Shown here one piece after another: positions 1-64,000 of a stretch of DNA of 64,000 nucleotides (positions are counted from its first letter, which is position 1; every line of letters begins with the position of its first letter). The DNA comes from Nocardioides panacis (GTDB lineage Bacteria > Actinomycetota > Actinomycetes > Propionibacteriales > Nocardioidaceae). The stretch is taken from positions 2,480,001-2,544,000 of the forward strand of contig NZ_CP077062.1 of assembly GCF_019039255.1 (NCBI RefSeq), given 5' to 3'. Under the pieces are notes generated by a model. That model was not told the DNA's origin. It made no database searches and saw only the letters and a program-made list of their open reading frames with translations. The translations under genes and the position numbers were made by a program.

Positions 1-418
1 TGACGGCGTCCCCGCGGTAGGCCGGCAGCGTCACCCCGTCGCGGGTCTCGAGGTCGGAGGACCGCGGCTTGGCGTACTGCCCGGCGATCCGGCCGAGCTT
101 CACCACCGGGACGGAGGCGGCGTAGGTCAGCACGACGGCCATCTGCAGCAGCACCCGCAGCTTGTTGCGCACGTTGTCGGCGGTCACCCCGTCGAACGTC
201 TCGGCGCAGTCGCCGCCCTGGAGCAGGAAGGCCTCCCCGCGGGCGACCGCTGCCAGCTTGGTCTTGAGCTCGTCGCACTCCCCCGCGAAGACGAGCGGCG
301 GGACGCCCCGGAGCTTGGCGACCGCGGCGTCGAGCGCCGCCGGGTCGGGGTAGCTCGGCTGCTGGGCGGCCCCGAGGGCGCGCAGCGTGGCGAGGTCAGG
401 GACGGGCGAAGAAGTCAC
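1..418 (-). CDS. aroG: Class II DAHP synthase (3-deoxy-D-arabino-heptulosonate 7-phosphate synthase), N-terminal part
   Basis: This gene catalyses the first step of the shikimate pathway, condensing PEP with erythrose 4-phosphate. It reads from a GTG at 418 towards the left edge, so only the first 139 residues are present. The translation contains the motif [15 protein letters not shown], typical of plant-type (class II) DAHP synthases, where the Cys helps bind the metal. The N-terminal stretch [20 protein letters not shown] also fits the family. The catalytic C-terminal two thirds lie outside the window. The gene is divergent from the acetyltransferase at 454, with only 35 bp between them. 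Family assignment is firm; the start could be a few codons different. Confidence 0.93.
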
Positions 419-453
419 GGCCCCCAGCCTACGGCCCCAGGTAGGCTGCCCCG

Positions 454-1362
454 ATGCCCGAGGTGACCGTGCGAGACGCCCGACCCGACGACGCTGCGGC
501 GATCGCCCGGGTGTGGGCGGCCACCCTGCCGTTGCTGGTCCGCTCGGCGGCCCGGGTCCCGGCGGACATGGCCGAGGACGCCACGCTCGGCCGGCGTCGC
601 TGGGTGGGCCTGCTGGACGACGCCGTGGTGGCCACCGCGAGCGCCCGGCGGACCGGCGAGCGCGAGGTCTACCTGACCGTGGAGGTGCACCCCGACAGCG
701 GCAGCCGCGGGGTGGGCACCGCGTTGCTGCGCCGGGCCGTCGGCGCGTTCTCCGACGCGACCGACCTGGTCGCGGTCTGCACCGACGACCCGATCTCGCT
801 GGCCTTCGCGGTGCGCAACGGCTTCCTGCCCGACGGGGAGCACCGGGTCTCCACCGTGGTCCCGGCCACCGTGCCGGCCGCCGGTCCGGCGCCCTCCGGG
901 TACACCGCGGTCACCCTGGACCGGCTGCCCGACCTCGACGGCCTGCTGGCCACCCACAACGCCGCGGCCGTCGACGACCCGAGCGGGCTCAGCCGGGTCT
1001 ACACGCGCGACACCTTCCTGGCCGACTGGTGGAACAGCCCCGACAACGCCCCGGAGCTGTCCTACGCCCTGCTGGACATCTCGGGGGTCACGCCCGTGGT
1101 GGCGTCGTTCACCAGCACCCAGGTCGACCGGCCGCGCAGGCGTGCCTGGAGCGCGATGACCGCCACCCACCCGGACCACCGCGGGCGCGGTCTGGCCCGG
1201 TGGGTCAAGCAACGGTCCCTGAACGCCGTCGCAGCGGCCGGCGTCGCGCTGGCCTCCACCGCCAACGACGACACCAACGCCCCGATGGTCGCGGTCAACA
1301 CCGCCCTGGGCTACCAGCCGGCCGCGCGCAGCATCCGGGTGCAGCGCCGCCTGCTGCACTGA
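454..1362 (+). CDS. Tandem GNAT-family N-acetyltransferase
   Basis: This 302-residue protein has two GNAT folds in a row. The N-terminal half carries an acetyl-CoA loop in [17 protein letters not shown] (about residues 76-92). The C-terminal half has [16 protein letters not shown] followed by the usual Asn-rich segment [10 protein letters not shown] and LGYQP. Tandem GNAT proteins of this size are common in actinobacteria and include mycothiol synthase (MshD), but the MshD substrate residues cannot be confirmed here. The substrate is unknown. ATG at 454 is the first start in frame after the divergent aroG promoter gap. The gene is followed convergently by recQ. Confidence 0.85.
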
Positions 1363-1416
1363 GCCGCTTCCCCGGACCCGCGATCCCGGCTCGTCGGCGG
1401 TCAGCCGACCGCAGCG

Positions 1417-3528
1417 TCAGGGGCGCCGGTGCAGCAGCAGCGGCAGGACGGCGGACGCCCCGGCCCGGCGCAGGACCGCGGACGCCAGGGTGACCGGCCA
1501 CAGCGAGGACGACGCGTCGACGACGAGCAGCACCACGCGTCCGGACACCGTGCCGGCGACCGGGCCGGCGTCGAGGTGGTCGCGCCAGTAGGCGGCCTCG
1601 TCGGCCGAGCTCATCTCGCGCAGGTCGGGCGCGCTCGTGGGTCCGGCCAGCGTGGCCCGGTCGAGCCGGCCGACGGAGGCGAGGTGGTCGGCCACCGATC
1701 CGGTCATCTGCGGCAGGCCGCTGGTGCTCAGGTCGACCACCACCTCCGGGCGGGACCGCCACACGGTGGCCCACTGGGACAGCAGCCGGACGCAGGCGTC
1801 GGTGACGTCGGCGGGCGCCGGGGCGTCCCGGGCGAACAGCGCCGCGACACTCTCGCGCCACTCCGGGGCGTCGGCGAACACCAGCGAGCGGCCGACGTCG
1901 TGGGACTCCTCGGCCGGGATCCGTCCCCGGGCCCCGAACGCTCCCCCGGGCCACATCTTGCGGGGCTCGAGGAGGTGCACCTGGCCGCGCAGCAACGCGG
2001 TGACCTTGCGGACCGTCTCCGCGGAGGCCTCGCCCAGGAGCGCGTCCGGCAGCCCGCCCCGGCACACCGAGCACCGGCCGCACGGCTCGGCGGCCGGGTC
2101 GTCGAGGGACTCCTGGAGCAGCTCCATCAGGCAGCGCTCGCCGCGCACGTAGGCGCGCATGATGTCGGCCTCCCGGCGGCGGACCGCGACCACGCCGTCG
2201 TAGTGCTCGGCGTCGTAGGTCCACGGGGTGCCGGTGCCGACCCAGCCGCCCTCGACCCGGTCCACCACCCCGTCGACCGCGAGCTGCTTGAGCATCAGCT
2301 CGACCCGGCCGCGACGTACGCCGGTCTGGGCCTCCACGGCCGGCACGCTCATCGGCTCGCCCGCCGAACGGTCGAGCACGTCGAGCACCGCGCGGACCTG
2401 CTCGGGCACCGGGATGGTGGCGGTGGCGAAGTAGTCCCAGATGCCGGCGTCGGCGTCCGAGGGCAGCAGCACCGCGTGGGCGTGCTCGATCGCGCGCCCG
2501 GCGCGGCCGACCTGCTGGTAGTAGGACACCGGCGACGGCGGTGCACCGACGTGCACGACGAAGCCGAGGTCGGGCTTGTCGTAGCCCATGCCCAGCGCCG
2601 AGGTGGCGACCAGGGCCTTGAGCCGGTTGGCGCGCAGGGCGTCCTCGAGCTCGTGGCGGCGGGCGGCGTCGAGCTGGCCGGTGTAGGCGGCGACCGGAAG
2701 GGTGTCGCCGTGCACCTCGCGGATCGCCGCGGCCAGCCGCTCGGCGTCCGCGACGGTCAGCGCGTAGACGATGCCGGAGCCCTCGAGGTGCGGCAGCTGG
2801 TCGACCACCCAGGCGTACCGCTCCAGGGGCGAGAGCCGGTCGACCACGGACAGCTCGAGGCTGGCCCGCGCCAGCTGCCCGCGCAGCACCAGGGTCGCCT
2901 CGCCGAGCTGGTGGGCGACGTCCTCGGTGACCCGCTCGTTGGCGGTCGCCGTGGTGGCCAGCACCGGGGTGGCGGGGTTGAGCTTCTGGAGCACGTCGGA
3001 GACCCGGCGGTAGTCCGGCCGGAAGTCGTGGCCCCAGTCGGAGACGGCGTGCGCCTCGTCGATCACCAGCAGGCCGAGCCGCCCGGAGAGCCCGTCGAGG
3101 ACCCGCCGGCCGAAGCCCGGGTTGGCCAGCCGCTCCGGGGACACCAGCAGCACGTCGATCTCGCCCGCCCGCAGCGCCGCCTCGATCGCCGACCACTCCT
3201 CGATGTTGGAGGAGTTCAGGGTCGCGGCGGTCAGCCCGGCCCGGGAGGCGGCGGCGACCTGGTCCCGCATGAGGGACAGCAGCGGGGACACCACGAGCGT
3301 CGGTCCGGCGTCCTCGGAGCGGCGGACGGCCGTGGCGGCCCAGTAGACCGCGGACTTGCCCCAGCCGGTCGCCTGCACGACCAGCACCCGGGCGCCCTCC
3401 TCGCACAGCGCGCCGACCGCGGTCGCCTGGTCCTCGCGCAGCCGCGCGTCCGGGCCCGCCATCGCCGCGATCACCCGGTCGGCGGTCTCGGCGCGGGATC
3501 CGGTCAGCGGGGCCGTGGTGGACGTCAT
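1417..3528 (-). CDS. recQ: RecQ-family ATP-dependent DNA helicase
   Basis: This 703-residue SF2 helicase is predicted to unwind DNA 3'-5' during repair. Visible motifs are the Walker A loop ATGWGKS at residues 53-59, the DEAH box VIDEAHAVSDWG at about 155-166 and the motif VI region YYQQVGRAGRA. A RecQ zinc-binding cysteine set is present: a lone Cys, then CGRCSVC. Unlike E. coli RecQ there is no clear HRDC domain. The C-terminal 200 residues instead contain a phosphoribosyltransferase-like segment around VVLLVVDASSSLWPVTLAS, an arrangement seen in actinobacterial RecQ homologues. ATG at 3528 is taken as the start. A tandem repeat lies just upstream. Confidence 0.9.
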   Translation of the reverse strand: MTSTTAPLTGSRAETADRVIAAMAGPDARLREDQATAVGALCEEGARVLVVQATGWGKSAVYWAATAVRRSEDAGPTLVVSPLLSLMRDQVAAASRAGLTAATLNSSNIEEWSAIEAALRAGEIDVLLVSPERLANPGFGRRVLDGLSGRLGLLVIDEAHAVSDWGHDFRPDYRRVSDVLQKLNPATPVLATTATANERVTEDVAHQLGEATLVLRGQLARASLELSVVDRLSPLERYAWVVDQLPHLEGSGIVYALTVADAERLAAAIREVHGDTLPVAAYTGQLDAARRHELEDALRANRLKALVATSALGMGYDKPDLGFVVHVGAPPSPVSYYQQVGRAGRAIEHAHAVLLPSDADAGIWDYFATATIPVPEQVRAVLDVLDRSAGEPMSVPAVEAQTGVRRGRVELMLKQLAVDGVVDRVEGGWVGTGTPWTYDAEHYDGVVAVRRREADIMRAYVRGERCLMELLQESLDDPAAEPCGRCSVCRGGLPDALLGEASAETVRKVTALLRGQVHLLEPRKMWPGGAFGARGRIPAEESHDVGRSLVFADAPEWRESVAALFARDAPAPADVTDACVRLLSQWATVWRSRPEVVVDLSTSGLPQMTGSVADHLASVGRLDRATLAGPTSAPDLREMSSADEAAYWRDHLDAGPVAGTVSGRVVLLVVDASSSLWPVTLASAVLRRAGASAVLPLLLHRRP

Positions 3529-3585
3529 CCCCCCACCGTAGGGACCGCGTCCGACACCCGCGCCCCCGCGTCCACCCCCTCGCCC

Positions 3586-3667
3586 ACCCGGCGCCTCTGG
3601 CGGACGGGAGCCCGCTGACCCGGCGCCTCTGGCGGACGGGAGCCCGCTGACCCGGCGCCTCTAGCGG
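3586..3667. repeat. 32-bp tandem repeat, about 2.6 copies
   Basis: Two identical 32-bp units (3586-3617 and 3618-3649) are followed by a partial third copy (3650-3667) with one change in its first 18 bases. Each unit begins ACCCGGCGCCTCTGGCGG, and its inner part (CGCC-TCT-GGCG) can fold into a small hairpin. The array sits in the gap between recQ and the SnoaL-like gene. The same core recurs in reverse orientation at 3674, 4122 and 4154. No function is evident; it may act in transcript ends or be a replicating intergenic repeat. Confidence 0.85.
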
Positions 3668-3673
3668 AGCGGG

Positions 3674-3699
3674 CGCCGCCAGACGCGCCGGGTCGGCGG
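3674..3699 (+). repeat. 26-bp intergenic repeat, left copy flanking the SnoaL-like gene
   Basis: This 26-bp sequence matches 4122-4147 with a single mismatch (AGACGCG here, AGAGGCG there), in the same orientation and 448 bp away. The two copies lie directly outside the stop and start of the small gene at 3701-4105. The core is the reverse complement of the tandem repeat at 3586. Confidence 0.85.
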
Positions 3700-3700
3700 A

Positions 3701-4105
3701 TCAGGACGGCGGCCGGTAGAGCTCCTGGACGGCCGCGTCGATGTCGGCGCCGCCGCTCTCCACCGGCTCCATGTAGAGCCGGGCCTCCGCTATCAGACCG
3801 TCGCGAACCCTCAGCACCGTCACGCCCCGCATCGCGAACGAGGCGCCGTCCGGGTGCCGCCCGCGCCAGCTCCACTCGCCCCACTCGGTGTCCCCGTCGA
3901 CGGTGGCGGCGACGAGCTCGGCGACGAAGTCGGGGACGCCCTCGAAGACCGAGGTCCAGTTGGCGAGCACCTGCTCCCGCCCGGTGAACGCGCGACCCGG
4001 GTGGAGCGGCTGGTCGCTGCGGTAGTCCTCGGCGAACAGCGCCGCCATCGCCGCGGCGTCGTGGGAGTTCGCCGCGTCCCGGAGCCGCTCGACCAGGCTG
4101 CTCAT
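3701..4105 (-). CDS. SnoaL-like / nuclear transport factor 2 family protein
   Basis: This 134-residue protein has the length and layout of a single NTF2-like (SnoaL) domain. An N-terminal helix ends in HDAAAMAALFAEDY. A middle part has HPGRAFTGREQVLANW, and a beta-sheet part has GEWSWRGRHPDGASFAMRG. Such domains are small cone-shaped barrels that bind or isomerise hydrophobic ligands, but the ligand cannot be predicted. It starts at ATG 4105. It stands alone between recQ and pfkA and is bracketed by near-identical 26-bp repeats, so it may have been gained or duplicated as a unit. Confidence 0.8.
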   Translation of the reverse strand: MSSLVERLRDAANSHDAAAMAALFAEDYRSDQPLHPGRAFTGREQVLANWTSVFEGVPDFVAELVAATVDGDTEWGEWSWRGRHPDGASFAMRGVTVLRVRDGLIAEARLYMEPVESGGADIDAAVQELYRPPS

Positions 4106-4121
4106 GGCAGAGGAGTCTAGT

Positions 4122-4147
4122 CGCCGCCAGAGGCGCCGGGTCGGCGG
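4122..4147 (+). repeat. 26-bp intergenic repeat, right copy flanking the SnoaL-like gene
   Basis: This copy lies between the start of the SnoaL-like gene and the end of pfkA and matches 3674-3699 with one mismatch. It is followed by a T5 run and a third, diverged copy. Confidence 0.85.
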
Positions 4148-4153
4148 GTTTTT

Positions 4154-4175
4154 CGCCGCCGGAGGCGCCGGGTCA
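4154..4175 (+). repeat. Third, diverged copy of the intergenic repeat, ending in the pfkA stop codon
   Basis: The sequence CGCCGCCGGAGGCGCCGGGT is the same core with one change; its last three bases are the reverse complement of the pfkA TGA stop. The repeat may serve as the pfkA transcript end: on the minus strand it is followed by A5 and another GC-rich arm, not by a T-run, so a classical terminator is not clear. Confidence 0.6.
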
Positions 4176-5201
4176 GCCGAAGAAGACCTCGGCCTCGGCG
4201 TACTGCTCGGGCTTGACCAGCTTGAGCTCCCCGGTGCCCTCGGCGAGCGGCACGCGCACGATGTCGGTGCCGCGCAGCGCCACCATCTTCCCGTAGTCCT
4301 GCTCCGCGACGGCGGTGACCGCGTGCAGGCCGAACCGGGTCGCCAGCCAGCGGTCGAACGCGGTCGGCGTGCCGCCGCGCTGCACGTGCCCGAGCACCAC
4401 GGCGCGGGCCTCCTTGCCGGTGCGGTCCTCGATCTCCTTGGCGAGCCGGTCGCCGATCCCGCCGAGGCGGACGTGCCCGAAGGCGTCCTTCTCGCCGCTC
4501 ACCAGCGTCATGTCGCCGCCCTCGACGGGCATCGCGCCCTCGGAGACCACGATGATCGGCGAGTAGTGCGACTCGAACCGCTTCTCGACGAACCCGCAGA
4601 CCTTCTCGATGTCGAAGGGCTGCTCGGGGATCAGCACCACGTTGGCGCCGCCGGCAAGGCCGGCGTGCAGCGCGATCCAGCCGGCGTGCCGGCCCATCAC
4701 CTCGACGACCAGCACCCGGTGGTGCGACTCGGCGGTGGTGTGCAGCCGGTCGATCGCCTCCATGGCGATGTTCACCGCTGTGTCGAAGCCGAACGTGAAG
4801 TCGGTCCCGGACAGGTCGTTGTCGATCGTCTTCGGGACGCCGACGACGTTGACGCCGAGGTCGGCGAGCTTGGTGGCCACGCCGAGGGTGTCCTCGCCGC
4901 CGATCGCGATCAGCGCGTCGACGCCGTTGGCCGCGAGGTTCTGCTTGATCCTCTCGACGCCGTCCTCGATCTTGAACGGGTTCGTGCGCGAGGACTTCAG
5001 GATCGTGCCGCCGCGTGGCAGGATCCCGCGGACCTGGTCGACCCCGAGCGGGGTGGTCTTGTTCTCCAGCGGCCCGCGCCAGCCGTCCAGGAACCCGACG
5101 AACTCGAAGCCGTACTCGCCGACGCCCTTGCGGACCACCGCCCGGATCACGGCGTTCAGTCCGGGGCAGTCGCCTCCGCCGGTCAGCACTCCCACGCGCA
5201 T
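4173..5201 (-). CDS. pfkA: 6-phosphofructokinase, predicted pyrophosphate-dependent
   Basis: The enzyme phosphorylates fructose 6-phosphate at C1 in glycolysis; a PPi-dependent form works reversibly. The 342-residue product starts MRVGVLTGGGDCPG, and the ATG at 5201 is preferred over an upstream start at 5231 because the family begins here. It carries GGEDT at 101-105 and PKTIDND at 123-129. In this family Gly at position 104 goes with ATP use, while Asp104 together with Lys124 goes with pyrophosphate use. Here both are Asp104 and Lys124, as in the Amycolatopsis PPi enzyme. The substrate-binding MGRHAGWIA motif is intact. It is divergent from glpK. Confidence 0.93.
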   Translation of the reverse strand: MRVGVLTGGGDCPGLNAVIRAVVRKGVGEYGFEFVGFLDGWRGPLENKTTPLGVDQVRGILPRGGTILKSSRTNPFKIEDGVERIKQNLAANGVDALIAIGGEDTLGVATKLADLGVNVVGVPKTIDNDLSGTDFTFGFDTAVNIAMEAIDRLHTTAESHHRVLVVEVMGRHAGWIALHAGLAGGANVVLIPEQPFDIEKVCGFVEKRFESHYSPIIVVSEGAMPVEGGDMTLVSGEKDAFGHVRLGGIGDRLAKEIEDRTGKEARAVVLGHVQRGGTPTAFDRWLATRFGLHAVTAVAEQDYGKMVALRGTDIVRVPLAEGTGELKLVKPEQYAEAEVFFG

Positions 5202-5379
5202 GTGTGGCCTCTCAGGTCCTCGACCGCGCACCTCGTGTGCCGGTCGGCATCGACCCTAGCGACCCCTCGCGGATCGCAGGAGGCGCGCGTTCGATCGTTC
5301 CACATGACGGGCGACCTAGGGTGTCGCCCATGACGTCTTCCCCCGTTGCGCAGGGCCCCGTCCGCGGCGGGTGGTCCGC

Positions 5380-6855
<1,476 letters not shown>

Positions 6856-6865
6856 AGGGGGCGGA

Positions 6866-7783
6866 CTAGAGCCGTCCGAGCTCCTTCTGCGCGGCCTCGA
6901 GGGCCTGCTGGGCCTCGGCGTACCTCTCCTCGGAGCGGTCCTTCTTCTCGTCCGCGGCGACCGCCTCCCCGTCCAGCGCCTCCAGCTCGTGCTCGAGCTC
7001 GGCGACCCGGCCGCGGGCCTCCTCCAGCTCCTCGGCCGCCTGCAGGGTGCGGGCCTCGACCTTGCTCACCCGCTTGCGGGCCTTGCGGACCCGGCGCTGC
7101 GCCTCGTCCGCCTCGGCCCGGGCCCGGTCGACGACCTCCTGGGCCGCGGCCCGGTCGGCCTCGCGCTGCCGGGCCTTCTCGTCCGGCCCCTCCTCCAGGT
7201 CCGGTACGACGGACAGCTCGGGCCGCCGCGGCGCCGGGCGGCTGCGAGGTCGTGCGGTGAGCCCGATCGCCGCGGGCACCGCCACCGCGTCGGCCACGTC
7301 GAGGTCGCCCACCCCGGTCGCGGCCAGGACCGTCACCAGCAGCCCGCTGCGCACGGCCGCCGCGGCGTCCTCGTCGACCATCGCGGCGTGCACCGTGCCC
7401 TGCACCTGGTCGGCGACGGACTCGGTCAGCCGCTGGCCGAGCTCGCGGGCCAGCTCGCGCCCCTGCTGGGTCACCGCGGTGGTCAGCTGGCGGCGCTGCC
7501 GGGTCAGCTCGCGCAGCGCGTCCCCGTCGAGGTCGGCCTGCGCCTTGCGCAGCGAGGCACCGAGGTCCAGCACCTGCGCCATCTGCTCGCCCTGGTGCCG
7601 CATCATCATGTTCACCACCCACGCGGCCAGCGACGGCTTGCGCAGCTCGCCGACCCGCTTGGCGAGCGCGGCGTCGCCGTCCGCCTTGGCCTGCTTGGCC
7701 CACTGGTTGCGCGTGCCGGTGAAGTCAGCCGGCGGGAGCGCGTAGAGCTCCTCGGCGATGCTCAGCAACGGGTCCGTGGCCAC
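6866..7783 (-). CDS. Hypothetical coiled-coil protein
   Basis: This 305-residue protein belongs to no enzyme family I can name. The first 170 residues are helical and include the Trp-rich patch RNQWAKQAKADGD and LAAWVVNMMMRHQ. A short charged linker follows (about 175-200), then a long alanine/glutamate-rich coiled coil to the C-terminus (about 205-300). No signal peptide or membrane segment is seen, so it is probably cytoplasmic. Similar proteins occur in Nocardioides-like genomes. It is convergent with glpK, with 10 bp between stops, and lies just upstream of the response regulator on the same strand. Confidence 0.75.
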   Translation of the reverse strand: MATDPLLSIAEELYALPPADFTGTRNQWAKQAKADGDAALAKRVGELRKPSLAAWVVNMMMRHQGEQMAQVLDLGASLRKAQADLDGDALRELTRQRRQLTTAVTQQGRELARELGQRLTESVADQVQGTVHAAMVDEDAAAAVRSGLLVTVLAATGVGDLDVADAVAVPAAIGLTARPRSRPAPRRPELSVVPDLEEGPDEKARQREADRAAAQEVVDRARAEADEAQRRVRKARKRVSKVEARTLQAAEELEEARGRVAELEHELEALDGEAVAADEKKDRSEERYAEAQQALEAAQKELGRL

Positions 7784-7798
7784 CCGACGAGGATAGGG

Positions 7799-8467
7799 CT
7801 ACTCCGCGTCGTCGAGGCCCTGCTCGATGGCGTAGCGCACCAGCTGCACCCGGTTGTGCAGCTGCAGCTTGCGCAGGGTGTTCTGCACGTGGTTCTGCAC
7901 CGTCCGGTGGGACAGGAACAGCCGCTCCGCGATCTGCTTGTAGCCCAGGCCCTTGGCGACCAGCCGCAGCACCTCGGTCTCGCGCTCGGTGAGCCGCGGC
8001 GTGTCCGGGTCGGCGGAGGTCGCGGGGGCGTCGGACAGCCGGCGGTACTCCCCCAGCACCAGGCCGGCCAGCCCGGGGGTGAACACCGCGTCGCCCTCGG
8101 CGACCCGGCCGACCGCGGCCACCAGCTCGGCCCGCGAGGCGGACTTCACGAGGTACCCGGTCGCGCCGGCCTTCACCGCCTCGAGCACGTCCTCCTGCTC
8201 GCCGGACGCCGACAGGATCAGCACCCGGACGGTGGGGTCGTCCTTGACCAGCAGGGCGGTCACCTCGGCGCCGGTCGGGGCCGGGATCTGCAGGTCGAGC
8301 ACCACCACCCGGGGGCGTACGGCGGCCGCGCGGGCCAGTGCCTCGGTGCCGGTGGACGCCGTCGCGACCACGTCGAACCCGGCCTCGGTGAGGTCGCGGG
8401 CCACGCCCTCGCGCCACATCGGGTGGTCGTCGACGACCATCACGGTGATCTGGTCGTTTGCGCTCAC
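7799..8467 (-). CDS. NarL/LuxR-family response regulator
   Basis: This 222-residue regulator has an N-terminal receiver with the acidic pair VVDDH, phosphoacceptor Asp in VVLDLQIPAP and the conserved Lys in GYLVKSAS. It ends in a LuxR-type helix-turn-helix (LTERETEVLRLVAKGLGYKQ ... HRTVQNHVQ). The start is the GTG at 8467 (VSANDQITVMVVDD); the frame stays open upstream, but without family similarity. Its likely partner is the histidine kinase at 9777-10924, separated from it by two genes. The pair and its position near plsC resemble Streptomyces MacRS, an inference from architecture and neighbourhood. Confidence 0.9.
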   Translation of the reverse strand: MSANDQITVMVVDDHPMWREGVARDLTEAGFDVVATASTGTEALARAAAVRPRVVVLDLQIPAPTGAEVTALLVKDDPTVRVLILSASGEQEDVLEAVKAGATGYLVKSASRAELVAAVGRVAEGDAVFTPGLAGLVLGEYRRLSDAPATSADPDTPRLTERETEVLRLVAKGLGYKQIAERLFLSHRTVQNHVQNTLRKLQLHNRVQLVRYAIEQGLDDAE

Positions 8468-8522
8468 GGCACCCCCGGTCCTGACGCCCCCTGCGGGCGG
8501 ATCGCGTCGAAGGCTACCCAGG

Positions 8523-9038
8523 TCACGCCGGCCGGACGTACCGTCCGCGCCGGTGCACCAGCGGCTCGGTGTCCGGCCCGATCTCGACGTGCTCGACGAC
8601 CCCCTGCAGCAGCAGGGACCAGCCGACCTCCGCGGGATCGGCCTCGAGCCGGATCCCGGCCCAGCCGGCGACCCCGTCGAGCACCGGGCCCCACGCGGTG
8701 TCGTGCCAGGTCCCCAGCCGGAACGCACCGCCCGGCGCCGGTGCGACGCCGGCGAACACGTCGGCGAGGTCGCGGTGCTCCCACCCGAGCAGCTGCACGA
8801 CCGCCGTACCGGTGGCCTCCACGGCGGTGGCGAGCTCCGAGACCGGGTCGACCAGGCCGAGCACGTGGGCCGGGTCGCCGTGCGCCACCAGCACCGAGGA
8901 CATCGTCAGCCCGGCCCGGTCGGCACCGGCGCCGGTGGTCCACAGGGTGACCGCCCCGCCGAGCCGGCCGCGCAGCCGCCGGACGGGGTCGCGCTCGGGC
9001 TCGGGGTCGGCGAAGGGGTGCTCGGAGTGGATGGTCAC
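8523..9038 (-). CDS. Flavin reductase-like domain protein
   Basis: This 171-residue protein has the split-barrel FMN-binding fold of flavin reductases. Signatures are GAVTLWTTG near the N-terminus, the segment AGLTMSSVLVAHGDPAHVLGL, which lines the flavin site in the family, and the C-terminal barrel around VEHVEIG. It may bind FMN or heme-like cofactors; the substrate is unknown. GTG 9038 (VTIHSEHPF) is chosen because related proteins start with this sequence. An ATG at 9104 would add 22 low-complexity residues and sits just behind an AT-rich box, so a longer leaderless form is possible. Confidence 0.75.
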   Translation of the reverse strand: MTIHSEHPFADPEPERDPVRRLRGRLGGAVTLWTTGAGADRAGLTMSSVLVAHGDPAHVLGLVDPVSELATAVEATGTAVVQLLGWEHRDLADVFAGVAPAPGGAFRLGTWHDTAWGPVLDGVAGWAGIRLEADPAEVGWSLLLQGVVEHVEIGPDTEPLVHRRGRYVRPA

Positions 9039-9136
9039 GAGGGGGGAGGCTAGACCGGGACCGGGCGGGGCCACGACCTCGGCGGTCACCGCCGGTCGGG
9101 GCATTCCTAAATTTCCTGTCCGTACGAAGCGAAAGA

Positions 9137-9166
9137 TTCAACTTCCTCCCGTTCGTGACCGATACT
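9137..9166 (+). promoter_or_regulatory. Candidate promoter for the GNAT gene at 9192
   Basis: The gap between the divergent genes is unusually AT-rich. A -35-like TTCAAC (9137-9142) and a -10-like GATACT (9161-9166) are 18 bp apart. A strong ribosome site, GGGAGGTGGGG, lies at 9178-9188 just before ATG 9192. No start-site data, so only suggestive. Confidence 0.4.
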
Positions 9167-9191
9167 TCTTGCACGACGGGAGGTGGGGATC

Positions 9192-9776
9192 ATGGGATCG
9201 CTGGAGAGCATCGCGTATCTGCGAGCGTGCACCGAGGCTGACGAGGCTTTCGTGTACGACGTCTTCTGCACGACCTGGGAGAGCGAGGTCGCCGCGCTCC
9301 CCAACCAGAACCTCGCCCAGCACGTCCTGCGCATCCAGCACATCGCGCAGGAGCGCCGCTTCGCCGGCCGCTTCCCCGACCACCAGCGCTACGTCGTGAT
9401 GGAGGGTGACCAGCCCGCCGGCCGTCTGTACGTCGACGAGACCGGCCCGGTGCTGCAGGTCATCGACCTCACGTTGATGCCGAAGTTCCGCGACCGCGGC
9501 ATCGGGACCCGGATCTTCGGGGACCTGTTCGCGCACGCCGAGCACCACGGCCTGAACGTCCGGCTCCGGGTGGAGCGGCGCAACGAGCGCGCCACGATGC
9601 TCTACACCGCCCTCGGCTTCGAGCTCGTCTCGATGGACGACCTCGACAACTTCTTCGAGTGGGTGCCCTCGACGGCGCTCACCAAGGAGGACCAGGCGGG
9701 TCTCGTCAAGGAGGACCCCAGCCTGCTCACCAAGGAGGACGCGGCCGCTCGCGTCCACGACGGCTCCCGCGCCTGA
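9192..9776 (+). CDS. GNAT-family N-acetyltransferase with a KED-repeat tail
   Basis: The first 160 residues form a single GNAT domain. The acetyl-CoA loop is FRDRGIGTRIFG at 99-110, followed by the family's V-x-R-x-N strand (VERRNERA) and LYTALGFEL. The substrate is unknown. The tail is unusual: LTKED, LVKED and LTKED recur exactly every eight residues (163, 171, 179). At DNA level this is a 24-bp repeat that places AAGGAGG three times in the coding strand. ATG 9192 has a strong GGGAGG site upstream. The gene ends against the convergent histidine kinase, with adjoining stops. Confidence 0.85.
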   Translation: MGSLESIAYLRACTEADEAFVYDVFCTTWESEVAALPNQNLAQHVLRIQHIAQERRFAGRFPDHQRYVVMEGDQPAGRLYVDETGPVLQVIDLTLMPKFRDRGIGTRIFGDLFAHAEHHGLNVRLRVERRNERATMLYTALGFELVSMDDLDNFFEWVPSTALTKEDQAGLVKEDPSLLTKEDAAARVHDGSRA

Positions 9777-10924
9777 CTAGACCGGGAGCTCCAGCTCCCA
9801 CTCGGTGCCCTGCCCCGGCGCGGTCGTGACCCGGGCGGTCCCGCCCAGCTCCTCCACCCGGCCGTGGATCGACCCGGCCACCCCCAGCCGGCCCTCCGCG
9901 CGCGCCTCCTCGAGCCGGCCCTCGGCGATGCCCGGGCCCTCGTCGCGGACCGTCACCACCACCCGGTCGCCGAGCTCCTCGACCAGCACCCAGGCCGGCG
10001 CGTCCGTCGCGACGTGGGTGCGGACGTTGTCCAGGCAGGCGCGTACGACGGCCGCCAGCTCGTCGACCGCGCCGGCGGAGAGGAGCACCGCGTGCGCCGG
10101 AGCGGAGACCGTCACGGTGCGCGACTGCAGCCGGTTCAGCGCCTCCACGAGGTCGGCCCGCCCGGAGGCGGTGGCCGCCGTCGTGGCGTTGCCCTGCACG
10201 AGGGCGCGCAGCGCGGACTCCTGCTCCCCGGCCAGCCGCCCGAGCTCGGCGGCCTCCCCCCGAGCTCGGTGCCGCGCCGCTGGACCAGGGTGAGCACCTG
10301 CAGCACGCCGTCGTGCACGGCGCGCGCCAGCCGGGCGCGCTCGGCCATCGCGGCCGCGATCCGCTCGGCCTCCGCGCGCGCCTCGGTGGCCTCCCCGATC
10401 AGCGAGGTGCTGTAGCCCACGACCCCGGCGGCGAGCAGGAGCAGGAAGATGTTGCCCCAGGTGGTGCCGGTGGGGTCGGTGCGCACCGACAGGTCGATCA
10501 CCGACATCAGCACCGCGGCCGCGAGCCCGCCGGACCAGCCGCGGGCCACGGCCCAGGCGAGCACGGCGGCCATCACCCAGAAGGACGGCATCGTCGAGGC
10601 GTGCCGCTCGAGCATCGCCTCGGACTGTACGTAGGGCGTGGAGAGCAGGGTGGCCGCGGCGACGGCGAAGTCCGCGACGAGCAGCGGCAGCCCGCGGCGA
10701 CGCGGGGCGTCGTACGCCCAGGAGGCGAAGCCGGTCCAGCCGACGATGACGCCGACCACGACCCAGCCGGCGACCGGGTGCTCGAACTCCCGCCAGCGCG
10801 CGGCGTTGAGGGCCACCGCGTAGACCGCGACCAGCACCCGGAGCACCGCGAGCGCCCGGAACAGGGTGGTGTGCACCTGCTCGGCGACCGGGTCCAGCAG
10901 CCCGGTCCGCGCCCGTCGCGCCAT
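9777..10924 (-). CDS. Sensor histidine kinase (HisKA_3 type), frameshifted in this sequence
   Basis: This membrane kinase probably phosphorylates the NarL-type regulator at 7799-8467. Reading from ATG 10924, about five hydrophobic segments are followed by the phosphoacceptor box LARAVHDGVLQVLTL. The frame then breaks at a run of six C (10256-10261). Adding one base joins this to a second frame carrying the ATPase motifs ACLDNVRTHV (N box) and VRDEGPGIAEGR (G1). The repaired protein would be about 382 residues. The span (1148 bp) is one base short of a multiple of three. It starts 2 bp after plsC ends, so the two are probably co-transcribed. Confidence 0.85.
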
Positions 10925-10926
10925 CC

Positions 10927-11679
10927 TCAGGAGGCTTTGAGCCCGGTCGTCCCGGAGTCGGCCCCGGGCACGTCGGTGCCGTCGCCGGCCGGCTTCCTCG
11001 ACTCCTTGTCGAGGGCCTTGGCGCGGGTGGCGTACATGTCGACGTACTCCTGGCCGGAGAGCCGCATGATCTCGTACATGATCTCGTCGGTGATCGACCG
11101 CAGGATGAACCGGTCGTTCTCCAGACCCTCGTAGCGCGAGAAGTCCAGCGGCTTGCCGAAGCGCACGATCGGCCGCGTCACGGCGCCGAACTTCTTGCCG
11201 GGCGGGGCCACCACGTCGGTGCCCACGACGGCGATCGGGATGACCGGGACCTTGGTCTCCAGCGCCAGCCGGGCCACGCCGGTCTTGCCGCGGTAGAGCC
11301 GGCCGTCGTGGGACCGGGTGCCCTCCGGGTAGATGCCGAACAGGCCGCCCTCGCCGAGGATCCGGGTGGCCGCCGACAGCGCGCCCTCCGCGGCGGTGGC
11401 GCCGGACCGGTCGATGGGCACCTGGCCGGCGCCGGAGAAGAACTTCTTCTGGAACCAGCCCTTGATGCCCGGGGAGGTGAAGTACTCCGCCTTGGCGACG
11501 AACGTGACCCGCCGCGGCAGGGTCAGCGGCATGAACATCCAGTCGACGTAGGACAGGTGGTTGCTCGCCAGGATCGCCGGGCCCTCGGTCGGGACGTTCT
11601 CGGCACCCTCGGTCTGCGGGCGGAAGACCAGCTTCAGCAGAGGGCCGAGGAGCACCCACTTGAGCAACCAGTAGAACAA
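10927..11679 (-). CDS. plsC: 1-acyl-sn-glycerol-3-phosphate acyltransferase (PlsC family)
   Basis: The enzyme acylates lysophosphatidic acid, or a related acceptor, at the membrane. The 250-residue product has the acyltransferase motif NHLSYVDWMF (H-x4-D form), GQVPIDRSG, the PEGTRS box and VPIIPIAVVG-like strand VPVIPIAVVGTD. The N-terminus is hydrophobic (LFYWLLKWVLLGPLLKLVF). TTG 11679 is chosen because a perfect GGAGGAGG (11687-11694) lies 7 nt before it. The equivalent in M. tuberculosis order is Rv2182c. It sits directly before the histidine kinase. Confidence 0.9.
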   Translation of the reverse strand: MFYWLLKWVLLGPLLKLVFRPQTEGAENVPTEGPAILASNHLSYVDWMFMPLTLPRRVTFVAKAEYFTSPGIKGWFQKKFFSGAGQVPIDRSGATAAEGALSAATRILGEGGLFGIYPEGTRSHDGRLYRGKTGVARLALETKVPVIPIAVVGTDVVAPPGKKFGAVTRPIVRFGKPLDFSRYEGLENDRFILRSITDEIMYEIMRLSGQEYVDMYATRAKALDKESRKPAGDGTDVPGADSGTTGLKAS

Positions 11680-11869
11680 CGCCGGACCTCCTCCGTGCTC
11701 GTCCTGGGACCCGTCACCCGTCGTGCCGGTCCAACCGTGCGAAACCCTAGCCCCGCTACCGCCCGCGTGACACGATGCGTACGTCGGTCGGACCGGTCGA
11801 GACACGTCTCGGTCCCGCGCTCATTCAACACCACGCAGGCGCCCGCCGCGCACCTCCGAGGAGCTGTTC

Positions 11870-12640
11870 GTGTCCATTGCCACCACCGCGGAGCCGTACT
11901 CCGCCGACGCCACCCCGAACGCGTACGACGGCCAGCGGGTCGGCGTGCTGCTGATCCAGGGGTTCACCGGCTCACCGGCCTCGATGGTGCCCTGGGGCCG
12001 GGCCCTCGCGGCCACCGGCCTCGGGGTCTCCGTGCCCCGGCTCCCCGGGCACGGCACCACCTGGCAGGAGCTCAACCGGACGCGCTGGGCCGACTGGTAC
12101 GGCGAGGTCGACCGGTCCTTCGAGAAGCTCCGCGCCAACTGCGACCAGGTCGTCGTGGGCGGGCTGTCGATGGGCGGCGCCCTGGCCCTGCGGCTGGCCG
12201 CCGACCGCGGCCGCGAGGTCGCCGGGGTCGTGCTGGTGAACCCGGCGGTGAGCACCGAGCGCAAGGACGTGCTGGCGCTGCCGGTGCTCAAGCACGTGGT
12301 CCCCGCGTTCCCCGGCATCACCAACGACATCAAGAAGCCCGGCGTCGAGGAGTTCGGCTACACCAGGACCCCGCTGCGGGCTGCGCACTCGATGATGACC
12401 GGCTGGAAGGCGCTGCGCGACGACCTCCCGAAGGTCACCCAGCCGCTGCTGATGTTCCTGTCGACCGAGGACCACGTGGCCGACGCCTCCTCCGCGCGGG
12501 TGATCCGGGCGGCCGTCTCGTCTCGCGATCTGGTCGAGCACATGCTGGAGAACAGCTACCACGTGGCTACGCTCGACAACGACGCCCCGATCATCTTCGA
12601 GGAGTCAGCCCAGTTCATCCGACGAGTGACCGGACCATGA
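11870..12640 (+). CDS. Alpha/beta hydrolase, carboxylesterase or monoacylglycerol lipase type
   Basis: This 256-residue hydrolase has the oxyanion-hole region LLIQGFTGSP, the nucleophile elbow GGLSMGGAL (Ser in GLSMG), an acid residue in LSTEDHVAD and the catalytic His in NSYHVATLD. This pattern is close to the Geobacillus Est30 carboxylesterase group, which cleaves short-chain or monoacyl esters. No signal peptide is seen, so it is cytoplasmic. It starts at GTG 11870 behind GAGGAGC. Its stop overlaps the next gene's ATG (ATGA at 12637), so the two are translationally coupled. Confidence 0.88.
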   Translation: MSIATTAEPYSADATPNAYDGQRVGVLLIQGFTGSPASMVPWGRALAATGLGVSVPRLPGHGTTWQELNRTRWADWYGEVDRSFEKLRANCDQVVVGGLSMGGALALRLAADRGREVAGVVLVNPAVSTERKDVLALPVLKHVVPAFPGITNDIKKPGVEEFGYTRTPLRAAHSMMTGWKALRDDLPKVTQPLLMFLSTEDHVADASSARVIRAAVSSRDLVEHMLENSYHVATLDNDAPIIFEESAQFIRRVTGP

Positions 12641-13147
12641 CCTCAGCCGACGACAGCCGTGACGAGCCCACACCGGGCACGCCGGACGGGAAAGACCTCC
12701 CGCTCGACGAGGACGCCGCCTGGCGCGCCATCGTCGAGAACTACGGGGCACGTCCCGAGCTCGGCCCGTCGGCGGATCCCGAGCCGCCGGTCGCCCCGCC
12801 GCCCGCCGCTCCCCCGGCCCGGTCCTCGCTGTTCGACCGCGCCTACCTGGACGCGCTGGCCGCCGAGCCCGACCGGACCGAGGCCTCCTGGTCCGACGAG
12901 GGCCACTTCGTCCCCCCCGGAGCCGCCCCCGGTGCCCGGCACCACGCCGGCCCGCCGGCTCGCCTGGATCGGCCTGTTCGGGGCCCCGGCCCTGATGCTG
13001 CTGGCCGTGGTCACCCGGCTGACCTTCCCGAGCTGGCTCTCGATGGGCCTGGTCGTCGCCTTCGTCGGCGGCTTCGTGTTCCTGGTCGCCACCATGGACC
13101 GGCCCGGCGACGACGGCTGGGGCGGGGACGACGGCGCCGTCCTCTGA
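12637..13147 (+). CDS. Conserved membrane protein, frameshifted in this sequence
   Basis: Starting at ATG 12637 the product has an acidic, Pro-rich cytoplasmic part that includes AWRAIVENYGARPELG and SSLFDRAYLDALAAEP. It then breaks frame at a run of seven C (12912-12918). Removing one C leads into two hydrophobic segments (WIGLFGAPALMLLAVVTRL and LVVAFVGGFVFLVATM) and an acidic Gly-rich tail (DDGWGGDDGAVL). The repaired length is about 169 residues. This layout is common in actinobacterial proteins of unknown function next to the esterase. Function is not known. Confidence 0.75.
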
Positions 13148-13261
13148 CCCTGCCCGTCGACCCACCCGGCTGGTCGGGCTCGTCGAGACCACTCTTAGGC
13201 TGGCCGCGCCCACCCACCGGTCGCGCACCGCCGAGACCACCCCGACCCCGTAGGAGTCCCC

Positions 13262-14507
13262 GTGCACGTGAGCGAGACCGTCGAGATCTCCGGTCACCTG
13301 ATCGACACCGGCATCCTGTCGCGGGTGCTCGACGACATCCGTGAGTACAACGGCGACTGGGTGATCGACAAGTTCGACGTCGGCCACGAGGCCGCCGACC
13401 TCTCGAGCGCGCGCATCACGATCTCCTCCGAGGACGACGAGGACCTGCAGCGCCTGCTGATGCGGCTGCAGACCCGCGGCGTGAACCAGGTGGACCCCGG
13501 CCAGGCCGAGACGGCCCCCTGCGAGCAGGACGGCGTCTTCCCGGACCACTTCTACTCCACGACCAACCTCGCCACCCGGGTGCGCCTCGAGGGTCACTGG
13601 GTGCCGGTCCAGAACCCCGAGATGGACTGCGGCCTGATCGCCGAGGGCAGCGGCCAGGACCTGCGCGTGTTCACGCTGCCGATGGCCGACGTCAACGCCG
13701 GCATGCAGGTCGTCGTGGGTGCCTCCGGCATCCGCGTCGACGTCCCCGCGCTCACCCGCGCCGAGGGCTCGTTCGGGTTCATGGAGTCCGACGTCTCCAG
13801 CGAGAAGCCCCAGGCCGTGCTGGTGCGCCAGGTCGCCGACGGCATGCGGGCCGCCAAGGCCGACGGCCAGAAGGTGCTGTGGGTCGGCGGGCCCGGCGTC
13901 GTACACACGGGGGGCGGCGCCGGCGATGGTCGCGCTGGTCGACGCGGGCTTCGTCGACGTGCTCTTCGCCGGCAACGCGCTGGCCACCCACGACATCGAG
14001 TCCTCGCTGTTCGGCACCTCGCTGGGTGTCGACCTGGCCCAGGGCCGTGGCGTCGAGCACGGGCACGAGCACCACATCCGCGCGCTGAACACCATCCGCA
14101 AGGCCGGCTCGATCCGGCAGGCGGTCGACTCCGGCGTGCTGACCGGCGGCATCATGCACGCGCTGGTCACGCACGACAAGGAGTACGTCCTGGTCGGCTC
14201 GGTGCGCGACGACGGCCCGCTCCCGGACGTCTACACCGACGTGATCGACGGGCAGCGGGCGATGCGTGCCAAGCTCACCGACGTCGGGTTCTGCCTGATG
14301 GTCGCGACCATGCTGCACTCGGTGGCCACCGGCAACATCCTGCCGGCGTCCATCCCGCTGGTGTGCGTCGACATCAACCCGGCCACCGTCACCAAGCTCG
14401 CCGACCGGGGCTCCTCGCAGGCGCGCGGCATCGTCACCGACGTCGGGCTGTTCCTCGAGCAGCTCGCCAGCGAGCTCGTCGAGGGCTACCGGACGAACCG
14501 GGGCTGA
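13262..14507 (+). CDS. Archaeal-type ornithine cyclodeaminase homologue (TIGR00300, LOR/SDH domain), frameshifted
   Basis: The protein matches the TIGR00300 family, whose characterised Methanococcus member converts ornithine to proline with NAD. The N-terminal LOR/SDH-like domain (GHLIDTGILSRVLDDI ... ARITI) leads to the segment KVLWVGGPGVVHTG, where the frame is lost at six G (13909-13914). Removing one G continues as GAAPAMVALVDAGFVDVLF, then FAGNALATHDIESSLFGTS and the VCVDINPATVTKLADRG region. The repaired protein is about 414 residues. It starts at GTG 13262 behind AGGAG. It lacks the arginine dihydrolase domain of cyanobacterial ArgZ/AgrE. Substrate is inferred from the family only. Confidence 0.85.
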
Positions 14508-14514
14508 CCCGCGG

Positions 14515-16197
14515 CTACTTGATCAGCCGGACCGGGTCGCCGTCGATGCTGGACTCCCACGAAGTGGTGTCCTGGGCACTCGAGGTGCCGGTCAGGTCGT
14601 AGTTGAGCTTGACCCAGCACCCGGTGGGGAGCGAGTCGTAGCAGGTGTACGTGTTCGGGATCTGGATGTAGACGTTCTGCCACTTCCCCCCGAAGGTCCC
14701 GTCGACCGGGATCTGACAGTCGGCGTCGGTCGTGTTGACCTTGCCGACCATCAAGCAGTTGGTGAAGGTGATACCGGACTCCGAGGGCGCGATGAACTTC
14801 AAGGTGCCGGTCCCGCCGCTGATGTCTCCGATGTCGAAGAGGCTGACGGCGAGGGTCTGCCCCTTCGCGGCGGAGGGCACCCGGGTCAAGAAGAAGCGGC
14901 TGGAGCCGCCCTGGACGTTGGCGTAGACCGCCATCTTGTTGAAGGCAGCGATGGAGAGGGAATCCTTGCCGGTGGTCGACGAGGAGGAGTAGCCACGCAG
15001 GCCGAAACGGTTGTGGCCGTTGCCGTTGTCGTTTCCGACCCCGTTGGTCTTCACCTGGATGGCCAGCTTGCTGTCCTTCGGCAGGCTTCCCAGGGTGCAG
15101 AGCGGCACCCACCTGCGGAAGTTGGCCGCGACGTAGCTGTCGTAGGTGGTGCTGTTCCCCTTGTTGAGCGCCTTCGACAGGTCGCCGTCGTACCCCTTGT
15201 AGGGCTTGGCCCCGGGGCACTGCGTGGGGGTCATCTCCGGCCACGTGGTCGGACGCGTGGGGTCGTCGGCGGCCCCCATCAGCCGAACGGTGAAGTCGGT
15301 CGACACCTGGTTCGTGTAGCCGGTGCCGGACCCGAAGTCGTTGTCGCCGGTGCAGTAGGGACCGTCGCCTTCCTTGTAGCGAGTGCTGGCGTTGGCCACG
15401 TCCGTGCTGGTCAGGGCCTTGGCCAACGCCAGGTTGTTCGACGTGCAGTGGTCGCCCACCGCGATGAGCGCCGGGTCGAAGACCTCGAGGTTGACGTTGT
15501 TCAGGGCAGCGGTGGTGTTCACCGTGTAGAGGTACCCGTCCGGGTCGTAGTCGGTGTTGGGCCCGGAGCTGCTCGTGCAACCGTCCACCCCGGAGGCGCA
15601 CACGTTGTCCTGGAAGGCGTCGCCGCTGACCTTGGTCGCCTTGAGACTGCCGACGTTTGCCCAGAAGTCGCCCGCGTCGGAGCAGTTGCCACTCCTGGCG
15701 TTACCGGACGACAAGGCAGTGTCGGGATCGCTGCCGAACTCGTTACAGGGACTGCCCATCGACAGTCCACCTGCGTAGTCCGCGGTCGCACTGCGTCCCA
15801 CGGTCGTACTCGGCGAGCCGATGGCGCTTCCGAAGTTGTTGGTGACGGTGCTGTTGATGGTGACCTGCAGGTGGCTGGGCTTGTCACCGGGTGCGACGAC
15901 GACCGTCACGGTGCTGGACGCGTCGTCATAGCCGTTCCTCTTCGCCTCCGCGAGTGCGGCCGTCTTGGCGGTCGCGAAGTCCGCAGGCATCCAGACCACG
16001 CCGGCGAGTGCGGCCGCGTCCGCCGCACGCTGCACGCGCTCCGCCTCCACGTACCAGCGGGCGGTGTCCACCGCGAACGCTGCACAGCCGAGGAACACGA
16101 TGGGCAGCAGGAGCGCCACCATGACCGCCGCGTACCCCGCCTGGCTGGCGCGCGCGCGAAGCCGACGGGCGACCAGTCGGGCCAGCGCGGCCTTCAT
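14515..16197 (-). CDS. TadG-like Flp pilus-assembly protein
   Basis: The 560-residue product begins with a short basic region, then a hydrophobic segment (GYAAVMVALLLPIVFLGCAA) and the TadG N-terminal motif FAVDTARWYVEAERVQRAADAAALAG. The rest, about 500 residues, is a predicted extracellular domain. It is rich in Ser, Thr, Asn and Gly with many Cys residues (for example GSPCNEF, CTSSSG and CPGAKPYKG), suggesting disulfides. It may be a pilus-associated surface protein. ATG 16197 overlaps the stop of the TadE-like gene by 4 bp. GC content is lower than in neighbours, fitting an accessory gene. The exact role is unknown. Confidence 0.82.
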   Translation of the reverse strand: MKAALARLVARRLRARASQAGYAAVMVALLLPIVFLGCAAFAVDTARWYVEAERVQRAADAAALAGVVWMPADFATAKTAALAEAKRNGYDDASSTVTVVVAPGDKPSHLQVTINSTVTNNFGSAIGSPSTTVGRSATADYAGGLSMGSPCNEFGSDPDTALSSGNARSGNCSDAGDFWANVGSLKATKVSGDAFQDNVCASGVDGCTSSSGPNTDYDPDGYLYTVNTTAALNNVNLEVFDPALIAVGDHCTSNNLALAKALTSTDVANASTRYKEGDGPYCTGDNDFGSGTGYTNQVSTDFTVRLMGAADDPTRPTTWPEMTPTQCPGAKPYKGYDGDLSKALNKGNSTTYDSYVAANFRRWVPLCTLGSLPKDSKLAIQVKTNGVGNDNGNGHNRFGLRGYSSSSTTGKDSLSIAAFNKMAVYANVQGGSSRFFLTRVPSAAKGQTLAVSLFDIGDISGGTGTLKFIAPSESGITFTNCLMVGKVNTTDADCQIPVDGTFGGKWQNVYIQIPNTYTCYDSLPTGCWVKLNYDLTGTSSAQDTTSWESSIDGDPVRLIK

Positions 16198-16871
16198 GCG
16201 TGCTTCCCGGGTCCGCACGAGGTCGCGGTCAACGGCTCGAACTTCATGACTGTCCTGTCCCCGATCACCATGGACGAACCGAACAGACCCGTGAGGAAGC
16301 CATGCGTGGCGTTGATATAGACCCCGGTCGACTCCGCTCCGGAGACGCAGGCGTTCACGGTCTTGGAGTCCCAGGCCCCGCTGTCGTACTTGAACTTGTC
16401 GGAGGCCTTGACCCACTTGAAGACGACGCAGCTCCCGACCGTGACGCACGAGGTCGCGGGTGGAGTGCTTCCCCAGCTTGTCATCGTGCCTGGATATCCG
16501 CTCGCGTTGGACTTGTAGATCAACATGTAGTTGATCTGGTCCTTGTTCAAGGCGGATCCCTGGTTCTGGACCGCATTCGCGGCCAGCTTGGCGAACTCGG
16601 GGGCGCGGGTGTCCGCGCACGCCGTTCCGGTCTCGCCGGGATCGCAGATTTGGACGCCTGCTCCCGCGTTGGCGGACGCGATCCGCGTGCCGCTGCGCGT
16701 GGCCGAGGTCACCGAGACGTAGTCGCGCAGGACGAAGGAGAACTCGATGATGCCGAAGATCAACGGGATCAGGATGAAGGTGGTGACGAGCGCAGCCTCG
16801 ACAGCCACGGCACCACGCTGACCCCGACGACGGGCGCGGATCCGGGCGCGCAGGCTCAGCACAGACTTCAT
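16194..16871 (-). CDS. TadE-like pseudopilin
   Basis: The 225-residue product has a basic start (MKSVLSLRARIRARRRGQRG). The pseudopilin segment AVAVEAALVTTFILIPLIFG follows, with the Glu typical of TadE-type proteins, then EFSFVLRDYVSVTSATRSGTR. The remaining 150 residues are predicted outside the membrane and contain Cys residues that could pair. TadE proteins are processed by the prepilin peptidase and contribute to Tad pilus assembly. It is co-transcribed with the TadG-like gene by ATGA overlap. The rest of the tad locus lies 7.5 kb away on the other strand. Confidence 0.85.
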   Translation of the reverse strand: MKSVLSLRARIRARRRGQRGAVAVEAALVTTFILIPLIFGIIEFSFVLRDYVSVTSATRSGTRIASANAGAGVQICDPGETGTACADTRAPEFAKLAANAVQNQGSALNKDQINYMLIYKSNASGYPGTMTSWGSTPPATSCVTVGSCVVFKWVKASDKFKYDSGAWDSKTVNACVSGAESTGVYINATHGFLTGLFGSSMVIGDRTVMKFEPLTATSCGPGKHA

Positions 16872-16989
16872 CACGTTCCTCCCACGACGAGGGTAGGGCG
16901 GCGGGAGTCCGGTTCGCGGTGCTTTGGGAAAAGTGACGAGCCGCACCGACGGTCGACCGGCCATGTCCCTCGGCACGGCCGTCGGTGGT

Positions 16990-17673
16990 TCAGACCAGGG
17001 CGATCCGCGCCAGCACCGGCCGGTGGTCGCTGGCGGCCGCCAGCAGCGCAGCGTCCACACCCGGATCGCCGTGCTTCAGGACCTCGACGTCGCCGCGGAC
17101 CAACAGCGCGTCGATGCGCCGTTCGGGCCGCTCGGCGGGGAACGTCCGCCACTGCGACGAGCCGTGGTCGACGTACCCGGCGCGCTCGAGCAGCCTCCAG
17201 CACGGACCGTCGGGCCCCTCGTTCAGGTCGCCGGCGACCACGACCGGTCCGCGCAGCCGCGCGGCCAGCTCGACCACCCGGGCCACCTCGACCAGGCGAC
17301 GGTCGGCGTCGAGGCTCAGGTGGCACGAGACGACGCCGACCAGCCGGCCCTGCACCCGGAGCTGGGCCGCCACGACGCCGCGGCGGGGCGCGCCGAACGG
17401 CTGGCGGAGGCGTTCGGCGTGGACCGACACCACGCCGACCCCGGGCGCGACGGCCACCAGGTTGGACCCGGCGGGGCGGCCGCCCGCGACGTACCGGAGG
17501 CCGCAGCCCTCGGCGAGCCGGCGACTCCGGCGGCGCCACAGCAGGGGCGTCTTCGGGCACTCGTTCACCAGCAGCACGTCGGGTACGGCGGCCCGGACCA
17601 CGTCGAGCACCGGTTGTCCGCGGCGGCCGCCTTGCAGGATGTTGTAGGTCATCACCCGCAGCTCGGTCCTCAC
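16990..17673 (-). CDS. Endonuclease/exonuclease/phosphatase (EEP) family protein
   Basis: This 227-residue metal-dependent hydrolase shows EEP motifs in order: VMTYNILQGG (Asn), PDVLLVNECPK (Glu), VVSCHLSLDADRR (His), VVVAGDLNEGPDGP (Asp-x-Asn), RRIDALLVRG (Asp) and the terminal SDHRPVLARI (Asp-His pair). The catalytic set looks complete. Substrates in this superfamily range from DNA to phospholipids and sphingomyelin, and cannot be told apart here. There is no signal peptide. GTG 17673 overlaps the stop of the upstream membrane protein gene by 4 bp, indicating a shared transcript. Confidence 0.85.
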   Translation of the reverse strand: MRTELRVMTYNILQGGRRGQPVLDVVRAAVPDVLLVNECPKTPLLWRRRSRRLAEGCGLRYVAGGRPAGSNLVAVAPGVGVVSVHAERLRQPFGAPRRGVVAAQLRVQGRLVGVVSCHLSLDADRRLVEVARVVELAARLRGPVVVAGDLNEGPDGPCWRLLERAGYVDHGSSQWRTFPAERPERRIDALLVRGDVEVLKHGDPGVDAALLAAASDHRPVLARIALV

Positions 17674-19169
17674 CGGGCGTCGGGCGCTTCGAGGTAGACC
17701 CAGTCCCGGTCCCGGGCGACCGCCCGCCAGCCGAGACGTTCCTGCAGCGCCGTCGAGGCCGGAGACCCGCTCCCGAGGATGCCCGCGCGGGCCCCGCTGT
17801 CCCGGACGAACGCCTGCCAGCCGGGCTCAGCCCGGGTGAACCCGAAGTAGCGACGCAGGTAGTCGACCGGGTAGGCGTCGAGCATGCCGTCGACGACCGG
17901 GTGCACGGCGGGCACCGCCCACTCGACCCACGCACCGGTGCCGTTGTCGACGAGCAGGGTGCTGCCCGCGGGCAGGGCTTCGAGCCGGGGCTGGAACCGG
18001 GTGGGGACCCCCTCGGCCGTCGCCGCAGCGCCGGGCACCGCCAGCGCGAGCACCAGGAGGTAGCCCAGGGCAGCCGCGCCCACCACCCAGCGCTCGCTGG
18101 TCCGGGTCCCGGTCCGCCCCGGCCCGGCGCCCGTGATCGACCTTTCGAGCGCCTGGGCGAGCAGCGGGGCGACCACGATCGCGCCGAGCGACACCGTCCG
18201 GGTCACGAGCAGGATCCAGGCCGCGGCCAGGAGCAGCAGCAGCAGGTGCGTCCACGACGTCCCGCCGCGGCGGGCCCACAGCACCGCGAGCCAGGCCACC
18301 ATCGCGGCGGCGACCAGGGCCGGGACCGTCCGGAAGCTGGTCGGGCCCCACTCGGCGATCAGCGAGGTCCGGGCGGAGACGGCGAGCTGCGCGGCCAGTA
18401 GGCGGGGCCCGACCGGGGTCAGTGCCGTGGCCGCCAGGGAGAGCAACGGGACGGCGAACGCGAGCACGGCGCGACGGCCGCCGACCCGCCGGTCCAGGAG
18501 CAGGCCGACGCAGCACACCAGGCCGAGCAGCACCCCGGCCGACCACAGCCCGTGGGCGGTGGCCCACACCCAGGTGAGCGGCACCAGCCACCACCGGAGC
18601 CGCCCGTCGTCCCAGGTCCGCAGCCAGGCGTGCACCGTCACCGCGACCAGGATCAGGCTCAGGACCTGCGGCCGGGCCGAGAGCGCCGGCGCGGCCGCGA
18701 AGACCAGCAACGCGGTCACGACCGTCGCCGGCAGCGCGCCGGACCGCGCGCGGCAGACGCCGTACGCCGTGAGCACGAGGAGCAGGTAGAACGCGCCGAA
18801 GAGCCACGCCACCCCGGGCAGCCCGAACCAGTGCTCGACCAGGCTGGCCAGCACCTCCGTGGACCACTGGGTCGGCACCCACTGGCTCGTCGCGAAAGGC
18901 GTCAGCGCGCCCGGGTGCGCCAGGGACCAGTCGCCGCGGAAGTGGTCGCCGAGGGTCAGGTGGAACCAGGTGTCCTGGTTGGTCAGAGTCAGCGCGGAGT
19001 ACTTCAGGACCACCGCCAGCAGCAGCACCAGGAGGACGAACGGTGCCGTCTCGATCACCCGTCCGGGCCGGGCCGGCACCAGGGCGGCGCCCGCGGTCGT
19101 GTCGGCGCCCGTCGTCGCGCCCACCTCCGTCGTCACCGGCCAAGTATCGCCGTCCGCACCTTCCGGCAC
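17670..19169 (-). CDS. Polytopic membrane protein, glycosyltransferase-like
   Basis: The 499-residue protein has about ten hydrophobic segments. The loop after the first holds TNQDTWFHLTLGDHF, and the next has THWLV-like PFATSQWVPTQWSTEV; acidic residues in this first loop are typical of membrane GT-C glycosyltransferases and O-mannosyltransferase-like proteins. A soluble C-terminal domain of about 130 residues contains STLLVDNGTGAWVEWAVP and HPVVDGMLDAY. No closer family is recognised. It may start 12 residues later at a GTG. It is coupled to the EEP gene, suggesting a joint envelope role, which is inference. Confidence 0.7.
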   Translation of the reverse strand: MPEGADGDTWPVTTEVGATTGADTTAGAALVPARPGRVIETAPFVLLVLLLAVVLKYSALTLTNQDTWFHLTLGDHFRGDWSLAHPGALTPFATSQWVPTQWSTEVLASLVEHWFGLPGVAWLFGAFYLLLVLTAYGVCRARSGALPATVVTALLVFAAAPALSARPQVLSLILVAVTVHAWLRTWDDGRLRWWLVPLTWVWATAHGLWSAGVLLGLVCCVGLLLDRRVGGRRAVLAFAVPLLSLAATALTPVGPRLLAAQLAVSARTSLIAEWGPTSFRTVPALVAAAMVAWLAVLWARRGGTSWTHLLLLLLAAAWILLVTRTVSLGAIVVAPLLAQALERSITGAGPGRTGTRTSERWVVGAAALGYLLVLALAVPGAAATAEGVPTRFQPRLEALPAGSTLLVDNGTGAWVEWAVPAVHPVVDGMLDAYPVDYLRRYFGFTRAEPGWQAFVRDSGARAGILGSGSPASTALQERLGWRAVARDRDWVYLEAPDAR

Positions 19170-19315
19170 GCCTCAACCGTCGAACTGGCGCGTCTCCGGG
19201 ACCTTCGGACAGGAGGCTTCGCGGCGGCGGGGCCGATGCCGGCGGCTCCGGGTGTGAGCTGCCTGTCCGACGGCCCGCACCCGGGACCCACCACTCTGGC
19301 GGCCCCCGTCCGGGA

Positions 19316-20260
19316 TCAGGGCCGTCGCGCCAGGTCGGCCGCACCGATCATGCCGGCCTTGTTGCCGAGCAACGCCGCCCGCACCTCGAGCTCGGGGCGG
19401 TAGTGCCGACCGGTCAGGTTGGCCGCGAAGTGCGCACGGACCGGGTCCAGCAACAGGTCACCGGCCTCGGAGACCCCACCGCCGATGACGACCACGGCCG
19501 GGTCGAGGACCGCGGTCAGGCTGGCGATGCCCTCGCCGAGCCACTTGCCGAGCGAGGCGAGCTGCTCGCGGGCGAAGGTGTCGCCCTCGCGGGCCGCCTC
19601 GGTGATCAGCGGTCCGCTGATGTCGTCGACGACCCCGCCTGCCCGGTCGAGCAGGCTCCGGGCGATCAACGAGCCCTGCCGCGCCTGCTCCTTGGTGTCG
19701 CGGACCAGGGCGGTGCCGCTGGCGTACTGCTCCCAGCAGCCGCGGTTGCCGCAGCCGCAGATCCGGCCGTCCGGTACGACGCGCATGTGCCCGATCTCGG
19801 CGGCCACGCCGAACGCGCCGCGGTGCAGGCTGCCGTTGAGCACGATGCCGCCGCCGACCCCGGTCCCGACGGTCACCAGCAGGGTGTCCTGGACGTCCTC
19901 GCCGGCGCCGAAGGTGAACTCGCCCCACGCCGCGGCGTTGGCGTCGTTCTCGATCACGACCGGCAGGTCGATGCGCTTCTCCAGGTCCGCGCGCAGCGGC
20001 TCGTCGCGCCAGGCGAGGTTCGGCGCGAACAGCACCGTGGAGCGCCTCGAGTCGACGAAGCCGGCCGCGCCGACCCCGACCGCGACGACCTCGTGCTCGG
20101 AGCGCAGCTCGGCGACCAGCTCCTCGATGGCGTGCTCGATGGCGTCCGTGTCGGTGGCCGGCGACTCACGCCGGGCCGTGGCGAGGATGTGACCCTGCTC
20201 GTCGACGACGCCACCGGCGATCTTGGTGCCGCCCACGTCGATCCCGACCGTCAGTCCCAT
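19316..20260 (-). CDS. glk: ROK-family glucokinase
   Basis: The enzyme phosphorylates glucose to glucose 6-phosphate. The 314-residue product starts MGLTVGIDVGGTKIAGGVVD (phosphate-1 ATP motif), has ENDANAAAWGE with the catalytic Asp, VTVGTGVGGGIVLNG, and the ROK zinc motif CGCGNRGCWEQYASG. The family features VVVIGGGVSEAGDLLLDPVR and ALLGNKAGMIGAADLA close it. Both length and motifs match Streptomyces GlkA. The ATG at 20260 overlaps the upstream stop by one base (TGATG), so it follows the DUF5304 gene in an operon, the same neighbourhood as in Streptomyces. Confidence 0.92.
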   Translation of the reverse strand: MGLTVGIDVGGTKIAGGVVDEQGHILATARRESPATDTDAIEHAIEELVAELRSEHEVVAVGVGAAGFVDSRRSTVLFAPNLAWRDEPLRADLEKRIDLPVVIENDANAAAWGEFTFGAGEDVQDTLLVTVGTGVGGGIVLNGSLHRGAFGVAAEIGHMRVVPDGRICGCGNRGCWEQYASGTALVRDTKEQARQGSLIARSLLDRAGGVVDDISGPLITEAAREGDTFAREQLASLGKWLGEGIASLTAVLDPAVVVIGGGVSEAGDLLLDPVRAHFAANLTGRHYRPELEVRAALLGNKAGMIGAADLARRP

Positions 20261-20652
20261 CAGTCGTCCTCCCACTCGTCGTCGTCGCTGAGGTCGATCT
20301 TCTCCACCGGGCCGTCCGGGCGGCGCGCCCCGGGGTCGGGCACCGGCGTGGCCATCATGCCTGCCGCGGCCTGCATCAACGACGTCATCGCCGTGGACAG
20401 GTGCGCCTTGACCTCCGGGCTGGTGTCCCGCACGGCGGAGATCACCCGGCACACGGGGCAGTAGGTGCACGCTCCTTCGCCCGTCGCGACGTGCTCGTTG
20501 ACCCGGTGCGCCGCGGACGCCGCACCCTCCGCGGCCGAGGCCGCGGCCCCGGCGTAGTCGCTGCCGCTGTCCTTGGCCCAGCCCTGCAGCGCGTGCAGCA
20601 GCTTGACCGCCTCCTCGGTGACCGACCCGACCGGCTCGTCGGCCCCGGTCAC
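20260..20652 (-). CDS. DUF5304-like conserved protein
   Basis: This 130-residue protein lies between arsA-like and glucokinase genes and overlaps both, by 4 bp and 1 bp. It has a helical first half (AVKLLHALQGWAKDSGSDYA), a two-cysteine segment CTYCPVCRVISAVRDTSPEV, and an acidic tail (KIDLSDDDEWEDD). The conserved position before glucokinase in Streptomyces and other actinobacteria supports DUF5304. The CxxC motif could bind metal, but no role is known. GTG 20652 is the only start consistent with the overlap. Confidence 0.82.
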   Translation of the reverse strand: MTGADEPVGSVTEEAVKLLHALQGWAKDSGSDYAGAAASAAEGAASAAHRVNEHVATGEGACTYCPVCRVISAVRDTSPEVKAHLSTAMTSLMQAAAGMMATPVPDPGARRPDGPVEKIDLSDDDEWEDD

Positions 20653-21827
20653 GGCGCCGGCTCCCCGTCGGGACGGAACCGGACCCGCAGGGCACCGTCC
20701 TCGATGCATGCGCCCGCGATCGAGTGCCGGGCGAGCGCTGCGGGCAGCGCGATCAGCCGGCGGTAGGAACCCACGGTCACCACGAGCTCGTCTCCATGTC
20801 GTGCCAGGTCGATGTCGGACTTGGCGACAAACGGTAGTGCGATCCGCAGCGTCGTACCCGAGCGGGTTCGGGTGATGGTCATCGGCCCGTCGCCCTTCGG
20901 CGCCGCGAGCGGGTCGTCCCCGGCGTACGCCGCCTCGGCGAAGCCGGCCAGCGCGTCCACCCCGACCGGCTCGGAGGGCTGGTACGACGACCGCCAGACC
21001 GGCAGGCCGGTGAACGACTGCTCCACCTCGGCCAGCACCGCCGCCTGGGCCTCGACCCAGGTGCGCCGCCACTCGTCGGCGCCGCCGTCCGGGAACACCC
21101 GGTTGGCGACCACCCCGTCCACCCGGTAGCCGAACAGCGAGAGCGTGGTCAGGGAGCGCCGGGCCTCGGCGACCACGACGGCCTCGGGGGTGAGCACCAG
21201 CCGCACGCTGGCGTCCTCGCCGGTGAGCAGCGCCCGCACCTCCTCGAGGTCACGGTGCAGCCGCTCCACCGCCTCGAGGACGGCGTCCTGCGGCATCGGC
21301 ACGCCGGCCGCCCGCGCCAGCACCGGGCGCAGCGCCTTCACGAGACGCCGGTCGGCGGGGAGGACCCGGTCCAGGTACCACCCCAGCGCCTCGGGCAGCG
21401 CCAGCAGCCGCAGCGTCTCGGCGGTCGGCGCGCAGTCGACGACCACCACGTCCCACTCGCCCGAGAGCACCTGGGTGCGCAGCTCGAGCAGGGCCAGCAC
21501 CTCCTCGGCGCCCGGGACCACGGTCAGCTCCTCGGCGGCGATCGGGTCGACCCCGACCGCGTCGAGGACCGAGAGCAGGTAGCCCTGGATCTCCGCCCAG
21601 GACCGCTCGAAGCGCTGCTGGGCGTCGACCTGCTGCACGAACAGGCGGTCGGCGACCCGGGTGGGCTCGGGGCCGATCGGGACCCCGAAGGCGTCGGCCA
21701 GCGAGTGCGCCGCGTCGGTGGAGAGCACCAGCGTCCGCAGGCCGGAGCGGGCGGCGACCGTCGCGGTCCCGGCCGCCGCGGTCGTCTTGCCGACCCCGCC
21801 CTTGCCGGTGAACAGGATGATCCGCAC
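20649..21827 (-). CDS. ArsA/Get3-family ATPase with C-terminal HSP20-like domain
   Basis: The 392-residue product opens VRIILFTGKGGVGKTTAAAG, the deviant Walker A of ArsA/Get3 ATPases. It continues with STDAAHSLADAFG (switch I, DTDPAHS-like) and VVVDCAPTAETLRLL (switch II). The last 80 residues (MTITRTRSGTTLRIALPFV ... LVVTVGSYRRLIALP) form the small alpha-crystallin-like domain found at the end of many actinobacterial ArsA proteins. The ars operon is absent, so arsenite transport is unlikely. Mycobacterial homologues (Rv2184c) are of unknown role. It starts at GTG 21827, 11 bp after the SRPBCC gene. Confidence 0.88.
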   Translation of the reverse strand: MRIILFTGKGGVGKTTAAAGTATVAARSGLRTLVLSTDAAHSLADAFGVPIGPEPTRVADRLFVQQVDAQQRFERSWAEIQGYLLSVLDAVGVDPIAAEELTVVPGAEEVLALLELRTQVLSGEWDVVVVDCAPTAETLRLLALPEALGWYLDRVLPADRRLVKALRPVLARAAGVPMPQDAVLEAVERLHRDLEEVRALLTGEDASVRLVLTPEAVVVAEARRSLTTLSLFGYRVDGVVANRVFPDGGADEWRRTWVEAQAAVLAEVEQSFTGLPVWRSSYQPSEPVGVDALAGFAEAAYAGDDPLAAPKGDGPMTITRTRSGTTLRIALPFVAKSDIDLARHGDELVVTVGSYRRLIALPAALARHSIAGACIEDGALRVRFRPDGEPAP

Positions 21828-21838
21828 GGGCGGCGTCG

Positions 21839-22276
21839 TCAGCCCAGCGACTCGACGCGCTTCTTGAGACCCTTCAGCGCGGTGTCGATGATGACCTTCT
21901 CGGCCTTGCGCTTGAGCATCCCGATCATCGGGATCGAGATGTCGACGGCGAGCCGGTAGGTGACCTCGGTGGTGCCGTCGCCGCGGTCGTCGAGCAGGTA
22001 GGCCCCGTCCATCGCCTTGAGCATCTTGCCCTCGACCAGCTTCCAGGAGACCTCGTCGTCCGCGTGCCAGTCGTAGGCAAGGGTGTAGGCGTCCTTGATC
22101 GGGCTGGCGTCGAGCTCGAAGTACACCTGCCCGGGGCGGTCCCCCGCGGCCCCGACCGGCTCGGCCTTCTTCACGCCCTGGGCCCACACCGGGTAGGCAC
22201 CGAAGTCGGCGATCACCGCCATGACCGAGGCGGCGTCGGCGGCGATGACGATGCTCGACGTGGTCTGCTCAGCCAT
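21839..22276 (-). CDS. SRPBCC-family protein (polyketide cyclase/START-like)
   Basis: The 145-residue protein is a single START-like helix-grip domain, starting MAEQTTSSIVIAADAASVMA and containing DFGAYPVWAQGVKKAE, YTLAYDWHADDEVSWKLVEG and the C-terminal long helix MLKRKAEKVIIDTALKGLKK. Such domains bind hydrophobic ligands in a deep pocket. By sequence and place it corresponds to the M. tuberculosis TB16.3 protein (Rv2185c). It heads the operon SRPBCC-arsA-DUF5304-glk and is divergent from fadD. ATG 22276 is preferred over one four codons upstream, based on the family start. Confidence 0.88.
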   Translation of the reverse strand: MAEQTTSSIVIAADAASVMAVIADFGAYPVWAQGVKKAEPVGAAGDRPGQVYFELDASPIKDAYTLAYDWHADDEVSWKLVEGKMLKAMDGAYLLDDRGDGTTEVTYRLAVDISIPMIGMLKRKAEKVIIDTALKGLKKRVESLG

Positions 22277-22403
22277 CAGGTTCCTCACTCGTCCGGGCGG
22301 TCAGCTCGCAGGGCGAGGGTAGCCGATGCCGTGTCCCGCCCGACCACGCGTCACGGTAGCGTCGGGGAGCATCGGCTCGGGACACGAGACAGGAGGCGGT
22401 TCG

Positions 22404-24179
22404 TTGCGTGAGTACGCGTCACCGGCACTGACCGACGTGCCGCCCCGCGGCACCCTCACCGACGACGTCGTCCGCAACGCGGCCGAGCATCCGGACACGG
22501 TCGCCTTCTCGCGCCGGGCCGGGGACCGGTGGGTCGACGTCACCGCCGCGGAGTTCCTCGCCCAGGTCACGGCCGTCGCGAAGGGCCTGGTCGCCTCCGG
22601 CGTCGACCCCGGCGACCGGGTCGGCCTGCTGTCGCGCACCCGCTACGAGTGGACGCTGCTCGACTACGCGATCTGGTTCGCGGGCGCGGTCTCGGTGCCG
22701 GTCTACGAGACCTCCTCCGCGGACCAGGTCGCCCGGATCCTGACCCACTCGGGCGCCCGCGCCGTCGTGGTGGAGAACGCCGCGCACGCCGCCCGGGTCC
22801 GGGTGGGTGGCGGCCGCCGGCAGGTCTGGGTCCTCGACGACGGCGCCGTCGAGGCGCTGACCGCTGCCGGGGAGACCGTGGGCGACGACGAGATCGACGT
22901 ACGGCGCGAGCGGATGTCCGGCGACAGCCTGGCCACGATCATCTACACGTCGGGCACCACCGGGGCGCCCAAGGGCTGCATGCTCACGCACGGCAACTTC
23001 CTGCACGAGCTCGGCGCCGCCGTCGAGGAGCTCGACGAGCTGTTCGCCGGCGAGGACGCCAGCACGCTGCTGTTCCTGCCGCTCGCCCACGTGTTCGCCC
23101 GGGCCATCCAGGTCGGCGCCGTACGCCGCCGGGTGCGCCTGGGCTACTCCCCCGACATCCGCACGCTCAGCGCCGACCTCGCCTCGTTCCGCCCCACGTT
23201 CCTGCTCGCCGTCCCCCGCGTCTTCGAGAAGATCTTCAACGCGGCCAGCCAGAAGGCCGCCGGCGACGGGCACGGCAAGATGTTCGACAAGGCCGCCGAC
23301 ACCGCCATCGCCTGGAGCCGGGCGCTCGAGGACGGCCGCCCGGGACGCTTCCTGCGCGCCCGGCACGGGCTGGCCGACCGGCTGGTCTACGCCCAGCTCC
23401 GGGCCGCGCTCGGCGGCCGGTGCCGCTACGCGGTCTCCGGCGGCGCCCCGCTCGGCGAGCGGCTCGGCCACTTCTACCGGGGCATCGGGGTCACCGTCCT
23501 GGAGGGCTACGGGCTGACCGAGACGACCGCGGCGGTGACCGTGAACACCCCGGACGCGCTCAAGATCGGCACGGTCGGCCGCCCCCTGGGCGGCACGACG
23601 GTCCGGGTCGCCGAGGACGGCGAGCTCCAGGTGCGGGGCGGCCAGGTGATGGCGGGCTACTGGGCCGACGAGGCGGCGACCGCCGAGGCCCTGGACGGCG
23701 GAGTGTGGCTGCGCACCGGCGACCTCGGCGAGATCGACGACGAGGGCTTCGTGCGGATCACCGGCCGCAAGAAGGAGATCCTGGTGACCGCCGGCGGCAA
23801 GAACGTCGCCCCCGCGGGCCTCGAGGACCACATCCGGGCGCACCCGCTGGTGAGCCAGTGCCTGGTGGTCGGGGACGGGCGGCCCTTCGTCGCGGCCCTG
23901 GTCACCCTGGACCCCGACGCGCTCGCGCCCTGGGCCGAGGCGCACCGCAAGCACGGCGGGCCGGCCGACCTGGCCGACGACGCCGACCTGCGGGCCGAGA
24001 TCCAGTCCGCCGTGGACGACGCCAACCGGTCGGTGTCCCAGGCCGAGTCGATCCGCCGGTTCGTGGTGGTCCCCGGCGACTGGACCGAGGAGGCGGGCCA
24101 GCTGACGCCCAGCCTCAAGCTGCGTCGCGCGGTCGTGATGAGCGAGCTGCGCCGCGAGGTCGACGCGCTCTACGAGTGA
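22404..24179 (+). CDS. Long-chain acyl-CoA synthetase (FadD15-like AMP-dependent ligase)
   Basis: The enzyme activates fatty acids to acyl-CoA through an acyl-adenylate. The 591-residue product contains the AMP-binding signature IIYTSGTTGAPKGCMLTHGN, the acyl site region LEGYGLTETTAAVTVNTP, the hinge TGDLGEIDDEGFVRITGR and KKEILVTAGGKNVAPAGLE. TTG 22404 is the start: a perfect AGGAGG at 22391-22396 lies 7 nt upstream, and the family begins LREYASPAL-like. Position matches M. tuberculosis fadD15 (Rv2187). It is the last backbone gene before the tad locus. Confidence 0.9.
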   Translation: MREYASPALTDVPPRGTLTDDVVRNAAEHPDTVAFSRRAGDRWVDVTAAEFLAQVTAVAKGLVASGVDPGDRVGLLSRTRYEWTLLDYAIWFAGAVSVPVYETSSADQVARILTHSGARAVVVENAAHAARVRVGGGRRQVWVLDDGAVEALTAAGETVGDDEIDVRRERMSGDSLATIIYTSGTTGAPKGCMLTHGNFLHELGAAVEELDELFAGEDASTLLFLPLAHVFARAIQVGAVRRRVRLGYSPDIRTLSADLASFRPTFLLAVPRVFEKIFNAASQKAAGDGHGKMFDKAADTAIAWSRALEDGRPGRFLRARHGLADRLVYAQLRAALGGRCRYAVSGGAPLGERLGHFYRGIGVTVLEGYGLTETTAAVTVNTPDALKIGTVGRPLGGTTVRVAEDGELQVRGGQVMAGYWADEAATAEALDGGVWLRTGDLGEIDDEGFVRITGRKKEILVTAGGKNVAPAGLEDHIRAHPLVSQCLVVGDGRPFVAALVTLDPDALAPWAEAHRKHGGPADLADDADLRAEIQSAVDDANRSVSQAESIRRFVVVPGDWTEEAGQLTPSLKLRRAVVMSELRREVDALYE

Positions 24180-24390
24180 GCCGTCGGGACCCGGGTGGGC
24201 GACGTGTCCGACGATCGGCCGACAGGTGTGGACCATCCGGACTATTTCCCCCATTCCCGAGACGCCGGTGTCTTAGGTGTACAACCCTTTACTCGGGCCG
24301 GATTTCAGCCCACCGGGAGAACGACCGATACACCCTGCGGGGTGAGGGCTGCGACTCCCGGAGCCACTGGAGCACTCGAGGAAGATCCGC

Positions 24391-25128
24391 ATGGGACGCA
24401 GGACAGTTCTCTTGATCGTGGCGGCGCTCATCGCGGCGCTCGGCACCGGCATGGTGTTCCTCTACGTCAGAGGCGCCGACAACCGCGCCGTGGCGGGTCA
24501 GGCTCCGGTCCAGGTGCTCAAGGCGGTGGCCCAGATCGAGCCGGGCGAGACCATGGCCGCCGCGCAGGCCGCCGGAAAGATCCAGCTGGGCAAGGTCCCC
24601 CGCTCCCAGGTCCTGGTCGGGGCGGTGAACAGCGTGACCGGCCTGGAGAACAGCGTGGCGCTGTCCACGATCTACCCCAACGAGCAGATCGTCACCGCCA
24701 AGTTCGGAGCCGCGGGCGACCAGGACACGCTCACCATCCCGGACGGCAACATCGCGATCTCCGTGAACCTCACCGACACCGGTCGGGTCGCGGGCTTCGT
24801 CAACCCGGGTGCCAGCGTCGCCGTCTTCGTCAACACGGCTTCCGACGACTCTTCCGGCGCCGGGGCCACCACCCGCCTGCTGCTCCCCAAGGTCCAGGTC
24901 ATCGCCGTCGGCGACACCACCGTGGTGAACACCACGACCACCGACCCGGCCGGCGCGCAGACCACCGAGCAGCTGCCCAAGACGCTGTTCACGCTGTCGG
25001 TCCCGCAGACCGACGCGGAACGGATCATGTACGCCGTGTCCCACGGCGAGCTCAGCTTCGGTCTGCTGAACGACAAGTCCAAGGTCAAGACCGGTCCGGG
25101 CGTCACCGCCAAGAATCTCTTCGGGTGA
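24391..25128 (+). CDS. cpaB: CpaB/RcpC-like Flp pilus assembly protein (SAF domain)
   Basis: The 245-residue product has one N-terminal membrane anchor (TVLLIVAALIAALGTGMVFLY). A SAF-type domain follows (VLKAVAQIEPGETMAAAQ ... IYPNEQIVTAKFG), then the CpaB C-terminal region AISVNLTDTGRVAGFVNPGA and VFVNT. CpaB proteins act at the envelope early in Tad pilus assembly. ATG 24391 lies behind GAGGAAG. It is the first gene of the tad locus and is followed after 6 bp by cpaE. The 211 bp upstream are relatively AT-rich and probably hold the locus promoter, though I see no clear consensus. Confidence 0.88.
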   Translation: MGRRTVLLIVAALIAALGTGMVFLYVRGADNRAVAGQAPVQVLKAVAQIEPGETMAAAQAAGKIQLGKVPRSQVLVGAVNSVTGLENSVALSTIYPNEQIVTAKFGAAGDQDTLTIPDGNIAISVNLTDTGRVAGFVNPGASVAVFVNTASDDSSGAGATTRLLLPKVQVIAVGDTTVVNTTTTDPAGAQTTEQLPKTLFTLSVPQTDAERIMYAVSHGELSFGLLNDKSKVKTGPGVTAKNLFG

Positions 25129-25134
25129 GGTGCC

Positions 25135-26332
25135 ATGCCGATCATCGTTGAAAGCAGCCGTTCGAACTCCGACCTGTTCACCTCGGTCAGCGGGGCGGAC
25201 GCCCAGGTCGTGGCCAGTCTCGAGGAGCTCAAGCGGCTCCTCGCGGACTCCCCGAACGAGTACGCCATCGTCCTGGGTCCCGCGGTGGACCTGGAGGCCG
25301 CGGCCGCCCTGGCCGACATGCTGCGGGTCACCCGTCCGACGATCAGCGTCATCCTGATCCGCCGGCGCGTGGACACCATCGTCCTCGCGGAGGCCCTGCG
25401 CTCGGGCATGCGCGAGGTCGTCGACGAGCGCGACCTCACCGGTCTCGGCGCGGCGATCCACCGCGCCCACCAGGTCTGGACCGCGCTCACCGGTGCACCG
25501 GCGGCCGCCGCCGGTGGCGACCGCGGCACCCTGATCACGGTGTTCTCCCCCAAGGGCGGGGTCGGCAAGACCACCCTGGCGGTGAACCTCGCGCTGGCCC
25601 TCTCCGCCCGCGGCGCCCACCGGGTCTGCCTGGTCGACCTGGACCTGGCGTTCGGCGACATCGCGATCACCCTCCAGCTGTTCCCGGCCCGCACGATGGC
25701 CGACGTGGTGCACCTCGAGAGCGGTCTCGACTTCGGCGTGTTGGAGCCCCTGCTCACGACGTACAACGAGAGCGTCAGCGCACTGGTCGCCCCGGTGCAG
25801 CCGGACGCGAAGGACACCATCCCGCCCCCCCTGATCGGCCGGGTGCTGAGCCTGCTCAAGGGGCACTTCGACTTCGTGGTCGTCGACACCTCCCCCCGCG
25901 TTCGACGAGTACGCCCTCCAGGCGTTCGACGAGACCGACGAGATGCTGCTGGTCACCACGCTCGACGTGCCGACCCTGAAGAACGTCAAGGTCGCGGTCG
26001 AGACGCTCGACCTGCTCAACTTCCCGCGCAGCCACCGCCACCTGATCCTCAACCGCGCCGACGACAAGGTCGGGCTGACCCCGGACAAGGTGGAGAGCAC
26101 CCTCGGCATGACCATCGCCGCCGCGATCCCCACCTCCTCCCAGGTGGCGCACGCCACCAACTCGGGCGAGCCGATCGTGAGCGCCCAGCCCAAGCACGCG
26201 GTGAGCCAGGCGATCGTCGCCCTCGGCCAGCGGCTCGCCAGCAGCTCCGGCGTGCCGAGCGACGCGGTGAGCTCAGCGGTTCCCGCCCCCAAGCGGTCCT
26301 TCCTCCGCCGAAACAGCAGGTCGTCCTCGTGA
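25135..26332 (+). CDS. cpaE: CpaE-like pilus assembly ATPase, frameshifted in this sequence
   Basis: The N-terminal 125 residues resemble a receiver domain (YAIVLGPAVDLEAAAALADM, VILIRRRVDTIVLAEALRSG). A MinD/ParA-type ATPase follows with TVFSPKGGVGKTTLAVNLAL and VCLVDLDLAFGDIAI. The frame breaks at six C (25892-25897). Removing one C continues DTSPAFDEYALQAFDETDEM and LVTTLDVPTLKNVK up to the stop at 26332, giving about 398 residues. Without this correction the frame runs on into cpaF and mimics a CpaE-CpaF fusion. CpaE localises the Tad machine. The stop overlaps the cpaF GTG by 4 bp. Confidence 0.9.
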
Positions 26333-27723
26333 GCACCCTCGCCGACCGGCTCGCCGCCGCGTCACGGGACCGCGCCACGCCGACCGCCCCGGCCCGCGAC
26401 GCCATGGCCACCATGAACGAGCGCCGCGGCAAGGAGGAGACCAAGGCCGAGACCGACTTCTCCAACCTCAAGTCGCAGGTCCACAACACGCTGCTCCAGC
26501 AGCTCGGCCCGAAGCTGTACGACGCCGAGCTCACCCCGACCGAGCTCGAGCACATGGTCAAGGGCGCCCTGCAGGAGGCCATGCAGGCCGAGGACATCCT
26601 GCTCACCGCCGCCGAGCGGACCCGGATCTCCCAGGAGATCTCCGACGACATCCTCGGCTACGGCCCGATCGAGCCGTTCCTGCGCGACCCCGATCTGACC
26701 GAGGTCATGGTCAACGGTCCGAACAGCATCTACATCGAGCGCGGCGGCCGCCTGATCAAGGTCGACGGTCACTTCAGCGACGAGCAGCACCTGCGCCGCA
26801 CCATCGACAAGATCGTGTCCCGCATCGGCCGTCGCGTCGACGAGTCCAGCCCGATGGTGGACGCCCGCCTGCCGGACGGCAGCCGGGTGAACGCCGTCAT
26901 CCCGCCACTGGCCGTGGACGGGTCCCTGCTGACCATCCGCAAGTTCTCCGCCGACCCGTACACCAGCGCCGACCTGGTCGCCTTCGGCACCTACTCGCAG
27001 CGGACCGCCGACTTCCTGGCGGCCTGCGTCAAGGGCCGGCTGAACGTCGTGGTCTCCGGGAGCACCGGCTCGGGGAAGACCACCACCTTGAACGTGCTCT
27101 CCTCCTTCATCCCGCACGACGAGCGGATCGTCACGATCGAGGACGCCGCGGAGCTGCAGCTGCACCAGGACCACGTGCTGCGGCTCGAGTCCCGCCCGGC
27201 CAACATCGAGGGGAAGGGTGCCGTCGAGATCCGGGACCTGGTCAAGAACAGCCTGCGCATGCGTCCCGACCGGATCGTGGTCGGCGAGGTCCGCGACTCC
27301 TCCGCGCTCGACATGCTGCAGGCGATGAACACCGGTCACGACGGCTCGCTCTGCACGGTCCACTCGAACGGTCCGCGCGACACGCTGGCGCGCATCGAGA
27401 CGATGGTGCTGATGGCCGGCATGGACCTGCCGATCCGGGCGATCCGCGAGCAGGTGGCCTCCGCCGTCGACCTGATCGTGCACCAGAGCCGGCTCAAGGA
27501 CGGCTCGCGCCGGATCACCCACGTCACCGAGGTCGAGCGCATGGAGGGGGACGTGATCACGCTGCAGGACGTCTTCATCTACGACCACTCGGCCGGCTTC
27601 GACGAGAACGGCAAGACCCTCGGCCGGCTGCGGGCGACGGGGCTGCGCCCCAAGTTCATCGAGAAGCTGGCGCACGTCAACGTGCACGTCGACCCGATGC
27701 TGTTCGCGATGGACGGTGGCTGA
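26329..27723 (+). CDS. cpaF: CpaF/TadA secretion ATPase
   Basis: This hexameric ATPase powers pilus assembly from the cytoplasm. The 464-residue product has an N-terminal helical domain (LGYGPIEPFLRDPDLTEVMV), the Walker A loop GSTGSGKTT at 243-251, the Asp box VTIEDAAELQL, Walker B RPDRIVVGEVRDSSALDML and the His box MNTGHDGSLCTVHSNGPRD. All match TadA. GTG 26329 overlaps the cpaE stop. No frame problem is seen. It stands between cpaE and the VWA-TadB gene and is the best-preserved marker of the locus. Confidence 0.95.
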   Translation: MSTLADRLAAASRDRATPTAPARDAMATMNERRGKEETKAETDFSNLKSQVHNTLLQQLGPKLYDAELTPTELEHMVKGALQEAMQAEDILLTAAERTRISQEISDDILGYGPIEPFLRDPDLTEVMVNGPNSIYIERGGRLIKVDGHFSDEQHLRRTIDKIVSRIGRRVDESSPMVDARLPDGSRVNAVIPPLAVDGSLLTIRKFSADPYTSADLVAFGTYSQRTADFLAACVKGRLNVVVSGSTGSGKTTTLNVLSSFIPHDERIVTIEDAAELQLHQDHVLRLESRPANIEGKGAVEIRDLVKNSLRMRPDRIVVGEVRDSSALDMLQAMNTGHDGSLCTVHSNGPRDTLARIETMVLMAGMDLPIRAIREQVASAVDLIVHQSRLKDGSRRITHVTEVERMEGDVITLQDVFIYDHSAGFDENGKTLGRLRATGLRPKFIEKLAHVNVHVDPMLFAMDGG

Positions 27724-27727
27724 CCCG

Positions 27728-29669
27728 GTGACCACCGACCGCGGACGCGGGTTCCGGCGGCCGCTCCTCGCCCTCGCGGCGTGGGTGGTCGTCGGCGTCA
27801 CGCTGTCCTCCTCCCCCGCCCTGGCCGCCGAGGGGACGATCGACCACGTCGAGACCCGCGGCGGCAAGGTCCAGGTCCTCTACTCGCTCCCCGGCTCCGG
27901 CGACTCCGCACCCGACCTCGGGACCGTCGGCCTGAGCCTCGACGACACGCCCCTCGTAGCCAAGGCCGAGCTGGCCACCGGCGCGGCCCAGGCGGTCCGG
28001 CGGACCACGGTCCTCGCCATCGACGTCAGCGACAGCATGAAGGGCGCCAAGTTCGCGGCGGCCAAGCAGGCGGCCCAGGTGTTCCTGGACACCGCACCCT
28101 CCGACCTGTACGTCGGGATCGTGACCTTCGCGGGCGGCGTGACCGTCGCCCAGGAGCCCACCCTGGACAGGTCCGCGGCCACCGCGGTCGTCGATGGTCT
28201 CCAGCTGTCCTACGGCACCCTGCTCTACCCCGGGATCCAGAAGGCCGTCTCCCTGGGAGGGAAGGCAGGCAGCCGCAGCATCATCGTGCTCTCGGACGGC
28301 CGGGACACCTCCGACGTGGCGCTGGCCTCGGTGACCGCGGGCATCAAGAAGGCCGGGGTCAAGGTCGACGTCGTGGCCCTCGCCCAGTCCTCGTCCGAGG
28401 AGGCGCTGCTCCAGCCGCTGTCCGACGCCGGCGAGGGCTCCGTCATCAGCGAGAGCAACCCGGCCGCTCTCGGCCAGGTGTTCGCCGGCGAGGCGGACCT
28501 CCTGGCCAAGCAGATCCTGATCACCGCACCCCTGCCGACGGACGGCACCCCCGAGGGCACCCTGGCGGTCTCGGTCGTCGCCGGCGGCGAGACCTACACC
28601 GACGAGGCGTTCGTCACGCTGCCCGCGCCCAAGACCACGGTCGCCTCCCCGACCGACCTGCACCCCGCCGACCCCGGGACCACGGTCTCCAGCACCGTGA
28701 TGCTGGCCGGCCTCGGCGCGCTCGGCCTCGGCGCCCTCGTCCTGGTCCTCGCGGTCAGCGGCGCCACGACGTCCCGGCGCGAGTCCGTCGAGAGCCGCAT
28801 CGACGTCTACACCCGCACCGGCAGCACCCGCCGCATCGGCAACCGGCCGGACGCCCCCCGCGCAGGGGATCTCCGCGCAGGCCGTCGGCATCGCGTCCAA
28901 GGCGCTGAAGAGCAACCGTGGTTTCGAGGTCAAGCTCGGCGACCGGCTGGACGCGGCGGGGATGTCCCTCAAGCCGGCCGAGTGGCTGCTCCTGCACGCG
29001 GGCGTCGCCTTCACGGTGACGGCCCTGACGCTGGCCCTGACCGGCGCGAACCTGGTCCTCAGCCTGGTCGGGCTGATCCTCGGGATCCTGGTGCCGTGGG
29101 TGTTCCTCGGCTCGAAGCGCTCCCGGCGGCTCAAGGCGTTCAACGCGCAGCTCGCGAGCTGCCTGCAGCTGATCGCCGGAAGCCTCCAGGCCGGCCTGTC
29201 GCTGGCCCAGGCCCTGGACACCGTGGTGCGGGAGGGCACCGAGCCGCTGTCCGGCGAGTTCCGGCGGGCGCTCGTCGAGACACGCCTGGGCGTGCCGATC
29301 GAGGACGCCCTGAGCTCCATCGGTGAGCGCATGGAAAGCGCGGACTTCTCCTGGACCGTGATGGCCATCCGCATCCAGCGCGAGGTGGGCGGCAACCTGG
29401 CCGAGCTGCTGCTGAACGTCGCGGCCACCCTGCGCGAGCGCGAGTACCTCCGTCGCCAGGTCAAGTCGCTGTCGGCCGAGGGCCGGTTCTCGGCGTACAT
29501 CCTGCTGGGTCTTCCCGTGGTCGTGCTCATCTTCCTGATGGTCTCCAACCCGGTCTACGTGCAGCCGCTGATCAGCACGCCGATCGGATGGGTCCTGCTC
29601 GCGGGTATGACCATCTTGATGACGCTGGGTGCGTTCACTATGAAGAAGCTCGTCAAGGTGGAGGTCTGA
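27728..29669 (+). CDS. tadB: VWA domain-TadB fusion, Flp pilus platform protein, frameshifted
   Basis: The product starts with a signal peptide (RRPLLALAAWVVVGVTLSSSPALA-AEG). A von Willebrand A domain follows with an intact MIDAS: DVSDS at 99-103, then LSYGTLLYPGI and LSDGRDTSDVAL. After a membrane segment (LAGLGALGLGALVLVLAVSG) the frame is lost at six C (28854-28859). Removing one C continues as the TadB part: SLKPAEWLLLHAGVAF, the T2SSF core LASCLQLIAGSLQAGLSLAQ and four membrane helices. The repaired length is about 646 residues, roughly twice a normal TadB. GTG 27716 is an alternative start. The stop overlaps tadC (TGATG). Confidence 0.87.
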
Positions 29670-30616
29670 TGACGACGGTCGTGCTGATGCTCGGGATCAC
29701 CGGCATCTTCGCCGGTATCTTCCTCTCCTTGACCGCTGTGGGTGTCTTCACGAACGAGGAGCGCGGCATCTCGAAGTCCCTGGTGGTGTTGGACGCCTTT
29801 TCCAACGCACCGTCCTCGATGCAGGAGGAGCTCGACCCGTCTTTCAACGACCGGGTGCTCAACCCCATGCTGTCCCGCTTCACCAGTCTCGGTAAGCGCC
29901 TCACTCCCCACGACTATGCCGAGCGGATCCAGCACAAGCTGGACGTGGCCGGCAATCCGGTCGGGTGGAACGTCGACCGCATCGTCTCGCTGAAAGTGAT
30001 CGGGATCGGCGGCGGTGCCTTCGTAGGCATGCTGCTCGCCCTGCTCCTCGGTGCCGGGCCGGTGAAGATCCTCGGTGTGATCGTCGTGGGAGCCGTGCTG
30101 GGCTACTTCGGTCCGAACTACTACATCTACCAGAAGGGCTACGACCGCACGCAGCAGATGCAGCGGGACCTGCCCGACGCCCTCGACCTGCTCTCGATCT
30201 CGGTGGAGGCCGGCCTGGGGTTCGACGCCGCGCTGGCCCAGGTGGCCCGCAACACCACCGGGCCGCTGGCCCACGAGCTCGCCAGGGTGCTGCAGGAGAT
30301 GCAAATCGGTCTCGGCCGGGCGAGCGCACTGCGAGCGCTCGGCGAGCGCAGCTCACTCGCGGACCTCCGTTCGTTCACGTCCGCGATGGTGCAGGCCGAC
30401 GCGTTCGGCATCCCGATGTCCAAGGTCCTGCGGGTCCAGTCCGACGAGATCCGGCTCAAGCGCCGGCAGCGGGCCGAGGAGAAGGCGCAGCAGGTGCCGG
30501 TCAAGATGATGATCCCGCTGGTGCTCTTCATCCTTCCCACCCTGTTCATCGCGGTGCTGGGACCGGCCGTCATCGGCATGCTGGGCGCGTTCAGCTCCGG
30601 CGGAGCGATGAATTGA
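29669..30616 (+). CDS. tadC: TadC-like type II secretion system F family protein
   Basis: This 315-residue inner-membrane platform protein pairs with TadB. It has an N-terminal membrane helix (LGITGIFAGIFLSLTAVGVF), two more in the middle (VIGIGGGAFVGMLLALLLGA, VIVVGAVLGYFGPNYYIY), the T2SSF domain with DLPDALDLLSISVEAGLGFDAA and ERSSLADLRSFTSAMVQADAFG, and a C-terminal helix ending near IGMLGAFSSGG. ATG 29669 overlaps the tadB stop by one base, and its own stop overlaps the kinase TTG by 4 bp, so pilus and signalling genes are translated together. Confidence 0.92.
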   Translation: MTTVVLMLGITGIFAGIFLSLTAVGVFTNEERGISKSLVVLDAFSNAPSSMQEELDPSFNDRVLNPMLSRFTSLGKRLTPHDYAERIQHKLDVAGNPVGWNVDRIVSLKVIGIGGGAFVGMLLALLLGAGPVKILGVIVVGAVLGYFGPNYYIYQKGYDRTQQMQRDLPDALDLLSISVEAGLGFDAALAQVARNTTGPLAHELARVLQEMQIGLGRASALRALGERSSLADLRSFTSAMVQADAFGIPMSKVLRVQSDEIRLKRRQRAEEKAQQVPVKMMIPLVLFILPTLFIAVLGPAVIGMLGAFSSGGAMN

Positions 30617-32211
30617 GCCAGCGCGAGCAGGTGGCCATCACCAGCCGCGTGTTCTGCCTGGCGGCGGTGCTCGGCCTCACCCTGATCGGTGGAAACTCCT
30701 CCCTGATCCAGACCGTCGTCACCGTGATCACGGTCGGCGCCCTGTCCGGCTACGTCTCCTACATGACCGGGCACACCAGCCTGGTGGTGCTGACCGCCGA
30801 GACCGTGATCGTGGGCCTGATCATGGGGCTGACGTTCCCGGACTCGGTCGTGCTGATGCCCTACCTGGTCGTCCTGCCCCTGCTCGCGGGACTGTTCAAG
30901 GGCTTCACCGGGGTCGCCGTCAACCTGATGGCACAGGCGGTCGCGGTGATCCTGATCCCGATCCTGACCCAGGGGTTCTCGGGCCTCGACACCCGCGCAC
31001 TCGCGCTCGCGCCGTGGTTGCTCACCAACTTCGGCGGTGGGCTGCTCGGCGTGTGGGCGCGCAGCCTCGGACTCACCGCCGGCACGGACCCCGGCTCCGA
31101 GCAGTACGAGTCCGCACGGCAGCTGCTCACCCAGCTCCGTACCGTGGCCCGGCGACTCTCGGCAGGACTGGACAGCGAGGGCATGTCCGCCCAGCTGATG
31201 GCCACGATGCACGAGCACCTCGACGACAGCTTCGGTGCGGTGTTCATGAAGATGTCCGGCAACGTGCTGATCCCGCTCGGCTACCGCGGGATGGGGGCCC
31301 AGCAGGTGCTCACCCCGAACGACCCGTTGATCGACCAGTGCTGGGCCGAGATGGAGCCCGTCCAGGGAGTCGTGCCGTCCGGCAACCGCAACGCCCGGCA
31401 CCGCCTCGTGCTGCCGCTCCGAGTGGGCAACCGGATGATCGGAGTCGCCGTCTCCTCGGGGGCCACCTCCCCCGAGCCCAGCGTGGTCACCGGCCTGATG
31501 GACGAGCTCGACGGACACAGCCTGCGCCTGGACACCGCCCTGGTCTTCGACGAGATCCGCACGATGGCGACCGCCGACGAGCGGCAGCGGCTGGCCCGGG
31601 AGATCCACGACGGCATCGCCCAGGAGGTCGCTTCCCTCGGCTACGTCGTCGACCACATGGCATCCACGACCAGGGACCCCGCCGTGGCGCAGGGTCTGCG
31701 GGAGCTCCGCGGCCAGCTGACCAGCGTTGTCGGCGACCTGCGGCTGTCGATCTTCGACCTGCGCAGCGACGTCTCGGCCACCAATGGCCTCGGGTCGGCG
31801 CTGTCGGACTACGTCCGGCAGGTCGGTGCGAAGTCCGACCTGACCGTGCACCTGACCCTCAACGAGGCGGCGACCCGGCTCTCCCCCATGGTCGAGGCGG
31901 AGCTGCTGCGCATCGCCCAGGAGGCGATCACCAACGCCCGCAAGCACGCGTCCGCGCGGAACCTGTGGGTGGACTGCTGGACCGATCCCCCGTTCGTCAG
32001 CCTCTCCGTGCGCGACGACGGCCAGGGGATGACGACCGGTCGCGATGACTCCTACGGCATCTCGATCATGCGCGAGCGCGCCCAGCGGATCGACGCCTCG
32101 CTCGAAGTCACCAGCGAGTCCGGCGACGATAGCCCCCGGGGGACGTCGGTTCAGGTTAAGATCCTGGACAAGAGCATCCTTTCTACCGAAGGCCACCAGT
32201 CCTATGACTGA
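30613..32211 (+). CDS. Sensor histidine kinase of the tad locus (membrane, GAF-like, HisKA_3)
   Basis: The 532-residue product has six to seven hydrophobic N-terminal segments (30655-31060). A GAF-like domain follows (QLLTQLRTVARRLSAGLDSE to about residue 300). Next come the HisKA_3 box RQRLAREIHDGIAQEVASLG with the phosphoacceptor His and the HATPase motifs QEAITNARKHASA and VRDDGQGM. It should phosphorylate the regulator whose ATG lies 8 bp inside its end. TTG 30613 overlaps the tadC stop; GTG 30631 is an alternative. The signal is unknown, but coupling to tadC indicates control of, or feedback from, the pilus. Confidence 0.9.
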   Translation: MSQREQVAITSRVFCLAAVLGLTLIGGNSSLIQTVVTVITVGALSGYVSYMTGHTSLVVLTAETVIVGLIMGLTFPDSVVLMPYLVVLPLLAGLFKGFTGVAVNLMAQAVAVILIPILTQGFSGLDTRALALAPWLLTNFGGGLLGVWARSLGLTAGTDPGSEQYESARQLLTQLRTVARRLSAGLDSEGMSAQLMATMHEHLDDSFGAVFMKMSGNVLIPLGYRGMGAQQVLTPNDPLIDQCWAEMEPVQGVVPSGNRNARHRLVLPLRVGNRMIGVAVSSGATSPEPSVVTGLMDELDGHSLRLDTALVFDEIRTMATADERQRLAREIHDGIAQEVASLGYVVDHMASTTRDPAVAQGLRELRGQLTSVVGDLRLSIFDLRSDVSATNGLGSALSDYVRQVGAKSDLTVHLTLNEAATRLSPMVEAELLRIAQEAITNARKHASARNLWVDCWTDPPFVSLSVRDDGQGMTTGRDDSYGISIMRERAQRIDASLEVTSESGDDSPRGTSVQVKILDKSILSTEGHQSYD

Positions 32212-32849
32212 AGTCAGCCGTGTGCTGTTGATCGACGACCACGACCTGATCCGCAACGGGCTGGCACGCGCCTTCGAGCGGCACGACGACTTCGAGGTCG
32301 CCGGGCAGGCAGGTTCGGTCGCGGAGGGCCTGCGCGAGTTCAAGTCGCTCAAGCCCGACGTGGTGATCACCGACGTGCGGCTGCCCGACGGGACCGGGCT
32401 GGACCTGGTGCGGGAGATTCGTGCGGCCGGGCACGAGACGGGGGTCGTGGTGCTGACGATGTACGCCGGTGACCAGCAGCTGTTCGCCGCGCTGGAGGCC
32501 GGTGCGTCCGCCTTCGTGGCGAAGGACGCCCCCCTCCGACGAGGTGGTGGCGGCCGCCCGGCACGCGATGGTGTCGCCGCGCTCGTTCACCGCCGCCGAC
32601 CTCGCGGGCGCCATGCGCCGTCGGATGACGCCGGCCGGGCCGCAGCTGACCCAACGGGAGTCCGAGGTCCTGAGCCTGCTGGCCCGCGGCTTCAGCGTGT
32701 CGGCGATCGCCCGGTCGATCTTCGTCAGCGACTCGACCGCGAAGACGCACATCTCGAAGATCTACGAGAAGCTCGGCGCCTCCAACCGGGCCGACGCGAT
32801 CATGAAGGCGGTCCGGTCCGGTCTCCTGGCCGACGACCTGCAGGCCTGA
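32204..32849 (+). CDS. NarL/LuxR-family response regulator of the tad locus, frameshifted
   Basis: The product begins MTEVSRVLLIDDHDLIRNG and has the phosphoacceptor in VVITDVRLPDGTGLDL, Thr/Lys switch residues in VVLTMYAGD and FVAKDAP. The frame then breaks at six C (32529-32534). Removing one C restores SDEVVAAARHAMVSPRSF and the LuxR helix-turn-helix (LTQRESEVLSLLARGFSVSA, STAKTHISKIYEKLG), giving about 214 residues. It overlaps the kinase gene by 8 bp. The partner kinase is certain from context. Its targets are probably the pilin promoters downstream, which is inference. Confidence 0.88.
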
Positions 32850-33167
32850 GCCACCGGTTCGAAGGTCCGTCGCAGTCATGTTCTCCCCCTCGACGCTCGC
32901 GGCAAGCCCGGCCGTTCGCCTGATCCCGACCTTCGCGCGGCGTGCCAGGTTCACGGTCCCGGTCGCATGCGGGCGGGCCACCCCCGGTGGCACATGTCGA
33001 GTCGCTGATCGCCATCGCGATCAGCGCGGGTGTGGGACGCTCTGCGGCAAGGTGTCGGACGGCTTCAGCGAGATCACGGCCAGCCCGAACCCAGGATCAG
33101 CGAAGGTCCGGAGTGGTCCTGCCGACACGACGGACACCACCGGGTTCTTCGCATGAAGGGTCGACCG
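32850..33167. other. Non-coding stretch between the response regulator and the first pilin
   Basis: This 318-bp gap has no convincing gene. It contains one perfect inverted repeat (33003-33026). The region is well placed to hold the end of the long tad transcript and a separate promoter for the abundant pilin. I see no clear -35/-10 pair. Confidence 0.5.
33003..33026. repeat. Perfect inverted repeat upstream of the first Flp pilin
   Basis: Arms CGCTGATCGC (33003-33012) and GCGATCAGCG (33017-33026) are perfect complements around a CATC loop. It lies 154 bp after the response regulator stop and 142 bp before the pilin start. It may be a terminator hairpin without a T-run or a binding site for the local regulator. 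Confidence 0.7.
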
Positions 33168-33344
33168 ATGATCGCAGGTCGCCAGCGTTCCACTCGCGGT
33201 GCGAGCTCGGTGGAGTACGCCCTGCTGGCCGCCCTGGTAGCAGTCGCCATCGTGGCGGCCGTGAGCCTCCTCGGCGGGAGCACGCGCGACCTGTTCCAGA
33301 ACAGCTGTGCCAGCCTGGTCGCGCACTCGGGCGACACCTGCTGA
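33168..33344 (+). CDS. flp: Flp-type pilin with C-terminal cysteine pair
   Basis: The 58-residue pilin has the prepilin peptidase site TRG|ASSVEYALLAAL, with the conserved Glu and Tyr at +5/+6 of the mature part. A hydrophobic stretch (ALVAVAIVAAVSLLG) and a short hydrophilic tail (RDLFQNSCASLVAHSGDTC) follow. The two Cys are 11 residues apart and could form a disulfide loop, which the second pilin lacks. ATG 33168 is chosen for the GAAGGG ribosome site; ATG 33153 would add five residues. Flp pilins polymerise into the Tad pilus fibre. Confidence 0.88.
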   Translation: MIAGRQRSTRGASSVEYALLAALVAVAIVAAVSLLGGSTRDLFQNSCASLVAHSGDTC

Positions 33345-33577
33345 CCGAGCTCGTCAGGCCGGCTCCAGCGCTCCAGTACGCCGTCCCCGGACGACAGTCC
33401 CTTCGGGTGCGACTCGAAGTCTTGACTTGATAGTCCGATCGGGTCATTTCGTGTCATCCGGTTCGTCAGGGACATCGGACCGTTTGCCGGAGCCAAGGAC
33501 GACGAGTCCTTGCGATCCTTGTTGTGTTGGCCCCACCCGCGGGGTCGTCGCCGACACACCACCTTGGGAGAATCACC

Positions 33578-33769
33578 ATGATCGAAGCAGTCGAGTACCT
33601 CCGGATCCGCCTGGCCGGCCTGTGCAAGAGCGAGCGCGGCGCGTCTGCGGTCGAGTACGGCCTGCTCGTGTCCCTGATCGCGATCGCGATCATCGTCGCC
33701 GTGACCACCCTCGGCACCAAGCTGTCCACGGTGTTCACCAACACCAGCAACAGCCTCAAGACCTCCTGA
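33578..33769 (+). CDS. flp: Flp-type pilin
   Basis: The 63-residue product has a longer leader (MIEAVEYLRIRLAGLCKSERG) with cleavage expected before ASAVEYGLLVSL, then the hydrophobic core IAIAIIVAVTTLG and a short polar tail (STVFTNTSNSLKTS). It is the canonical Flp layout and probably the major pilin. It starts at ATG 33578 behind GGGAG. The 233-bp gap before it is AT-richer than the surroundings, which suggests its own promoter. A strong terminator hairpin follows directly. Confidence 0.9.
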   Translation: MIEAVEYLRIRLAGLCKSERGASAVEYGLLVSLIAIAIIVAVTTLGTKLSTVFTNTSNSLKTS

Positions 33770-33782
33770 TCTCGTAGTCCGC

Positions 33783-33814
33783 AGGCCGCCACCCTCCCCC
33801 GAGCGTGGCGGCCT
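33783..33814. terminator. Terminator hairpin between the second pilin and pimB
   Basis: A perfect 10-bp stem, AGGCCGCCAC (33783-33792) and GTGGCGGCCT (33805-33814), with a 12-nt loop lies between two convergent genes, so it can serve both. No T-run follows, as is common in high-GC genomes. Confidence 0.75.
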
Positions 33815-33822
33815 TCGGCATG

Positions 33823-34916
33823 TCAGAGGGCCAGCAGGTCCCCCAGGACACGTGAGGCACCCGCCCAGTCGGGCAGGCCGTCGGGGCGCACCCGCTCCCG
33901 CGGCGCGGACAGCAGCCGGACGAGTGCGGCGGCCACCTCCGCGACGCCGTGCACCACCTCGCCGCGCCCGAGCAGGGTCTCCGGTGCGCCCCCCGGAGTC
34001 CCCCACCACCACCGGCAGCCCGCACGCCTGCGCCTCCAGGAACACGATCCCCCCAGGCCTCGGGCTCCAGCCCCAGCAACCGGGTCCGGCACGGCATCGC
34101 GAACACGTCCCCCGCGTCCGTGTAGGCAGGTACGTCGCCCCAGGCCACCCCACCGGTGAGCACCACGGCGTCGCGCAGCCCCAGGGAGCCCGTCAGCCGC
34201 TCGAGGCGCTCCCGGTCCGGCCCGTCGCCGACGAGCAGCAGCCGGGCCGTCGGGTGCCGGTCGAGCACCGCCGGCCAGGCGCGGAGCAGGGTGTCCTGTC
34301 CCTTGCGGCGGACCAGCCGGCCGGTGCACACGACCACCGGCGCGTCGCCGAGGCCCAGCCGCCTCCGGACCTCCGCGCCCCCGCAGCCGGCGTGGAAGCG
34401 GTCCGGGTCGACGCCCGGCGAGAGCCGCACCATCCGTGCGGCAGCGCCGGGTGAGAGCGCCGGGGCGATCCGGTCGCGGCACCACTCGCTGACGTAGGTC
34501 AGCACGTCGACCGAGTCACCGACCCGTCTGAGCAGGGGCCGGGCGAGCGGCACCGTGGCCCACCACACCTCGTGGCCGTGGGTGAGCGCGACGATCCGCC
34601 GGGCCCCGGCGCGCCGCAGTGCCGGCGCGAGCAGCCCGAGCGGGGAGCTGGCCCCGAACACCACCCGGTCGCAGCCGTGCCGCCGCATCACCTCGACGAC
34701 CCGGCGCGCGACGGGCCGCGTCGGCAGCAGCGTCGACGCGGGGTCCCGGTAGACCGGGAACGCGAGCCCGGCGTCGTACGCCTCGGCGCCCGGCATCGCG
34801 GCGGTGTAGACGACGACCTCCTCGGGCGGCATCCCCTGGCACAGCGCCAGCACGAACGACTCGATCCCGCCGCGACGGGTCGGGAAGTCGTTGGTGACGA
34901 CCAGGACCCGGCTCAC
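33823..34916 (-). CDS. pimB: GDP-mannose-dependent phosphatidylinositol mannosyltransferase (PimB-like), two frameshifts
   Basis: This GT4 glycosyltransferase is expected to add the second mannose to phosphatidylinositol mannoside, or a related lipid acceptor. It starts SRVLVVTNDFPTRRGGIESF and has LTHGHEVWWA and VCTGRLVRRKGQDTLLRAWP. The donor-binding region is split: one extra C at 34049-34054 and another at 33989-33994 break it. Removing both gives GLEPEAWGIVFLEAQACGLP and VVVGDSGGAPETLLGRGEVV, the typical E-x7-E motif region. The repaired protein is about 363 residues. GTG 34916 overlaps the M48 peptidase stop. Its place matches Rv2188c. Confidence 0.88.
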
Positions 34917-36184
34917 CCGCCGGCCTCGCGCAGGGACCGGGGCAGCCCCGCGCGCTGCAGCACGGTGGGGTGGCTCCCCCACCAGAGCTGGCTGAGCGCC
35001 GGGGGTGTCGTGTCGGCCAGCGAGGTGAGTGCCAGGCGGCGCTGCATCTGCACGAACGTGCGGTCGGCGTGGGTGACCTCGAGGGAGGTGCGGTCGGCAC
35101 GCGCCTCGATGGCCCGGCTCACGGTGTTCTGCAGGGGGCTGACCGCGAAGGACCCGAGCCCCGCGAGCAGCAGCACCAGGGCCACCACGGCCGGGTCGCC
35201 CGCGCCGGAGACCCGGCCGCGCCGGCGCACCCGGCGGTCGTCGAGCACCAGGGCCAGCAGCGCCACCGCGCCGACGCTGCCCACTGAGGCCAGCAGCGTG
35301 CCGAGCAGCACGTCCTGGTGCTGGGCGTGACCGAGCTCGTGGGCGATCACCACGCGTGCCTCGGCCGGTGTCAGCCCGGACAGCAGGTTGTCGTAGACCA
35401 CCACCCGGCGGGTGCTGCCCAGGCCGCTGACGTAGGCGTTCAGCGTCGTCGTACGACGCGAGGCGTCGGCGACCAGGACGTCGTCGACGTGCACGCCCTC
35501 CCGGTCCGCGAGCCGGAGGATCGAGCTCTTGAACGGGCCGGCCTGCATCGGGGTGAACCGGTTGAACACCGGCTCGACGACGACCGGGTAGAGGAACGAG
35601 CCGGCGAACCCCAGCACCAGCGCGGCCGCCCCCGCCCAGGCGAACCACCAGCGCGGGGAGCGCCGGGCCACCGCGACGAGCAGCAGCACGACCAGCGCGG
35701 TGGTCACCACCGACACCCCGAACGAGCGGAGCTGGTCCAGGGCCCAGCCGCCCCAGCCCTGCCGGCTGAGCCCGTAGCGCAGGTCGACCTCGTGCGAGGC
35801 GGCGGCGAACGGGACGGTGACGAGCCGTTGGGCGAGCAGCACCACGAGCACGCCGAGCGGCACGCCCAGCCACCAGCGGCGCGCCGACGTCACCCGCCGG
35901 ACCAGCCCGGTCCCCCGGGCGGACAGCGCCAGCCAGGCCAGCACGGCCAGCGAGAGGAAGTACGCCGGCCAGCCGAACCCGCGCCGCAGCCAGGAGTACC
36001 GCTCCGCGCGGGCGATCTGCTCCGGGGTGAACAGCGTCGAGGCCCGGGCCGGGACCAGGTGGCCGCCGGGCACCCAGTCCCAGGGCACCAGCCACAGCGC
36101 GAGGACCGCCACCAGGGCGAACGACACCACCACGGTGAGCACCGCCGGGCGGCGAGCGAGCTCGGCTCGTCCGGGTGCGGTCAC
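34913..36184 (-). CDS. M48-family membrane metallopeptidase (Ste24/HtpX-like)
   Basis: The 423-residue zinc protease has the layout of CAAX prenyl proteases. Four or five hydrophobic N-terminal segments are followed by the catalytic motif VVIAHELGHAQHQD and a second zinc ligand motif AIEARADRTSLEVT (E-x3-D). A cytosolic part between holds FNRFTPMQAGPFKSSI and YVSGLGSTRRVVVYDNLLSG, both family hallmarks. Bacterial relatives degrade misfolded membrane proteins; true prenyl processing is not expected. It starts at GTG 36184 and leads the pair with pimB. Confidence 0.9.
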   Translation of the reverse strand: MTAPGRAELARRPAVLTVVVSFALVAVLALWLVPWDWVPGGHLVPARASTLFTPEQIARAERYSWLRRGFGWPAYFLSLAVLAWLALSARGTGLVRRVTSARRWWLGVPLGVLVVLLAQRLVTVPFAAASHEVDLRYGLSRQGWGGWALDQLRSFGVSVVTTALVVLLLVAVARRSPRWWFAWAGAAALVLGFAGSFLYPVVVEPVFNRFTPMQAGPFKSSILRLADREGVHVDDVLVADASRRTTTLNAYVSGLGSTRRVVVYDNLLSGLTPAEARVVIAHELGHAQHQDVLLGTLLASVGSVGAVALLALVLDDRRVRRRGRVSGAGDPAVVALVLLLAGLGSFAVSPLQNTVSRAIEARADRTSLEVTHADRTFVQMQRRLALTSLADTTPPALSQLWWGSHPTVLQRAGLPRSLREAGG

Positions 36185-36203
36185 GGCACCCAGCCTGCCA
36201 CGC

Positions 36204-37523
36204 TCAGCCGGCGAGCCGGCGCAGGTAGTCCCTCCACGCCCGGGTGAACGCCGGCTGGTCGGTGCCGAGCACCCGGCCGAACGCGGCGTCCGTCGAGCCG
36301 GCGCGGTCCGCGGCCCGGTAGAACGCGATCAGCCGCGCCTCGCCGTACCTCTCGCCGATCAACCGGCAGGCCAGCCACGCCGACTCGTACGACGCTCCCA
36401 GCACCCTGCTGCGGGGGTCGAACTCCTGCGGCCCGGGCAGCCGCGCCGGGGGCCCGTCGGCGCGCACCCGGGCGAGGACCTGGCTCGCCGCGACGGACAC
36501 CGGCAGGTCGACGTGGTCCAGCGCGACGTAGTCGGCGAACCCCTCGAGCAGCCAGGTGGGCATCGAGGAGACGGCCGCGCCCGTGGCGACGTGGGTGGCC
36601 TCGTGGCTCATCACGATCTGCGCGCCGCGCGGGCCGAGCGGGTCGAACACGGCGGGGTTCACGAAGATGTGCACCGGCGCCGTCGGGGACACCGAGCCGT
36701 CGACCGTCGTGGTGACGGCCGCGATGCCGCCGTACTCGTCGGGCGCGGCGCCCAGCACCCGGCCGAGCTGCTGGGCGTCGGCGGGCACCTCGACGACCAG
36801 CCGTCCGCGCCAGCGCGGCAGGACCTTGCGGACGTCGGTCACGGCCCGGTCGGCGAGCCGGGAGAACCGTGCGGTCGGGGTCGCACCGGTCGTGACCACC
36901 AGCGAGCGGGGGGTGCTGCGGGTGTCGACCCGGTCGAGCAGCCACAGCGGCGCCGCGGACCCGCCGTCCTGCCGGGCGGTCACGAACGCGGCGCCCGACC
37001 CGGTCTCGGCGAAGGTCAGCGCCACCTCGCGGCTGCCGTGGCCGGCGTCGAAGCCACCGACCCGCCAGTCGAGCCGGACGTCGCCCACCCAGGCCCGGTC
37101 CCCCAGGGCCCGCGCGGGTCCCGTCGGGGACGCGTCGTCCTCGTCGACGTAGCGGAGGGAGAGGTCCTCGAGCCCGAGGGCCCGGACGTTCGCGCGCAGC
37201 GTGGTGAGCTCACGCGCCGCTCCGGGCACCCCGGGTGCCGCCAGCGCCGCCACGTCCGCCCGGGTGCCGTCGCGCAGGGCGTCGGTGAGCCGGGTCAGCA
37301 GGGCCGCGGCGTCGTCCGCCCGGGTGCCGTCAGCGGTGCCGTCACCGGGCAGGGCGCTCGCCCCGGATCCGTTCGCTGGCAGCACCGCGGTCTCGGGACC
37401 GTGGCCGGACAGGAGGACCCCGCCGACCACCGCCCCCGCGACGAGCAGGGAGAGCACGAGGCCGGCCGCCCACCATCGGGGGCGACCGGTCAGGAGGTGT
37501 CGGTCAGCCCGGTCGGACGGCAC
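36204..37523 (-). CDS. Membrane-anchored gluzincin-like metallopeptidase
   Basis: The 439-residue protein has a short cytosolic start, one membrane segment (WWAAGLVLSLLVAGAVVGGV) and a long extracytoplasmic part. The zinc site is MSHEATHVATG (H-E-x2-H) with a downstream Glu in WLLEGFADYVALD, as in gluzincins of the peptidase MA type. An N-terminal NTF2-like region (LLTRLTDALRDGTRADVAAL ... VALTFAETG) precedes it. The substrate is unknown; with NlpC/P60 just upstream, a role at the cell wall is possible. It overlaps that gene by 20 bp. Confidence 0.8.
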   Translation of the reverse strand: MPSDRADRHLLTGRPRWWAAGLVLSLLVAGAVVGGVLLSGHGPETAVLPANGSGASALPGDGTADGTRADDAAALLTRLTDALRDGTRADVAALAAPGVPGAARELTTLRANVRALGLEDLSLRYVDEDDASPTGPARALGDRAWVGDVRLDWRVGGFDAGHGSREVALTFAETGSGAAFVTARQDGGSAAPLWLLDRVDTRSTPRSLVVTTGATPTARFSRLADRAVTDVRKVLPRWRGRLVVEVPADAQQLGRVLGAAPDEYGGIAAVTTTVDGSVSPTAPVHIFVNPAVFDPLGPRGAQIVMSHEATHVATGAAVSSMPTWLLEGFADYVALDHVDLPVSVAASQVLARVRADGPPARLPGPQEFDPRSRVLGASYESAWLACRLIGERYGEARLIAFYRAADRAGSTDAAFGRVLGTDQPAFTRAWRDYLRRLAG

Positions 37524-38505
37524 CGGAGTACGGCATCGAGTTCACCGGGGCGGTGGTCACGCCACTGCCGGGGTTGGCCGCGTGCACGATCATCCCGTTG
37601 CCGATGTACATGCCGACGTGGCTGACCGGGCTGTAGTAGAACACCAGGTCGCCGGGCTGCAGCGCGGACTGCGAGACCGGGGTGCCGGAGCCCATCTGCG
37701 CGCTCGAGGAGTGCGGGAGACCGACGCCGGCCTGGCCCCAGGCCATCATCGTCAGACCCGAGCAGTCGAAGGCGCTCGGGCCGGCGGCGCCGTAGACGTA
37801 GGCGTCGCCGACCTGGGAGAGGGCGTAGCTGACGGCTGCGCCCGCCCGGCCGGAGGCCGCGACGTGGGTGACCGGGGCGGCCGAGGCCGTCGTGCTGCGC
37901 TGGGCAGAGCGGCTCGCGGCGGCGGCGCGGTCCTTGAGGCGCCCGAGGAGACCCTTGGCCTCGGCGGCCTTGGAGTCGATCTCGGCCTTCTCGTGGCCGA
38001 GCTCCTTCTTGGTGGCGGCGATCCGGTCGAGCTCGCGCTTGGCGGCGGCCTGGCGCATCTCGAGCTGCTTGGCCTGCACCGCGAAGTCGGCCATCATCTG
38101 GCTCTGCTGGTCGTTGTACTCCGAGACCGTGGTGAGCTGGTCCAAGAACGCGTCCGGGTCCTGGGAGAGCAGCACCTGGGTCGTCGAGGAGAGCGCCTGG
38201 CCCTGGTACTGCGAGACGACCGCGCTGGCGACCTGCTGGCGCACGTCGTCGACCTTGGTCTGCTGGCGGTCGAGGTCGGCCTGCAGGGCCGAGAGGCGGG
38301 TCTGCGCCTGCGTCATCTCGAGCCGGGCGTCGTTGTAGCGCTCCGAGGCCTGCTCGGCCTGCTGGTAGAGCTTGTCGACCCGGGACTGGACGGTGTCGAT
38401 GTCCGGGTCGGCGTAGGTGGGGGCGGCGACCAGCATCGTGCCGCTCACAGCGGTGATGCACAGGGTCGCGAGAACACGGGCAGTGCGCTTCCGGCCGTCG
38501 GTCAC
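37504..38505 (-). CDS. NlpC/P60 peptidoglycan endopeptidase with coiled coil (RipC-like)
   Basis: The secreted enzyme cleaves stem peptides of peptidoglycan. The 333-residue product has a signal peptide (VLATLCITAVSGTMLVAAPTYA), a long coiled coil at about 38-180 of the kind that docks to FtsEX, a Ser/Ala linker and a C-terminal NlpC/P60 domain with Cys248 (FDCSGLTMMAW), His296 (SHVGMYIG) and His308. By layout and place it matches RipC (Rv2190c). GTG 38505 lies behind GAGGAGA. A c-di-AMP riboswitch occupies the leader, so expression should respond to c-di-AMP. Confidence 0.92.
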   Translation of the reverse strand: MTDGRKRTARVLATLCITAVSGTMLVAAPTYADPDIDTVQSRVDKLYQQAEQASERYNDARLEMTQAQTRLSALQADLDRQQTKVDDVRQQVASAVVSQYQGQALSSTTQVLLSQDPDAFLDQLTTVSEYNDQQSQMMADFAVQAKQLEMRQAAAKRELDRIAATKKELGHEKAEIDSKAAEAKGLLGRLKDRAAAASRSAQRSTTASAAPVTHVAASGRAGAAVSYALSQVGDAYVYGAAGPSAFDCSGLTMMAWGQAGVGLPHSSSAQMGSGTPVSQSALQPGDLVFYYSPVSHVGMYIGNGMIVHAANPGSGVTTAPVNSMPYSGAVRPG

Positions 38506-38529
38506 GAGCGGACGGTCTCCTCTTTGTCT

Positions 38530-38689
38530 GACGCCTACCGGGTTAGCTGACGGGTGCGGGCGGCAAAGAAACCCGTCGCGCGCGCGGACCGGACTGCGTC
38601 CGTGCGGTGAGCGATTAACCCCAGGAACATGGTTCCCCGGCTCCGGACTACGGCCTCCCCCGGCCTTCGTCTGGACTCAACGCGGCGCC
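38530..38689 (-). promoter_or_regulatory. c-di-AMP (ydaO-yuaA) riboswitch
   Basis: Reading the minus strand, the 3' part contains ACCCGTCAGCTAACC followed by GGTAGGCGT, nearly identical to the conserved ydaO 3' core. Upstream are GGGGAACC and GGGGTTAATCGC, matching the conserved GGGGAACC and GGGGUGAAU blocks. The ends can pair as P1: GGCGCC (38689-38684) with GGCGTC (38535-38530), one G-U pair. The element ends 24 nt before the NlpC/P60 start. Such riboswitches usually turn genes off when c-di-AMP binds and often control wall hydrolases in actinobacteria. Confidence 0.93.
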
Positions 38690-38734
38690 TGAGTCGACCC
38701 GGACTGGTCGGCTGTGACAGGCGCCTGAGGAGCA

Positions 38735-38764
38735 AGGCTAAGCGGGGCGGCACCCCAGGAGCAA
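38735..38764 (-). promoter_or_regulatory. Candidate promoter of the riboswitch-NlpC/P60 transcript
   Basis: On the minus strand TTGCTC (38764-38759) and TAGCCT (38740-38735) are 18 bp apart. A start near 38728 would give a leader that contains the whole riboswitch. Consensus match is only moderate. Confidence 0.4.
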
Positions 38765-38824
38765 ACTCTTCGGGACAATCTGGGGTGTGTCTGTGACCGT
38801 TTCCGGGCAGTTCATCCCCCTCCT

Positions 38825-38839
38825 GTCACACATGTCACA
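38825..38839. promoter_or_regulatory. GTCACA direct repeat, possible MtrA site
   Basis: GTCACA occurs at 38825-38830 and 38834-38839, a 9-bp period. Direct repeats of GTCACA-type hexamers with 9-bp spacing are described for the actinobacterial response regulator MtrA, which controls wall hydrolases such as RipA. The site lies about 95 bp upstream of the candidate promoter. Confidence 0.4.
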
Positions 38840-38870
38840 TCCGTCCCTGCCGTCTCAGGCCTGAAGGGGG

Positions 38871-39077
38871 TCAGGCCGACGCGACGTCGGGGCCGTCGAG
38901 CGCCGACACCATCCGCAGCGGCGGCACCAGGCCGGAGCCGGCGAGCACGTCGAGGGCCCGCTGCTCGTCCTCGTCGAACCCGAGCTCGGGCGGCGGCCCG
39001 AGCAGGACGGTGACCACGCAGTCGTGGCAGGCCAGTCCGCGCACCACGCAGGTGTCGCAGTCGATGTGCACGCTCAT
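38871..39077 (-). CDS. Small conserved cysteine-containing protein
   Basis: The 68-residue product starts MSVHIDCDTCVVRGLACHDC, with Cys pairs in a C-x2-C and C-x2-C layout that could bind zinc or a cluster. The second half is LGPPPELGFDEDEQRALDVL and a short tail. Similar small proteins occur beside NYN-domain genes in actinobacteria. It has a good ribosome site (GGGAGGA before ATG 39077). No function is known. It is oriented with the NYN gene and may share its transcript. Confidence 0.78.
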   Translation of the reverse strand: MSVHIDCDTCVVRGLACHDCVVTVLLGPPPELGFDEDEQRALDVLAGSGLVPPLRMVSALDGPDVASA

Positions 39078-39150
39078 CGGTCCTCCCGGGGAAGTCGGGC
39101 ACGTGAGGTCACGTGCAGGGAGAACCTCTCAGCAGCCGCCGACAGTTTCC

Positions 39151-40497
39151 TCAGGAGCGCGCGAGCAGCCGGGTCAGCGCACCCGCGGCCGCGGCCCGGG
39201 CACCGGCCCGCACCACGTCGCGGACCACCGCGTTGTCGCTGGAGACCACGACGACCGGGCGCCCCTTCGGCTCGGCCGCCACCAGCTCGCGGATCACGTC
39301 GTCGGCGATCACCCCGGCCCGGCTGTAGAGCACCCGCACCCCGCGGGGTCGGTTCACCACCGGTCGGTCCGTCGAGTCGGCGGCGTCGAACACGACGGTC
39401 ACCTCGGCGCCGCTGCGCGCGACCAGCGGGGCCACCCCGGCCAGCAGCCGGTCGCGCTGCCGCTCCAGGGACAGCTCGGGCCAGGCAGCCTTGGTGACGT
39501 TGTAGCCGTCCACCACCAGGTGCACCCGCGGCAGCGTCAGCAGCTGCTCCAGCAGGACCGGGTCGTCGGAGGCCAGCGAGCCGTGCCCGGAGGTAGTGCG
39601 GGTGCCGTGCTCGGCGACGTGCGCCTCGACGGAGTCGGCGGGCGAGCCCTCCACCGGCGGCAGCGCCAGCTCCCGGCGCAGTCCTTGCGCGGTCTCCAGC
39701 AGCGTGTCGAGCAGCAGCCGCGCCCGCAGCGCCTCCGACCCGCGCTCGGCGCGCTCGCTGCGACGTACGGCGGCCAGGTCGCGCTCGAGCTCCTCCACCC
39801 GGGCCCGCACCCGGCGCAGGTCGGCGTCGTGCCGGGCCGACGCGGCGGCCGCCGCGGCGCGCGCGGCGACGGCCGCCGCCTCCGCGGCGGCGGAGGCCGT
39901 CTCGGCGGACCGGGCACGGGCCCGGGCGTCGCCGAGCTTGTGCCGCAGGTCGGCGTTCTCCGACTTGAGCTCGGCGACCTGGTCGCGCTGCCGGGCGCGG
40001 GCCTCCTTGAGGCTCTCGGTGAGCGTCTCGACCTGCCGGCGGAGCTGGTCGGCCCGCCGAGCCGCCTGTCGGTCGGCGGCACCGGTGTCCTCGGCCAGGG
40101 AGGCCTCCCCGGAGGCGGCGACCAGCCCCGCCCAGCCGTCGGGCCGCAGGAGGTAGGCGACGGCAGCCAGGTCGACCGGGTCCGCGGCCGAGGGCGGCGT
40201 CCCCGCGTCCAGCGCGCCCGCCAGGTCGGGCACCTGGGCCCGCACGTCGGCGGCGACGTGCTCGCGGAAGCCCTCGTCGGTGGCGAGCACGCTGGCGATC
40301 TGGGTCGCCGCCAGCCGGGCCCGGCGCGCGGGCGCGAAGGCGGCCACCCGGGTCAGCGAGGACGGCACCTGGTCGGCGGGCATCCGGCCCAGCGAGTCCG
40401 CGGCCAGCGCCACCACCCGGGCGCGGACCCGGTCGGGAAGGGGCCGGTCGAGCCCGGGGACCGCGGGGTCGGGCTCGAGCGCCTCGGCACCGGTCAC
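39151..40497 (-). CDS. NYN-domain (YacP-like) predicted RNA-binding/nuclease protein
   Basis: The 448-residue product has a helical N-terminal region (LPDRVRARVVALAADSLGRM), a coiled coil rich in Ala/Arg/Glu (about 190-300) and a C-terminal NYN domain. The NYN domain contains VHLVVDGYNVTKAAWPELSL, VTVVFDAADST, VLYSRAGVIADDVIRELVAA and VVVSSDNAVVRDVVRAGA. The Asp residues of this PIN-like fold are conserved, so metal-dependent RNA cleavage is plausible. GTG 40497 overlaps the upstream zinc-ribbon gene by 4 bp. Confidence 0.87.
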   Translation of the reverse strand: MTGAEALEPDPAVPGLDRPLPDRVRARVVALAADSLGRMPADQVPSSLTRVAAFAPARRARLAATQIASVLATDEGFREHVAADVRAQVPDLAGALDAGTPPSAADPVDLAAVAYLLRPDGWAGLVAASGEASLAEDTGAADRQAARRADQLRRQVETLTESLKEARARQRDQVAELKSENADLRHKLGDARARARSAETASAAAEAAAVAARAAAAAASARHDADLRRVRARVEELERDLAAVRRSERAERGSEALRARLLLDTLLETAQGLRRELALPPVEGSPADSVEAHVAEHGTRTTSGHGSLASDDPVLLEQLLTLPRVHLVVDGYNVTKAAWPELSLERQRDRLLAGVAPLVARSGAEVTVVFDAADSTDRPVVNRPRGVRVLYSRAGVIADDVIRELVAAEPKGRPVVVVSSDNAVVRDVVRAGARAAAAGALTRLLARS

Positions 40498-40742
40498 GGC
40501 GTGGACGCGTCCGCTTCCGCCCGGGAGACGAGCTCGACCGCGTCGGAGCGCCCGCACCAGCGGCAGGTCACCGTGGAAACGTCCTCCTCGTCGGTGGTCG
40601 TCTCCTCGACCCGGTGCTCGCCCGCCAGGTCGAAGTGCCAGAACTCCGTCGTACGACGGGTCCGGGTGACGTCGAACCGGGTGAGGTTGCCGCAGCCCCC
40701 GCAGCGCCAGCGGGTGTGCGCGTCGGGCAGGGAAGCCGCCAT
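40494..40742 (-). CDS. Small zinc-ribbon protein
   Basis: The 82-residue product has two C-x2-C knuckles, WRCGGCGNLTRFDV near the N-terminus and VTCRWCGRSD near the C-terminus, as in a zinc ribbon. Between them RRTTEFWHFDLAGEHRVEE forms the expected beta strands. It may bind nucleic acid or a protein partner. ATG 40742 is the start (MAASLPDAHTRWRC). It is co-transcribed with the NYN gene and divergent from the exonuclease gene, a recurring pairing in actinobacteria. Confidence 0.82.
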   Translation of the reverse strand: MAASLPDAHTRWRCGGCGNLTRFDVTRTRRTTEFWHFDLAGEHRVEETTTDEEDVSTVTCRWCGRSDAVELVSRAEADASTP

Positions 40743-40846
40743 GCCGTGGTTCCCCTTTCGCTCGGGAGGGTCCTGCGGTGGTCGGGCTCCAGGGTATGCC
40801 GCGTGGCTCGCGGAAATGGTCGGTGGCCGCATCTAGCGTCACCCCC

Positions 40847-42634
40847 ATGAGCCAGACAGCCACGACGCCGCCCGACGGCCGGGCGCGGTGGGAGTCGCAG
40901 CGCAGCTTCGACGAGCTCGGCCGCAACCTCCGCGACGTGACGTTCTGCGTGGTCGACCTGGAGACGACCGGCGGGTCCGCGGCGGCCGGGTCGATGATCA
41001 CCGAGGTCGGCGCCGTCAAGGTCCGGGGCGGCGAGGTGCTCGGCGAGTTCCAGACCCTGGTCAACCCGCACCTCGCGATCCCGCCGTTCATCGCCGTGCT
41101 GACCGGCATCACCGACTCGATGGTGGCCGGCGCGCCGCGGATCGAGCAGGTGCTCCCCCAGTTCCTGGAGTTCGCCCAGGGCTGCGTGCTCGTCGCCCAC
41201 AACGCGCCGTTCGACGTGGGCTTCCTGCGGCACTTCGCGGAGCAGCAGGGCCGGCCCTGGCCGCGCTTCGAGGTCCTCGACACCGCCAAGCTCGCGCGCC
41301 GGGTGGTCACCCGCGACGAGGCCCCCAACTGCAAGCTCAGCTCCCTCGCGGTGCTGTTCGGTGCGGGCACGACCCCGAACCACCGAGCGCTCTCCGACGC
41401 GCGCGCCACCGTCGACGTGCTGCACGGGCTGATGGGCCGGCTCGGCAACCTCGGCGTGCACACCCTCGAGGAGCTCCAGACGTTCAGCGCCCGGGTGACC
41501 TCCGCCCAGCGTCGCAAGCGGCACCTTGCGGAGCCGCTGCCGCACGCCCCGGGGGTCTACCTCTTCGAGGACGACCGGGGGCGGGTGCTCTACATCGGCA
41601 CCAGCCGCGACCTGCGGACCCGGGTGCGCACCTACTTCACCGCCTCGGAGACCCGGACCCGGATGGGCGAGATGGTCGGCCTGGCGGCGAGCGTGCGGGG
41701 CATCGAGTGCGCGACCCCGCTCGAGGCCGAGGTCCGCGAGCTCCGGCTGATCGCCCAGCACAAGCCCCGTTACAACCGCCGCTCGCGCTTCCCCGAGCGG
41801 GTGCACTGGGTCAAGCTGACCCGGGAGCCGTGGCCCCGGCTGTCCCTGGTCCGGCACGTGCTCGACGACGACGCCGACTACGTCGGCCCCTACTCCTCCA
41901 AGCGGGCTGCGGAGCGGTCCGTCGCGGCCCTGCACGAGGCGTTCCCGATCCGGCAGTGCGGCGGCCGGATGCCCAAGGTCCCCGCGCTGAGCGCCTGCGC
42001 GCTGGCCGAGATGGGCAAGTGCCTGTCGCCGTGCAACGGCAGCGTCGCCCCCACCGAGTACGCCGCCGTCGTGGACCGCCTGCGCGACACCCTGCTGGCC
42101 GGCTCGGAGCCGGTCGTCGCCTCGGTCTCGGTCCGGATGACGGCGCTCGCCGAGGACCAGCGGTTCGAGGACGCCGGGTCCTGGCGCGACCGGCTGGTGT
42201 CGTTCCTGCGCGGCGCCGCCCGCACCCAGCGGCTGCGGGCGCTGACCGGCTGCGAGGAGCTCGTCGCGGCCCGGCGCGAGAGCACCGGCTGGGCCGTCCA
42301 CGTGGTCCGGCACGGCCGGCTGGTCGCCGCCGGGGTCATCCCCTCCGGCGTGCAGGCCGGCACCTGGGTGGACCAGCTCCGGGCGTCCGCGGAGACCGTG
42401 GTCGCCGGTCCCGGTCCCACCCCGGCCGCCACCGCCGAGGAGACCGAGAAGATCCTGCGCTGGCTGGAGTCCGACGGGGTCCGGCTGGTGCACGTCGTGG
42501 GCGAGTGGACCTGCCCGGTCGGCGGCGCGACCAAGCATCTGCGCGTGCACGACGCGGTCGAGTCCTCCCGCGCCTCGGTCGCCCCGTTCGACGACCCTCG
42601 CGGACTGCGTCCCGAGCACCGGCCGGTCCGCTAG
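40847..42634 (+). CDS. DEDD exonuclease fused to UvrC-type GIY-YIG endonuclease
   Basis: The 595-residue protein joins two nucleases. Residues about 25-190 form a DnaQ-type 3'-5' exonuclease with VVDLETTGG (D-x-E), VAHNAPFDVGFL and HRALSDARATVDVL. Residues about 220-310 carry a UvrC-like GIY-YIG domain (HAPGVYLFEDDRGRVLYIGT), followed by the Cys-bearing region CALAEMGKCLSPC. The UvrC C-terminal RNase H and HhH parts are missing. Homologues are found across actinobacteria (Rv2191). A repair role, like Cho, is likely. It starts at ATG 40847. Confidence 0.9.
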   Translation: MSQTATTPPDGRARWESQRSFDELGRNLRDVTFCVVDLETTGGSAAAGSMITEVGAVKVRGGEVLGEFQTLVNPHLAIPPFIAVLTGITDSMVAGAPRIEQVLPQFLEFAQGCVLVAHNAPFDVGFLRHFAEQQGRPWPRFEVLDTAKLARRVVTRDEAPNCKLSSLAVLFGAGTTPNHRALSDARATVDVLHGLMGRLGNLGVHTLEELQTFSARVTSAQRRKRHLAEPLPHAPGVYLFEDDRGRVLYIGTSRDLRTRVRTYFTASETRTRMGEMVGLAASVRGIECATPLEAEVRELRLIAQHKPRYNRRSRFPERVHWVKLTREPWPRLSLVRHVLDDDADYVGPYSSKRAAERSVAALHEAFPIRQCGGRMPKVPALSACALAEMGKCLSPCNGSVAPTEYAAVVDRLRDTLLAGSEPVVASVSVRMTALAEDQRFEDAGSWRDRLVSFLRGAARTQRLRALTGCEELVAARRESTGWAVHVVRHGRLVAAGVIPSGVQAGTWVDQLRASAETVVAGPGPTPAATAEETEKILRWLESDGVRLVHVVGEWTCPVGGATKHLRVHDAVESSRASVAPFDDPRGLRPEHRPVR

Positions 42635-42643
42635 CGTGGTCGC

Positions 42644-42922
42644 ATGATCACCGCCATCGTCTTCGTCAAGGCCGACGTCGCCCGGATCCCCGAGGTGGCC
42701 GAGCAGATCGCGGCCCTGGACGGCGTCAGCGAGGTCTACTCGGTGACCGGTCAGATCGACCTGATCACGCTGGTCCGGGTGCGCAACCACGACGACGTGG
42801 CGTCCGTCGTCGCCGACCGGCTCAACAAGGTCCCCGGCGTCACGGCGACCGAGACGCACATCGCGTTCCGGGCCTACTCCCGGCACGACCTCGAGTCCGC
42901 GTTCTCCCTCGGCCTGGACTGA
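42644..42922 (+). CDS. Stand-alone Lrp/AsnC ligand-binding (RAM) domain protein
   Basis: The 92-residue product is a complete RAM domain without the DNA-binding helix-turn-helix. It starts MITAIVFVKADVARIPEVAE and has LDGVSEVYSVTGQIDLITLV and the terminal VTATETHIAFRAYSRHDL. Such proteins bind amino acids and can act as metabolic sensors or co-regulators. It lies 9 bp after the exonuclease gene and next to trpD, so a link to amino acid status is possible but unproven. Confidence 0.9.
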   Translation: MITAIVFVKADVARIPEVAEQIAALDGVSEVYSVTGQIDLITLVRVRNHDDVASVVADRLNKVPGVTATETHIAFRAYSRHDLESAFSLGLD

Positions 42923-42928
42923 CCGGCC

Positions 42929-44486
42929 GTGCGTCCGGCGACGCCGGCGGCCCCGACGACCCGGGCGCGCCCGACGACCCCGCCGTCCGCCCGCCGCCGC
43001 ACCTGGCAGGTGCCGGCCCTCCTGCTGCTCGGCACGCTCCTGGTCCAGGCGGCCTGGATCCTCGCCCTGCCTCCCTTCCGCGGCACCGACGAGTTCGACC
43101 ACGCCTACCGCGCCGCCTCCGTCGCCCGGGGTGAGTGGCGGCTGCCGACGCAGGCCGCCGAGCACGGCCGTGGCGGTCTGGTCACCGTTCCCCGAGGGCT
43201 GGTCGAGGCGGCCTCCCCGGTGTGCTCGAGCTACCTCTACACCGGCCACGACAACTGTTACCCGGTCGCGGAGGCCGGCCACGGGAACGTCGAGGTGGCG
43301 ACGTCCGCGGGGTCGTACAACCCGGCGTTCTACTGGGTCATCGGCACGGCCGCCCGCCCCTTCGACGGCGCCCCCGCGCTGTACGCCATGCGGATCGCGA
43401 ACGCCCTGCTGTGCGCCGCCTTCGTCGCGCTCGCCGGCTGGGCCACCGCTCTCTGGGCGCGGACCGTGTGGCCGTTGCTCTCCGTGGCGGTGGCGATCAC
43501 GCCCGTGGTGTTCTTCAGCCTCTCCGTGGCCGCACCGAACGGACTCGAGATGGCAGCGGCGCTGAGCCTCTGGACGGCGCTGCTGGGGATCGTCCGGACC
43601 GGTGACGACGATCCCGTGCGAGCCCGGCTGCTCCTGGTGGCGCTGGTCGCCGGGGTGGTGCTCGCACCGCTGCGCCTGCTGGGGCCGCTGTGGCTCGCCC
43701 TGACCGCGCTCGCCTTCCTCTGCGCCCTCGGGGTCGGACGCTTCGGCTCCCTGCTCCGGAACCACCGACGGCTCGCACCGGCGCTGGTCCTCGCCTGGGG
43801 TGCGTCCGTCACGGTGGCGCTCTGGTGGACGAGCTTCGGGGGGGATCAGCGTGGAGAAGGCCCCGGTCTCCGAGACCGGCGCGCCCGTCGGCACCGACGC
43901 CTCCACGCTGGGGCAGGTCCCGCTCTGGTTCTTCCAGGGCGTCGCGGCGTTCCCACGACGGATGGACTCCGCCCCGGCGGTCGTCTACGTGACGGTCGGG
44001 CTGGTGACCCTCGGGCTGATCGGTGTCGGCCTGGCCACCGCGACCAGGCGGCTCCGGGTCACCACGGTGCTCGTGCTCGCGGTGGCGGTGCTGGTGCCGG
44101 TCGCCGTGACGGAGGCGACCGTCGGCACGGGCGGCCCGTTGTGGCAGGGGCGCTACGGCCTGCCGTTCCACATCGGGGTGGTCCTGCTCGCCGGGCTGGC
44201 CCTCGAGCGGCGGGCGCACTGGCACCATCTGGCGCCGGTGCTGCTGCTGGTGGCCGGGGTCTGCCTGGCGGTCGGACAGGTGGTCTCCCCGGTCCAGGTG
44301 CTCCGGCACGAGCTGGCCACCAGCCCGCTGCGGGACTCCGCCTCCTGGGTGCACCTGTCGGTGTGGTGCGTCGGGCTCCTCGTGCTGGCCGGACTCGCGT
44401 GCTACGCCTGTGCGCTGGCCACCTGGCGCCGTACGACGACCGTCGGCGGCGTGGCCGGCTCCGGACCGGTCAGACCGCGGAGCTGA
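42929..44486 (+). CDS. DUF2142-family membrane protein, frameshifted
   Basis: The product starts with a basic Pro/Thr-rich tail and the first membrane helix ([20 protein letters not shown]). The DUF2142 hallmark [20 protein letters not shown] follows, then several more helices. The frame breaks at seven G (43838-43844). Removing one gives [20 protein letters not shown] and five to six further helices ending PVRPRS. The repaired length is about 518 residues. DUF2142 proteins resemble GT-C glycosyltransferases and are often tied to surface polysaccharides. The 3' end overlaps the convergent trpD by 17 bp. Confidence 0.8.
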
Positions 44487-45507
44487 CCGCCACCCAGCGC
44501 TCGAGCAGGGCCTGCGCCCCGCCGGAGTCCAGGGCGTCCACAGCCCGGGCGATCCCGGCGGCGAGCCGCTCCTCGGGATCACCGGGCTCCGCGGCGTGCA
44601 CCGCCAGCGCCGCCCCGGTGTTCAGCACCACCGCGTCGCGCACCGGGCCGGGCTCGCCGGCCACCAGCCGTCGCACGACCTCGGCGTTGTGGGCGGCGTC
44701 CCCGCCACGCAGTCCCGCCGCCGTGCCGCCGCCCAGGCCGAACCGGTCGGGGTCCACGGTGAACCGCCGGACCTCTCCGCCCTCGACCGCCCAGACCTTC
44801 GAGGTCGTGGTGGTGGTCAGCTCGTCGAGCCCGTCGTCGCCCCGGAACACCCACGCGTCGACGCCGCGCCGGGCGAACACCCCGGCCATCAGCGGCGCCT
44901 TGCTCTCGTCGGCACAGCCGATCGCCTGCGCCTCGGGCTTGGCGGGGTGCGCCAGCGGGCCGAGCAGGTTGAACGTGGTGGCCACGCCCAGCTCGCGGCG
45001 GGCGCTCGCGGCGTGCCGCATGGCCGGGTGGAACGCGGAGGAGAAGCAGAACGTGATGCCGGCCCGCTCCCCCACCCGGGCGACCGCCTCGGCGGGCAGG
45101 TCGAGCCGGATGCCGAGCGCCTCCAGCACGTCGGCCGAGCCGGCCTGGGAGGAGGCCGAGCGGTTGCCGTGCTTGACCACCGGCACGCCCGCCCCGGCGG
45201 CCACGATCGCCGACATCGTGGAGATGTTCACCGACATCGAGCGGTCCCCGCCGGTGCCGACCACGTCGAGCACCCGGCCGGTCACCACGAACGGCGTGGC
45301 GTGCTCGTACATCGCGGCGACCAGGCCCTCGAGCTCGTCGATGGTCTCGCCCTTGGACCGCAGCGCCACCGCGAAGCCGGCGATCTGCACCGGGGTGGCG
45401 GCGCCGACGAGGATCTCCCCCATCGCCCACGCGGCCTGGTCCGCGGTCAGGTCGCGGCCGGCGATCAGCGCGGAGAGCACCTCGGGCCACGAGTGGGGTG
45501 CGGTCAT
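44470..45507 (-). CDS. trpD: Anthranilate phosphoribosyltransferase
   Basis: The enzyme joins anthranilate and PRPP in tryptophan synthesis. The 345-residue product has the PRPP loop [36 protein letters not shown], the anthranilate site [15 protein letters not shown] and [13 protein letters not shown]. All are intact. ATG 45507 has a GAGGAG site. It is a single trpD away from other trp genes, as in mycobacteria (Rv2192c). It converges on the DUF2142 gene. No attenuator or leader peptide is visible in the 60-bp upstream gap. Confidence 0.95.
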
Positions 45508-45567
45508 CGGGTTCTCCTCGCAGGGCGTACGTCGATCAGCGGACCGACCCACCCGGCCGGGTCGAGG

Positions 45568-45984
45568 TCAGCGGGTCGCCGGGACCCGCGGGGCGAGCAG
45601 GTGCGCGACGGCCTCCGCCAGCTGCAGCGGGTCGATCGGTTGCGGCACGGCGCCGTCGGCCCGGGACCAGGTCGCCAGCCACGCGTCCTGCGGGCGGCCG
45701 GTCAGCACCAGGATCGGCGGGCACCGGTAGATCTCGTCCTTCAGCTGCTTGGCGATGCCCATCCCGCCGGCGGGCACGGCCTCACCGTCGAGGATCGCCA
45801 GGTCGACCGTCCCGGAGTCCATCTGCTGGAGCACGACGGGCAGCGTCGCCACCTCGACGTACTCCGCCTCGGGGAGGTCGGGGTGCGGGCGGCGCCCCAG
45901 GGCCAGGATCACCTGGGAGCGGGTGTGGGCGTCGTCGCTGTAGACGAGGATCTTGAGCGGCGCGGCGGCGGAGGCGTTCGTCAC
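45568..45984 (-). CDS. Degenerate receiver-domain protein
   Basis: The 138-residue product is a single receiver fold without an output domain. The acidic pair (ILVYSDDAHTR), the Asp in VDLAILDGEAVP and the Thr in ILVLTGRPQD are present. The Lys that normally follows beta-5 is replaced: the sequence is VPQPIDP where KPIDP is expected. Phosphorylation may therefore not switch it normally. It sits 10 bp after ctaG and 60 bp before trpD. Its partner is unknown. Confidence 0.82.
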   Translation of the reverse strand: MTNASAAAPLKILVYSDDAHTRSQVILALGRRPHPDLPEAEYVEVATLPVVLQQMDSGTVDLAILDGEAVPAGGMGIAKQLKDEIYRCPPILVLTGRPQDAWLATWSRADGAVPQPIDPLQLAEAVAHLLAPRVPATR

Positions 45985-45994
45985 GCGGGTGACT

Positions 45995-46912
45995 CTACCG
46001 GGACGGGTCGCGGCGGGTGGCCTGCGCCTCGAGTCGGTCGAGCCGGCGGTCCTCGCGCACCGCCTCCCGCATGGACGAGCGCACCCACTGGGTGAACAGC
46101 ACGCCGAGGAAGACCAGGCCCACGAGGTCCCCGGAGGCCCACAGGATGCCGCCGGCGACGTGCTGGTCGGCGGCCGGGTCCGGCAGCCAGGCCATCGGCA
46201 GGGCGTCGTACCAGGAGCCGCCGATCAGGGTGTCCTGACCCATGATCGTCACGCCCAGGAAGGCGTGGAACGGCAGCGTGAGCACGATCAGCAGCAGCCG
46301 GAACGGGTAGCCGACCCGGCCGGGCACCGGGTCCAGGCCGACGAGCGGCCAGAAGAACAGCGACCCGACGAGCACCAGGTGCAGGTGCATCGCCTCGTGC
46401 ACGAACGTCGAGTGCAGGGACGCGTCGTACCAGCCGGAGAAGTACAGCGCCCACGGGCTGATCACGAAGAGCAGGAAGGTCAGCGGCGCGAAGGACAGCA
46501 CCAGGGCCACCCGGGAGTGCAGCACCGCCAGCAACCAGCGGCGGGGCCGCGGCGGCAGGGTGCGCAGCATCAGCGTCACCGGCGCCCCGAGCGCGAGGAA
46601 CAGCGGCACCATCATCGACAGCACCATGTGCTGGACCATGTGCACCGAGAGCAGGGTCGTGTCGTAGGTCCCGAGGCCCGAGGACGTCGCGAAGAACAGC
46701 GCCCCGAGCCCGACCACCACGAAGCTCACGGTCCGCATCACGGCCCAGTGCACGCCGCGCTCGTGGAGCACCCACACCCCGACCAGGTAGAGCCCCGCCG
46801 CCCACACCGTGAGCACGGTCAGCACGGGGTCCAGGGTCCACGCGGTGAAGACCCGTTCGAAGTTGAAGGGGGGCAGTTCCGCCAGGGAACCGGCCTCGGA
46901 GAGCACGACCAC
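45995..46912 (-). CDS. ctaG: Cytochrome c oxidase assembly protein (caa3-type CtaG)
   Basis: The 305-residue membrane protein has about seven hydrophobic segments and His-rich motifs in VHMVQHMVLSMMVPL and HEAMHLHLVLVGSLFFWPL, as in caa3-CtaG proteins, which assist copper-site assembly of the oxidase. The C-terminal tail is basic (EDRRLDRLEAQATRRD). GTG 46912 is preferred, since a longer frame would overlap the divergent ctaE start. It is placed to share the ctaE regulatory gap. The exact start is uncertain by a few residues. Confidence 0.85.
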   Translation of the reverse strand: MVVLSEAGSLAELPPFNFERVFTAWTLDPVLTVLTVWAAGLYLVGVWVLHERGVHWAVMRTVSFVVVGLGALFFATSSGLGTYDTTLLSVHMVQHMVLSMMVPLFLALGAPVTLMLRTLPPRPRRWLLAVLHSRVALVLSFAPLTFLLFVISPWALYFSGWYDASLHSTFVHEAMHLHLVLVGSLFFWPLVGLDPVPGRVGYPFRLLLIVLTLPFHAFLGVTIMGQDTLIGGSWYDALPMAWLPDPAADQHVAGGILWASGDLVGLVFLGVLFTQWVRSSMREAVREDRRLDRLEAQATRRDPSR

Positions 46913-46988
46913 GAGGTCCAGCGTAGGAGTGTGAAGAAGCCGACCCGGAAACAGAGGGGGTCGGGGTGGCACGTGAGGGACGAGCAGA

Positions 46989-46994
46989 CATAAT
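46989..46994 (+). promoter_or_regulatory. -10 box of a probable leaderless ctaE transcript
   Basis: CATAAT at 46989-46994 ends 6 bp before the ctaE GTG (47001), the spacing expected if transcription starts at the start codon itself. No ribosome site precedes the GTG. No clear -35 box is visible. Confidence 0.45.
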
Positions 46995-47000
46995 GAGCCC

Positions 47001-47642
47001 GTGGCCTCAACAGCATCCGCGATACCCGCGTCCCGCCTGCACGGACACCACGACCGGCCGAGCATGGTCAGCGTGGGCACGATCGTCTGGCTCTCCAGCG
47101 AGCTGATGTTCTTCGCAGCTCTCTTCGCGAGCTACTTCACGATCCGCGCGGTCTCCCCCGATGTCTGGGCACAGCAGACCGAGCGGCTCAACGTGCCGTT
47201 CGCGTCCATCAACACCACGGTGCTGGTGCTGTCGTCCCTCACCTGCCAGCTCGGCGTCTTCGCCGCGGAGCGCGGGCAGGTCGGCCGCACCGGCGGGCTG
47301 CTGTCGGTCAAGGGCTGGGGCCTGCGCGAGTGGTTCGTGCTGACCTACGTCATGGGCGCCTTCTTCATCGGCGGCCAGGCGCTGGAGTACACCGCGCTGA
47401 TCCACGAGGGCACCACCATCCCCAACTCGGCGTACGGGTCGGTCTTCTACCTCACCACCGGCTTCCACGGCCTGCACGTCACCGGCGGACTGATCGCCTT
47501 CCTGCTGGTCCTGGGCCGCACCTACATGGCCAAGAAGTTCACTCACGAGCAAGCCGTCAGCGCCATCGTCGTGTCGTACTACTGGCACTTCGTCGACGTC
47601 GTCTGGATCGGCCTGTTCGCGACGATCTACCTGATCCAGTAG
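47001..47642 (+). CDS. ctaE: Cytochrome c oxidase subunit III
   Basis: The 213-residue subunit of the aa3 oxidase has five hydrophobic segments. Motifs are [20 protein letters not shown], with the Glu of the family, the helix pair around [39 protein letters not shown] and the C-terminal [19 protein letters not shown]. It is the first gene of ctaE-qcrC-qcrA-qcrB, the standard actinobacterial order. GTG 47001 is the start. It appears leaderless, with a CATAAT box just upstream. Confidence 0.95.
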
Positions 47643-47689
47643 CTGCACCCGCACCAGGCAACGACCAGGGACAGAACAAAGGACACCCA

Positions 47690-48535
47690 GTGCGATTCCT
47701 CTCCGCCCGCCTCTCCAGCAAGCGCCGCAGCCCCTTCGCCGGGCTCGTCGTGCTGGTGATGGGCCTGCTGATCACCGGCGGTCTCTACGCCGTCCTCTCC
47801 CCCGCCTCCGCCCAGACCAGCGAGGCCGACCAGTCGACCGTGTCGCAGGGCAAGGCGCTGTTCCTCGTGGGCTGCGCCTCCTGCCACGGCAAGAACGGCG
47901 AGGGCATCGTCACCAAGCGCGGCACGCAGTACGGCCCGCCGCTGGCCGGTGTGGGCGCCGCCGCCGTCGACTTCCAGGTCGGCACCGGCCGGATGCCGAT
48001 GGCGCGTCCCGGCGTCCAGGCGCAGCGCAAGAAGGTCGTCTACACCCCCGAGGAGATCACCGCCCTGGCGGCGTACGTCGCCTCGCTGGGCCCCGGCCCG
48101 GCCATCCCGGACAAGTCGGCCTACGACCCGACCGGTGCGAGCAACGCCGACGTCGTGCGCGGCGGACAGTTCTTCAAGACCAACTGCACCGCCTGCCACA
48201 ACTTCGCTGCCTCCGGCGGCGCCCTGCCGGGCGGCAAGTTCGCGCCGAGCCTCAAGGGCGTCAGCGACAAGCACATCTACGAGGCGATGCTGACCGGCCC
48301 GCAGCAGATGCCGGTGTTCTCCAACGGCGTCGTCACCCCCGACGAGAAGCGGCAGATCATCGCCTACCTGAACAGCATCGAGAACGACCCGAAGTACGGC
48401 GGCGCCTCGCTCGGCGCCCTCGGCCCCGTGAGCGAGGGCCTCACCGCCTGGCTCGTCGGGATCGGCGCCCTCGTCGGGTTCGCCGTCTGGATCGCGTCGC
48501 ACTCCGTGCGGTCGAAGAAGGGAGTCAAGGCGTGA
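47690..48535 (+). CDS. qcrC: Diheme cytochrome c subunit of the bc1 complex
   Basis: The 281-residue product has an N-terminal membrane segment (GLVVLVMGLLITGGLYAVLS) and two cytochrome c domains with heme sites CASCHGKNGEG and CTACHNFAASGG. A C-terminal membrane helix (LTAWLVGIGALVGFAVWIAS) follows. Met ligands are likely in GRMPMARPG and QQMPVFSNG. In actinobacteria this diheme protein links bc1 directly to the aa3 oxidase, so no soluble cytochrome c is needed. GTG 47690 lies behind AAAGGA. The stop overlaps qcrA. Confidence 0.95.
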   Translation: MRFLSARLSSKRRSPFAGLVVLVMGLLITGGLYAVLSPASAQTSEADQSTVSQGKALFLVGCASCHGKNGEGIVTKRGTQYGPPLAGVGAAAVDFQVGTGRMPMARPGVQAQRKKVVYTPEEITALAAYVASLGPGPAIPDKSAYDPTGASNADVVRGGQFFKTNCTACHNFAASGGALPGGKFAPSLKGVSDKHIYEAMLTGPQQMPVFSNGVVTPDEKRQIIAYLNSIENDPKYGGASLGALGPVSEGLTAWLVGIGALVGFAVWIASHSVRSKKGVKA

Positions 48536-49620
48536 GCAGCCACGACCACGAGGGCATCCCGGGCAACGAGCACGCCGTGAGCACCACGGCGTCCTCCACC
48601 CCGGCCGTCCGCGAGGAGCACGCCGACCCGATCGCCGACCCGGGCCTGCACGAGCACCAGCCGCGCCCCACCGACGTCGACGAGAAGGCCGAGAAGCGCG
48701 CCGAGCGCCAGATCGCGACGCTGTTCGGGCTGTCCGCGCTGTTCGCGGTGCTGTTCGTCGTCTCCTACTTCGTCTTCCACATCGGCGAGGACCCGACGAT
48801 CATCGCCGGGTACGGCGCCTCGAACGTCGCGCTCGGCGTCTGCCTCGGCATGTCGCTGCTGCTGATCGGCATCGCGGCCATCCAGTGGGCCCGCAAGCTG
48901 ATGAGCGACGTCGAGATCGTCGAGATGCGGCACCCCGCCGCGTCCAGCGACGAGGACCGCGCCGACGCGATCACTGCCCTCAACCAGGGCATCGACGACT
49001 CCGGCATCGCCCGGCGTCCGCTGATCCGCAACTCCATGCTCGGCGCGCTCGGCATGCTCGGCCTGCCGACCATCGTGCTGCTGCGCGACCTGGGTCCGGC
49101 TCCGGGCGACAAGCTCGCGCACACGGTGTGGGCCAAGGGCATGCGGGTGGTCAACGACGTCGCCGGCACCCCGATCAAGCCCGAGGAGGTCGAGATCGGC
49201 CAGCTGATCAACGGCGAGCCGGCGGTCTTCTACGAGGAGGTCGACGGCGAGCCCAAGTTCGAGGGCGTCACCCTCCAGCAGGCCAAGGCCAAGGCGGCGG
49301 TCATCCTCGTGCGCATGAAGCCCAGCGACATCACTCCGGCCCCCGGCCGTGAGAACTGGGGCGTCGAGGGGATCCTGTGCTACTCCAAGATCTGCACCCA
49401 CGTCGGGTGCCCGATCTCGCTGTGGGAGCAGCAGACACATCACCTGCTCTGTCCCTGTCACCAGTCGACCTTCGACCTGGCTGACAACGCAAAGGTGATC
49501 TTCGGCCCGGCTGCCCGGCCCCTGCCTCAGCTTCCGCTGAAGGTGGACTCTGAGGGCTACCTCGTCGCGCAGCACGACTTCGACGAGCCGGTCGGCCCCA
49601 GCTACTGGGAACGTGGGTGA
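48532..49620 (+). CDS. qcrA: Rieske iron-sulfur subunit of the bc1 complex
   Basis: The 362-residue product has an acidic N-terminal tail, three hydrophobic segments (ATLFGLSALFAVLFVVSYFV, ASNVALGVCLGMSLLLIGI, LGALGMLGLPTIVLL) and a C-terminal Rieske domain. The 2Fe-2S ligands are in CTHVGCPISL and CPCHQSTFDL, with the disulfide cysteines in place. Three helices instead of one is typical of actinobacterial QcrA. It overlaps qcrC by 4 bp (GTGA), and qcrB starts at its end. Confidence 0.95.
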   Translation: MSSHDHEGIPGNEHAVSTTASSTPAVREEHADPIADPGLHEHQPRPTDVDEKAEKRAERQIATLFGLSALFAVLFVVSYFVFHIGEDPTIIAGYGASNVALGVCLGMSLLLIGIAAIQWARKLMSDVEIVEMRHPAASSDEDRADAITALNQGIDDSGIARRPLIRNSMLGALGMLGLPTIVLLRDLGPAPGDKLAHTVWAKGMRVVNDVAGTPIKPEEVEIGQLINGEPAVFYEEVDGEPKFEGVTLQQAKAKAAVILVRMKPSDITPAPGRENWGVEGILCYSKICTHVGCPISLWEQQTHHLLCPCHQSTFDLADNAKVIFGPAARPLPQLPLKVDSEGYLVAQHDFDEPVGPSYWERG

Positions 49621-51404
49621 CAAGGATGAGCACAGCGACCACCAACGGCAAGACGGCGGCCACGCCCTCGAAGCCGAGCAAGGTGGCGGGCGTCGCCACC
49701 TGGATGGACGAGCGGGTCGGCCTGGCCGGCCTCGCGAAGAAGCAGGTCCGGAAGGTCTTCCCCGACCACTGGTCCTTCATGCTCGGCGAGATCGCTCTGT
49801 GGAGCTTCGTCGTGCTGCTGCTGACCGGCACCTTCCTCACGCTCTGGTTCAAGCCGAGCATGGGCGAGGTCGTCTACAACGGCTCCTACGACCAGCTCCG
49901 GGGCGTGTCGATGTCGGAGGCCTACGCCTCCACGATCGACATCTCCTTCGACGTCCGTGGCGGCCTGCTCATGCGGCAGATGCACCACTGGGCCGCGATG
50001 CTCTTCGTCGCCTCGATGCTCGTGCACCTCATGCGGGTGTTCTTCACCGGCGCCTTCCGCAAGCCCCGTGAGCTCAACTGGGTGATCGGCTGCCTGCTGC
50101 TGATGCTCGGCACGCTCGAGGGCTTCACCGGCTACTCGCTGCCCGACGACCTGCTCTCGGGCACCGGCATCCGGGCCGCAGACGGCTTCGTGAAGTCGAT
50201 CCCGGTGGTCGGCACCTACGTCTCGTTCTTCCTGTTCGACGGCGAGTTCCCGGGTGACGCGATCATCTCGCGGCTGTACACCGTGCACGTGCTGCTGATC
50301 CCCGGGGTGCTGCTGGCGCTGATCGGCGCGCACATGCTGCTGCTGGTGTTCCACAAGCACACCCAGTGGCCCGGGCCCGGTCGCACCAACGACAACGTGG
50401 TCGGCTACCCGCTGCTCCCCGTCTACACCGCCAAGGCCGGTGGCTTCTTCTTCATCGTCTTCGGCGTGACGGCGCTGCTGGGTGGTCTGGCGACGCTGAA
50501 CCCGGTGTGGCGCTTCGGTCCCTACGACCCCTCCCAGGTCACCGCGGGCTCCCAGCCCGACTGGTACATGGGCTGGCCGGACGGCGCGCTGCGGATCTTC
50601 CCGGGCATCGAGACGCACCTGTGGGGCTTCACGCTGAGCTGGAACGTCTTCCTGCCGATCATCGTGCTCCCCGGCGTGATGTTCACGATCCTGCTGATGC
50701 TGCCGTTCCTGGAGTCCTGGATCACCGGGGACAAGCGCGAGCACCACCTGCTCCAGCGCCCGCGCAACGCTCCGAACCGGACCGCGACCATGGTCGCCCT
50801 CATGACGTTCTACGGCATCCTCTGGGGCGCCGGCGGCAACGACATCCTGGCGATCAAGTTCCACCTGAACCTCAACGCGATCACCTACTTCAACCGGGTG
50901 GCCGTGTTCGTGGGACCGGTGCTGGCGTTCTGGATCACCCGCCGCTGGTGCATCTCCCTCCAGCGCGCCGACCAGAACCGGTTGCTGCACGGCTACGAGA
51001 CCGGCGTGCTGATGCGCTCCCCCGAGGGTGCGTACGCCGAGAAGCACCTGCCGATCTCCAGCGACGAGGCCTACACGCTCACCGCCCGGGACCGCGACGT
51101 CGTGGTGCCGATGCCGAGCGAGGCCGACGAGAACGGTGTCGCCAACCGCAAGGTCCGGGCCATGCGGCTGCGCTCGCGGCTGTCGAGGTTCTGGGTGGGC
51201 AGCAACATCCAGAAGCCGACCCGCGAGGAGCTCGAGGAGGCCCGGCACCACGCCGAGCACGAGCTGGCCGTCCACGAGGACGGGCACCAGCACCTCACCG
51301 GCGGCGACTACGAGGGTGACTACGAGCTCGACGGCCAGCCCGCCGACGGTCACCAGTTCGACGGCCGGCACGGCATCGAGGGCGAGGAGCTCCGCAAGCA
51401 CTGA
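49617..51404 (+). CDS. qcrB: Cytochrome b subunit of the bc1 complex
   Basis: The 595-residue membrane protein has the heme b ligands in RQMHHWAAMLFVASMLVHLM and IGAHMLLLVFHKHTQ, and the quinol-site motif is PDWYMGWPDG-like (QPDWYMGWPD). The C-terminal 100 residues are hydrophilic and rich in His, Glu and Asp (HHAEHELAVHEDGHQHL), an actinobacterial extension. GTG 49617 overlaps qcrA; ATG 49626 is an equally plausible start. A perfect 13-bp terminator follows, ending the operon. QcrB is the target of drugs such as telacebec in mycobacteria. Confidence 0.95.
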   Translation: MTRMSTATTNGKTAATPSKPSKVAGVATWMDERVGLAGLAKKQVRKVFPDHWSFMLGEIALWSFVVLLLTGTFLTLWFKPSMGEVVYNGSYDQLRGVSMSEAYASTIDISFDVRGGLLMRQMHHWAAMLFVASMLVHLMRVFFTGAFRKPRELNWVIGCLLLMLGTLEGFTGYSLPDDLLSGTGIRAADGFVKSIPVVGTYVSFFLFDGEFPGDAIISRLYTVHVLLIPGVLLALIGAHMLLLVFHKHTQWPGPGRTNDNVVGYPLLPVYTAKAGGFFFIVFGVTALLGGLATLNPVWRFGPYDPSQVTAGSQPDWYMGWPDGALRIFPGIETHLWGFTLSWNVFLPIIVLPGVMFTILLMLPFLESWITGDKREHHLLQRPRNAPNRTATMVALMTFYGILWGAGGNDILAIKFHLNLNAITYFNRVAVFVGPVLAFWITRRWCISLQRADQNRLLHGYETGVLMRSPEGAYAEKHLPISSDEAYTLTARDRDVVVPMPSEADENGVANRKVRAMRLRSRLSRFWVGSNIQKPTREELEEARHHAEHELAVHEDGHQHLTGGDYEGDYELDGQPADGHQFDGRHGIEGEELRKH

Positions 51405-51423
51405 GCGGATCCTCTCCGGTCCT

Positions 51424-51465
51424 CGACGAGGCCCCGTCCCCCTCCGGGTGGGCGGGGCCTCGTCG
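51424..51465 (+). terminator. Terminator of the ctaE-qcrCAB operon
   Basis: Arms CGACGAGGCCCCG (51424-51436) and CGGGGCCTCGTCG (51453-51465) pair perfectly over 13 bp around a 16-nt loop, 20 bp after the qcrB stop. It could also end the convergent gene at 51511. Confidence 0.85.
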
Positions 51466-51510
51466 CGTCCGGGTGGTTGCCCCTGCCGACGCCAGAGGGC
51501 GCCGGCGCGG

Positions 51511-52747
51511 TCAGGGGCGTCCCGAGACGCGAAGCGCCGTACGGCAGGCGTACCAGAGCAACGCAACCAGGAGGAGGTTTCGAGCCACCAGCACCACGAG
51601 TGCTGCGGCTCCCCCCCTCACGACCCACGTGCACCAGCGCCGCGTAGAGCCACGGGTACAACCCGTGTGACAGCAGGGCGACCATGATCAGGGCTCCTGT
51701 CCAGCGGGCCAGAGCACGTCGGGTGGGTCCGACGACGGCGAGACCGGCGATCGCGGTGGGCAGCAGCCACAGCAGGTACTGGGGGCTCAGCACCTTGCTC
51801 GTGCAGAGAAAGCCAGCTGTTGCGGCCAGGCTCGCCCAGACCAGCGCGTCGATGGAGCCCGCGCGTCCGGTCCTGGCCAGCCGGGTCCACAGCACCGCGA
51901 GGAAGACCAGCAACCCCACGGTCAGGATCGTGGAGAGTCCGAGCAGCGCCGGGACACCCGGACCGGTGATCTCGTAGGACTTGGAGGGGGAGAAACGCAC
52001 CTGGTACGACGCCGGGTCGAGGTGTCGGGCCAACATCACCGGGGTCGCGGCGACTGACTCGACCTGCAACCCCCGGTCCGCCTGGTACGCCAGAGGCGAC
52101 CACACGCGGGAGGCGCCGGCCGCCACCAGGGTCACGAGAACTGTCGCGGCTCCTGCGCCGACAAGCACCAGCAGGGACCCCGTGCGTCGACTGGACCGTG
52201 CCAGCAGGGGTGGGACGAGTAGGACCGGCCACAGCTTGATACAGGCCGCCAGCGCGAGCAGGAGTGCGGCCAACCGCGACCGACCGGCCGCGACCAGCAC
52301 GACCATTCCGACGAGCACACCGGGGATCAGGTCGAACCGCACGTAGCTCAGACCGCCCAGGGCCGGGAGCGCCACGAGCCAGGCAGCGACGGCGGTACGC
52401 CGCTGTGGCAGCGCCTGGCGTTGCAGCAGCGCCGTGAAGGCCGCGTCGACCGCGAGCAGCACGACGACGAAGAGGAATCCGTAGGACCAAGGCGCGTGCA
52501 ACACCAGCGAGAGACGCCAGGGCAGGGCAACCACGGCGACGGCCGGGAGCGGGTACTCCGGCATCGTCCGCACCAGTCCGACCTCGCCCAGGTGGCGCAG
52601 GCTTGCCGAGAAGTAGCCCACGTCGCCGAGGACGTCCCGCTCGGGGCCGAAGATCAGGGCCAGCGCGGCGACGCGGGTCAGCATCCAGACCAGCGCCAAC
52701 CTGGCACTCGACGTCCATGGCGCCGCACTCACGTCAGCACCCGACAC
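51511..52747 (-). CDS. DUF2029/GT87-like membrane glycosyltransferase, frameshifted
   Basis: The product has ten or more hydrophobic segments and the motif MPEYPLPAVAVVALPWRLS near the N-terminus, followed by LPALGGLSYVRFDLIPGVLV and LLALAACIKLWPVLLVPPLL, as in polyprenol-phosphate-mannose transferases. The frame breaks near the end at seven C (51611-51617). Removing one gives GREGGAAALVVLVARNLLLV and a stop at 51511, so the last helix is restored (about 411 residues). GTG 52747 has GGGGGAG before it. A mannosyltransferase role in lipoglycan synthesis is plausible. Codon use is less GC-rich than neighbours. Confidence 0.8.
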
Positions 52748-52826
52748 CTGCACTCCCCCATGATCCGGCGTCCGCCGCTGACTGTCAGCGGAACCGGGCA
52801 TCGGGACGGGCCTGGACCGGCCCGGG

Positions 52827-54074
52827 TCAGCTCAGGGCCGAGCCCTGCTTCCAGGCGGAGAACGAGTCGTTCCAGTCTCCGTAGCCGTTGTCGAGCGTCA
52901 TCGGCCGGTCGGTGCCGGTGTACTCCACGACGTCCCCGCGCTTGCTGATGTCGTAGATCCACTTCGCGTTCGCGGTGCTCATGCCGGTGCAGCCGTGGCT
53001 CACGTTGGAGTTGCCCTGCGAGGCCACGGACCACGGGGCGGCGTGCAGGAACTCGCCGCTGTAGGTGACCCGCATGGCGTACTCGACGTCGTCGATGTCG
53101 TAGGCGTCCGGGCTGTTGCGGTTGATCCCGACGGTCTCGGAGTTCATCCGCTTGTGCCGGAACTTCTCGATGATCACCTTGACGCCGGAGCGGGTGGTGA
53201 ACCCGGGCTTGCCGGTGGTGATCGGGATGGTCCTGGCGAGCTTGCCGTTGACGAAGGTCTTCATCTCGTGGGTCTGCGCGTTGACCTTGCTGATCACCGC
53301 GTCACCGACGTGGAAGGTCGAGGTGCGGCTGAGCTGGCCGTAGATGCCGTTGCCGGCCGGGATGCTGTTCACGTCGGCGGTGACGGTCACGTCCGTGCCG
53401 GGCTTCCAGTACGTCGCCGGGCGCCAGTGCACCTCGGAGTCGCTGATCCAGTGCCAGGCACCCTTCTGGTTCGAGGTGTTGGTCACGCTGAGGTGCTTCT
53501 CGATCGCCGACTTGTCGCTCACCGGCACGTCGAAGTGCACGATCACCGGCATGCCCACGCCCACGGTCTCGCCGGCGAGCGGCACGAAGCTCGGGTAGGT
53601 CTGCTGGGCGAGCGACAGCGCCTCGGTGCGGAACGAGGAGTCGTCCGTGGCCTTCAGGCCGTCGGCGTCCACCGCGGTCGCGGCCACGCGGTAGCGGGTG
53701 CCCGGCTCGAGGCGCTGGGTCGAGGTCCAGGTGGTCTTGTCGCCCGAGAGCTCGCCGGCGAGCTGCTTGCCGCCGGCCCTGACGGCCACCTGGTCGAACG
53801 TGCCGTCCCGGGCGGTGAGCGTGACGACCTTGTCCACCTTGACGCCGACCTTGCCGACGTTGCTGGTCACGGTCGCGGCGGACTCGGCCGGCGCCGTCGA
53901 CGACGGGGCCGCAGCGGAAGGTTCTCCCGAGGGGCCGTCGGCGGACGGCGATGCCTGGTCGGCGGAGGTGGCCGTGCAGCCCGCGGCGAGCACGGACACG
54001 GCGAGCAGACCGGCCAGCGCGGCAGCCTGACGGCGTGACCGGGAGCGCAGGACGCCACCGAGACGATCGGACAT
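52827..54074 (-). CDS. L,D-transpeptidase lipoprotein (Ig-like plus YkuD)
   Basis: The enzyme forms 3-3 cross-links in peptidoglycan. The 415-residue product has a lipoprotein signal with lipobox VLAAGC (Cys33), a Ser/Pro/Ala linker and two Ig-like domains (about 75-280). A YkuD catalytic domain ends in SHGCTGMS with Cys362, and a C-terminal tail contains YGDWNDSFSAWKQGS. The layout matches mycobacterial LdtMt2-type enzymes. ATG 54074 lies behind GAGGGGA. It stands alone between the mannosyltransferase-like gene and ctaF. Confidence 0.93.
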   Translation of the reverse strand: MSDRLGGVLRSRSRRQAAALAGLLAVSVLAAGCTATSADQASPSADGPSGEPSAAAPSSTAPAESAATVTSNVGKVGVKVDKVVTLTARDGTFDQVAVRAGGKQLAGELSGDKTTWTSTQRLEPGTRYRVAATAVDADGLKATDDSSFRTEALSLAQQTYPSFVPLAGETVGVGMPVIVHFDVPVSDKSAIEKHLSVTNTSNQKGAWHWISDSEVHWRPATYWKPGTDVTVTADVNSIPAGNGIYGQLSRTSTFHVGDAVISKVNAQTHEMKTFVNGKLARTIPITTGKPGFTTRSGVKVIIEKFRHKRMNSETVGINRNSPDAYDIDDVEYAMRVTYSGEFLHAAPWSVASQGNSNVSHGCTGMSTANAKWIYDISKRGDVVEYTGTDRPMTLDNGYGDWNDSFSAWKQGSALS

Positions 54075-54157
54075 GGGTTCCCCTCGAGATGCGGATGTTC
54101 CCCCCTCAGGGTAACAACCGACCCCCACCAGGACCGACTCCGCACCCGGTGGCCACC

Positions 54158-54174
54158 GTCACGTTGTGGTCACG
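54158..54174. repeat. GTCACG direct repeat upstream of the L,D-transpeptidase
   Basis: GTCACG occurs at 54158-54163 and 54169-54174, an 11-bp period, about one helix turn. It lies 85-100 bp before the transpeptidase start and could be an operator. The spacing differs from the 9-bp GTCACA repeat at 38825. Confidence 0.35.
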
Positions 54175-54212
54175 TCCTGCACCGTGAACCGCCCTCAACC
54201 GGGCAAACCGGA

Positions 54213-54238
54213 ACGCCCGCCGGTGACCCGGCGGGCGT
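54213..54238 (-). terminator. Terminator of the ctaC-ctaD-ctaF operon
   Basis: A perfect 11-bp stem (54213-54223 with 54228-54238) and a TGAC loop lie 8 bp beyond the ctaF stop. No T-run follows. Confidence 0.8.
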
Positions 54239-54245
54239 CCTCGGG

Positions 54246-54644
54246 TCAGTGCGCGTGCTCGCCGACGTAGTACTCGTAGATCCAGCCGCACAGGGCCAGG
54301 GACCCGAGGCCGATGCCCATGATGAACAGCCACCAGGCGCCCATGGCGACGGCGAACACGCACAGGGCGAGCGTCGCGCCGGCCCACAACGGCCACCAGC
54401 TGTACGGCGGGAAGAACCCCAGCTCGCCGGCGCCGTCGGCGATCTCGGCGTCCTGACGGTCCTCGGGCCGCGGCTCCATCTTGGAGGCGTGCACGCCGAG
54501 GTACACCGTCACCAGCAGCGTGAGCAGGAACGTCATGGTCAGCGCCGAGGTGCCCGTCGGGTCACCGGTGATGAACCAGTAGGCCGGCGCGACCAGCACG
54601 AAGAACACGGTGCAGATCCCGAAGATCCAGGTCTCGGCCTTCAT
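54246..54644 (-). CDS. ctaF: Actinobacterial cytochrome c oxidase subunit IV
   Basis: The 132-residue subunit has four hydrophobic segments ([80 protein letters not shown]) and the family motif [15 protein letters not shown]. This subunit is specific to actinobacterial aa3 oxidases. Its ATG overlaps the ctaD stop by 4 bp, so it is the last gene of ctaC-ctaD-ctaF, with a terminator just after. Confidence 0.95.
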
Positions 54645-56416
54645 CGGTCGGTGCCCTCCGTGTCGATGGGGTGTCCCAGCTGTTCCTCGATGTGCGCCTG
54701 GCGGCCGCCCACGGACGGCGCGTCGATCAGGTCCTGCTCGTCACCGAGCGCGTCGTTCTCGGCCATCTCCATCGCCGCGACCTCGGGGTGGTGCAGGTCG
54801 AAGGCCGGCGACTCGGAGCGGATCCGCGGGATCGAGGTGAAGTTGTGCCGCGGCGGCGGGCTCGAGGTGGCCCACTCCAGCGAGCGGCCCCAGCCCCACG
54901 GGTCGTCGATGCCGACCGGCTCGGTCTTCGAGGACTTGTAGACGTTCAGCAGGAACGGCAGCGTCGAGGCGCCGAGCAGGAACGACCCGATCGTGGAGAT
55001 CTGGTTGAGCGTCGTGAAGCCGTCGGAGGCGAGGTAGTCGGCGTACCGGCGCGGCATGCCCTCCACTCCCAGCCAGTGCTGGACCAGGAACGTGGTGTGG
55101 AAGCCCACGAACAGCAGCCAGAAGTGCACCTTGCCGAGACGCTCGTCGAGCATCTTGCCGGTCATCTTCGGCCACCAGAAGTAGAAGCCGGCGAACATCG
55201 CGAACACCACGGTGCCGAAGACGACGTAGTGGAAGTGCGCGACCACGAAGTAGGAGTCCGAGACGTGGAAGTCCAGGGGCGGGCTGGCCAGGATGATGCC
55301 GGTCAGGCCGCCGAACAGGAACGTCACGAGGAACCCGACCGACCACAGCATCGGGGTGTCGAAGGACAGAGATCCCCCCCACATCGTGCCGATCCAGTTG
55401 AAGAACTTCACGCCCGTCGGTACGGCGATCAGGAACGTCATGCCGGAGAAGAACGGCAGGTCGACCGCGCCGGTCACGAACATGTGGTGCGCCCACACGG
55501 CGACGGACAGCACGGCGATGCTGACGGTGGCGGCGACCAGCCCGACGTAGCCGAACACCGGCTTGCGGCTGAACACCGGCAGGATCTCGGTGATGATCCC
55601 GAAGAACGGCAGCGCGATGATGTACACCTCGGGGTGCCCGAAGAACCAGAACAGGTGCTGCCACAGGATCGGTCCGCCGTTCGCGGCGTCGAAGATGTGC
55701 GCCCCGAACTGACGATCGGCCTCCAGGGACAGCAGCGCGCCGGCCAGGATCGGGAACGCGATCAGCACGAGCAGGCTGGTGACCAGCGTGTTCCACACGA
55801 AGATCGGCATCCGGAACATCGTCATGCCGGGCGCGCGCATGCAGATGATCGTGGTGATGAAGTTGACCGCTCCGAGGATCGTGCCCAGACCGGCCATCCA
55901 CAGGCCCATGATCCAGAGGTCACCCCCGACGCCGGGGCTGCGCACCGCGTCGGACAGCGGGGTGTAGCCCGTCCAGCCGAAGTCGGCGGCGCCCTGCGGG
56001 GTCAGGAAGCCGGACCCGGCGATGATCCCGCCGAACAGGAACAGCCAGTAGCTGAACATGTTCAGCCGCGGGAACGCGACGTCGGGCGAGCCGATCTGCA
56101 GCGGCATGATCACGTTGGCGAAGCCGAAGAACAGCGGCGTCGCGAACAGCAGCAGCATGATCGTGCCGTGCATCGTGAACAGCTGGTTGTAGAGCTCGTC
56201 GTTGACGACCTGCTGGCCGGGGAACGCGAGCTCGGAGCGGATCAGCATCGCCATCAGGCCGGCGATGAGGAACCAGGCGAACGACGTACCGAGGTAGAGC
56301 TTTCCGATCACCTTGTGGTCGGTGGTGGTGATGACCTTGACGATCTGCTGACCCAGCGTGTTCTGCTTCGTGGCGCTGGTGCTCTGGAACTGAGCACCCT
56401 CGGCTGTCGCGGTCAC
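54641..56416 (-). CDS. ctaD: Cytochrome c oxidase subunit I
   Basis: The 591-residue catalytic subunit holds heme a and the a3-CuB centre. Ligand motifs include [15 protein letters not shown] (low-spin heme His), [14 protein letters not shown] (CuB His with cross-linked Tyr), [15 protein letters not shown] and [11 protein letters not shown] (both heme His). About twelve helices are seen. A hydrophilic C-terminal tail of 75 residues is typical for the phylum. GTG 56416 overlaps the ctaC stop. In M. tuberculosis ctaD lies elsewhere; here it is inside the cluster. Confidence 0.95.
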
Positions 56417-57303
56417 TGGCCCGCTCCTGTCGACTGGTCGTTGTCCTGGACTTCGTTCTGGAGGCCGCTCTGCTGGCCGACCTCGGAGCCACCCAGCGCC
56501 GGACCGATGTTGCCCTGCTTCTTGAGGTCCGCGAGGTGGGCGGCGTACGCGTCCTCGCTCACGACCTTGACGTCGAAGAGCATCCGGGAGTGGTAGACGC
56601 CGCACAGCTCGGCGCAGCGGCCCACGAACGTGCCCTCCCGCGTCGGCGTGAAGCTGAAGTGGTTCTGCCGACCGGGGATCACGTCCATCTTGAACAGGAA
56701 CGCCGGGACCCAGAACGAGTGGATGACGTCCGGCGAGCGCAGCTGGATCTCCACGCGCTTGTTCACCGGCAGGTACAGCGTCGGCCGGTCGGCGGTGGTG
56801 CCGCCCTCGTAGACCGTCGTGGACCCGTCGAGGGCGGCGTCCTTGTCGTAGTTGAACGTCCAGGACCACTGCTGGCCCACGACCGTGACGGTGTGGTCGG
56901 CGTTGCCGGTCTCGCTCGCGTCGGCCAGCACGTCGTTCTGGACGGTCACGGTGAAGAAGAAGAAGACCAGGACCATCACGACCGGCGCGACCGTGTAGAG
57001 GATCTCGATCGGCAGGTTGTAGCGGGTCTGGATCGGGATCTCGTCGTCACGGCGGCGGCGGAACTTCACGCACGCGTAGCCGATCAGCCCCCACACCAGG
57101 ACGCCGACGATCATCGCGGCGAGCCAGGAGCCCATCCAGAGTCCGTGGATCCCGGCGGTGCGGTCGGTGACGCCCTCGGGCTGTGCGAGCCGCTTGATCG
57201 AGTCCGTCTCCGCGGCGGAGCACGACCCGAGCAGCAGCATGCCCGCCGAGCCCAGAGCGATCAGGCCGGCGCTGCGCACGCGCGGGGGGAGTTGCAGACT
57301 CAA
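56413..57303 (-). CDS. ctaC: Cytochrome c oxidase subunit II (CuA)
   Basis: The 296-residue product has a lipoprotein-like signal ([15 protein letters not shown]), two membrane helices ([40 protein letters not shown]) and a cupredoxin domain with [19 protein letters not shown] and the CuA motif [12 protein letters not shown]. It receives electrons from QcrC. TTG 57303 is chosen because AGAGAGG lies 8 nt upstream; another TTG at 57324 is possible. It is first in ctaC-ctaD-ctaF and divergent from the aminotransferase gene. Confidence 0.93.
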
Positions 57304-57397
57304 GATCAGAGCCTCTCTGTCCAAGAAGCGGGTCAGGGGGAACGTTACTACTGACGCGACAGCGTTCTGCGGGTAGGTGGGGCGGTAGTTTCACGGT

Positions 57398-58574
57398 GTG
57401 ACAAATGCGACGGGCTCCCCCGGCTCGCCCGGCCCCGCGGCAGGGGGGGCCCGCGACCTCCACGTATCTCGACACGGTGTCCACCGAGGCGCTGCACCCG
57501 GCTGCCCGGGAGACCCTGCTGAGCGCCCTGGACCGGGGCTGGGCGGACCCGCTGCGGCTGCACGGCGCCGGCCGCGAGGCCCGGCTGCTGCTCGACAACG
57601 CCCGCGAGGTCGTGGCCGCCCTGCTGGGTTCCCGGCCGGACGAGGTCAGCTTCACCTCCTCGGGCACGGCGGCCGTGCACCTCGGCGTGCTGGGCCTGCT
57701 GCTGGGCCGCCGGCGGGTCTCCCCCCGTCTGGTGCACACCGCTGTGGAGCACTCCGCCGTGCTGTCGGCGGGCGCGTGGTGGGCCCGGCACTTCTCCGGT
57801 ACGGCGGACGGGGTGCCCGTGGACGCGCAGGGGCACGTGCGGCTCGACGCCCTGGACGACGCCCTCGCGCAGGGGGCCGGCGTGGCCGCCGTACAGGTGG
57901 CGAACCCGGAGGTCGGCACGCTGCAGCCCTGGCCGGAGGTCGCCCGGACGGCCGCACGGCACGACGTGCCGGTGTTCGCCGACGCCTGCGCGGCCGCCGG
58001 GCGGGTCGACCTGCCCGACGGGTGGGCCGCGGCCGCCGCGTCGGCCCACAAGTGGGGCGGCCCGGCGGGCGTCGGCGTGCTGCTGGTGCGCAAGGGCGCG
58101 AGGTGGCGGGCGCCGTTCCCCACCGACGACCGCACCGACGCCCGGGTGGCCGGCTTCGAGAACGTCCCGGCCGCGCTGGCCGCGGCCGCCGCGCTGCAGG
58201 CCGTCGTCGCCGAGCGCACCGTGGTGGCCGCCCGCCAGCACGCGCTCGTCGACCGGCTCCGGGCCGCCCTGCACGCGGTGCAGGACGTGGACGTCGTCGG
58301 CGACCCGGCGGCCCGGCTGCCGCACGTGCTGACCTTCTCCTGCCTGTACGTCGACGGGGAGTCCCTGGTCACCGAGCTGGACCGGCGCGGGTTCGCGGTC
58401 GCGTCGGGGTCGGCGTGCACCGCGAGCAGCCTCGAGCCGTCGCACGTGCTGGCCGCCATGGGCGCACTCACCCACGGCAACGTGCGGGTCTCGCTGACCC
58501 GCGACACGACCGAGGCGGACGTCGACCGGCTGGTGGCCACCCTGCCTGATGTCCTCGCGCAGCTGCGGCCCTGA
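57398..58574 (+). CDS. Cysteine desulfurase-like class V aminotransferase, frameshifted near the start
   Basis: The PLP enzyme probably extracts sulfur from cysteine. After about 14 residues the frame breaks at seven G (57443-57449). Removing one gives PATSTYLDTVSTEALHPAAR and continues intact to 58574. Motifs include VSFTSSGTAAVHLGVLGLLL, HTAVEHSAVLSAG, the PLP-Lys in SAHKWGGPAGVGVL and the Cys loop ASGSACTASSLEPSHVL. The repaired length is about 391 residues. A TAGTTT box at 57386-57391 and no ribosome site suggest a leaderless GTG start. tusA follows after 12 bp. Confidence 0.88.
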
Positions 58575-58586
58575 GAGGATCCGCCC

Positions 58587-58820
58587 ATGGACGCCGACGT
58601 GGAGCTCGACTGCCGGGGCATGCTGTGCCCGCTGCCGATCATCCGGCTGGCCAACAACCTGGGTGACATCGCCGTCGGCGCGACGATGGCGGTGGTGGCC
58701 GAGGACCCGGCCGCCCGCCCGGACGTCGCGGCCTGGTGCCGGATGCGCGGCCAGGAGTACCTCGGCGAGGACCTCGCCGAGGACGGGGTCCCCCGCTTCG
58801 TGGTCCGGCGGCTGCGGTGA
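58587..58820 (+). CDS. tusA: TusA/SirA-family sulfur carrier protein
   Basis: The 77-residue product is a complete TusA fold. The sulfur-carrying Cys14 is in the motif CPLPIIRLANN (C-P-x-P), and VGATMAVVAEDPAARPDVAA forms the second half. TusA proteins take persulfide from a cysteine desulfurase and pass it on, for tRNA thiolation, molybdenum cofactor or other uses. The cysteine desulfurase-like gene lies directly upstream, which supports a donor-acceptor pair. Its stop overlaps the next GTG by 4 bp. Confidence 0.93.
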   Translation: MDADVELDCRGMLCPLPIIRLANNLGDIAVGATMAVVAEDPAARPDVAAWCRMRGQEYLGEDLAEDGVPRFVVRRLR

Positions 58821-59926
58821 CCCACGTCGTCTACAACTCCTTCAACGGACGGTTCTCCGACAACCCCCGGGCGATCTTCGAGCGGCTCCGCGACCGGCCC
58901 GGGTTCGAGCACACCTGGCTGATGGACCCCGCGCACGCCGCCGCGTTCCCCGCGGGCGTGCGGACCGTGCGGATCGACGGACCCGGGGCGCGGCACGCCC
59001 TGGAGGACGCCGACCTGGTCGTCGCCGGCACGCACACCGAGGTCGACTGGACCAAGTCACCCGGGACGACGTACCTGCAGACCTGGCACGGCACGCCGCT
59101 CAAGCGGATCCACTACGACGTGCTGCTGGTGCCCCCGGGGCGGCTGGACTACCTGGACCTGGACGTCGCCCGCTGGGACGTGCTGCTCTCGCCGAACCCG
59201 GCGAGCACCCCGCGGCTGCGCAAGGCGTTCGGCTTCGACGGCCCGGTCTGGGAGACCGGTTACCCCCGCAACGACCTGCTGCTCGCCCCGGAGGCCGCCG
59301 TCACCCGGGACGCGGTGCGCCGCGGGCTGGGCCTCGACGACGACGAGACCGCGGTGCTGTACGCCCCGACCTGGCGCGACGACGAGAAGTTCGACGAGAG
59401 CGTGCCCGTGGTGCCGATGCACCTCCAGCTGGGGGCGCTGGCCCGGAGGCTCGACGAGGCCGGCGGCCGGCACCGGGTGCTGGCGCGGCTGCACAACCTG
59501 ATGACCGACCGCTCCCGCGCCGAGGAGGCGCCGGGTGTGGTCGACGTGTCGTTCTACCGGGACGTCAGCGAGCTCTACCTCGCGGCCGACGTGCTGGTCA
59601 CCGACTACTCCTCGGTGATGTTCGACTTCGCCCTCACCGGCCGGCCGATCGTCTACTACGCCTACGACCTCGACCGGTTCCGCGACGAGATCCGCGGGTT
59701 CTACTTCGACCTGCTCCCCCAGGCCCCCGGCCCGGTGGCCCGCACCGAGGACGAGCTGGTCGAGGCGCTCACGCACCTGGACCCCGCCGCGTTCGCCGGG
59801 CGCTACGCGACCTTCCGCGCGACGTACGGCGGCCTGGAGGACGGGCACGCCACCGACCGGGTCCTGGAACGGCTCGGCCTGGCCGGGCCGCTCGAGGACG
59901 CGGCGGTCAGGGGCGCGGGGTCCTGA
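58817..59926 (+). CDS. CDP-glycerol glycerophosphotransferase-like protein
   Basis: The 369-residue product is a TagB/TagF-type transferase that would add glycerol phosphate or a similar unit to a wall polymer. It shows TYLQTWHGTPLKRIHYD, with the catalytic His, WETGYPRNDLLLA, VLYAPTWRDDEKFDES and the donor-binding VLVTDYSSVMFDFALTGRP. There is no membrane segment, as is normal for this peripheral family. GTG 58817 overlaps tusA by 4 bp. Coupling a sulfur carrier to a teichoic acid type enzyme is odd and may be only positional. Confidence 0.9.
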   Translation: MTHVVYNSFNGRFSDNPRAIFERLRDRPGFEHTWLMDPAHAAAFPAGVRTVRIDGPGARHALEDADLVVAGTHTEVDWTKSPGTTYLQTWHGTPLKRIHYDVLLVPPGRLDYLDLDVARWDVLLSPNPASTPRLRKAFGFDGPVWETGYPRNDLLLAPEAAVTRDAVRRGLGLDDDETAVLYAPTWRDDEKFDESVPVVPMHLQLGALARRLDEAGGRHRVLARLHNLMTDRSRAEEAPGVVDVSFYRDVSELYLAADVLVTDYSSVMFDFALTGRPIVYYAYDLDRFRDEIRGFYFDLLPQAPGPVARTEDELVEALTHLDPAAFAGRYATFRATYGGLEDGHATDRVLERLGLAGPLEDAAVRGAGS

Positions 59927-60893
59927 CGTGCGCGGCGATCTCGGCGGCGGCCTCGTCGCCGTAGGCGTCCGCGAACCGCTGCACGAACTGCTGCTGGTGC
60001 AGGGTGTACTCCTGGGTGCCGACCTTCTCGACCACGTAGACGGCCAGCAGGCAGCCGAGCTGGGCGGCCCGCTCGAGCGAGAGGTCCCACTCCAGGGCGG
60101 CCAGGAAGCCGGCACGGAACGCGTCGCCGACGCCGGTGGGCTCGACCTTCTCGATCTCCGGCACCGCGGCGACCAGGATCGGCTCCTCGCCCTGGCGCTC
60201 GACCCGGACGCCAGCGGCGCCGAGGGTGACCACCTGGGTGCCGACGCGCGAGAGGACCTCCTCGGGGGTCCAGCCGGTCTTCTTCTGGATCAGCGCCGAC
60301 TCGTACTCGTTGCTGAACAGGATCGCGGCGCCGTCGATGAGCTCCTTGATCATCTCGCCGTCGCCGAACGCGAGCTGCTGGCTCGGGTCGGCGATGAACG
60401 GGTAGCCCCGCTTGCGGCACTCGTCGGTGTGCCGCAGCATCCCCTCGGGGTCGTTGGGGCCGATCAGCACGTACGTCGCCCCGCCGACCCGGTCCACGAT
60501 CGGGGTGAGCTCGATGTCGCGGGCCTCGCTCATCGCGCCGGCGTAGAACGACGCGATCTGCGCCATCGTCGAGTCGTTGGTGCACACGAACCGGGCGGTG
60601 TGCCGGGACTGCGAGACGTGCACGGAGTCGCAGTCGACGTTGTGCCGCACCAGCCAGGAGCGGTAGTCCACGAAGTCCTCGCCGACGGCGCCGACCAGGA
60701 CCGGGCGCAGGCCCAGGTTGCCCAGGCCGAACGCGATGTTCGCGGCGCAGCCCCCGCGGCGCACCTCGAGGTCGTCGACGAGGAACGACAGGGCGATCTT
60801 GTCGAGCTGGTCGACGACGAGCGAGTCGGCGAACTTGCCGGGGAACGACATCAGGTGGTCGGTGGCGATGGAGCCGGTCACGAGCAACGACAC
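59907..60893 (-). CDS. PfkB-family carbohydrate/adenosine kinase (CbhK-like)
   Basis: The 328-residue kinase has the PfkB signatures RRGGCAANIAFGLGNLGLRP and, near the end, VEPTGVGDAFRAGFLAALEW with the catalytic Asp in GVGDAF. It starts MSLLVTGSIATDHLMSFPGK. Position and sequence correspond to M. tuberculosis CbhK (Rv2202c), annotated as a carbohydrate or adenosine kinase; the true substrate is not settled. GTG 60893 lies behind GAGGAC. The 3' end overlaps the convergent transferase gene by 20 bp. Confidence 0.9.
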   Translation of the reverse strand: MSLLVTGSIATDHLMSFPGKFADSLVVDQLDKIALSFLVDDLEVRRGGCAANIAFGLGNLGLRPVLVGAVGEDFVDYRSWLVRHNVDCDSVHVSQSRHTARFVCTNDSTMAQIASFYAGAMSEARDIELTPIVDRVGGATYVLIGPNDPEGMLRHTDECRKRGYPFIADPSQQLAFGDGEMIKELIDGAAILFSNEYESALIQKKTGWTPEEVLSRVGTQVVTLGAAGVRVERQGEEPILVAAVPEIEKVEPTGVGDAFRAGFLAALEWDLSLERAAQLGCLLAVYVVEKVGTQEYTLHQQQFVQRFADAYGDEAAAEIAAHVRTPRP

Positions 60894-60993
60894 GGGAGCG
60901 TCCTCAAAGGGGTCTGGAGTTAAATCGGCGACAGCCGGACACTACCGGGCGGTACTCGTAGGGATACCCCGTGGTAGCTCCTAGCGTGGGGCC

Positions 60994-61206
60994 ATGACCT
61001 ACGAGCGGCTGCCCTACGACGAGGCCTCCACGACCGCGCGGATGACCTCCGACGCCCGGGCCGCGGGGGCGGTGCTCCGCGCAGCCGTCCGGCCGGCGCC
61101 CAGCATCCGCTACGAGGACTACCCGCACGACCTGCCCAAGCCGACCCTCGACGTCTCCGAGGCGGCGTCCCGGCTCGCGGCGGCGCTGCACCTCCACCTG
61201 GACTGA
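60994..61206 (+). CDS. Small hypothetical protein
   Basis: The 70-residue product (MTYERLPYDEASTTARMTSD to LAAALHLHLD) has no recognised domain, membrane segment or Cys. It is helical and slightly charged. It is read from ATG 60994 and followed by the secreted protein gene 63 bp on. Codon bias in its third positions is as GC-rich as in real genes here. Function unknown; moderate support that it is a gene. Confidence 0.6.
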   Translation: MTYERLPYDEASTTARMTSDARAAGAVLRAAVRPAPSIRYEDYPHDLPKPTLDVSEAASRLAAALHLHLD

Positions 61207-61269
61207 CCGGCGCCGGTACAGACCGGCAGTGAGCGACATGGACCGGGCCGCACGGGGCAGGCTGTGGCC

Positions 61270-61776
61270 ATGACCTCCCGCCCCGGTCGCTGGCTCGCGC
61301 CGCTCGGCGCGTCCGCGGCGGTGCTCGCGGTCGTCGTGGCCCCCGGCGTGCTCGGCTCGGTCGGCCCGCGGGGCGCCGGCCCCGGACCGGCCCCGGACGC
61401 GGACCTCCCGCCGTACGACGCGATCACGCCGAGCCTGCCGCCGGACGGCGCCGAGGAGGACCGCACCGGCCGGCACCAGGTCGACCTGGTCGGCTACCGC
61501 GCGGACGGCACCGTGCTGCACGTCTTCTACACCGTGGACCCGCGCCGGGGCTGCTCGGTCGGGATCGACGACCCGGTGGTCCAGGAGCGGGCCGGCTCGG
61601 TGCGGATCCGGCTGGTCCGGTCCTGGCCGGGACCGGGATCGGTCGGGGCGGGCTGCGCGGACCGGCTGCCGACCAGCTCGGTGGACGTCCGGCTCAGCCG
61701 GCCGCTCGGCGGACGGCTGCTGCAGGACGCCGCCCACGGCGACGCGCTGGTGGCCCCGCTCGCCTCCCAGCCCTAG
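61270..61776 (+). CDS. Hypothetical secreted protein
   Basis: The 168-residue product starts with a signal-type segment (LGASAAVLAVVVAPGVLGSV). A Pro/Gly-rich linker and a small domain follow with HQVDLVGYRADGTVLHVFYT and a single pair of Cys (RRGCSVGIDD, GAGCADRLP) that may form a disulfide. No family recognised. ATG 61270 is chosen; GTG 61264 is two codons upstream. A strong terminator follows 5 bp after the stop. Confidence 0.7.
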   Translation: MTSRPGRWLAPLGASAAVLAVVVAPGVLGSVGPRGAGPGPAPDADLPPYDAITPSLPPDGAEEDRTGRHQVDLVGYRADGTVLHVFYTVDPRRGCSVGIDDPVVQERAGSVRIRLVRSWPGPGSVGAGCADRLPTSSVDVRLSRPLGGRLLQDAAHGDALVAPLASQP

Positions 61777-61781
61777 ACAGC

Positions 61782-61820
61782 CGAAGACCCCCGGTGCCGT
61801 GAGGCAACGGGGGGTCTTCG
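61782..61820. terminator. Bidirectional terminator between the secreted protein gene and the ErpA-like gene
   Basis: CGAAGACCCCC (61782-61792) pairs perfectly with GGGGGTCTTCG (61810-61820) over 11 bp around a 17-nt loop, between two convergent genes. Confidence 0.85.
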
Positions 61821-61850
61821 ACCCTTGGGAGCGCGCTGGCCCGTGAGAGA

Positions 61851-62219
61851 TCAGTGGAAGCTGTCTCCACAGGCGCAGGAACCGCCGGCGTTCGGGTTGT
61901 CGATCGTGAAGCCCTGCTTCTCGATCGTGTCCACGAAGTCGATGACGGCCCCGTTGAGGTAGGGCATGCTCATCCGGTCCACGACGACGGACACGCCGTC
62001 GAAGTCGGTGACCTGGTCACCGTCGAGCGTGCGCTCGTCGAAGAACAGCTGGTAGCGGAGGCCGGAGCAGCCGCCGGGCTGCACGGCGATGCGGAGCGCG
62101 AGGTCGTCACGACCCTCCTGCTCCAGGAGGCTCTTGACCTTGCTCGCGGCCTCGTCGCTGACGTTGATGCCGTCGGCGCGGACCTGGGTCTCGGTGGTGG
62201 TGTCGACCTGCTCGGTCAT
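61851..62219 (-). CDS. erpA: Iron-sulfur cluster insertion protein (ErpA/HesB family)
   Basis: The 122-residue A-type carrier holds an Fe-S cluster through Cys51 (PGGCSGLRYQL) and Cys115/Cys117 (GGSCACGDSFH), all present. The body VKSLLEQEGRDDLALRIAVQ and YLNGAVIDFVDTIEKQGFTI match the family. It delivers clusters to apo-proteins, which may include the Rieske subunit encoded nearby; that link is inference. ATG 62219 is the start. The homologue in M. tuberculosis is Rv2204c, in the same neighbourhood. Confidence 0.95.
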   Translation of the reverse strand: MTEQVDTTTETQVRADGINVSDEAASKVKSLLEQEGRDDLALRIAVQPGGCSGLRYQLFFDERTLDGDQVTDFDGVSVVVDRMSMPYLNGAVIDFVDTIEKQGFTIDNPNAGGSCACGDSFH

Positions 62220-62311
62220 CGGTGTGCTCCTGAACTCTTCGACAGTTCGAACGACTCGTTGATCTGCTTGTTCAATGGTGCCACACGCCCGGGTATTCCC
62301 CGCACCGGCGC

Positions 62312-63409
62312 TCAGCGCGACCAGCTCTTGGCGGTGCGCTCGGCCAGCGCGGCCAGGCTGCCCGCCGGGTCGGCGAAGCTGGCCTCCTCGCCGACCAGGT
62401 CGACCATGGAGTACGCCGACTCCACGCCCAGCGCGCGCATCTCCCGGGAGCCGACCAGCACCTGCCCGGCCAGCGCGATGCACGGCTGGAGCGCCTGCGC
62501 GGCGATCGTGGCCACGCCGTAGGGCACCTTGCCCGAGCGGGAGGAGAAGTCGAAGGCACCCTCGCCGGTGATCACCAGGTCGGCGCGGCGGGCCCGTTCG
62601 GGCAGGCCGACGGCGTCCGCGACGATGTCGAGGCCGGAGGTCCGGGTCGCGCCGAGCAGCAGCAGCCCGAAGCCCAACCCGCCGGCCGCCCCGGCCCCCT
62701 TGCCCAGGGCGGTCTTCTTGTCGGTGGCATCGGCCAGCCGCTCGAGCAGGGCGTCGACAGCCTGCAGCCGGTCGTCGGCCACCCCCTTCTGGGGCCCGAA
62801 GACGTTGGTGGCGCCGCGCAGGCCGAGCAGCGGGTTGTCCACGTCGGAGGCGGCCACCAGCTCGACGCCCTCGACCATGGCCCGCGCCGCCTCCAGGTCG
62901 ACGTCCTGCAGGTCTCCGAGGCCGGTCGCGCCGCGGGTGAGCGCCTCCGCCGGGTCCGAGGTGGCGCCGAGCGCGGCCAGCAGGCCCGCTCCCCCGTCGT
63001 TCGTGCCCGAGCCGCCGAGCCCCACGACCACCCGGGTGGCGCCCTCCTCGCAGGCGGCCCGGACCAGCTCGCCGACGCCGTACGTCGAGGCGTCCTCGGC
63101 GTGCCGGTCCCCGGCCGGCGTCAGGTGCAGCCCGCAGGCCTGCGCGCTCTCGACGTAGGCGGTGCCCTGGTGGATCAGCACCGTGCCGGGCACCGTGTCG
63201 CCGTAGGGCCCGAGCACGTTGACCGCGAGCAGCTCCCCGCCCAGCGAGGCGTGCAGGACGTCGACGAAGCCCGGGCCGCCGTCGGCCATCGGAACGAGCT
63301 CGAGCTCGTCGTGGGGAGCCCGCCGGCGCCACCCCGCGGCGATGGCCTCGGCCGCCTCGACGGCGCTCAGGGTTCCGGCGAACTTGTCAGGTGCGATCAA
63401 CACGCGCAT
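62312..63409 (-). CDS. Glycerate kinase (GlxK family)
   Basis: The enzyme phosphorylates glycerate. The 365-residue product starts MRVLIAPDKFAGTLSAVEAA and has the family motifs VPMADGGPGFVDVL, VVGLGGSGTNDGGAGLLAAL, NPLLGLRGATNVFGPQKG and the C-terminal VITGEGAFDFSSRSGKVPYG. All are intact. ATG 63409 is preferred over one five codons upstream because the family starts here. It corresponds to Rv2205c in the mycobacterial order. The 92-bp gap to erpA is partly AT-richer and likely holds the erpA promoter. Confidence 0.92.
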   Translation of the reverse strand: MRVLIAPDKFAGTLSAVEAAEAIAAGWRRRAPHDELELVPMADGGPGFVDVLHASLGGELLAVNVLGPYGDTVPGTVLIHQGTAYVESAQACGLHLTPAGDRHAEDASTYGVGELVRAACEEGATRVVVGLGGSGTNDGGAGLLAALGATSDPAEALTRGATGLGDLQDVDLEAARAMVEGVELVAASDVDNPLLGLRGATNVFGPQKGVADDRLQAVDALLERLADATDKKTALGKGAGAAGGLGFGLLLLGATRTSGLDIVADAVGLPERARRADLVITGEGAFDFSSRSGKVPYGVATIAAQALQPCIALAGQVLVGSREMRALGVESAYSMVDLVGEEASFADPAGSLAALAERTAKSWSR

Positions 63410-63440
63410 GCCCCCATCCAACATGATGGGATGGTCGGCG

Positions 63441-64000
63441 ATGACCGCCGACTACTTCGTGCGCCCGATGACCCCCACCGACGTCCCCGAGGTCGAGCGG
63501 CTCACCGACGCGGCCTTCTTCGACCTCGACGTCCGCACCCACCGCGCCGGCTGGCCCGCGCCGGAGCACCGCTCCGAGGCGCGGGCCGCGGAGTGGCGGG
63601 CCCGGGTGCGGCACCTGGTGCAGCACGACCCGCGCGGCTGCTGGGTGGCCGAGGACGACTCCGGGGTGCTCGGGGCGACGGTCAGCATGCGCCGGGACAC
63701 GACGTGGCTGCTCGCGGCGTACGCCGTGCGGCCGGGGCTGCAGGGACGCGGCGTCGGCCGGCAGCTGCTGGACGCGGCGCTGGCCTACGGCGACGGGTGC
63801 CTGCACGGGATGATCGCCGCCTCCGAGGACCCGCCGGCGGTGCGGAGGTACCGCCTGGCGGGGTTCACGCTGCACCCCACGATGCTGCTCCGCGGCCCGG
63901 TCGCCCGGGCGGACCTGCCGGTCGTGGAGCGGGTCCGGGAGGGGTCGGCCGGTGACGTGCCGCTGATGGACTCGGTCGACCGGCAGGTCCGCGGGGCCGC
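63441..64000 (+). CDS. GNAT-family acetyltransferase, partial at right edge
   Basis: The reading frame from ATG 63441 (MTADYFVRPMTPTDVPEVER) is open to the end of the window, giving 186 residues. A GNAT domain is seen with WLLAAYAVRPGLQGRGVGRQ as the acetyl-CoA loop, then MIAASEDPPAVRRYRLAGF. After it a second region begins (LPVVERVREGSAGDVPLMDS), so this may be a tandem GNAT like the one at 454. In-frame ATGs at 63423 and 63426 are alternatives. It is divergent from the glycerate kinase gene. Confidence 0.85.
   Translation, partial: MTADYFVRPMTPTDVPEVERLTDAAFFDLDVRTHRAGWPAPEHRSEARAAEWRARVRHLVQHDPRGCWVAEDDSGVLGATVSMRRDTTWLLAAYAVRPGLQGRGVGRQLLDAALAYGDGCLHGMIAASEDPPAVRRYRLAGFTLHPTMLLRGPVARADLPVVERVREGSAGDVPLMDSVDRQVRGA

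Follow-up and report, generated by a model that had tools for sequence, protein, structure and literature searches.

Homopolymers in long-read assemblies are described, in two reports, as mainly losing bases (PMC12007338, PMC11649196). For a mycobacterial 5G reporter, real slippage is described as +1 in 67% of the sequenced isolates (PMC10159617). The authors of the GeneTack survey expect singleton frameshifts to be sequencing errors and not true indels (PMC3711429). Here we analysed a window of 64 kb in which eleven G/C runs of six or seven bases had been claimed to break ten genes, together with samples of its source genome and of related genomes. Comparison of these sequences leaves us with little doubt that the breaks are single-base errors in the deposited sequence, an artefact and no biological switch.

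The window (G000:C1:2480001-2544000, G000 being the source genome) belongs to a single contig of 4.90 Mb and has a G+C content of 72%. It holds 22 G/C runs of at least six bases, 0.2% of its bases, and all eleven runs named in the original prediction are present at the coordinates below. These comprise four of the six seven-base runs and seven of the sixteen six-base runs; of the eleven unlisted runs, six lie within one unbroken frame and five in noncoding stretches or at their edges. The listed runs are given with their genes and, in brackets, the lines of evidence, where ab initio denotes a codon-usage segmentation blind to runs:

10256..10261, minus strand: C6 run, one-base-lost break in a sensor histidine kinase (DUF5931 and HATPase_c), about 9780-10930 (homology, alignment and ab initio)
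12912..12918, plus strand: C7 run, extra-base break in a small protein with no Pfam match, about 12643-13144 (homology, alignment and ab initio)
13909..13914, plus strand: G6 run, extra-base break in a LOR/SDH - ArgZ-like protein, about 13199-14504 (homology, alignment and ab initio)
25892..25897, plus strand: C6 run, extra-base break in a ParA/MinD-like ATPase of a Tad-type pilus locus, about 25129-26329 (homology and alignment; ab initio after the threshold was relaxed)
28854..28859, plus strand: C6 run, extra-base break between the VWA and T2SSF portions of a single protein, about 27701-29666 (homology and ab initio)
32529..32534, plus strand: C6 run, extra-base break between the receiver and the LuxR-type domain of a response regulator, about 32102-32846 (homology, alignment and ab initio)
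33989..33994, minus strand: C6 run, second extra-base break in a GT4-type glycosyltransferase, about 33826-34928 (homology; missed ab initio)
34049..34054, minus strand: C6 run, first extra-base break in the GT4-type glycosyltransferase, about 33826-34928 (homology and alignment; missed ab initio)
43838..43844, plus strand: G7 run, extra-base break in a DUF2142 membrane protein, about 42929-44483 (one relative and ab initio)
51611..51617, minus strand: C7 run, probable extra-base break in the C-terminal region of a GT87-type protein, about 51513-52717 (tail in one relative; missed ab initio)
57443..57449, plus strand: G7 run, possible break in the N-terminal region of a class-V aminotransferase starting at 57398 or 57405 and ending at 58574 (GTG start; missed ab initio)

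Predicted ORFs from the syntenic stretches of six relatives were searched against the window with tblastn, the site positions not being supplied, and matches in two adjoining frames were returned at eight of the eleven sites (10256, 12912, 13909, 25892, 28854, 32529, 33989 and 34049). DNA alignment succeeded at seven of the ten runs given to it (10256, 12912, 13909, 25892, 28854, 32529 and 34049); the relatives shown there keep one frame throughout, and relative to that frame the window carries one base too many at six of the runs and one too few at 10256. At 28854 the DNA-level alignment is poor, yet both halves share one frame in three relatives (G003, G001 and G012), and at 33989 the gene is uninterrupted in all four relatives examined. 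The site at 43838 has a single open frame in G001 only, with identities of 50% and 36%. The other-frame tail at 51611 resembles one relative's C-terminus (L154, from G001), and four of the five loci shown gave no clear match to that tail. At 57443 a conserved GTG start implies a shift that would touch the N-terminus only; as written, the ORF at 57405-58574, which begins with ATG, is open across the run, so a break in this gene is not required. Nine of the eleven claimed frameshifts are therefore supported by relatives with a single open frame, with a weaker case at 51611 and no need of a break at 57443, and the claim that repair always rejoins two conserved halves is too strong for these two. 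The count of ten affected genes is borne out, 33989 and 34049 falling in the same gene, and so is the direction, with an extra base at ten sites and a lost one at 10256 alone.

The homology scan also returned candidates that we rejected. At 40731 a relative's ORF extends upstream over an oppositely coded neighbour, and the match of the G005 ORF begins at 40820. At 55994 the window ORF is whole and a junction without a run lies at the matching place in G003, so that this break belongs to G003; that genome, a single contig, has its own break at L016:12168 (G003:C1:327168), in an oxidase subunit I homologue and at no G/C run of five or more. The signal at 45557-45663 arises where the N-terminal alignment of a single relative overlaps. 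Several 'short' junctions (e.g. 16231, 20262, 29665 and 58813) look like overlapping neighbours; 58813, the only one checked by family, lies between a TusA and a Glyphos_transf match.

Other features of the window were recorded alongside. A Tad/Flp-type pilus locus at 25129-30613 carries consecutive ParA-like, T2SSE (CpaF-like), VWA-T2SSF and T2SSF genes, two of which contain listed breaks; beyond the compared relatives, the best matches of the CpaF-like protein are from Pimelobacter (72%), Kineosporia (68%) and Nocardioides (68%), which would tentatively place G000 in the Propionibacteriales. Respiratory genes for cytochrome b and cytochrome oxidase subunit I, at 49617-51401 and 54647-56395, are both unbroken. 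At 4121-4178 and 3581-3699 lies an element about 26 bases long (GCCGCCAGAGGCGCCGGGTCGGCGG and variants), which is dispersed through the genome; it is often tandem, with 32-base spacing, occurs in both orientations, has 30 matches in 1.34 Mb of G000 and also gave matches in G005 and G006.

The ab initio scan of the window detected six clear breaks at its first setting and seven once the threshold was lowered from 45 to 40 bases; all seven are among the eleven listed sites, which gives a recovery of seven in eleven. Across 1.34 Mb of the 4.90 Mb of G000, 52 clear breaks were found at G/C runs of at least six, 49 with an extra base. Besides the seven of the window, these breaks were seen in a spaced sample of 40 stretches of 20 kb (30 in 800 kb, 28 extra-base), in the 76 kb adjoining the window (four) and in a later sample of twenty stretches (11 in 400 kb, 11/11 extra-base). 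An identical scan of 1.12 Mb from six relatives gave a single break at a G/C run of at least six. Junctions away from runs of six numbered seven in G003 (two at runs of five), two in G015, two in G010 and G005 together, none in G012 and one in G001, in addition to the one at a run in that genome. The window is thus not special in kind, as the same breaks occur elsewhere in G000. Its break density is about three times that of the rest of the sampled genome (P 0.009), the window having been chosen for density; a uniform error does not predict this excess, and it counts against the error reading.

We compared breaks of all classes from the first samples, the 64-kb window excluded, with the relatives. 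This set holds 55 breaks, of which three were dropped because a stretch ended close by or the pieces were short; among the 52 compared, homologues covered both sides of the break in 13 cases and not in the other 39, and the listed relatives were in one frame in 13/13. For family naming, 20 pieces from 13 sampled breaks were searched against Pfam and 20 pieces, some of which came from these breaks too, against NCBIfam, several being without a match. Of the three run breaks in the opposite direction, one (L175) aligned poorly to its relative and 10256 is another. Exact seven-base G/C runs reach 49 per Mb in G000. In two genomes of the same genus the figures are 2 and 7 per Mb, which makes these runs 7-25 times commoner in G000, and the excess is also present outside genes. 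In the comparison of run lengths with related genomes, as proposed in the original prediction, the runs of the aligned relatives are mostly shorter or interrupted.

Two breaks outside the window fall in genes that a cell is expected to need. The single copy of ispG in G000 is split at a G/C run, at model position 263/265, and ispG is in one frame in all 18 relatives that have it (G007 gave no match). The sole NF002730-type copy of nadE, encoding NAD synthase, is present as pieces covering model positions 4-369 and 365-676. Among the eleven relatives above the cut-off, the other eight having weaker matches and being left out, nadE is whole in one frame in ten and cut by contig ends in the eleventh (G002). 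In each of these two genes the five relatives shown are all in frame at the run, with five bases against six in G000; one relative, L199, has GGGGGG at the nadE run and is still in frame. A search of G000 for HMG-CoA reductase gave no match and hence no sign of a mevalonate bypass. Both ispG and nadE are expected to be essential, and a cell in which neither is intact should be unable to grow; they are probably essential in the source organism too, and the simplest reading is then an error in the written sequence.

A second class of breaks has no G/C run. In the first 876 kb there were 16 non-run breaks, 13 of them extra-base, and eight of these 13 had TGGAAG or CTTCCA at the junction. As this link was spotted post hoc, the later twenty stretches served as a held-out check, in which both non-run breaks (2/2) were at TGGAAG, chance proximity to the motif being about 1.4% of positions. 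In all, ten of the 15 non-run extra-base breaks in G000 lie at TGGAAG, nine of the ten reading C[G/A]TGGAAG:

L122:6474, TGGAAG extra-base break, no G/C run
L124:14097, TGGAAG extra-base break, no G/C run
L158:1905 and L158:3746, TGGAAG extra-base breaks, no G/C run
L164:7378, TGGAAG extra-base break, no G/C run
L173:8950, TGGAAG extra-base break, no G/C run
L179:3627 and L179:19549, TGGAAG extra-base breaks, no G/C run
L211:18204, TGGAAG extra-base break, no G/C run
L219:7578, TGGAAG extra-base break, no G/C run

For two of these ten a comparison with relatives was possible; the relatives lack one base there and keep a single frame. When six-mers were counted in different genomes, TGGAAG was not clearly in excess (363 per Mb in G000 against 323 and 377), and therefore only a small fraction of TGGAAG sites can be errors; in the same comparison the frequency of CGTGGAAG was 80 against 60 and 50. 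A fixed short motif fits a systematic read-out error, perhaps at a modified base, better than replication slippage. The TGGAAG breaks might even mark a site-specific DNA base modification that disturbs single-molecule basecalling, a speculative idea that we consider rather unlikely; were it true, assembly errors at TGGAAG would betray a methylation specificity that nobody intended to measure.

Among the alternatives, true mutation survives best, with replication slippage at G/C runs really having broken many genes in a mutator or decaying genome. Actinobacterial NucS is described as correcting substitutions and not frameshifts, and mycobacterial G runs as slipping, often by +1 (PMC10159617); in the window, breakage also seems to increase with run length (4/6 sevens, 7/16 sixes). 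Slippage would nevertheless have had to split the only copies of ispG and nadE, and it does not explain the TGGAAG class. NucS is moreover present in G000 as it is in the six relatives searched, and these relatives, although they share the repair gene, gave a single break of this kind in 1.12 Mb. We therefore regard this explanation as very improbable.

Contingency-type phase variation, in which the runs would switch genes on and off within the population, is known at G/C tracts of several bacteria and, as reported in PMC10159617, at a C run of the glycerol kinase gene glpK in Mycobacterium tuberculosis. The runs here are short, at six or seven bases, and the tracts are not kept, the relatives at the seven aligned window sites and at ispG and nadE having mostly shorter or interrupted ones. 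The genes hit form a cross-section including biosynthesis, enzymes and regulators, and are not confined to dispensable or surface-related genes, while the FGGY (glycerol-kinase-like) gene of the window, at 5380-6849, has no G/C run of at least six. The argument that housekeeping-type genes are hit was the better of those first raised, although its strongest cases, ispG and nadE, lie outside the window. Phase variation has next to no chance of being the explanation. The same holds for programmed ribosomal frameshifting or transcriptional slippage restoring the frame, as homopolymers are known slippage sites but the programmed transcriptional slippage described in PMC3711429 concerns runs of at least eight, mainly of A or T, the relatives compared need no shift and have one frame at the compared sites, and dozens of unrelated genes would require shifting in one species.

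An error in the deposited sequence thus remains the best explanation, and it is the genome-wide spread, the near-absence in relatives, the essential-type genes and the motif class that jointly lead to this verdict. As with systematic indels, the run-linked breaks are spread across the sampled stretches of G000, are tied to sequence context and are indifferent to gene function, sole copies of ispG and nadE included. A read-out or consensus step would have added one base to some G/C runs, rarely removing one, and would also have added a base at one short motif, TGGAAG, genome-wide; basecalling or consensus is the probable cause, and probably hundreds of genes are consequently read as broken. The sequencing or polishing error first proposed is accordingly upheld, on stronger evidence (spread, relatives and the split ispG and nadE) than it was given. 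The bias towards added bases in G/C runs, presented as the mark of such an error, is weak and not decisive, as real slippage in mycobacteria often adds a base too; its direction even counts against the error reading, because the long-read papers describe mainly losses.

G000 is filed as one contig and 99.96% complete. Extrapolated to the whole genome, our counts correspond to about 190 false frame breaks within reach of detection and perhaps 300 in all, and studies of pseudogenes, gene loss or metabolism on this record would be misled. The completeness score hides the breaks; an excess of seven-base G/C runs, or split sole-copy essential genes, reveals them. The artefact is ordinary in kind and deserves a flag on the record.

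The closest counterparts are the long-read assemblies of the Kastor study (PMC12007338) and of a high-G+C comparison (PMC11649196), in which, as in G000, homopolymer single-base indels split genes that are whole in relatives. Those accounts describe platform differences within G/C homopolymers and insertions at certain short k-mers; G000 differs in its bias to extra bases and in TGGAAG as the k-mer class. The singleton frameshifts of the GeneTack survey (PMC3711429), as described there, likewise have a whole homologue elsewhere and a break that is unshared, whereas G000 has many breaks, most of them in one context, the G/C run. Frameshifts at G/C runs in a high-G+C actinobacterium are also described for glpK and other genes of Mycobacterium tuberculosis (PMC10159617). 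There, however, limited loci are reported to vary within cultures, whereas in G000 essential-type sole copies are split in the consensus and the relatives lack the runs.
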